Shown here: positions 1 to 37,937 of the stretch, piece by piece
Layout: every line of letters begins with the position of its first letter
Numbering within the stretch: position 1 is the first letter of the stretch
DNA from: Saccoglossus kowalevskii
Taxonomy: Eukaryota > Hemichordata > Enteropneusta > Harrimaniidae
NCBI RefSeq assembly: GCF_000003605.2
Contig: NW_003124900.1
Location: 335,380-373,316, forward strand
Reading direction: 5' to 3'
Length of the DNA: 37,937 bases
Notes under the pieces: model-generated
The model's database searches: none
What the model was told of the DNA's origin: nothing
Seen by the model: the letters and a program-made list of their open reading frames with translations, nothing else
Program-made: the position numbers and the translations under genes

Positions 1-413
1 TTTTTTTTTACATCATTCCTTCCCCAGAGGTGATTTATTCGAGGAAAGCTAACTGGAGATTAATTTATATACTATTGCCAAAGTTGTAAACATAAACTGT
101 GTATTGTACAACTATCAATTGTATTAATCAGTCCTGCACATTAATGTAAAATAGTTGCTTATATATGAAGATAGAACAAAAGTGTTTCAGGTATTAAAGT
201 TCATACTGTAATATCCCTTGTTTTGTATATATTCATAAAATATATCAAGATGATTTTATTGTTAACAAGTCATTGTTAATGACACAGTCCCCGTCCAAAA
301 TTTTGTGATCTGACATATCAATTTGATGCTGATGAAGTCATTGAGATTAGATTTAAACAATTAATGGGAGATGCATTTGTAAAAAAATATGATTCAGTGC
401 TTGTACACGAGAA
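1..413. other. unassigned AT-rich sequence
   Basis: No coding region or repeat was recognised. The sequence is AT-rich and leads into the hairpin array that starts near 414. Confidence 0.4.
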
Positions 414-1190
414 TTTGACATTGGTCAGTCATATTGAATCAAATTACATAAATAATGTTCATGTTGATGTATCTATTGGTATACTGTCTTTGTACAAAAT
501 CTAAACAGAAATGCTCATTGCATTCATGGGACAGTAGGCATGAAAAACAAAATGGCCACTCAGTCGGCCATATTAGTTTAAATCACACACAAAATATGAC
601 ATGCAACTATAACCCAATATGTATGATCATCATATCAACTTTGATACAAACATCTCCGGACATGTAAAAATGACGATTTAGTGCTTTTACATGAAAATTG
701 GGCGTCGGCCAGTCATATTGAATTGAATCACAAAAATTATGTTGGTGCAGATGTATCTCTTGGTATACTGTCTTTGTGCAAAATTTAAACAGAAACGTTC
801 ATTGCATTCACGATAAAGTATCATGGGTACCATGAAAAACAAGATGGCCGCCAGTCGGCCATATTTGTTCGAATCACGAAAAAAAAATACGTGCACCTAC
901 AACCCAATATGTGTGATTATCATACCAACTTTGATCCAAATCGGCCCAGTCATCTCCGAGAAACTGCTGCGAACACGTTTAGGTATCAGAAATAGCAAAT
1001 TTTACATCCAAAATGACCGCCAGTCGGCCATTTTTCCTCCGATCATAAAGTAACTTGACGCGCATATGTAAGACATTATGTATTGTCTTCATGTAAAGTT
1101 TGAATGAAATCCGTCAATGGGTGTCCGAGATATATCTCCGGTCGTACGGAACGAACCCAAATTAATAGTCTCCGTTTTCGGACACTAAAA
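414..1190 (+). repeat. imperfect tandem array of hairpin-bearing units (array 1)
   Basis: About five diverged units recur at roughly 130-170 bp spacing, near 423, 553, 705, 842 and 1013. Each centres on a motif like ATGGCCGCCAGTCGGCCAT, which is itself an inverted repeat (ATGGCCG / CGGCCAT around a 5-base loop). Between motifs lie related stretches such as 'cccaatatgt' and 'caactttgat'. The array ends near 1178 with 'tccgttttcgga'. A second array with the same core motif, polarity and end lies at 20630-21635. The superfamily is not known to me; a non-autonomous element carrying internal tandem repeats is one possibility. Confidence 0.6.
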
Positions 1191-1199
1191 ATAGATAGA

Positions 1200-1399
1200 T
1201 ACACCCCCCCCCCCCATAGCCATTAACTTATGGTGCAACTGCACAGCTCTACGCCTTTATACATTAATACGCAATTTTAAAAAAATACATTTGCTGCCGC
1301 CCTAGTGAAAAAGACTAGCTACGGCCCTGTCATTCTATATTCAAGTTAGTACACTGGGTGTTATACATCCAAAAATTAGCGCTCCTTAAAATGAAATGA
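1200..1399. other. short unassigned stretch with a poly-C tract
   Basis: It contains a homopolymer C run near 1203-1215 and no recognisable gene. It separates array 1 from the MULE transposase remnant. Confidence 0.4.
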
Positions 1400-2066
1400 A
1401 TAGAAGTGACCAAAAAAGAAGAATATGACACCAATGTCAGAAGTAGCAAAACTTCGTCTCAAAACAATAACATCGAGTACTATGATGAGTACTCCGACTC
1501 CAACGACACTGCTGTGACGGTGCAAAATTTATCTACATCACAGTCCCTCTATCATAGAGGGACTGTGTCTACATGTAGCTCAGACATTGAAGAATCAGAA
1601 GAAGCGCCAATAAGTGCATCAGAAAGGAAATTATCGTCACATGGTGACGACGATGAAATGGCTGACGCAGATGGATCGCTGAGACTGATCGATATCTACA
1701 TTTTAAATAACGAACTTTTTCGGCGATCGCGGTGCTCAAGCTGCAACGACGGGTATTTGACATTGGAGGGAGACACACGGCACGGCTGGGGTCCCACTTC
1801 CTGTTTAAATGTTCAAATTCCCAATGTTATTTTTCCTCAGCCGAGAGCATTTTCCCGTCTTCTGAAAAACAAGCAAAACAGTACTAAGTAAACAGGAAAA
1901 TGGTGATCGCAGGAAGAGCGATCGGTAAAGACCGACGTGCGATGGCAAAATTTGCCACGTACATGGGTTTACCGACAGCAATCCACCGGGACCCATACAA
2001 AAAACACGTTGTTGAAGTGGCAAAAGGAGCCGAGAATGAACATGAGAAAGGTTCTACAGTATAAAT
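1400..2066 (+). pseudogene. Mutator-like (MULE) transposase, decayed N-terminal fragment
   Basis: Two open stretches in different frames resemble the N-terminus of the large invertebrate 'Mutator-like transposase domain' proteins. The first, open from 1400 to 1891, has an acidic, Ser-rich leader, then LRLIDIYILNNELFRRSRC, a Cys-x2-Cys knuckle (CSSC) and 'RHGWGPTSC'. This matches the usual layout of a leader, a short Leu-rich helix, then a zinc knuckle. The second, 1900-2066, reads MVIAGRAIGKDRRAMAKF... MGLPTAIHRDPY, matching the conserved 'RAIGxGxxAxxxFxxxMxMPPP...Y' segment that follows the knuckle. The frame changes between them and no catalytic domain follows, so this is a dead fragment. 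The first frame has no ATG before its acidic middle; 1406 is a GTG. A 29-bp palindromic element plus its duplication sits in-frame at 1539-1574. Assignment is from memory of the family. Confidence 0.6.
1539..1567. mobile_element. 29-bp palindromic micro-element, copy 1
   Basis: The arm CACAGTCCCTCTA, the loop TCA and the arm TAGAGGGACTGTG form a perfect inverted repeat. The seven bases on each side, 1532-1538 and 1568-1574, are identical (tctacat), a perfect target-site duplication. The same 29 bases occur at 34313-34341 with a different perfect 7-bp duplication. This copy lies inside the MULE transposase ORF. Element plus duplication is 36 bp, or 12 codons, so the frame stays open through SQSLYHRGTVST. 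Confidence 0.85.
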
Positions 2067-2276
2067 GCACTTCCGTCATATCTGAAATAAAATGAACACA
2101 AAGAATGTCCACAAAATTCATTTTATAAAATGTTAACACAAATGCACTAATCGCTGTGATGAAGTTTATCTCTCCGGATTTGAGTAAAAATGCAGTCCAA
2201 ACGGCGACTGGACAAAAAGACAAATAAATACGTCGAACAAGTTGCATTTCAATTTAGGCGTCATGAAAAATAGATC
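2067..2276. other. unassigned gap between MULE remnant and MITE A
   Basis: AT-rich sequence with no coding similarity that I recognise. It may be decayed MULE sequence, but the translation shows no family motif. Confidence 0.3.
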
Positions 2277-2537
2277 GATAAACATTGATTGATTTCTCCA
2301 CAATCCAATGCACTCTTCTAATGAAAATCACAAGTAAGACGCCTGACCTGGGCGCAACTTGCACTAATTACCACCTGTGACTCTTTCGATACCTTCCAAT
2401 CACTGGCACCTAAAAATACCTAATTAAAGCTCTCAGTTTGTACTCGTGGATCTCCGCAGCAGCCAAAGTCGCCATTTTTATTGATATGAGAGCCATATAT
2501 CTCGCGCATGCGTGGCGCGACGACTACCACCCTTTAA
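2277..2537 (-). mobile_element. TTAA-flanked MITE family A, truncated copy
   Basis: In reverse orientation it matches the complete copy at 3169-3475 throughout, including the inner motifs 'atggcgac', 'aagctttaatta' and 'gtgatttccatt'. The terminal repeat is present at the high-coordinate end (gcgacgactaccaccctttaa). The other end stops near 2277 without its terminal repeat, so the copy is truncated. Confidence 0.7.
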
Positions 2538-3168
2538 CAGATCCTTGGTAGACCTGTATCATTCCACAATAAATCTTCATTCCCAAATATACTGTCTAGT
2601 ATTCATTCACAATAAATTACTTTTCCTTGTACGTACTCGGAAAACATTATTGGTAATCAAGTATAATTCTTAAGCGACGACGTCGCGATTAGGTTAATTC
2701 ATTGACATCAATGTTGCCGCCATGGTATTGAGTTTTTACCCCAGCGCGACTAGTTCGAACCGCGCGAATGACTGAGGTAATTGCAACGCCAAGGCTACTG
2801 TAATTGCAACTTCCCTACACTATTTAGTATTTTTCTTGCAGCTTTTATTATCTTTCTTACACTAATCTCACTGTTTTGACTGTTGGATATATTATCTGAC
2901 AACAAAATTAACTTTTAATTAACTAAAGTGTTCATTCAATTTCATTCAATTTCAACCTCTTCATGATTTTGATATTTAAAGGGCCGAACCAATTCACCAT
3001 TGGATAAAATACATGCACTATCCCTTGCCTCATTATTTATTTTTAGTAGATCAACTAACCTTTTTGGGGGGGTCGGATGTTTCAAGTAATGCTGCAGTAG
3101 CTTGACATGTACAATTGCTGTATTTCTTTTACCATTGAACAGTTCATTCTTCCATTATTCTCTATAAT
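2538..3168. other. unassigned spacer between two family A copies
   Basis: No gene or clear repeat is seen. The bounding MITEs are in opposite orientation, so the stretch could form the loop of a large inverted repeat. Confidence 0.35.
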
Positions 3169-3475
3169 TTAAAGCGCGGTAGTCGTCGCGCTGCGCATAT
3201 GCAAGGTATATGGGTCTCATATAAACAAAGATGGCGATGTTGACTGTTGCACAGATTAACGAGTACGAACTGAGACATTTCCAAGCTTTAATTAAGTATT
3301 TTTTATGTTATTGGAAGGTATCGAAAGAGTCACCGGCGGTAATCAGTGCAAGTCGCGCTCAGGTCAAACCTCATTCTCGTGATTTCCATTTGTAGAGCGC
3401 ATTGAATTGTAGGAAAATCAATGTTTATCAACACAAATGTAGCACATGCGCAGCGCAACGACTACCGCGCTTTAA
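3169..3475 (+). mobile_element. TTAA-flanked MITE family A, complete copy
   Basis: TTAA is present at both ends (3169-3172, 3472-3475). The terminal inverted repeats are about 34 bp, with 32 of 34 bases matching by eye; both begin TTAAAGCGCGGTAGTCG. There is no ORF. TTAA duplication is typical of piggyBac and Kolobok elements. The ends start AGCG after TTAA, so Kolobok is the better guess, but no transposase is present to decide. Confidence 0.8.
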
Positions 3476-3985
3476 CTTATATTAACTAATCAACACTATT
3501 TTTTTAAATTTAACTTCAACGTTTTCGTTTTTAATTCGATTGTTATTTTTTTCAAACTAACTACTATTCAAACTTTTAGACTGAACATCTTGATATCGAT
3601 AGGATGAAATCACACTGAAATTCACCGTTTAATTCTGGTTTACAACTAATGGTACTAACGACAAGTAGTAAGCTGTTTTCCGTTGAGAATATGCTATTGC
3701 TTGATATGTTTTCAAATAGTATTAATATTTTTATTGATTAATATGAACAGGGCTTTGTAAATTATACATATTTGCAACTAATACTAGGAATCGGAAATCA
3801 TCATAAATTCATATTATAAGATTTCCGGAATGTAGCATATATGCATGGATTGAACAAACAAGAGGGACGGTACGTATGGCATACGATTAGTCTGTAATCG
3901 CTTAGGTAGTGGTGATAACAGAGGGACTGTGGTTTACATAAAGTACTCAATGAACCATATACGCATTACATGTACAAGCCTATCT
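3476..3985. other. unassigned AT-rich stretch with a palindrome half-site
   Basis: No gene is seen. At 3920-3931 AGAGGGACTGTG matches 12 bases of one arm of the 29-bp palindromic element, without the opposite arm nearby. Confidence 0.35.
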
Positions 3986-4030
3986 CTATTCTATTCTATT
4001 CTATTCTATTCTATTCTATTCTATTCTATT
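3986..4030 (+). repeat. (CTATT)9 microsatellite
   Basis: Nine perfect tandem copies of the pentamer CTATT. Confidence 0.97.
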
Positions 4031-5226
4031 AACATTACAAATACTAGCCACAATCTTTCTGAATGCTTGTACAACATACTAGCGGAATCAAAATCACAAT
4101 AAATGTTAGAACATACGTTGGTTGGTGTAACAGTTCCTTGTTTGTATTGACATCTTCCCAGTTAAATAAACACATAGTTTGTTTCTAAATATAACATTCT
4201 ACGCATGCTGCACAACGACTGTCCGGTTTTAATAAGAACTGCTGTCATCCTTGGTAACTGGAAATATTTAGAAAAATAGCAGCAATTCACAACATTGCTT
4301 AATAAAGTGAAGTTGCATTCCATAAATCAAACATTTCATTTCAATTTGTTCGGCGTAATTACAAAGATAATAATGATTATTGATTTTTATTAAAATCATC
4401 GACTTAGCTGCCGCTGGTGGCACCCTCACTTAACGTCCTCAGTAATCAGATGAGCATTCAGCTCTGATGATCTATGCTTGTGTGATACTGATCTGAAGCG
4501 GGCTTTGCGTGCGATTGTGAAGTATCACACATTTTACTATTATGTTTAACAGCGTCCAAATTAATATCGGAAAATATGATGGTGTTCGCAAAAGGCAGTA
4601 CTAGTATATTATGTTATTTAATTAATACATTACCTGTTCTTCCAAATTACCAGCCAAATTTGTTCATGGGCAAAAAGTTTGTTCATTTTTGGTCAAGATT
4701 TTTCAGCAGCGAGTTGACCAAATTAATATGCATACATCCATGTACCCACACATATTAAAATGATGATATGGGTGCACTTATATTTGATCTTTGACCAAAA
4801 ATTGACGTTTTTTTCAAAATTTAACTGGTATTTTGCGCTGTTTGATGAGTACCGCGTGACATGAAAGGGAACAGGCAACGGATCGTATGCTCAGATGTAC
4901 TCTTCAGTTAACCCATGGATGTACTTTACGGTTTTGCCTGGCAGGTGAGTTGTATTGTTAAATACGATCAGTCAAGTGATAGATCTGAAATGGCTTAGGG
5001 ACAGGACGTTAATAACCAGGAGGAAGGCCGGGGGCGAATTGAGAAAGCCAGTGACCCAAACTGTATGACCTTCTCACACTGCAGGAAAAAATCTCTGACC
5101 CTCCCCCAACGTTAGGCGACAGTCATCAAATGAGTATTGCCAGAAAATCACTTGATGCATCATCATAATTATTTAATTTAGAATGACGCAATGGCTGTTA
5201 AGATCTCAATTGCCAACCAACAACAT
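4031..5226. other. unassigned intergenic stretch
   Basis: No supportable gene. A weak relic resembling the end of MITE family A (gcatgctgcacaacgactg followed by ttttaa) lies near 4203-4232. The remaining open frames are short and show no family features. Confidence 0.35.
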
Positions 5227-5390
5227 TTAAAGCTTGGGAGTCGTCCCCTGAGCATGCGCCAGGTGGCCATAGCGTGTCGTTGTTTACAAGCAAGCGTCTA
5301 CCCATGAGCCTTCGCGTTTTAGCATGTGTTATTATCGTCGCTTGGGACTCAATTCCCGCGCGTGCGCAGGTGACGTCCCTCCCGCTTTAA
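5227..5390 (+). mobile_element. TTAA-flanked MITE family C, copy 1
   Basis: TTAA is at both ends, with imperfect terminal repeats of about 30 bp that include a GCATGCGC-type motif. The interior (ggccatagcgtgtc, gtctacccatgagcc, ttgggactcaattcccg) is shared with copies at 16096-16260, 22679-22842 and 26787-26952. There is no ORF. Confidence 0.8.
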
Positions 5391-6171
5391 GCAGCGCTGT
5401 CAAAAATTGGAATATCTGAATGCAAAAACGCTAAAACGTAATTGATATATTGTTTTGATTTGTCATGCGGGGATTATATTGGTGAACGATGAATAGGGTG
5501 GCTTGCACACATAAATTAAACTGATTTCTAGAGAAGATACAAGGAACGCCATGTTAGCCATATACATCAGCTTCATCAGTATGACCTTTTAATAATATTT
5601 TTTTGAAATTCTTACTTGTGGTCTGGTAGGTTAATTTACGTGAACTTCCATTGGCCGAACGATTCCTTTATTTGTACTCGAGTATTACTACAATAACTGG
5701 TCCTATTATAATACACAGCTATCAATGTGTTAGTACACACCGTAGGATAAACAGCTCTATCTTTCAAATATGGATATTTGATTAAACAACAGTTTAGCAC
5801 AACATATTTTGTGAAAATTGGTTTATAAACTAAAGTCAATGAACCGGGCAGAGATGGGGGACCCTCCGGAAAATGTTGAGCGCTCCCCCAATCAAACTAT
5901 CGATGCCACACAGTTGAAGAGGAATGCCTGTTTTGCCCCTCAAAATGTAAGGTCTCGTTCCCATGCAAAATGTCGTGCCGCCGCCTCTGCATGGTGTATA
6001 TTTCAGGGGGGATCTTCTATTTCCCACCAAATAAATAGTAATTCAATCATAAAAGTATCGGATATTAGTAAAAAAAATCATTCAAAACTAATCGCTGTTT
6101 TAAAAGTGTCGAGGCACTGACGTGACGCTCAACCGTGGTGACAGGGTAGATCCGGGGCGGGGTACTGCTTG
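5391..6171. other. unassigned stretch, probably repeat-derived in part
   Basis: No gene is supported. A segment at about 6139-6165 (cagggtagatccggggcggg) nearly matches one at 6708-6730 (cagggtagattcggggcggg), so a dispersed repeat has fragments on both sides of the LINE end. Confidence 0.35.
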
Positions 6172-6610
6172 ATTTTTTATTTTTTTATTAACACTTACTC
6201 ACCCACGGAGGTAGTGGCAATGATTACAGATAATAGTAAAAGTTAACAGTATTAATACACTAATAAGGAAGTAATAAAAATAAACTAATCTACAAAAACA
6301 GAATGTTAATGAAAAAAAAATTAACGATAAAACAACTTCTCCTAAAAGAAAGATGTATATTAATCCCAAATTTGTTGTCTAATTTCAAAGCACTTGTTGA
6401 TATACTGTGCTACGTGGATGGCATTTCTATCATTATTTAAAAGTGCAGTGAACTGTTCTTCGGGAGGCAGGTTGTGAAAGGAGTCATTCACATCAGCAGC
6501 TGTATCAAACAGAACACTTCGTCCGTCACTGTATTTGGGACACTCCACCATAAAATGGAATTCATTTTCAATGGGTTTACACATGTCACAATCTCAATCT
6601 CAATCTCTCA
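6172..6610 (-). mobile_element. non-LTR retrotransposon (LINE), 3' end fragment
   Basis: On the minus strand, 6610-6360 reads CDMCKPIENEFHFMVECPKY... and ends RQQIWD before a stop at 6360-6362. This is the C-terminal zinc-knuckle layout (C-x2-C, then HF-x3-C near PxY) found at the end of the reverse transcriptase ORF of CR1/L2/Jockey-like LINEs. Below the stop is about 170 bp of AT-rich 3' sequence, then an A-rich tail (T-rich on the plus strand, 6172-6190). The match stops abruptly upstream at about 6610, as expected for a 5'-truncated copy. The clade is a guess. Confidence 0.6.
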
Positions 6611-6624
6611 ATCGAGCTCAATCG

Positions 6625-7060
6625 AGCGATGTAAATTTCAACATTGCCCAGCGGATTTTTCTCGCGATGACAGTAAAGGGGGAGGTACTGGTGTTCAATC
6701 ACATTGCCAGGGTAGATTCGGGGCGGGGTATTCTCCAAAGACCACCATATTCCCCTCGTTCTCCTGAATTTCAACGATCATATATAGTACATGCTAACCT
6801 GACCATTGACCGTAAAAAAATGAAAGGTGACGTGAACTCACAAAAGTAAAACACATGTAAAACACACTGCATTCTATACTAACAATACTTTGTTAATATT
6901 TAATAATATTGTTATTATTCTTCTGACATGTACATGAACTCATACAAATATAAAATGAACGTTTAAAATTAAATTTACATATTCTCTTTAAATTTTTTTT
7001 AAAAAATGATAAAAAATGATAAAATTAAATTGAATTGAATTGAAAAACAAGGTACACCGT
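6625..7060 (+). repeat. dispersed repeat E, copy 1
   Basis: It shares a long alignable stretch with 7355-7655. It begins 'gtaaatttcaacattgccca', continues 'gcggatttttctcg', 'atgaaaggtgacgtgaa' and 'ctaacaatactt', and ends in AT-rich sequence before 'ttg(t)tggtgt'. This copy carries about 100 extra bases near 6680-6800. The family is unknown. Confidence 0.55.
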
Positions 7061-7354
7061 TGTTGGTGTAGCTTTAAAGTACCTAAAAACTAAAATACTC
7101 CTATAAGATTATGTTGTACGTGTCATCTACTGCTTGATTATGGTGTCAGCTGATCTACTAATAAAACCAAAATAACGTGTCGGCTAACACCCCCGAAGAC
7201 CCCAATGGGTAGGCGCCACACTTCTAGCGGAGGATAGGCCTCTCACCTCTCAACTTGATTCTCGTGTGTATATGGGGGGGGGGTGTATTTCAGGGGGATT
7301 AATTGGTACGCAATACTGATAGATGTATAGCAATGCTGCCAGTGTTAGCAAAAC
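7061..7354. other. unassigned spacer with poly-G tract
   Basis: No gene is seen. It separates the two copies of dispersed repeat E and contains a G run near 7275-7284. Confidence 0.35.
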
Positions 7355-7655
7355 AGCAATGTAAATTTCAACATTGCCCAGCGGATTTTTCTCGTGGTGG
7401 CAGTAAAATAACCGCCGCCGTAACATAAAATGAAAGGTGACGTGAATTCTCAAAAGTGGTAGCACATGTAAAACCTACCGCGTGCCGTACTAACAATACT
7501 TTTTATCGATTATTCTTCATACATGTACGTAAGTTTGTATAAATATAAAATAAACTTTTCGTTATTAAATTTACGTATTCGTTTTGAAATCTTGTCAAAA
7601 AACGGTAGAATGAAATTGCAAATAAAAAAAAATTACACTGTTGTTTGTGTTTATA
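7355..7655 (+). repeat. dispersed repeat E, copy 2
   Basis: A shorter relative of 6625-7060 in the same orientation, without the extra internal block. The opening 'gtaaatttcaacattgccca' and the middle 'atgaaaggtgacgtgaa' are identical by eye. There is no ORF. Confidence 0.55.
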
Positions 7656-9328
7656 CGGATTCTATTTTGTTAACGGAAATATGAAAGTCGCATCCGTGCA
7701 CCAGCGGGCAGAGTTATTTATGTAAACACCGACTGCGGCACGCGCTACTATTCGTCTCTGCGTTTCACCTTTCTGTACATCACATATTTGAGTTTTCCTT
7801 TTTTTAATGTTTCTACTATTATATATGCCGCAATGCTATAAAGAAAAAGACTGGATGTTAGGCCCCATCGACGTAGTTTCTTTTCACCCTACAGTCACAT
7901 CACTTAGTAAGAGGACTATGAACTAGGCTAAGTCCGTATGTTGATTTGTCGGACAACCCTCCCTCCCTCGGGGGTCACTCTATATGCTATTACTACCCCA
8001 TGTGCGTTCCAAATTTAGCGGGGAAGCGGATACGAACCATTCACTAATTAAAATACCGTTATTTTCGACAAATGTTTCATGGTGTTAAATACACGACTGA
8101 AAGGTAAATACAAGTATACTGGTCAAGTGTCGTCCGACAGTTGTAAATATTATTACGTGTCAGACCTGAATCTGATTACAGATTTTCGATTATCTGTAAT
8201 TAGCGAAACGAGCCATATGCGTATTAATTATTATTATTTTCGGCAAATATTTTGTAAATATTGTGCGTATAAAACCCATTTTCCCTGACTACAGTTTATG
8301 TCATTATGTGTGTTATCCCGTTTCGTTTCGTTTCGTCGATACAATAAACCGCATACAGAAAGTCATCCCCGGAATCATCCGCACTTCCGAAACTCCTTTC
8401 GCTCCTCGGCCTTATTCTCATTCAGTTCCTGCTTTTTTACGGTTTCCTGTCCTGTATTCATGCCAAAGTCACTCGGAGCAAAACATAAAATTACGTCACG
8501 TAATGGTATCTGATGGAATAAGAATCCTGGCAAAGTTGTGTGCATTGGGTATTAAACTATCAAATAAATGATCATATTCACAATCATGTCAATAGTTCTC
8601 ATCTTTCTCCATCAAACAACGAATGACACCAACAAGAGTTGCATACACAGTAACTTGTTTGAGTTGATCACACTCCATTTGAGTGCAACAAACGGCAGAG
8701 AATCCTCGCAATAGGGGGTAGGATGTTCTTAATATATGTCTGAAATAAGCGATGTTTTTTTCTTCAATATGTCTGCTCTAGGGGGTACTAAATTTACATT
8801 GCGTCCGCAATATGGGGTATGGTTTGTCAATGTGCTGCCAGCCCTAGGGCCTATTATTTTTTTAGCAAAAACGCACATGGTGTCAGGTTTTAATATTGAG
8901 TGACCCCCCCGGGACAACCCCACGTGCATTCCAGCTTATAATGGTTAGTCGAGTTTACTCAACAATTCACACACCCTGAGCATGATTTACGTCATTCATA
9001 TAACTTATTGAATGATTCGCAATGACAAGTTTCAAGATACACTGGGAAGCCAAGATTCTTTAACGCGTTGGACCCCATCCAAGATAGATAACAGACCACT
9101 GTTAACCCGTCTATGTAAATTCTAGCGTTATGATGCGAACCCCAGACATAGGATGACGTGAACTACAAGAAATTGTCCTTGTTTCATGGCATAAGTAAGT
9201 TATATCATAGACCTTTTCTAAGGTCTATTGTTATATAGGTGTTTCGTTCTCACTTTGGGATATTTACGTGTGCAATTGGTATACTCCTGTCCCCGTCTTA
9301 GCTCCATACAAGGTGTACAAGTACATAT
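7656..9328. other. unassigned intergenic stretch
   Basis: No supportable gene. Two segments, near 7953-8015 and 8898-8935, share blocks such as 'ggacaacc', 'gtgacc/ggtcac' and 'ccccaygtgcrttcca', which suggests remnants of one repeat. A short hairpin (agacctt / aaggtct) lies near 9210-9227. Confidence 0.3.
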
Positions 9329-9383
9329 TTAATGGACGGCAGTCGTCGTGCCGCGTCCTGTCCGATATGGGACTCAAATATGT
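9329..9383 (-). mobile_element. TTAA MITE family B, end fragment
   Basis: It starts at TTAA and matches the reverse complement of one end of the element at 11316-11448 (gtcgtgccgcgtcctgt followed by atgggactca). The match fades after about 55 bases and there is no partner end. Confidence 0.5.
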
Positions 9384-10231
9384 TTTTACGAAAGAAATCA
9401 CGACATACAAAATTATATTTTAATCAAGTTGCATTTACATTAAATTGATATCGTGACGCTAGCAGTGACGTCATATGTGAATTTGATAAGCATGGTCCAA
9501 ATGCTTTTGAACTTGTGTGTCAAAGGCACTTTCCTGTGTTTTGACTACACTGCTTATGATAACTACAACCAGCAACACGTGGGTACACATATGAATATAA
9601 TCTCATACAATAATAATAATAGTATAGAGTATGAAAATATTTATTATTTACGCATGGTATCTTGTTTCAATAATACATGTATGTTTGTACAGCATACCGA
9701 TTAAACCGCGGTTTGCTGTAGTATTTGTAGTTCGCTCAATTTGGCTTCGACTTTAGTTGCGCGGGAATCGGACAGTTAGTTTATTCTGAAGCAGATGAAA
9801 TAAAAAGGTGTTGTTAAATCGCGTCTCGTCAATCAAATAAGCCATGGTGTACTTAAAGTTATACAATTTTTACCTCAATTTTGTTGGACTAACATGGGAT
9901 TTGGCATTTTTCAACAAAGTTAAATTCCTCAAAGGTGTCGAATTTGTAATTTTATTCGATAATCGTAAATTTGTTAATTCCCGTATCACCGAAAACAGTC
10001 GAGTACTACATCACTCAGTGGAGATTTCAACCTGTGATGGATTTGAATATTAATATTCATGTCAACTCTCCGCGTTTATGTACGACCGGAACCGGAAACA
10101 AACCTCAGCAATTAATATTTATTAACACTGAACTCAGCCCAAGGGGAGAGAATTTTTCACAAATAAAAGCAACCAAAATCAGAAGAAGGAATCGGATAGA
10201 AAATCAAAGAGAGACAAACCTGAAAAATAGT
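9384..10231. other. unassigned intergenic stretch
   Basis: No gene or repeat could be supported. A 12-bp palindrome (aaaccgcggttt) occurs near 9705-9716; its significance is unclear. Confidence 0.3.
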
Positions 10232-10530
10232 AGTTTACAGTAATTTTCCTTTGAAATTAGAATTTATTTTGTGTCTCTAAAAATTTGCGTCACCGGCGTT
10301 TGCGCGATTGAGCAGCAAAACACTGTAAAAACTATTTTAGCTGGAATTAATTTTCACTAAAAAGACTTTTTGGGTGCCGTGTTTTGTATGGAATTTATTT
10401 TCACTGATTTTTGATGAGATGAATGTGAAATATAGGAAAATATATATATTCGCTGGAATCTAATTTCACTGAAGCATTCCTTCAGCGAAAATAAATTCCA
10501 AGCGGAAATAAAGTATTCTACAGTACTGTA
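10232..10530. mobile_element. candidate MITE family D (TACAGTA ends), copy 1
   Basis: The left part (tttacagtaattttcc then gaatttatttt) and the right part (ggaatttattttcgctg when reversed, ending at a tacagtactgta motif) are loosely inverted. Short 'aatttattttcac' modules repeat inside. A related shorter segment is at 21830-21996. Boundaries are approximate. Confidence 0.4.
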
Positions 10531-10727
10531 TATTACGACCAACACATGGAAATGTAGTACGTGGTACTCTGCCTTTCATAGGGTCCCGCTCCAGCCCATT
10601 TCATACCGGGACGTCTGACTCAAACTGGAATACAGTATGTAATATACGCAGCTTTGAACTTTAGCACGGCTCGTTTCGCTGGGAATTGCTAAAAACAGCG
10701 CGTCATGCAATGTACTTTTCTTTATCG

Positions 10728-10995
10728 TTAAAGGGTCGCGCCACGCATGTGTTAGATATATGGGTCTCATATAAACAAATATGGCGACTTTGACTGGTGC
10801 GCAGATCAACAAGTTTAAACTGAGACGTTACCAAGCTTTAATTAGGTATTTTTAGGTAGTTATTAGTGCGTGTCGCACCCAGGTAAAACCTCATACTTGT
10901 GATTTCCATTAGAAGAGCGCATTGGATTGTGGGTAAATCAATGTTTATCAACACAAATGTCGCACATGCGCAGCGCGACGACTGCCGCGCTTTAA
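10728..10995 (+). mobile_element. TTAA-flanked MITE family A, second full-span copy
   Basis: TTAA lies at both ends. The interior follows the copy at 3169-3475 closely (atatgggtctcatataaaca, atggcgac, aagctttaatta, gtgatttccatt, atgtttatcaacacaaatgt). A 40-bp stretch in the middle of the 3169 copy is missing here. The right end is well kept; the left end is eroded. Confidence 0.78.
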
Positions 10996-11315
10996 TGGTT
11001 TGAGATAAAGTAAATTTGGACTCAGTCTTAAAGGCAAACCACCCGTGGCGATCGTGATGTTTATATAACTGTATGAGTATCTCATTGGCTTTATGTAATA
11101 GATTATTATTATTTTTCGTCTGTTTCCTTCACATATTTTGTCTTTTATTTATTTACGTGACGATTGAAGATCGGCAAGTATCGGAGGGTGGTGATTGTTG
11201 ACATTTATTTGCGATGTGAAAGTCATTTTTGTGGACGGCAAGTCGATAGGTGTCACTTCCATATAACGGCATTATCTCCGTTCATGTTTTCCGGCTGGTC
11301 AATGAGACTGGAAAC
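10996..11315. other. spacer between MITE A and MITE B
   Basis: No gene or recognisable repeat is seen. Confidence 0.35.
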
Positions 11316-11448
11316 TTAAAGCGCGGTGGTCGTCGCGCAGCGCGTGTTCGAATTTCATGTAAATAAACAATGTATTTTACACGCGTTGTCTTCGTCGCTA
11401 TGAGTCCCATGTCGAACAGGACGCGGCACGACAACTTTCGCCCTTTAA
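11316..11448 (+). mobile_element. TTAA-flanked MITE family B
   Basis: TTAA is at 11316-11319 and 11445-11448. The ends are imperfect inverted repeats beginning TTAAAGCGCGGTGGTCGTCG and, on the other strand, TTAAAGGGCGAAAGTTGTCG. The first ~20 bases match family A, while the interior differs, so A and B probably share a transposase. Fragments occur at 9329-9383 and 26481-26576. Confidence 0.72.
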
Positions 11449-12953
11449 TTAACTGTCACAGTCTGAAATTTTCACACCATTTCGAAGAGGTCTTTTCGAA
11501 CAAAAGAGCGTCCGGGCTTATTTTGGACAGTATCATAAGAAGTGCGACATACTGATCGGAATTGAATATACAGACAAACAAATCATCCAACCGAGTTAAT
11601 ATCCGTTCCACCATCCGTGAGTATTAAATCTGCCATGCCGTGTAGATGAGAAAACAAACAAACAATACAATTATTATTACTATATTGTTATAATATTGTT
11701 ATTGAAATACCGGGGATACATTCAAAAAATATATATATTTTTTAATGTTATTCTTCAACATTTTTGCAATGTTTGCGATTTCATGTATTTGAATTTGGCA
11801 CAAAAGGATTGTTGCATTTATTATGCGTCCGAATATCCTTCTCGTTCCACCAATTTCATTATTCCATATTATAACATTTTCATTTACGTGGCTACGGACC
11901 TGATACATACACTGTCGACAGTTCCTCGGGTCTAAGGGAATAACCATTTATTATTCTGGGGGGGGGGCAGACAGAGGGGCAGCATATTTTCCAAAACCAC
12001 AGAGATGGGACGTAAGTTACTTTTTATCAAGGCTGGGGGTCTCTTAAAGATTGAGACACTTTTTTTTTTACTTTACGCCTTTTATTGAACACAAAATAAA
12101 TAAACTGAATATACTTAAATGTGATAAAATACAAATATACATATAGAAAGTATTTTGTTAACAGATGTAAAATAATATATATCACAAAAATAAACGTGGA
12201 AAGTCAGTATCAATTAACAATTTCTCATTTTTCCTAAAGGGCTGCACACTTTTTTTTTATTTGAAAAAAAACCGAGAATTGACCCCCCTAGGAATAATAA
12301 ATGATCATTCCCTACTGTTTAAACGGGGATTGATATGCCCAGTGTAATTCGCATTCGCATTGCACATTTGATTAAACCGTTTTAGTTAAACAAAACCTAA
12401 GGCCAGAGGGACTGTCGACAGTCTGTGTGTCGGCCTACAGAAACTACTGTAGTAGAAGTAGTAATACTAATAGTAGGTTTCTGTTGAATCGAATCAATAC
12501 CGTGATGATCAATTATAAATTTGCCAGGGTTACGGTATCACAAATTGATTACAAGGCAGATATCTTATACTTTGGTGTGATTGACCGATGATTTCGGCTT
12601 AAAAAATAATAATTATTGTTATTTAACATGAATAGCTAAACTGATTTCAACAAATGAAATCTGTAAAATTACGCAACGTGTTGTACACAAAAATGTTTGA
12701 AGCCTCGAGTTGCAATGGCAGATATCTTTCACATACGGAAGTTTAACACGCCACAATTGCACGTATGTTGTGCAATGAAAGCAACGACCTGGTAGCTTTA
12801 CCCGGCCACTTGATGATACACTTGAATGTGTTACATTTAGCGCGACAACAAATTTCGGTAAAGTCACTCATGGAAATAAAATAATTACAGTTTTACTCAT
12901 GAAAAAGTTTGTTTGACAATATATAACCAAAGCTAAATTGATTACATTTGAAC
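11449..12953. other. unassigned AT-rich intergenic stretch upstream of the VWD gene
   Basis: No coding region is supported. It holds a G run at 11960-11967 and T/A runs near 12060 and 12250. Confidence 0.35.
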
Positions 12954-12989
12954 AAAAAAAAAAAAAACAAAAAAAAAAAAAAAAAAAAA
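12954..12989 (+). repeat. poly-A tract
   Basis: A near-pure A run interrupted by a single C. No retroposed sequence was recognised just upstream. Confidence 0.9.
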
Positions 12990-13054
12990 CGGACACCCGG
13001 GTAACAAACATAACAAAATTGTCGTTTGGCCTCCAGTTGTAAAAACATGAAGAG

Positions 13055-13153
13055 CTTTCCACCAATCAGATTACGTCAATGTGCATAAATCATATCAACA
13101 ACTCTTGCATCAAATTATCTTCATCGTGACAGCGTGAAGTGAAGAACCAAACC
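13055..13153 (+). promoter_or_regulatory. probable promoter and 5' UTR of the LU/VWD gene
   Basis: A CCAAT box (13062-13066), a CRE-like TTACGTCA (13071-13078) and a TATA-like CATAAAT (13084-13090) lie in order upstream of the start codon at 13154. The spacing would put transcription start near 13110-13120 and give a short 5' UTR. The start context is accATGa, with A at -3. No transcript evidence is available. Confidence 0.4.
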
Positions 13154-16100
13154 ATGAAGTGTGATACGAAGATATTCGCAGCAGTGCTCTTAGCGGTGAG
13201 TTTTCACTTTTCACTTTGTATCATTTCAATTTTGTTGCGAGGAACACGTCATCTACTACTGATAGGGCTTGCCATCAGATATGCTAAAGCGTTTTTGTAC
13301 TGAAACAAACAGTGCTTGACGAAACAAAAAGTTTTCTTTGACGATTATTTAAAATGAAAGCATCCTGAAGGCGAGAATTGAAATGAACTTTCATATACTA
13401 TTAATTTGATCGAATACAAATTGTTTATTTCTCCAAGAGAAACCAATTAGATTGTTTTAATACACTACAACATCGATTGAGAACAATTGTAGGACTTCAT
13501 TCATTTTGAATCTGTATGTCAAATGCGACCAGGTGTCAGTGCGTCGTTTTATGTGGTAATAATCGGATGAAACCCTTCAATGTGTTGAAATATTCTATTG
13601 AATGCGACATGCTCATTTCACTACATAATGATGTCGATTAACGTAACTTTGAAAACTGAACAAAACATGCACAATCCTGGCTCAACGAAAAGTACACATA
13701 TATTCGATTGATGAAACCATTTTTGGAGTTTCGAGAGTATCGGACCATTTATATGTGGGATCTCGTTCCATGCCAGGCGTCGGGTCCTGCCATTGAATGT
13801 CAATGTTGTCTGAACTGTTATATTTATGTAGCAATTGTATAAACCGTGTCCACAACTTCACACTGTTGTAATCCCATATTAAAACAGTACATTGTTGTAT
13901 CAATGATTGAGTTTCAAATATGGTTATTGAAATTGCATTTCGTTGATTGTTAGCTCATCGGAGCCAGACTGGCACCTATCTGAATCTGAATTTGGTAACA
14001 GGAAAATTTACATTTTTGGCTAAAAAGAACTAGTTTCATTTATTTATCAGGATTCTCACATTCGCTAGCGATTTTTTCTTAAACACAACACAACATAACA
14101 TAACAAAACGTTTAACGAAAATGTTACCTTGTTTCACCATTCACCGGGGACAACAATTCAGGCGTACTTCTATGTGTTTTATATCATAGCGATATGTGTA
14201 AGGGTGTGTGCCTCCATTTGAACATGTTTTCTGTAAATCTTCCCATTCAAACAATCAATTGCTATATTAGCCTTAAACAAATGTTCAAGTTGAGGTGATA
14301 CTTTCGCAATTGCAGGATTTTACTCTAAAAGTGTAGCTTTGGGAATGTTTAGTTCGGCGTGCACGGTCGTCTCTCTTGTCTTGTATTATGTACAGCTATA
14401 CAACATGGTACATTAGTTTTAACATGACTACATTGAACAGCGAATGTCGAGGGAATAATTGCTTTGATCGAACAAATCAATATAACTAAATATGTTGCAG
14501 TTGACTTAATATTAACTAAGATCCGCAAACAAGTTGATGTTTACGTGAACAGTTCTACACAACGCTATATAACTAGAGGCAGGCGTGGAGTACAGACTTT
14601 TGCCATATAGATGAAAATAACTTATACTCACTAATAAACCTACCTCTATGCTTTACTATGTCTATATCACATTTATCAAATTTAAATAAGCTTTTTTTGA
14701 AAGGAAAGACCAAATTGAATCAAATTGAACAATCCTTTACCATGTTATTGCTGAACAACTATTAAACTTCGAATTCTAATCGCTTGGTTCATGTTAGTTA
14801 GTTATCTGGATGTTTACTGAAAACATTTTGCAACAAGATCTAGATCAATGTCAAACCGTTTCGTACAGGCTTAAATTTAACAAGAATTATTCATAACCTT
14901 TTTTTATTTATGATTGAAAAATCACTCCCGAAATTTATTGAATTTGTCCTCGTGCTGAGCGAAAACTCATAATTCCCGTAATTGCCGTGTCCATGCCAAG
15001 GTGTAATTGTTTCAATGGCAACCTCTGAATCTGAAAGATTTCATTTTAAACTTTTTTTAGTTATAAATGAAAAATAATTCCAAAAATTGTTTCTATGCCA
15101 AACGCACCCACATCTTCAAGTAAATTTAAGAGCAACCTCTTCTGAACATTTCACGATGATCTAACATTGAGATCATAATATATCGTTTTACGACTAAACT
15201 TTGTTATAATAATTGAGTTAATTTTAGATCATGTGTCAGACTACTGCCAGAGTAGTGAAACGCGCAGATGGAAATCCACATGACCTTATGCTTCCAGGTC
15301 AGGGAATGGGTGAGTACTGACATGCTGCACGTAAATCATAGCGCAACTAGGTTTCAGTCTTGGTAATCTCAAAACGATAAGTCATTATACAGTTTTATCA
15401 GGAATGTTTTCAAATCAGTTCAAAATGGTTTCTATAAACATTGGAAATAACATCGTATTTAAACGGGAGATGCAACTGTAATATTACATTCAGTGATGTA
15501 TTGCGTTGAAACACGATTTATAATTAATGTCGATTACATGCGTTTAAAACGTAATCGCAACAATAGTATATGCGTCATGGTAATTGACAATTCTATTAAT
15601 TAGAAATATAACTAAATACATTTAATTGTTAATTGAGCTAATTACAATTTATTACCAAGGTTTATTTCTCATGGCTCATTTATGATATTTTGTTTTGCAG
15701 CGAACCAATGCTTAAAATGCAAACTTTCCGAAAAACTGAGCCTAGCGGAATGTTTGATGAAACCAGATTCTGATAACAAAAAATATGAAGACTGCAAATC
15801 TTCAAGGGTAAGTAACATACGAAATACTGTTACAGTAACTGTAGTACGGGTCGGTTACCTATTCCAATAACCAGATTTCGTTGCTATGGCAATAATTATT
15901 GTGTGTATGCGCAATAATAACCAAGAGACGACACACCAAAGCAGTGACGCTAGTGTATGGAATGAGATGGGGAAAAAAGAGGAATACTTTGTCGATTTAT
16001 TTGTGTGATACATATGTCAGATTTGGAAATGTCAACCGAATTTATTTTACCTCCCTTCTTCCACTAGCTAGAGGGCATGTACGAATATATGACAATTAAA

Positions 16101-19100
16101 GCGGGGGTGTCGTCACCTGCGCATGCGTCAGATGGCCATAGCGTGTCATTGTTTACAAACAAGCGTCTACCCATGAGCCTTTGCGTTTTTAGCGTGTGTT
16201 GTTATCATCGCTTAGGACTCAATTCCCGCACGTGCGCAGGCGAGGACCCTCCCACTTTAACTACTAGTATTCAACTTAATTTATATATGTGTTTGTTGCA
16301 GCCAGAGTGTATGACTCAACTGTGGAACTGGAATAAAAAAATGGTATTTGCTTCAGAGTGTCAACAGATCGAGGCAAGTTGAACAATAACCTAGGCGAAA
16401 CCTTATTCATACGATAAAAGTTGGTAATTTGCGCTAAAGTTATTCACAATAATAACGTCTTTGTGTATTGTATTGTATTGTCTAGGCATGTATTGAAGAA
16501 AGTTCAAATGAACCCTGGCACAACAATTGCGACAGTCCACCAATAATTGTATCAACAAAATGTAGATATTGCTGCAATGCAGCCAACATTACACAAGGAT
16601 ACTATTGCCCACTACCATCAGGTAATGCACATTAGCTTTCATTTTTTTTAAGGACGTTGCTATTCATGTAAATTATGTATGTAATTATGATTATAAAATT
16701 ATATGTGGCAGAACGATGTTGCTTCTGCGTTGTACGACGCTGTTTTGCAATTGAAAATGACCATATATTAACTCAGTTAAAAATGGAATGTGGCATGTCT
16801 TATTATCGTAACACTTCGGAATACAAGCAAATGTATTACCTTAGATAAGATCTGCATTCTGATAAAAAAACACACAATCAATATCAAATTCGTATTCAAG
16901 CTACGATTAATTTGAAAAGCCAATTCCGTAAACATAATGTATTTTAGGTATGTTGTTAAACCAGTAGGATAGTAGTAGGAAAACTAAACTATCTATGGTT
17001 AAACAGAGAAAAAAATCTATGTTAAGTCAATGTATTTGCAATTTTAATTCAGCCGATCAATTGCATTAAATTGACAAGTATGCAATATGTACTTTATATT
17101 TCTCCACTAGATCCTATGCTTTGCAAAGTTTGGGGTGATCCACGCTTCAGCACCTTTGATGGTTACAAGTACCATGAAGGAGGAGACTGTGATTTCTATA
17201 CATTGTTGAAGATGGATGGTGGAAATCATGATATACTTGTTCAAGTAACCGAGTCTGAACACCAGGGTCATTACCGTGTGGAGACAATGAAAATCACCCA
17301 AGCAGGCCAGACATTGAATGTTGGTACAAACAACCATGATGGAACAGATGTAGTGTTCACAGTAAGGAATGCTTAGCTATGTCTGTCTGTCTGTCTGCGC
17401 ATTTGTTTCTTTATCTTTATCGGCCAATTCTATCCATGCACTAGCCATCCATCTAACCGACCAACAGAACATTAATCCTTCCCTCCACCGTGAACATGTT
17501 TTACATTTGTTAGACATTTTGTACTGAATTCGTTGTGGATATTTGTTCTCATGATGATACAGTCAACGACGCTGGAACAAAGTTCAACCGTCTTTCATTC
17601 ATTCTTTCTGCCTGCATGTCAGTCAATTCATCAATCCATCCAAGCATTCATACATACATACATACACCCATCAATCCATAGATTGTTGACCTGCATTTTG
17701 TTCTTATATCTAATTTGTTATCTCTCTTATTTTATTTTTCGTTTCCACAAAGTTGCCAGGTTACACCATAAATGTTGCTGATTTCCCTTCAGTTTATGGT
17801 CAGTTCAATATAGGCAAGATAGGTGACGATTACAATATCTATATTGACACTGATTTGGATGGTTATAATGATCTTCTCATTACCTGGGGTTTCAGAAGGG
17901 TAGAACTTAAACTCACACAGCTCTTCGATGGAGATTTCCCTGTGGAAGGCCTGTGTGGCAATGCTGACGGAGACTCAGAAAATGAATTGATAATGCCAAA
18001 TGGTGCGACTGCACCCAGTGATAGCGTATTCCACAGTAGCTGGGGCACTGGGTGAGTATTAGTCTAATCAATCAATCTATTTCTGTCCCCAGATCACTGA
18101 GCAAGTACTGATCCAATCACTACTCCCCCCTCCAAGGTACTGGATGAGTAACATCTAATTACCACTTCCCTTCCCTTGGGCACTAGGTTAGTACCAATCT
18201 TATCACATACTACTTTCCATCTCCAGAGAACTGGACGAGTATTGATCTAATCCCCACTTCACTTTCCTGGAACACTGGTTAAATACAGATCTAACCAACA
18301 CTTCCCTGAAGCATTGGGCTAGTACCATTTGTATCACCACTTCAAAATCTCCTCTTTTAAATATATGATCTTAAGATATTACCATTAGGAAACACAAAAC
18401 TAAATTAATTGTGCTTAAATGTAGGTTAAATAAATAAGATGAGTAAAACATTCATTGGAAGAGGGGGGGCTTATACTCTGGGAGGGGCTTATGCTTGGGG
18501 AAGTACGGTATTTACTTAACTTATTATTGAACATTAAATCATGCGACATTCAAAAAGAATGTATGCCCTATGTATACAGGGATTGAAATAGATTTTTTTC
18601 CCTGCATGAACAGTGTGCATGTTGAATTTGAAATTTACCTGCACTAACTTGTTGTAAAATGCACCACTTTTAAAGTTTAAATAAAATTTACAGGTTATCA
18701 ATTGATGTGATTACAAAATAATTTGCTTTTTTTTGAGTTGTTTTACAATGTTGGTTGAACTTAATTGAGGCTTAGTGAATATAATGAGAAAATGTTGTGT
18801 TAATTTCTACATGCATAGCGTGCACATTATATTTTGAGTTTACTTGCACTAGCTAATAATCTATGTGCATAGTGCAGTGTGCACCAGAGTATTTCGACCC
18901 CAATGTATGAATGAATTCGTAATTTTTTAGTAAACTTATTAATGTGCATTTTAAAATATTAATTCTTCTAGTGATTCTTTGTGCATTTCAATATATAATC
19001 GCAACTATTTTTCATTTCCAACTGACAGAATTTTCTAGCTGTATATGGCCCCATATGGTCAGGAATTTAGTTCAAAGTGTATTTATTTACTGTTCATCAT

Positions 19101-19158
19101 GCTATATGTTGTAGTATAATGCATATCAAATTTCTTTATTTTCAGTTGTCCACCTTAG
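13154..19158 (+). CDS. secreted LU-like (three-finger) + VWD domain protein, 8 exons
   Basis: Coding exons: 13154-13195, 15228-15309, 15701-15807, 16302-16373, 16486-16621, 17111-17361, 17753-18051, 19146-19158. All junctions keep phase and give 333 residues. The N-terminus MKCDTKIFAAVLLAIMCQ is a signal peptide, followed by KR and a short linker. Exons 3-5 encode a Cys-rich region of about 95 residues opening CLKC and including KCRYCC, with about 12 Cys spaced like a Ly6/uPAR (LU) three-finger fold, though not a textbook ending. Exons 6-7 encode a VWD domain: CKVWGDPRFSTFDGYKY near its start, GLCGNADGD near its end, closing SSWGTGCPP. No C8 or TIL module follows, unlike mucins or VWF. There is no transmembrane segment or GPI signal, so it is probably extracellular. 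Function is unknown; VWD domains often mediate assembly or binding. Intron 4 has a GC donor. MITEs sit in introns 3 and 7. The exon model is strong; the LU call is less certain. Confidence 0.88.
13196..15227 (+). other. intron 1 of the LU/VWD gene
   Basis: A 2-kb intron between the two halves of the signal-peptide coding sequence, with a consensus gtgagt donor and ttttag acceptor. It is AT-rich. I recognise no repeat family in it. Confidence 0.75.
16096..16260 (+). mobile_element. TTAA-flanked MITE family C, copy 2 (intron 3 of the LU/VWD gene)
   Basis: TTAA is at both ends. The left terminal repeat contains ACCTGCGCATGCGTCAG and the right contains GCACGTGCGCAGG. The interior matches copy 1 (5227-5390). 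It ends about 40 bp before the exon 4 acceptor. Confidence 0.85.
17381..17397 (+). repeat. (GTCT)n simple repeat in intron 6
   Basis: About four tandem GTCT units just inside intron 6 of the LU/VWD gene. A (CATA)n run follows at about 17649-17666, with degenerate CATC repeats between them. Confidence 0.85.
18043..18330 (+). repeat. minisatellite spanning the exon 7 splice donor
   Basis: About seven diverged units of 40-50 bp. Successive units open CACTGGGTGAGTATT (the real exon 7 / intron 7 junction), CACTGAGCAAGTACT, TACTGGATGAGTAAC, CACTAGGTTAGTACC, AACTGGACGAGTATT, CACTGGTTAAATACA and TTGGGCTAGTACC. They continue with gATCTAATC-like and CACTTCCCTTCC-like blocks. The first unit overlaps the end of exon 7, so later units are degenerate copies of the donor region inside the intron. 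Confidence 0.75.
18577..18901. mobile_element. hAT-like MITE in intron 7 of the LU/VWD gene
   Basis: The left end CAGGGATTGAAATA and the right end TATTTCGACCCC form an imperfect terminal repeat of hAT type (CAGGG start). Flanking octamers tatgtata (18569-18576) and aatgtatg (18902-18909) match at 6 of 8 positions, consistent with an old 8-bp duplication. There is no ORF. Confidence 0.55.
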
Positions 19159-19803
19159 AAGAAAACTGTGCCATGTCCAGATAAACCGGAATCGACTACA
19201 TCTAGACAAATCACAGAAAATTGAACATTTTGCTTTGGTGCTTTTAATTAAAATGGTGCAGGGAAGCCAAGTAGACTTGTTTGTCTACACAGTGTGCAGT
19301 ATTATATAACAATTAAAATATAATGAAAAATTCACCTACTGCTTTCTCATGATTCACTTGTGTTTGATTGAATGTTTTTTAGAAATGTGTGTGACTGGTT
19401 ACGTGTTTATTTGGTAGTTGATTACATATTAATGAAAGTAAAGGCGTTTAATGAACAGTCATTAGTTTTGAGATTTGTGTGACCAACTATGTATTAAAAA
19501 ATGTATTTTACAGAATATAAACCATGATCGATGTTCAGAAATTGGCACCTATCTGGTCAAGCACATTCATTCAATTAGTATCTCTAACCATACCATAGTC
19601 CAGACATCATACTTTTTGTATTTATTCAGAAAACTGAGATCTTGATGTACCAGTATTACCTTTGACTAACCCTAAAATAGTTTCTTCAAATGTACCGGTA
19701 TGTCATTATCAACTCATTATCACTGCTATCTCAGACTAGAACAACATGGTCCCAACATGATTTTATATGTATTTATTAAATTCTTGATTATCGTCAATTT
19801 GAT
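19159..19803. other. shared 3' intergenic region of two convergent genes
   Basis: It holds the 3' UTRs of the LU/VWD gene (plus) and PSMD5 (minus), whose stop codons are 645 bp apart. A variant signal (attaaa) lies near 19312 on the plus strand. For PSMD5, 'tttatt' at 19772-19777 reads AATAAA on the minus strand, about 30 bases beyond its stop. Actual cleavage sites cannot be read from sequence. Confidence 0.5.
19772..19777 (-). terminator. candidate PSMD5 polyadenylation signal
   Basis: AATAAA on the minus strand, about 27 bases beyond the stop codon. Another lies near 19619-19624, so either or both may be used. Confidence 0.4.
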
Positions 19804-22800
19804 TCAGCCGTCACCTTCCATAGCTACCTCTGATTGGACCTTAACATAAAACGGCCCTTCTCGTAAATACTCCTTCAGTCGCAGCAAATATGGCCGTCCA
19901 AATATGTCCGCCGTCGTAGGAGATTCAACTAATACTTTTACAATGTCAAATTTCAATTCTTTGCCAAGTTTTTCACTTTCCGTGGAACGATCCAGAATGT
20001 ACTCAGTAAATCCTGGGTAATCGTTCATCTGCCGCTGACCCCATGGTTGGTTTCCTATACTTTGTAAAACAAGAAAAGCGCCGCCACGAATTTCTCCAAA
20101 CGGTTGATTACAAAGTCCAAACATTGTGTCCATAGGTTTTGAGGATATTTCAAGAAACCATCTTTCGGTCAGAGAGAGGATGTCTTCTGTCTGTTCTGCC
20201 TTCTGAGAAATGATACAAAACATAAAACAATCATAGTTTTACCAAAGACATATCGTTAGCTGACTTGACATCATCAGGCTAGAAAGGGATCGCAAAAACA
20301 TTTCAGTGTGGCTTTTGACAGTATTGTTCAATTTAATTAGCATCACATTATGATTTTAGTGTAAACTGTGTAAATTCAAGTGTGACTTTTCAACACATTG
20401 GATAGTGCTATGTGTAATACACATATTCATTCCTGCCATTTCATGTGGAAATAAAACATTTCATTTTGTCATGTTAATATTTTGGTTAATTACATCCCCT
20501 TATTTTGAAAATAAAAAAAACAAGCCATGCATGGCACAGTCACCGTTAGTTATCAAACTTAAGATATATAATTTTGTTTATAGTAATATAGTTCAAACAT
20601 AAACATGTCAGAGATATGGATCCAGAAGCTGATGCTTGATTATGGTGATTTTTTTTATCACTGAACTGATTGACATTCAGTCATCTTATATCTGAATGTC
20701 AAATGAGTACTTGCCCATATTGAGAGATATTGCTGTGGAACAGCATTAATTAAAACAAAATAGCCACCAGTCGTTCATTTTGAATATATCTGTATATCTA
20801 CAACATGATGTAGAATGAATATATGAAAATTTAACATAATCAGTCAAATCATGTCAGAGATACGGCTCCAGAACCACACTCATTGGCCATTTTGAATCGG
20901 ATCGTCAAACCAATAAATCTGTATATCTATGACATGATCTATGATGAATATAATAAATTCGTACATAATCAGTCAAAGCATGGCAGAGATACTAGTATGA
21001 CACTATAACTGCATTCATTAAAACAAAATGGCTGCCAGTCGGCCATTTTAAATCCAATCTGAAAAACAAAATGATGTGCATCAAGGTCCCATAATGTCCA
21101 ATGTATGCACCAAGTTTGAACAAGATCCATCAATAAATGCTTGATTTAGATGATTTTTCAGCACAAAACGGTCACCATTCGGCCATTTTGAATCAGGTAG
21201 TCTAACAAATATACTTGTATATCTATGACATGATCTATAATGAATATATAAAATTTGAACATAATCAGTCAAAGAATGGCAGAGATATGGCACTAGAACT
21301 GCATTCATTAAAACAAAATGGCCGCCAGTCGTCCATTTAAAATCGGATCTGAAAAATAAAATGACGTGCATCAAGGTCCTAGTGTATGCACCAAGTTTAA
21401 ACAAAATCCATCCATAAATGCTTGATTTTGATGATTTTTTAGCACAAAAATGGCCACCATTCGGCCATCTTGAATCAGATCGTGAAACAAATTGATTAGC
21501 ATATGTATAACATCATGTATGATGTATGCGTGAAGTTTGATTGTGATTGGTCCAGGCATTTCTAAAATACAGGCTGGATGCACGCACACACACGGAGGTC
21601 AAAACATAAGTCCCCGTTTTCAGACTGCATCCGAACAAGGACAAACAAAATTGGAATACTGAAATTAAAGAAAATTGCATAGTATTTTTAAAATAATGTT
21701 TGAACACAATCAATTTTGTGGTGAAAGATTTTTTACATTTTAAAGCATTTTTCTATACTTTCTTTGTTAATTTTGAACAAAGTGGACATATTTTCCCCTT
21801 TGGTTTAGTTAGCCAGTTGTCTATTACCGGTACTATGAAATACTTGGAATTTATTTTTGTTATTTTCACTGATGATTCAGTAAAAATAATATTCAGTGTA
21901 TATACCTTAAATTCAACCCTTTGAAAAGCAGTGAAAATAAACTCTAGAAAAAAAAATTAATTGAAAATTAATTAACGCTAAAATATTTTACAGTATAACA
22001 TAATGAATGCCAACATTTTTTTCTCCAAAATGCTGATGCTTTTTTCCCCCATTTTTCTGTAATGTCTTGGTTATTTTGTACCAAATCCACATGATTTTTC
22101 AATACCTACCTATCTACCTAAAAGTCCTGATATTGAAAGATGACTTTGGCATTGAAAGATTTAAATGGCCGTTGTATTCATTAAACATACCTTGACATGT
22201 AGCAAAGCAGCAATAGATTCCAGTGTTCGGATTCTCATCTCAGTTGGAGGCTGCTGTACAAGTGAGCCCATAACTCTCATACAATCTATCATGTTTTTAC
22301 CTGCAACAAGTAAGCACAGCGTCCTCTAGTGTTATATATTGGAAACGCATATTGTGGAATTAACATAAATAAGTGAGCAGATGATGGCAGAATGTGGTAA
22401 ATAAAATTTGAATTTAATACAAAGCAATAGCTATTAAAATGCACCTGAATTTTGCTTCTAGTTGTATAAAAAATTCATCAAAAGAATTCTGACTATTCTG
22501 ATGAACTATGAATTCCCCACCCCACAGAGTCATATTTGATATGAAGAAGGGCACGTCTTGGTACAAGAATGTGTTCAACTCTGCCTCACACATAATCTTG
22601 CCATAAAGCCTTCCCCTCATCCAATGCACTGTGGAGGATTAATTACTGTTTAATTGTTCAAGACATGCACCAAAATATTTAAAGTGGGAGGGTTGTCACC
22701 TACGCATGCGCGGGAATTGAGTCCCAAGCGACGATAACAACAATGCTAAAAACGCAAAGGCTCATGGGTAAACGCTTGTTTGTAAACAATGACACGCTAT

Positions 22801-25800
22801 GGCCATCTGACGCATGCGCAGGTGACGACTCCCCCACTTTAAGTGAACATTTCTGTCCGAACCATGTTATTTAAACAATAATGAAACTTTCTCTGTGCCA
22901 GCTCCAAATTCAATATGACACTGGGGGTATGCACTATTGCAGGGGCGGATACAGGGATTTTTTTTAATGGGGGGGAGGTCCAAACTTTAAAATCGCCAGA
23001 CTAAGTTAATGATTTTTTTATATTATACAAAAACATATTGTATCCGCCACTGTATTGTCATTGTAAATCACCACCATAGAATTAAACAAATTCACTTAAA
23101 TTAAATCTTTTTGTTGAAATAAATTTATTTGTGAATATTATCACCTCATCGTGTGATAATAAAGCCATGGTACAATAAATACTTCAATTGAGATAGTTGT
23201 GATTTATAACAATAATGTACACTATAGAGTCCTTTGTTTTATTTATAATACCATTGACTGTGGAAAAACTGAATATATGTGCAGTGGTAGGTCAAGAAAT
23301 AAACAATGTGGTTAGAACATCATGGATGCTTGAGCAAACATGTGTCCATACACACATAGGTGAATTTCCAGATGAAAATTCAAGGATTTCTAAAACTTGA
23401 ACAAATAATGGTAGATTTGTTGTTTAAACTACCGTAAAATCTGTATTAGAAGCTGCATCTCTAGTATAAGTCGCACCCATTCTTTTCGAAGAATTGAGAC
23501 CCAAACATTCGCCATTTCTTGTATGTGTAGATGCACTAATAGAAGCCGCATCCCCTCTGTTGCATTGTACCATTTTAATACAAGCCGCTGTTTCTAATAC
23601 AGATTTTACAGTATTTATATAAATGTGGGGAAACATTGAATGTTGATGAGTCACATTATAATACAGTATGTTGCATTTTAATAAGGCAATACACTGTATT
23701 ATAATTAAAATTCTTGTAGTCTTTGTTCTCACCTTGTTTATGGAGTACAAGTTTCCCTGCAACTGTACTTCCCACAATTCCCACAGTATCTATGGCAACA
23801 CCCTTCTGCGTGAGATCAGAGCTTGTTAGCAGAGTAAAGACGGTACGAACAAACAATGGATGTTTCTCAAACACTTCACTTGGTTCGTATCTCGCTATAC
23901 TGCCGAAGAATTTTATCAATCCTGGAATGAAAAATCAACCGACTGAGCGAATAAAAAAATCACTTTTATTTCATAATTGTTTGTGCCAGGAAACATTTCT
24001 GAATATTGAAATCACTTCGGACTCTCCTGCTGTTTCCCAGAGCAGGCTGCATTTTGACACTGATGAGTAAACAATAAGCTTTGGGAAACCAATCGACAAG
24101 TGCCTGATACGAGGCTAACAAGCTAACCTGCGTACTGTCACTGTGAATGGCCTTGATCAAGATTGTTTCATCAAAGTTTGAGAAATTTACTGATACTTCT
24201 GAAAATATTAGTCATTGTTATACATGATCCAAAAAAATGGACCATGTTTTTATTTGATCAAAATTACAGATTGGGTTTGCACATGGAATGTCTGTAATAT
24301 AGATTTAAAGTTTTGTCATAGACATGACATGGTGATATTACCGTTAAAGACATTTTTATTGAAAAAGGATGAACTAATGCTACGTATAAAATACTTACAT
24401 GAAAGACATGGACACAAATTTCCCCTGGGGGAGTCATGTAATTTTGCAGCAACTGTGGTTTCAAAATTTGTGAGCGTAATTCTAATTTGACAAGATTGCA
24501 AAGATTTAGATAAAATAATAAAAAATTACATTGGATGTTTCCCAACTATCGTCCTACTTGTAACTCATTCTCTGCCAGTCATTGGGGGATGTTGATTGGT
24601 TGATAAAAATAGAACGCTGCTAATCTGAATACTGTAAGATTGGATGACAGTTATAGCATAACAGTAATAGGATAGCAACATATTACCTGATAGTTGCCAT
24701 AGCAACAAATATACATAGACATTAAAATAAATTCAAATAGTTGATTAGCTGAAAGTCCAGACTACATTGTTGACTAACCAGTGGAATGAGAGTCAGGCGC
24801 ATCTCTGAAGACAAGTATGGTTCATACCTGGCATAAGGAATCCAACCAATGGATCACTCTCTGCAGCCACCATGATGGATTCCACTTTACCCACAATGCC
24901 TTGTTGGTCCAGATACTGGAGGCCATGTTGGCAGCTGGCAATGGTAGACAACATTTCAATACAGTTCATTTGTATAAGTATATCATCTCTTTCTAGTTCT
25001 GATATCAACTGAGTGATAATTCCAGAGTTGCTACCGTACACGATGGCTTGCGGAGAAGTCAGAAATATATCTACTGCCACCTATAGAAATAATTATGCAT
25101 CAAATTGAACATGAAATCAAGACAAACAAAAGTCATAACATCAAAACATTATGCAATAATCAGGTATTTTCACATTTAATAATGGCTATACATGCTGGAT
25201 GGTGATAAATTTGTATAGAGTAAATGTATTTCAATGCAATACTTCTATCTGAAAGATTGACGTTTGACATTGTGCTGAAAAAAAATTTCAAATTCAAATT
25301 CAAATCATTTAATTTTCGTGACAGACTGTCAATGAAAGCTGTATAGGCTTTAAGTGGGACCTCACAGCGAATGGAAAAAAACCTATTGTTTAATCATTCG
25401 AATGAATGAGACAATTACATCCATAAGGAGTGCTGAACAGAACCATGACAATTGTTGTTCTCCTTATAGTAGAAATAGTATCATCAAATGTATACTGAGT
25501 ATTCAAATGTACTGTCTATTGTGAAATGACTTAATACATGTAGTAAAAAATGTTTAATATGAAGATTGTTATATTAAACTTTCATTCCAAATTTATAAAC
25601 TGTCATTTGCATTTCCTTACATTTTTTTGAAAAAAATCATCGCATGAGAGAAAACTAGAGACGCTGGAAAGTTATCTCCCACAATGCATTGCATATGTGA
25701 GCAGTAACATGCTCAGTAGTGCAAAATTTGAAGTTATCTCCCACAATGCATTGCATATATGAGCAGTAAGATGCTCAGTAGTGCAAAATTGGAATTCTGC

Positions 25801-28800
25801 CTGAATAATTTTAGAATGTATCAAATCAAAGTGATGTACTGAAATGCCACAATACCTCGTATACTCTGTATCTGATGACATCATCAATTTTCATCAATGA
25901 CTTCATTTTGTCGAGTAGATTTCCTTGAAAGAGGAATTCTAATCCGGCTTGTGATTCTCCGAGACACTTCAGTACTCTGCCAGCTTCTTTACCCACACTG
26001 ATTTCTTTGTCTGCTAGACACTGCACACACAAGTACAGTATGTCTAATGATGACTGCAACAGCTCTTGTCTACCCTTCTCAGTTGACGCACATCGGTAGA
26101 CCTGAGGTCAATATGAGCAATTATAAAGATAATCACTTGGCTATGAAACCATCAGAGGTTATTAAATGACAATCACAATGGTATCACGTCAGCATATTCA
26201 TAAATAATTGTGAAGTTGTGAAGCACAGTGAGACAAAATAAGTCGTTGAGACCACACAGTAAAATATTCGGCAAGTTGTTAAATACAAATTAGGTTCATA
26301 ATTGCAGAAACACATTGTATACATGAAAATTAAAGCGGGGGTAGTCGTCATCTGCGCACGCGCGGAAATTGAGTCCCAAGCGACAATAATAACACAAACT
26401 AAAAACGCAAAGGCTCATGGCTCATTGTTTGTAAACAATGACAATTTTCAATGGAATTGATTGAAATGTCACCAAATTGTGGTGGTTATCGCACAGTGTC
26501 TTGTTCGATATGAGACTCATAACAATGTACACAACACGTGTAAAATACATTGTTTACATGAAATTCGAACATGCATATGACATCGCTTGCTGACGCCATA
26601 ATATAAAGCAGGGGATTCGTCACCTGCGCATGCGTCAGATGACCATAGCGTGTCACTGTTTACAAACAAGATAAGATAAAAGGTCAGAATTCTCCAAATA
26701 TGTGACTTCATAAATACTGTACACGATGAGTTATAATAATAATACGGCTCAGCTAAGGCTAGGGCTATTGACTAACAATCCTTTGCTTAAAACAGGGGAG
26801 TCGTCACCTGCGCATGCATCAGATGGTCATAGCGTGTCATTGTTTACCAACATGCGTCTACCCATGAGCCTTTGCATTTTTAGTGCGTGTTGTTATCGTC
26901 GCTTGGGAACTCAATTCCCGTGCGTGGGCAGGTGACGACCCTCCCGCTTTAATACAACTCGCATTATGTGTGACATGTGACACGCAGAGACTGTAAAAAT
27001 AAAGTTAGATTACCTGCAAGAGGCAGAGTTCTTTCATTTGAACAGATTCACTCTTTATACCGCTGTATATTTCATCTTTATACTGCGTTATCACAGAGCA
27101 CGGATCGGAGGCTGCGAACAATCTCTTCAGAATTTCTTTACTCAATTCAGCTTCATCCCTAAAATTGATAGAATTCAGTGCAATCTGTAAGCCGTATGGA
27201 CATGTTCGAAAGTACCGGCATTATTTATGTCTTACCTAACATAATAATATCATTCCAAATGCAAAAACAACTGTGTCTGATAATAATGATTTAATTTGTC
27301 AGTTTGATACGACTATGGATTGTACCAAAGGTACATTACTTGGGGTTTGCAACTACGGTGACATGATACCAAGATCCTGTTTCAATCTCGCTCTCGCATA
27401 AGCGTTCCGACTCAGAAAAATGCGAATGCGCATGCCCGAGGTAACTAGGATACTGGGATGTCCAGGTGGATCAAAATAGTTGATCACGATATGACAGATT
27501 AGGATAACTATATTTTCTGTACATTTTCATTGTATTACATTTTTTCATTATGAATGTGGCAATACATGTTCTGTTGTTTTATTACAAACCGTCTATGTCA
27601 TGTCAGAAGGTCGTAGCATCAGTCTCGCTATCTACGAGATGAGACTTGAATGGGATCTTGGCATGATGTTACCATACAGTACTACGCATGTTGCAAAGCC
27701 CAAGTCATGTACCTCTGATTGTACTCATTCCATTTTGTGACCTCTGCTCAGCTGTACTTGAATGTTTGTCGAGTTGCACAAAACTTATATATGCTAACTG
27801 GGGTGCAATAAGCCCTGAGTACAGTCCTGTAGGTTGGCCTCCTTTCGCTGATCATTCGGCATAAACCGAGGATTCGATTCAAATTTAGAGGCATTCAGCT
27901 TTGTATAAAAAATAAGCAGGTTGATACGTCTAACTATTCTAAATACCGAAATTACATAAGATTTCCCACTAGGGTCGATCAAATCGACATTTTCCAACGT
28001 CAACCGAAAATATACGCCGCCATCTTGTTTTTGACGTATTTATTAACAAAACTTTGTTTCGTTGCGTAAAACTAGCTTTCGCCAACGTCTAGTACTGTAG
28101 GTTCGTTTTTCGACCACAAAAAAAGGTATTTGTGATCGCTAGATTGGTCGATTGATGTTTTAGCTGGTTACAATCATGAAAACTGCAGAAGGGTTCTCCG
28201 CAATAAATTTGTAGGCGGGTGTCGAATCCTCAGACTATGCGACTTTTCAGGACTGTTGGGGCCGAATGATCAGCGGAAGGAGGCCAACCTACAGGACTGT
28301 ACTCAGGGCTAGGGTGCAATAGATCCTGGCTAGTTTTTAAGTGCACCCCCTCAGATTACAATTATGTTTTCCAGGTTTGTATTCATTAATAAATATGATT
28401 GGAATATACAATACATGTAAATACGAAACTGCAAAATATTCTAGTGTATTTCACCGAATTGAAATAGTAAATGGTAATTTAAGTCACATCAAGCACATAT
28501 AGTAAAAACACCTAGCTTGTGTTTTTTTGAATTCTTTTTTTATTTATATGTGAGCGTAAAATTAGATGTATATTTCTATAATTTATAACAATCGGAATGA
28601 CATAGGACCAAGATAATACTGCCACCGTGTGCAACATGACCAGGGGGAAATAGCCTACGAATAGGAACTATTACAGTCTCCACCGAGGAATCCAGAGTAT
28701 AATAACACCACTTTTGCAGAGTCATGGCATACCTGTTTTTCTCCTGCATACACTGAAACAAGATTTGTAATGATAGGTTTGGCACAACGTCGTCTAAGTC

Positions 28801-28914
28801 CCTCGGGTGAAGAAGACCTAACGCTGTCCGCAGTTCTTCTAGTGTTGCTACCCTCTCACCAGGTGACGATGTTAACTTTCCTAGCAGACCGTTTATCGTA
28901 GTAACCGTGGCCAT
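19804..28914 (-). CDS. PSMD5: 26S proteasome non-ATPase regulatory subunit 5 (S5b), 7 exons
   Basis: Exons in reading order: 28914-28733, 27158-27014, 26101-25856, 25080-24828, 23921-23733, 22300-22191, 20202-19804. Every junction has GT/AG ends and keeps phase, giving 507 residues, close to human PSMD5 (about 504). PSMD5 is a HEAT/armadillo-type chaperone that binds the Rpt1-Rpt2-Rpn1 module while the 19S base assembles and leaves the mature proteasome; it is the counterpart of yeast Hsm3. Recognisable blocks: NLLDKMKSLMKIDDVIRYRV (exon 3; human [20 protein letters not shown]), CIEMLSTIASCQHGLQYL (exon 4), IKFFGSIA and GVAIDTVGIVGS (exon 5), NQPWGQRQMNDYPGFTEYIL and LREGPFYVK (exon 7). Start context aaaATGg is good. 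There is no signal peptide, so it is cytosolic or nuclear. Nothing suggests decay. Introns carry many MITEs, with none in exons. Confidence 0.96.
20630..21635 (+). repeat. imperfect tandem array of hairpin-bearing units (array 2, PSMD5 intron 6)
   Basis: Six motif centres recur near 20757, 20880, 21025, 21165, 21312 and 21442, a unit of about 140 bp. Two alternating variants make a dimer of about 285 bp: one has 'attaaaacaaaatggc', the other 'gatttttagcacaaaa'. The core ATGGCCGCCAGTCGGCCAT is self-complementary. The array ends with 'ggatgcacgcacacacacgg' then 'agtccccgttttcagac', comparable to the end of array 1. It is antisense to PSMD5. Confidence 0.7.
21830..21996. mobile_element. candidate MITE family D, copy 2 (PSMD5 intron 6)
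   Basis: It runs from 'tactatgaaatacttggaat' to 'aaatattttacagta', with internal 'ttttcactg' and 'cagtgaaaataa' in inverted arrangement, like the element at 10232-10530. Boundaries are uncertain. Confidence 0.35.
22679..22842 (-). mobile_element. TTAA-flanked MITE family C, copy 3 (PSMD5 intron 5)
   Basis: TTAA is at both ends. It is the reverse complement of copies 1 and 2, including 'ggctcatgggtaaacgcttg' and 'gacacgctatggccatctga'. Both ends carry a GCATGCGC motif. Confidence 0.85.
22940..23052. mobile_element. short hAT-like MITE (PSMD5 intron 5)
   Basis: The ends CAGGGGCGGATACA and TGTATCCGCCACTG are inverted with one mismatch. The five bases on each side (22935-22939 and 23053-23057) are identical (tattg). 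The CAG...CTG ends fit hAT elements. At 113 bp there is no ORF. Confidence 0.7.
23430..23613. mobile_element. palindromic MITE with TA at both ends (PSMD5 intron 5)
   Basis: The left end ACCGTAAAATCTGTATTAGA is inverted at the right end, which reads TCTAATACAGATTTTACAGT, one mismatch by eye over about 22 bases. TA at 23430-23431 and 23612-23613 suggests a TA target as in Tc1/mariner elements. There is no ORF. Confidence 0.6.
25671..25794 (+). repeat. 62-bp tandem duplication (PSMD5 intron 3)
   Basis: Two adjacent copies, 25671-25732 and 25733-25794, differ at only a few positions. Each begins gttatctcccacaatgcatt and contains the near-palindrome 'aatgcatt'. Confidence 0.9.
26330..26443 (-). 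mobile_element. TTAA MITE family C, truncated copy (PSMD5 intron 2)
   Basis: It begins at TTAA with gcgggggtagtcgtc and follows family C (aattgagtcccaagcgac, aaacgcaaaggctcatgg, ttgtaaacaatgaca), then stops before its far end. Family B sequence follows about 40 bp later. Confidence 0.7.
26481..26576 (-). mobile_element. TTAA MITE family B fragment (PSMD5 intron 2)
   Basis: It matches the reverse complement of the interior of 11316-11448: 'cttgttcgatatgagactca' and 'cacgtgtaaaatacattgtt' followed by 'catgaaattcgaaca'. Neither terminal repeat is intact. It lies between two family C pieces. Confidence 0.6.
26603..26670 (+). mobile_element. TTAA MITE family C, left-end fragment (PSMD5 intron 2)
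   Basis: It matches the family C left end (gtcacctgcgcatgcgtcag, then ccatagcgtgtcactgttta). It stops after 'acaaacaag', where the inverted dispersed repeat begins. Confidence 0.7.
26671..26786 (+). repeat. dispersed repeat F, copy 1 (PSMD5 intron 2)
   Basis: About 115 bp that reappears inverted at 29556-29670. Shared blocks include 'gttataataataatacggct' and 'gggctattgactaacaatc'. The copy ends exactly at the TTAA where MITE C copy 26787-26952 starts. Confidence 0.75.
26787..26952 (+). mobile_element. TTAA-flanked MITE family C, complete copy 4 (PSMD5 intron 2)
   Basis: TTAA is at 26787-26790 and 26949-26952. The interior and ends match copies 1-3 (gtcacctgcgcatgc, ctacccatgagcctttgc, gttatcgtcgcttggga). 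It ends about 60 bp before exon 2 of PSMD5. Confidence 0.85.
27357..27673. mobile_element. MITE with degenerate ~45-bp terminal repeats (PSMD5 intron 1)
   Basis: The left end GGTGACATGATACCAAGATC is inverted at the right end, which reads GATCTTGGCATGATGTTACC. Similarity continues inward through CAATCTC/TCTCG blocks. No clear target duplication was seen, so the superfamily is open. Confidence 0.55.
27811..28311. mobile_element. MULE-type MITE with perfect 10-bp target duplication (PSMD5 intron 1)
   Basis: The terminal inverted repeats are about 50 bp with a single mismatch, starting AGCCCTGAGTACAGTCCTGT at the left and mirrored at the right. They are flanked by identical decamers gggtgcaata at 27801-27810 and 28312-28321. 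A 9-11 bp duplication with long terminal repeats is the signature of Mutator-like elements. The 501-bp element has no transposase ORF. The clean duplication and ends suggest it is fairly young. Confidence 0.85.
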
Positions 28915-28985
28915 TTTGCGATGAACTCTTCCGCATCATAATTCCAGTCGACTGAGGGCGCTCTCGATATAGCGCTGAAAAGTGA
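28915..28985 (-). promoter_or_regulatory. likely PSMD5 core promoter / 5' UTR
   Basis: Immediately upstream of the PSMD5 start on the minus strand lie a GCGGAAG motif (28928-28934, ETS-like) and GC-rich sequence, without an obvious TATA box at a suitable distance. This fits a TATA-less housekeeping promoter. It is an inference from sequence only. Confidence 0.35.
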
Positions 28986-29555
28986 ATCAGAGTACTAGTA
29001 TTTAGTATTAGGGGAAATTAGCTTCACAATAGAATGTACACATTCAAGGGTCACATCTGATGAATTATTTAACCATGGTTTGCTTTCTGGAAACGGTTTA
29101 TGTACGGTTCGAACTTTATATGTATCACAGTCTCAGAAAGTTCAAGAGTTCAAGGGTCAATCAAAACACGGTTACTGGAACCATAGTCAAAAGTAGCAAA
29201 TTACTTCGGTAACTATATGTTAAACACACAACGACTGTTATACAGCGCGCGACGACCACCACCTTTTAATAAATCAATAAATATTGATTCTCATGTACAA
29301 AACATGATTGACAAACAACCCACTTGGTTGAATCAGTGAGACAAAAAAAATTAGACCTCAAGAACAAACCACAAAACAATTTAGCATTTTGTTCAATTAG
29401 TTGTAATCCCGGAGTTGTAATTTCAACATTATCACAGTCATAATATCAAAACTTTCTCCTACAAAACTGGCCCTATATCCATATCCATTATATCAAATAA
29501 AAAAAAATATCAATAAATAATATGGGGTTTTAAACACGTGTCCCAATACAGTTAA
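28986..29555. other. unassigned upstream region of PSMD5
   Basis: No gene is seen. A 51-bp relic at 29219-29269 starts TTAA, ends TTTTAA and contains gcgcgacgaccacca, resembling collapsed ends of a family A or B MITE. Confidence 0.35.
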
Positions 29556-29670
29556 GCAAATGATTGTTAGTCAATAGCCCTAACCCTAGCCGAGCCGTAT
29601 TATTATTATAACTTATCATGTCTGTATTTGGAGAGATCTGACTTTTTACCTTATCTTATTTTAACTTGTA
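29556..29670 (-). repeat. dispersed repeat F, copy 2
   Basis: The inverted counterpart of 26671-26786, with most positions matching. On the far side it keeps TTAA (29552-29555) where copy 1 has a family C MITE inserted, so this may represent the empty target. Confidence 0.7.
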
Positions 29671-31699
29671 ACAATAATCCAATATTTCGAGTCACCAACC
29701 TCTTTTTAAAGATTGAGATGTGTAATGTAATTGACCATATGATTATAATCTGTAAACTATTAATAATAAAAAAAGGATTTGTGTTTTTCTTTTCTTTCTG
29801 AAAACATATACAGATAGTGGATTCGTGTATGTTGTCTGGTATTCCAAGTATTGAAACGATGTGTATTGAATGTGTTTTGATGTAGTACACGCGAAATAAT
29901 AAGAGGATCACTGGGCTATATATTGTCGTACAATAGTTTTAGGAATACTGAAGTTTATCATAAAAAACACATTAAAGTTGTATTCCCAGTCTGTCCAAAC
30001 TGTAGAATATCTTTCACTGACCTCCGCAAACAACATGATAAGAGCAGTTCAGACGTCTTGTAGAACACGTTGAAATAACAGAATGGAATTTTAAATTAGC
30101 GGATTTGACTCTTGGCATGGATTAACTGAATCTTAATTTAGCTAACGTGTTGACAATATCATTGTGAGAATATACTTTCTGTTAAATTAGCTGCATCTTG
30201 AATTATAAAATTATAGCTAAAGTAACATGCTAGCTAAAAGTACAGGTCAATTTTAGTGTTCCAATATTTCAGAATTTGTTACCAAAATAATTGATTTATC
30301 ATTGTGATCACATAGTCAGAGGTGGAAAATGTTCTGCATACAGTGGCAATGCGATTTTAGAGAGAGTGAATAATTTAAATATCAAAATGAAAGAACTGTG
30401 CCCATTCTCTTGTATGAAGGTTTTATTTATTTCCGCAAATACATAGTTTCCACTTATGTTGTCAAGCAACAAACAAATAATTAAACTTGAATATTAACTG
30501 AGAATAAATACAGTGCCTGAAAACCCACTGATCATGAAGCTTATATACTGGGTATTCAACTAGAAAATGCTGGAATACAAAACTGTGTACCCAGCAATAA
30601 AAATGTTCTAAATATAAGAAATATGAAACATGTTTGGAAAGAGGCAAAATCTGAAGGCAGAAATTGTCTAGTTAAAACAATATTCGAAAATTTAAAAATT
30701 AAGTTCCAATGAAATATTACAGAAGCGTTAAATAGTGACAACTTGACAAGGGAGCAAATCACAAAAATAGACAAAAACAGATTTCTCATTCGAAAAATCC
30801 ATAGACATAATTTAAAACTTCGTTGACCAAATTACAATACGAATTGAAAGGGACAGATTTAACAATGTTGACAAGAGAACGTCCTATAACTCCCAAATTA
30901 TTTCAACGGAAGTATCACACTTAGTAATATATTTATTTTATTTTATTGTATTCTAGACCGGAAGATGTTGGTTCGAATGTTGAGTTGAACGACCCATTTC
31001 GAAGGTTCGAGGCTACCTGGCAGGCGTTGATATAGTATAAAACACCACTTGATCCCCGAAACTATTGAATTGTATTGGTTATCATACGTGTTCTTAGTGA
31101 ACCATATATCGGTCAGATGATTGTATAAATATATGCCCTGAGGAATAATGTTTTCAAAGTTTAGTTGGCACGACGGTTTGTCCTGAACTTTGCCATATAG
31201 CAGAGAACTATCTGAAACAGAAAATTTATATGCGCTGAGTTCCCCTTTTCTATTTAAAACCATTTTAGTTGGAATATGCCGATTACCGATGACTGTTATG
31301 TGTCATGAATACTATTTATGGTGTGCCTGGAATAGGAGTCAAATTTAAGGAGCTGCTAGATTTTTCCCGCCTTGAGTGCAATTTATTTTTAATAGGTTAT
31401 AGGATTATTCACAAGTCATTGAATTTGATTGTCCTTCCGAGTTTTAAATATCACTTTCCGATAGGAAATCATGGGTATCTATAACAACGGTAAATGGAAG
31501 TTATTGGCGTAAGATCCGCCAAACACGTGACATTTATCATGATTACTCGATTTACATATCCGACGTCTGGGAAGGTTAGCATTGTAATAATGTCAAAAAG
31601 GTTTGTCGTACCATTATCGAAATCACACAAATTGTGAAATTGCTCAGATTATTTAAATATTTCTATTTCAGATAGTCACCCCCTCTCTCGTCTCATTTT
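29671..31699. other. unassigned intergenic stretch
   Basis: No supportable gene. The longest open frame is minus 31263-30943 (106 codons), which shows no motif, signal peptide or Cys pattern I recognise, and it has no exon-like neighbours that I could pair with it. It is probably chance. Confidence 0.3.
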
Positions 31700-31705
31700 A
31701 CATTT

Positions 31706-31756
31706 CACGTGGTGCCTCCCGTTTGACGTCATGGAAAATTTTCACTTCACCACGTG
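31706..31756. promoter_or_regulatory. symmetric E-box / CRE / E-box cluster
   Basis: CACGTGGTG (31706-31714) and CACCACGTG (31748-31756) are exact inverted repeats, each carrying a CACGTG E-box. A full CRE palindrome TGACGTCA (31724-31731) lies between them near the centre. An ATG in good context (aaaATGg) follows at 31767, but its frame closes after 16 codons. It may be a regulatory element of an unseen gene, or chance. Confidence 0.35.
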
Positions 31757-32332
31757 GGACAGCAAAATGGCATACACCCAAGAAGAAATAACGGCAACAT
31801 CTCCTTTTTATTACTAGACGACTGCTTTTTAGTCACGCTATGTGTGAAGTACTGGTTTGTTAATTAGATGGTTCCAAACAACATTGGTGAATATGCGTGA
31901 AAAATGTGACTCATGTTGGTAAGTGATGGTGTGCCTTGTTTTACCACAAAATTAATGCGGATATATAGTAATCTCAAATATTTAATTTAGTTCTTGTCTT
32001 AGAGCTGTCCAAAGTACGCCTATTTATCCTGGTATATATTATAAATCCACAACACTTTAGACTATAACGTTTCACTGCCTGTAACGGCCATCGATATGTA
32101 AACCACAGACTAAGTCAGGTTCGCCAATCTGTGACGAACAAGTAGGTTCATTAGCTGAAGAGAAAATAACGATTTCACCAAATTCACGAACTCAAATCGT
32201 TTGATTAAAGAACGTTAAAATATTACATTGTACTTAGATGGACCCGGTGATGTGGGTGAACGAATCTGTCGATCGGAATACCATGTATGATGCGATACAA
32301 ACCTCGTGTAGCGCTCGCTTCCAGGTTTCAAA

Positions 32333-32579
32333 ATGGCGGACACAAATTACGACCAATTTCGCAAGCTGTTTTATGCGTCTAAAATTGTCTGTCCTATATC
32401 ATTTGGGTATCATATCACAACATTTTTAAATTTGCGTTTGAATTTTAAAAAAAACACAGTTTTGCAGGAATTCAGAAGAGCTCTATGAGTATGTCGACCC
32501 AGGGAGAGAGAAATGTCGACTGTGTGATACTATTGTGAACAAATACTCAACATATTCATCAACATTTCCAAAATCATGA
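32333..32579 (+). CDS. weak two-exon candidate ORF with a C-x2-C motif
   Basis: Exon 32333-32406 starts at ATGGCGGAC (context aaaATGg). Joined to 32468-32579 across a 61-bp intron with a gtatca donor and tttgcag acceptor, it reads 61 residues. The second exon includes EELYEYVDPGREKCRLCDT. The C-x2-C resembles the start of a BED-type finger in transposases, but no His pair follows before the stop. This could be a decayed transposase start, a small gene or chance. Confidence 0.22.
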
Positions 32580-34305
32580 CCCAGTTACAGCTGGTATCAA
32601 CGAATTGTTGTTGTTAAAGAGACGGTCTGGGCGCACACAACAACTAGACTTATAGCCAATAATCTGAAGTTGTTGATTGCACTACCTAAATCAGAAATTT
32701 CATCCAACATGCTTTGCTGCGGACATCACGCCAACAGAGTAACCCTGAACAATCTAGTACAATTTTTTATTATCAGGTAAACCAAAATGTCATGCAGAAC
32801 AGTTTTCAAAATTGTCCTGAAATTAAATTTTATATATTTTTTGCCTATGTCGCCAACATAAAACCATTGAGGAGGTACCATGATGAACACAGAAAACACA
32901 AGGAAACAAGATCGTTAAAAAAATTGTCAATTATTTTCGGTTTCGGTCTGTTGACACATTTTCGATTCCAGCGGATATGTGTGATCGATCGCGCGACAGG
33001 GTGATTTAGTCGCCACGCCAACTTCCGTATGGTTTATTACACTACATACGGATAACAACTCTCCCGCAAAAATACCAGAATTCAATTTAAAACTGGTTTC
33101 ACGCGGCACTCATGAAACATCGCTAGTTTTAGTAGTAGACGAAACAAGTATGTGACCAAACATTGTGAATACTGTGAATTGGCGGGAAATGTATATGAAC
33201 AACACGGTCGTCCGCCCTCAACCAATGGTCTGGGTATAAAATGTTCTACCTTTCAATTGGCCACACTCATTTGCCTCTATAGGTGGGTGACTCAATGACA
33301 ATCCATCTTGGGGCAAAGACGATTGTTACACGTGGCAATGTCTAAGCTCGCGAAATATATATTTCGTGGAAGAAACTGGGGTTTTCGTTTGATCGAAGCC
33401 GACACGTCTACCACCAAACCTCGAAGGCATTGTTGTCAACAACTTAATACATTTTTTTGGAGAATGGTCGCTTTTGGCCTGTACAGCCCTCTACGTGGTG
33501 TGCAACGTCTAATCATCTGTTCACTATGTAACCCCGGTCTTCAAAAGCGCGGATAACGAAATCGTCCTAAACTTTTGGCGGCGGCGGTCCGAAAATGTCT
33601 GATTACGACTTATATACTTAGATTCTCCGAATGACAAAATTGGATTGTACAGTAAGTGATTTTATTGTTGTACTGTTATATTTGTGAATTCAGTGGTGGT
33701 AGTCTGTGACGGCAGCTCCGTCCATGTATGAATATAGCCAACAGGAAAATTCCGATTGTTTGTCATGTATGTTTAAAATTCGGATTATTATTACAAATTC
33801 GTGTTTAAGAAAAACAGATCCCCATAGCTGTATCGCACGGTATTGCCCGGTGGTTATTGCATCGGCCGCACAGACATGGTGAGGCACATCGCCACTCCCC
33901 TACCACGCCAATAACGCAGAACTTTTGTGTTATTTGCTAAAAATTTAGCGTGTACTTTGTCATAGTGGGTAGATTTCACTGAAATTACAAAATATAGTCT
34001 TCCGGAATCTACGATGTCTCGTCGGGCTCCAATTCACCCATTATGAGGCCTCTGGTAAGACATGCGTTTACGCGGCAAAGTGGGGACTAAGTGGGGGAAA
34101 AACACGAGTGCCAGGCGGTTACGTAAACCGGTATATTCCCACGTATTGTTTACAGTAATCGCCACTGTCCATCTGAGAATATATACCGAAGAAAGCCACC
34201 TGTAGAAATGATTAATGTCCAATCGCTGAATTTTGATCCAACGAAAAACCGAACACCGATCACTGCCCCATAACTTATCAATATGGCAATAAGACTCTCG
34301 TCTGC
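32580..34305. other. unassigned intergenic stretch
   Basis: Nothing here could be supported as a gene, RNA or repeat. Open frames are short and lack family features. Confidence 0.35.
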
Positions 34306-34312
34306 ATCAGAG

Positions 34313-34341
34313 CACAGTCCCTCTATCATAGAGGGACTGTG
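34313..34341. mobile_element. 29-bp palindromic micro-element, copy 2
   Basis: Identical over all 29 bases, and in the same orientation of the TCA loop, to 1539-1567. It is flanked by perfect 7-bp duplications atcagag at 34306-34312 and 34342-34348, which differ from those of copy 1. Confidence 0.85.
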
Positions 34342-34348
34342 ATCAGAG

Positions 34349-37340
34349 ATAATACTATTATTCACTGGAGATGTGTATACATTTAGTACTCAGTCAATGA
34401 TTGTTGAATGTATCAACGCAGAGATACAGGAATTGTCTTATGTTCGATATATCTTCTCTATAAAACGTGATTCATGTGAATCTGAAAGATCTATAATTGT
34501 AAATTGAATAATTCTTCGATAGTCCAGTGTGAACAAGTATTCAACAAGCGTATTTGAGCGATTAATGGTGCTTGGTGGGACGGCGCTAAAGAGCGTTTTT
34601 AACCCTTGGTTAAATGTAGAGCTGTCTCAGGGGGCATCATTCCCTTTAACGGCCTATGTAATTTACTCGATAATAACGAGCAAATATATTTCTAACGATT
34701 TTTAAATTCCTTTTGAGAACAAAAAATACACATGAATTACATAGGCACACGATACTTGGGGTGATACAAAACATCACACTATTTCTACCTATTACCTAAT
34801 TATGTTCAATAATACCGTTATTAAGACCATAGACCTTAGACACGGGAATAAATGCAAAAACTGTCTGGGCGTCTTCACATTGGCAGACACGTGTATATGG
34901 CGTGATCTAATCACCTCAGTCAACAGCCAATAGCAATGATGTAATACATAATTAATATACATGACCTACTCGCATCTGCCAGTTGAACAGACAGACATCG
35001 GATGTGTGCGAGAAAAAATGGCCCATTTCACCACACGTGGTAGCTCGAGAAAAATCTGCAGAAACTCGTCTCTATTTCGTCATGTTCGAGCCACGCATGA
35101 ACTATTAAGAAGGGTCTGGACTACAGAAGCGTGAATTAACAAGTATTCCTTGCGAACGATAAAAATACTCTGAGCCACTATTCGTTCACTGACTCAAAAG
35201 AAACGAATTCATTCCATATTTTGGGCTGAGATTATCCGAAAATACCTGATTATGACGAAGATTGGCACCGAGTCATTTACACCACGATGTCTGATCGGAT
35301 TATGGGCCTGAACTGTCCAATAAGTGATTTTCCGTCTTAGTCATTTGAAGCTGTTGTCCATTTTAGCAGGTAGCCTATCATGGCAGTTTCATTCTCACTA
35401 CCCTAACATGTGCTTTGGGTTTGTGAGCAACAGCATGGTTATATTCAAATGACAAACGAATGTCTGCCCATCCCGCCGAACAAAAATCCCCTTCTTCTAT
35501 AACATCACACTGTATTCGTCAAGAGAAAAAATAACCGCAATGGAAATTCCAAAATTCATAGCGTATTTTCACCTCCTGATCGCGCCCACATGAACATTGG
35601 CGGCGGCACCGGGAGTGGTTGTGGGTGGGTGTGAGGGTGTGCGCCCCGCCTCTGATGAACAGCTGCTTTATTTGCGAGTTTTATTTTACCCCACTGTTGA
35701 TGGTTAAATACATGTCCTTTTGACCTAAAAAAAATCAATTCACGAAATATTCTTGGCCACTTGTATCCATGTACTACCGCTATAGGGAGTCTCAGTAAAA
35801 TATAGTTGTAGAATCTGAGAGTTTTTATCCGATCTCGAGTATTCTTTTAATTCATCGCGAAGTAGCAATGGCGGGTGTTGTGGAGTGCCCTGTGATGTTT
35901 TATCTGCTGCTCGATTGATCCCGTGGTTGTGTTCACAGTCAGCTTTTGAGGAGTATCACACTTAGCCGTATAAACGTGTAATCCGGCAGCCCAGCGCATT
36001 GACGTAATACGGTAATTGGGACCACTGGCTGTATATCGATGCAAACACGGCGTTTCGGGGTCATACAGCGATTGTAAGTATACACAAAACTGCCAACCAG
36101 ACTTTTGCAAACATAGAAGTAATATACCCGGTATATATGAAGATTGGCGTGTTGATACATGTTAGTAAGTATGGTTAGCAACAATGAGACATTCTACAAA
36201 CAAACAGTGTTACTTGATTCATATTAGAAAACACAGTTCCTGTTTCTGTACCAGTATGCTTTGAAGAATAATGTGTATTATCAATTCGGTCCAGTTGCAA
36301 AATAATTTACGGAATATAATATGCCAGAGAACCATACAAATGTAGGACATGTTGAACAATGATTCATGGCGATTGAAGCGGACGATAAAGATTTAATTGT
36401 TCGATTCCACGAATTTAACCGCTTAACGGTTCCCCGATAACACCCGGAACAATGTATTGTTCAAATTAATTATCGGTGTCTCTTTCGATTTCTACCTACA
36501 ACTCGCACGAAAACAGGACTATGATATTGAAATAATAAATATCGCAAAGTTTTAATCGACGTCTTTGAGAAAACGTGTTTTTTTACATGTATTGACTTAA
36601 AGATACCTATAGGGGAATGCGTCAATCCTCTGGACTACACAGATAAATATATTGGTTTTAACTCATTTGTAAAATCTGACTCAACAAATTTTACCGCCTC
36701 ATTTCGGCGGGGCATCCATTTGAACAGAATGCGTGTAATTTGGAATTTAATAAAAGTTTATTACCTAAATTCGGATTTGTTTAATGTTGGAACTAGTTTT
36801 GTTAACATTTGTTCATCTGAACTCGCATCACATACTTTCAAAAATGGCGAAAATTGAAAAACAAAACAATATACATGTACTCACTTTTTGTAATGTAATC
36901 CCAAAGACGCATCGAACGTCATTAACAAAACGTTGAATAGCCCGTCAGACTAACCTAACTTTCTGAATGTCCAGTTTAGTCCGCTCTAAATTTAGTGACG
37001 ACAGCCAAAAGTTCTAGTACTTTAAATATTCCTACAAGGAAATCCCAGCATGCCTTGCAGTCAGGTATGCTGGGGTTAATGTACAAAATACCGGAAGTTG
37101 CATTGCAGATGCCGCCACGGTTCGCCATTAACTGTTCATATAACTCACCAAGTTATCGCGAGCATCTGTACACACTATTCCCTACTTGAATGAGTATTTG
37201 TTGTTTGAACAAAAATGATGCTGCCTGCATGCCATTGTGTAAAAAAAAATAGTGCAGCCTATATAACCACTGCCGAGTAAATTATTACATTACTAATATT
37301 ATTACTACATTGTATTACGACATATACGCGCTAGTTACAC
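34349..37340. other. unassigned intergenic stretch
   Basis: No gene is supported. A near-perfect hairpin (cccagcatgcc / ggtatgctggg) lies at about 37045-37075. Confidence 0.35.
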
Positions 37341-37398
37341 TTAAAGTGCGGGAGTCGTCACCTGCGCATGCGTCATATGGTCATACCGTGTCATTGCG
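37341..37398 (+). mobile_element. TTAA MITE family C, left-end fragment
   Basis: It starts at TTAA and follows family C for about 58 bases (gtcgtcacctgcgcatgcgt, then atggtcata and cgtgtcattg) before diverging. No partner end is seen in the remaining 540 bases. Confidence 0.7.
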
Positions 37399-37937
37399 TT
37401 TAGTCGTCACAGGAAGCGCTGTTCCAGCACAGAGCTGTGTCATATGACGCCTTACTAGCCGATTTTGGCTAAAATAGCGCTCCGCCGCCTCTTCACACTA
37501 GTGTTTATACACGGAACTTGATACTTCTTTTTTCAATTTAAGTTGCTTTTTAATCGCGTATTTTAGTGAAATATTGTTTAGTGAGTGAAATATTAATGTC
37601 ATAAATAATTCAATATTGGAAATAACAGAAACTAACACACGATAATCAAATTTGTGTTTGAAGTTCGAAAGTACTTGCGTAATTTCCGGTTTCAACGAGT
37701 TCGAAAATAGAACGTCATTGAAGGCGATAAAATCACGAGTAGAACTCCTTCCGAACTAGACACTAGCAGCGTAAACTTATTGCAAATTTGCGCAATTTGG
37801 GCCCAGTTTGTTCTTACAAATTTTCTAAGTTTCATTTATCATTATTTAGTAAACAGGTCTCTGAAACGATTTAATATATCCGTAAAATACGTGACATCGA
37901 CGATTGACTTCAAACGTTCGAAATTTCGAGCAAACTC
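37399..37937. other. unassigned end of window
   Basis: No gene or repeat recognised. Confidence 0.35.

What the first reader, a model, noticed from the sequence alone, without database searches (positions are those of the whole stretch)
1539..34341. A 29-bp perfect palindrome that inserts with 7-bp target duplications: a candidate minimal transposable element
Seen directly: two identical 29-bp palindromes (13-bp arms, TCA loop) at 1539-1567 and 34313-34341. Each is flanked by a perfect but different 7-bp direct repeat (tctacat; atcagag). Different duplications at each site argue for two independent insertions rather than a segmental copy. A unit with nothing but two abutting terminal repeats would be far below usual MITE size. 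Inference: it may be mobilised by a transposase that recognises the CACAGTCCCTCTA end, or inserted as a hairpin intermediate. Elements with 6-8 bp duplications (P, Dada, hAT, some MULEs) are candidate partners.
Basis: partly seen in the sequence, partly recalled or inferred. Interest (0 to 1): 0.9.

Follow-up and report, generated by a model that had tools for sequence, protein, structure and literature searches.

The report
P-type transposon excision scars
The two identical 29-letter palindromes are very probably not tiny mobile elements but scars left where a P-type "jumping gene" cut itself out and the cell stitched the ends together; the genome carries many such scars, which record how it repairs broken DNA.

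Summary
In detail: two identical 29-bp palindromes, each between its own perfect 7-bp direct repeat. The minimal-element reading is very probably wrong. The window's own genome (572 Mb, unnamed, animal-like) holds 23 exact copies (58 places within 2 mismatches) and 211 matches to a wider palindrome pattern with differing centres. The arm is the outer part of an about 30-bp terminal inverted repeat of real transposons in the same genome (0.19-1.65 kb; 7-bp duplications in 15 of 15 examined). Scars keep at most 17 nt of each end (96 of 96 arms in a 48-scar sample), although the repeat runs to about 30 nt. That is the published signature of P transposase, which leaves 17-nt 3' tails. Centres look like end joining: 1-2 nt microhomologies, blunt joins and insertions, some copied from the arms. 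The 29-mer is one recurrent joint. Scars and elements share a target signature, and 14 paralogous empty sites lack exactly 36 bp, 29+7. A P-transposase gene with a related left end exists, but no autonomous copy with this exact repeat was found, and no site was seen both filled and scarred. Known mechanism, new family, unusually rich natural record.

The parts
1532..1538 (.). left copy of the 7-bp target duplication TCTACAT
1539..1567 (.). 29-bp excision scar: 16 nt of one P-type end (CACAGTCCCTCTATCA) joined to 13-14 nt of the other, with one base that could come from either
   Evidence: row C770 is the same 29-mer
1568..1574 (.). right copy of the 7-bp target duplication TCTACAT
1400..1891 (+). 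163-aa open frame that holds scar 1; 29+7 = 36 bp keeps the frame; possibly part of a decayed Mutator-like transposase gene (weak)
   Evidence: no Pfam match for the frame itself; PF20700 at E 0.038, under its cut-off, on the next frame
34306..34312 (.). left copy of the 7-bp target duplication ATCAGAG
34313..34341 (.). second, identical 29-bp excision scar
34342..34348 (.). right copy of the 7-bp target duplication ATCAGAG
3920..3931 (+). exact 12-bp arm AGAGGGACTGTG with no partner arm: candidate one-sided scar with deletion of the other side (not proven)

Best explanation
Each palindrome is the excision scar of a P-superfamily cut-and-paste transposon. The element inserted with a 7-bp target duplication (shown on elements and scars) and later left. 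By analogy with Drosophila P (inferred), its transposase cut 17 nt inside each terminal inverted repeat, so both flanks kept their 7-bp duplication plus a 17-nt single-stranded 3' tail CACAGTCCCTCTATC(A/C)C. The two tails are identical, not complementary, so they were joined by end joining: short internal pairings, blunt joins after trimming or fill-in, and fillers some of which are copied from the tails (junctions shown; pathway, probably polymerase-theta-like with some classical joining, inferred). The 29-mer is one recurrent joint, 16 nt of one end plus 13 nt of the other, so identical 29-mers arose many times independently.
For: (1) 211 matches per strand to CACAGTCCCTCT-N0-30-AGAGGGACTGTG, 0 for the reversed control, with many different centres among the 50 places listed. 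(2) 227 longer ends match CACAGTCCCTCTATCRCCGGTCTRGAAACG within 3 mismatches, control 0; the commonest listed forms have A or C at position 16. 15 of 15 whole elements examined (the inverted pairs that I saw among the 100 listed ends) have about 30-bp terminal repeats with 0-2 mismatches and 7-bp duplications, 11 perfect and 4 at 6 of 7. (3) Sharp limit at 17 nt: 96 of 96 arms in 48 scars; one match in the genome keeps 20 nt or more on one side with 11 or more on the other, itself readable as 17+1+16; the base after a 17-nt arm is the repeat's own C in 1 of 45 rows whose letters were shown, 1 of 34 distinct sequences. (4) Duplications: 20 of 20 further scars at 6/7 or better, 15 perfect. (5) Fillers: 4 of 19 insertions of 4 nt or more hold 11-13 nt copies of the arm, 0 of 500 shuffles each. 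(6) Shared target signature: A/T at the third base outside the duplication on both sides in 15 of 15 elements and 54 of 61 scars, against 16 to 33 of 61 scars at five other distances. (7) Empty sites: the L022 scar lies in an interspersed repeat; 14 paralogues contiguous across the site lack exactly 36 bp (alignment of a further one, L071). (8) Published P{wa} excision products from rad51-mutant flies have the same anatomy: duplications, up to 17 nt per end, one AT-microhomology joint found 14 times, templated insertions (PMC2895639, passages). (9) A gene with matches to all three P-transposase core domains lies behind a related left end, 23 of 30 nt identical by eye.
Against: No autonomous element with exactly this terminal repeat was found: the P-transposase gene in L062 has only a diverged left end and no right end in the 3.1 kb searched behind it, and the other 11 fetched P-transposase stretches show no such end. 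The 15 elements show no similarity to the L062 transposase frame (best tblastn E 6.8). No site was seen as filled in one copy and scarred in another. 5 of the 49 fetched 29-mer places match at only 5 of 7 (two), 4 (one) or 2 (two) with no better outer border found. 15 of the 19 longer insertions are not distinguishable, or hardly, from shuffles as arm copies, and most junctions have 0-2 nt of microhomology, so the repair pathway is not assigned. Only 48 of the listed places, not all 211, were classed.
Confidence: 0.92

Rival explanations
1. The 29-mer is itself a minimal transposable element of two abutting end repeats, moved in trans by a transposase that makes 7-bp duplications.
For: 23 exact copies, 17 of them with a perfect 7-bp duplication.
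Against: The identical 29-mers are one class among many centres with the same arms and duplications; arms stop at 17 nt of an about 30-bp repeat; some scars carry filler copied from the arms. From recall, Drosophila P needs internal transposase-binding sites outside the first 31 bp, which a 29-mer would lack.
Confidence: 0.03
2. The palindromes come from internal deletion of the element (for example abortive gap repair) that brought its two ends together, with no end joining of 17-nt tails.
For: Internal deletion is known for P-superfamily elements (recalled) and would also keep the 7-bp duplications.
Against: Deletion endpoints would be expected anywhere in the element, including 18-30 nt and beyond; instead 96 of 96 sampled arms stop at or before nt 17 and one match in the genome keeps 20 nt or more.
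Confidence: 0.03
3. Scars of another superfamily with 6-8 bp duplications (hAT, Dada, KDZ, MULE) that happens to cut inside its ends.
For: The autonomous source was not identified, so the transposase is inferred.
Against: 7-bp duplications, about 30-bp repeats and the 17-nt limit fit P, and a P-transposase gene with a related end is present. Scars of the other superfamilies are, as recalled, only a few nt long.
Confidence: 0.05

Closest known systems
Drosophila P element excision products (P{wa} repair junctions, PMC2895639; passages seen)
   Same: Target duplication kept on both sides, up to 17 nt of each terminal repeat retained, recurrent identical joints at AT/TA microhomologies, blunt joins and templated insertions.
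   Different: There 8-bp duplications and laboratory-induced events in mutant flies, with some long microhomology joints; here 7-bp duplications, a different terminal sequence, and natural scars in another genome.
Galileo (P superfamily, Drosophila; PMC4168063, passages seen)
   Same: Mostly 7-bp target duplications and a target motif reaching outside the duplication.
   Different: Galileo has long, internally repetitive terminal repeats (abstract of PMC3573991 in the listing); here about 30 bp. Galileo's target motif is palindromic; here the dyad test inside the duplication was negative.
P-transposase gene at L062 (contig C1630) of this genome
   Same: Left end CACCGTCCCTCAACACCCGGTTAAGAAACG and the following bases resemble the ends of the elements here.
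   Different: 7 of 30 end bases differ and no right end was found.
MITEs
   Same: The 191-bp member L108 is a short non-autonomous element with terminal repeats and a perfect 7-bp duplication.
   Different: The 29-mer has no interior of its own; its centre varies among copies of the same arms.

Membership tests
P-superfamily excision scar | complete target duplication on both sides of the remnant | tested here: met
   20 of 20 sampled scars at 6/7 or better, 15 perfect; 29-mer class 42 of 49 at 6/7 or better
P-superfamily excision scar | no more than 17 nt of each terminal repeat kept although the repeat is longer | tested here: met
   96 of 96 arms in 48 scars; 95 of 96 if any base is allowed at position 16; one match with 20 nt or more; repeat about 30 bp in 15 of 15 elements
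P-superfamily excision scar | microhomology, blunt or templated-insertion joints | tested here: met
   48 scars: 6 with 1-2 nt microhomology, 12 blunt, 11 insertions of 1-3 nt, 19 of 4 nt or more; 4 of these 19 hold 11-13 nt arm copies, the other 15 are not clearly above shuffles
P-superfamily excision scar | same site seen filled with the whole element in another copy or individual | not testable with these tools
P-superfamily transposon (the elements L094-L108) | short terminal inverted repeats of about 31 bp and 7-8 bp target duplications | tested here: met
   7 bp as in Galileo
P-superfamily transposon (the elements L094-L108) | P-type transposase encoded by an autonomous member with the same ends | tested here: inconclusive
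   P transposase with RNase H N, GTP-binding insertion (one piece over, one just under the cut-off) and RNase H C matches in L062 behind a related left end, right end not found
P-superfamily transposon (the elements L094-L108) | palindromic target-site motif | tested here: inconclusive
   strong A/T preference at the third base outside on both sides, but dyad pairing inside the duplication is not above column-shuffled sites, for 47 scars or 11 elements
   variable centres between the same arms

The most novel reading that the evidence does not exclude
Some 29-bp scars, having two abutting inverted ends within 7-bp duplications, were themselves moved again in trans by the P-type transposase, making the smallest transposable unit known; this would add to recurrent repair in explaining why the 29-mer has 23 exact copies.
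Probability: 0.03. Interest if true: 0.85.

Novelty: new member of a known kind. Interest (0 to 1): 0.5.

Why it matters
It explains an apparently impossible minimal element with a known mechanism, and it shows the 17-nt limit of P excision written into a genome whose P family makes 7-bp duplications. Scars (211 exact-arm matches) are at least of the same order as the elements that remain (227 ends within 3 mismatches; a rough comparison, since the two patterns differ in tolerance). If the reading holds, the genome is a natural archive of many germline repairs of one defined kind of break, and such archives would let one compare end-joining spectra between species without an experiment. It is also a warning: short palindromes with perfect target duplications can be mistaken for mobile elements or regulatory hairpins.

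Tried and rejected
Minimal element, internal deletion and other superfamilies: see rivals. Search of the palindrome (any 3-base centre) and of the longer end in viral contigs: 0 matches each. Paper searches for the letters of the arm: one search gave 2 papers, one search gave 180 of which 20 were listed; the listed titles are unrelated (listings only, none opened). Paper searches (listings; of these only PMC2895639 and PMC4168063 were opened, passages only) showed no title or abstract start describing this family or genome-wide P-type scars; I claim no more than that. The idea that scar 1 lies in a conserved coding exon was weakened: no Pfam match for the frame, no codon-position signal in G+C, a weak Mutator-like match in the next frame. 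The partial arm at 12404 (2 mismatches) looks like chance. A dyad-symmetry test inside the 7-bp duplication was negative.

Rows dropped: one search lists 50 places on the + strand; two nested inner matches (in C310 and C996) were dropped, leaving 48. Of the 58 places, 49 were fetched. One search has 51 rows, 45 with letters shown. In one search I let any base stand at position 16 of the repeat and got 95 of 96 arms at 17 nt or less, one at 18; with only the A and C forms that I saw in the whole elements it is 96 of 96. A count of 36 (base after a 17-nt arm) took some sequences twice; one search recounts it.
Full report
What was claimed and what is there. The two 29-bp palindromes are exactly as described, each inside its own 7-bp direct repeat. 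The genome holding the window can be searched (572,110,611 bases, 4830 contigs, unnamed). I take it for an animal from its gene content: the window has two frames matching the von Willebrand factor D domain and frames that I recognise from memory as a proteasome subunit 5 gene (one frame scanned, no Pfam match). It holds 23 exact 29-mers and 58 places within two mismatches, 0 for the reversed pattern.

Variable centres. A pattern that fixes 12 bp of each arm and allows 0-30 bp between finds 211 matches on each strand, control 0; nested matches are counted, so distinct places are slightly fewer, and 50 places were listed. The centres differ: 24-bp CACAGTCCCTCTAGAGGGACTGTG, 26-bp CACAGTCCCTCTATAGAGGGACTGTG, 34-bp CACAGTCCCTCTATCACGTGATAGAGGGACTGTG, and longer ones with filler. 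So the 29-mer is one class of a family of junctions, not a fixed unit.

The source elements. Some arms continue not into a palindrome but into a sequence like CCGGTCTGGAAACG. A search for CACAGTCCCTCTATCRCCGGTCTRGAAACG finds 227 ends within 3 mismatches, control 0, 100 listed. I fetched the 15 inverted pairs that I saw in that list as whole elements: 191 bp and 1116 to 1646 bp long, each with terminal inverted repeats of about 30 bp (0-2 mismatches), in two main forms, TATCACCGG and TATCCCCGG, and each with a 7-bp duplication (11 perfect, 4 at 6 of 7). The scars' arms are the outer part of these repeats.

The 17-nt limit. In 48 scars (contig order; two nested matches dropped) all 96 arms keep 12 to 17 nt: 6, 11, 21, 18, 22 and 18 arms at 12, 13, 14, 15, 16 and 17 nt (the floor of 12 is set by the pattern; allowing any base at position 16 gives one arm at 18). 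A pattern asking for 20 nt or more on one side and 11 on the other finds one match in the genome, which can be read as 17 nt + C + 16 nt. Among rows with a 17-nt arm the next base is the repeat's own C in 1 of 45 whose letters were shown (6 more withheld), 1 of 34 distinct sequences. Random deletions inside the element would not be expected to stop there.

The duplications. Twenty more scars, the first listed places not yet fetched, all match at 6 or 7 of 7 positions (15 perfect); chance for 6 or more is about 0.0013 per site. In the 29-mer class 42 of 49 reach 6 of 7 or better. Two of the other seven are inner parts of compound scars with good outer duplications; five remain (two at 5 of 7, one at 4, two at 2), perhaps from mutation, flank deletion or rearrangement.

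Same target choice. At the third base outside the duplication both sides are A or T in 15 of 15 elements and in 54 of 61 fetched scars with 6 of 7 or better, against 16 to 33 of 61 scars at distances 1, 2, 4, 5 and 6. Both window sites have T on the left and A on the right. This supports that scars and elements were made by the same insertion machinery. Dyad symmetry within single duplications was not above shuffled columns, which does not match the palindromic motif reported for Galileo.

Empty sites. The scar in L022 (C4620:112721) lies in an interspersed repeat. Of 39 other places that match its left flank (40 scored of 341 candidates), 15 also have a listed match to its right flank; in 14 of these the two matches meet so that exactly 36 bp, 29 + 7, are absent, and in the fifteenth 71 bp lie between (coordinates compared by hand). 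A further copy, in L071, is shown aligned. The other 24 places had no listed right-flank match and say nothing.

Mechanism. Drosophila P transposase leaves 17-nt non-complementary 3' single-stranded tails, and repair junctions of P{wa} from spn-A (rad51) mutants keep the target duplication with up to 17 nt of each end; one joint with AT microhomology was isolated 14 times, long-microhomology joints also occur, and larger insertions are mostly templated from flanking sequence (PMC2895639, passages read). The scars here have the same anatomy. With tails CACAGTCCCTCTATC(A/C)C the 24-bp and 26-bp scars are joints at TA and AT; the 29-mer joins 16 nt of one tail to 13 nt of the other with one ambiguous base. 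Of 48 junctions 6 have 1-2 nt microhomology, 12 are blunt, 11 have 1-3 nt and 19 have 4 or more nt inserted; 4 of the 19 contain 11-13 nt copies of the arm (0 of 500 shuffles each), the other 15 are short and not clearly above shuffles. This fits theta-type end joining mixed with other joining; the pathway is inferred. My search patterns asked for at least 11-12 nt of each arm, so scars that lost more were mostly not counted; a few such were seen (L082, L084).

Which transposase. The genome has 13 matches to the P-transposase RNase H domain. The best, at C1630 (L062), also has the GTP-binding insertion domain (one frame over, one just under the cut-off) and the C-terminal RNase H piece. Left of it, at L062:2114, lies an end 23 of 30 nt identical (my count from the alignment) to the family here; another related end, L093, matches it at 80% over 51 bp. 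No right end was found in the 3.1 kb searched, and the other 11 fetched P stretches show no such end. So placing the elements in the P superfamily rests on structure, cut position and this related gene, not on an autonomous copy. Galileo, also of the P superfamily, makes mostly 7-bp duplications (PMC4168063, passages).

Scar 1 and the reading frame. Scar 1 adds 36 bp inside a 163-aa open frame without breaking it. I do not claim a functional exon: there is no Pfam match and the neighbouring frame looks weakly like a Mutator-type transposase.

Verdict. The candidate minimal element is very probably a recurrent excision scar of a non-autonomous P-superfamily family. The mechanism is known from flies; what is unusual is the number of natural scars and how cleanly they show the 17-nt limit and the repair choices.

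Noticed in passing
window 3920-3931: Exact 12-bp arm AGAGGGACTGTG without a partner; perhaps a third, one-sided scar with the other side deleted.
   Followed up: partly
L035 (C2865) about 1001-1323: One scar with duplication TACAGCC found three times within about 320 bp: a scar amplified in a local tandem duplication.
   Followed up: partly
L087 and L088 (C447:172347-172787 and 181728-182168): The same scar with the same right flank, as far as fetched, at two places about 9.4 kb apart, while the left flank is shared for only about a dozen bases.
   Followed up: no
L091 (C662:97765-98205): An element end in which the first 13 nt are followed by a second, nearly complete end: perhaps a repair-made duplication at a still present element.
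   Followed up: no
L082 and L084: Strongly asymmetric scars that keep about 13 nt on one side and few on the other; the palindrome patterns used here miss such scars.
   Followed up: no
L062 3564-6876: P-type transposase gene in several frames (RNase H N, GTP-binding insertion, RNase H C), perhaps with introns, behind a related left end.
   Followed up: partly
window 5227-5390, 16096-16260, 22676-22845, 26326-26952, 37338-37408: A dispersed repeat with TAAAG...GGGAGTCGTCACCTGCGCATGCG units in both orientations; similar copies lie in the flank of the L001 scar and in L007, L009, L014, L045 and L073.
   Followed up: no
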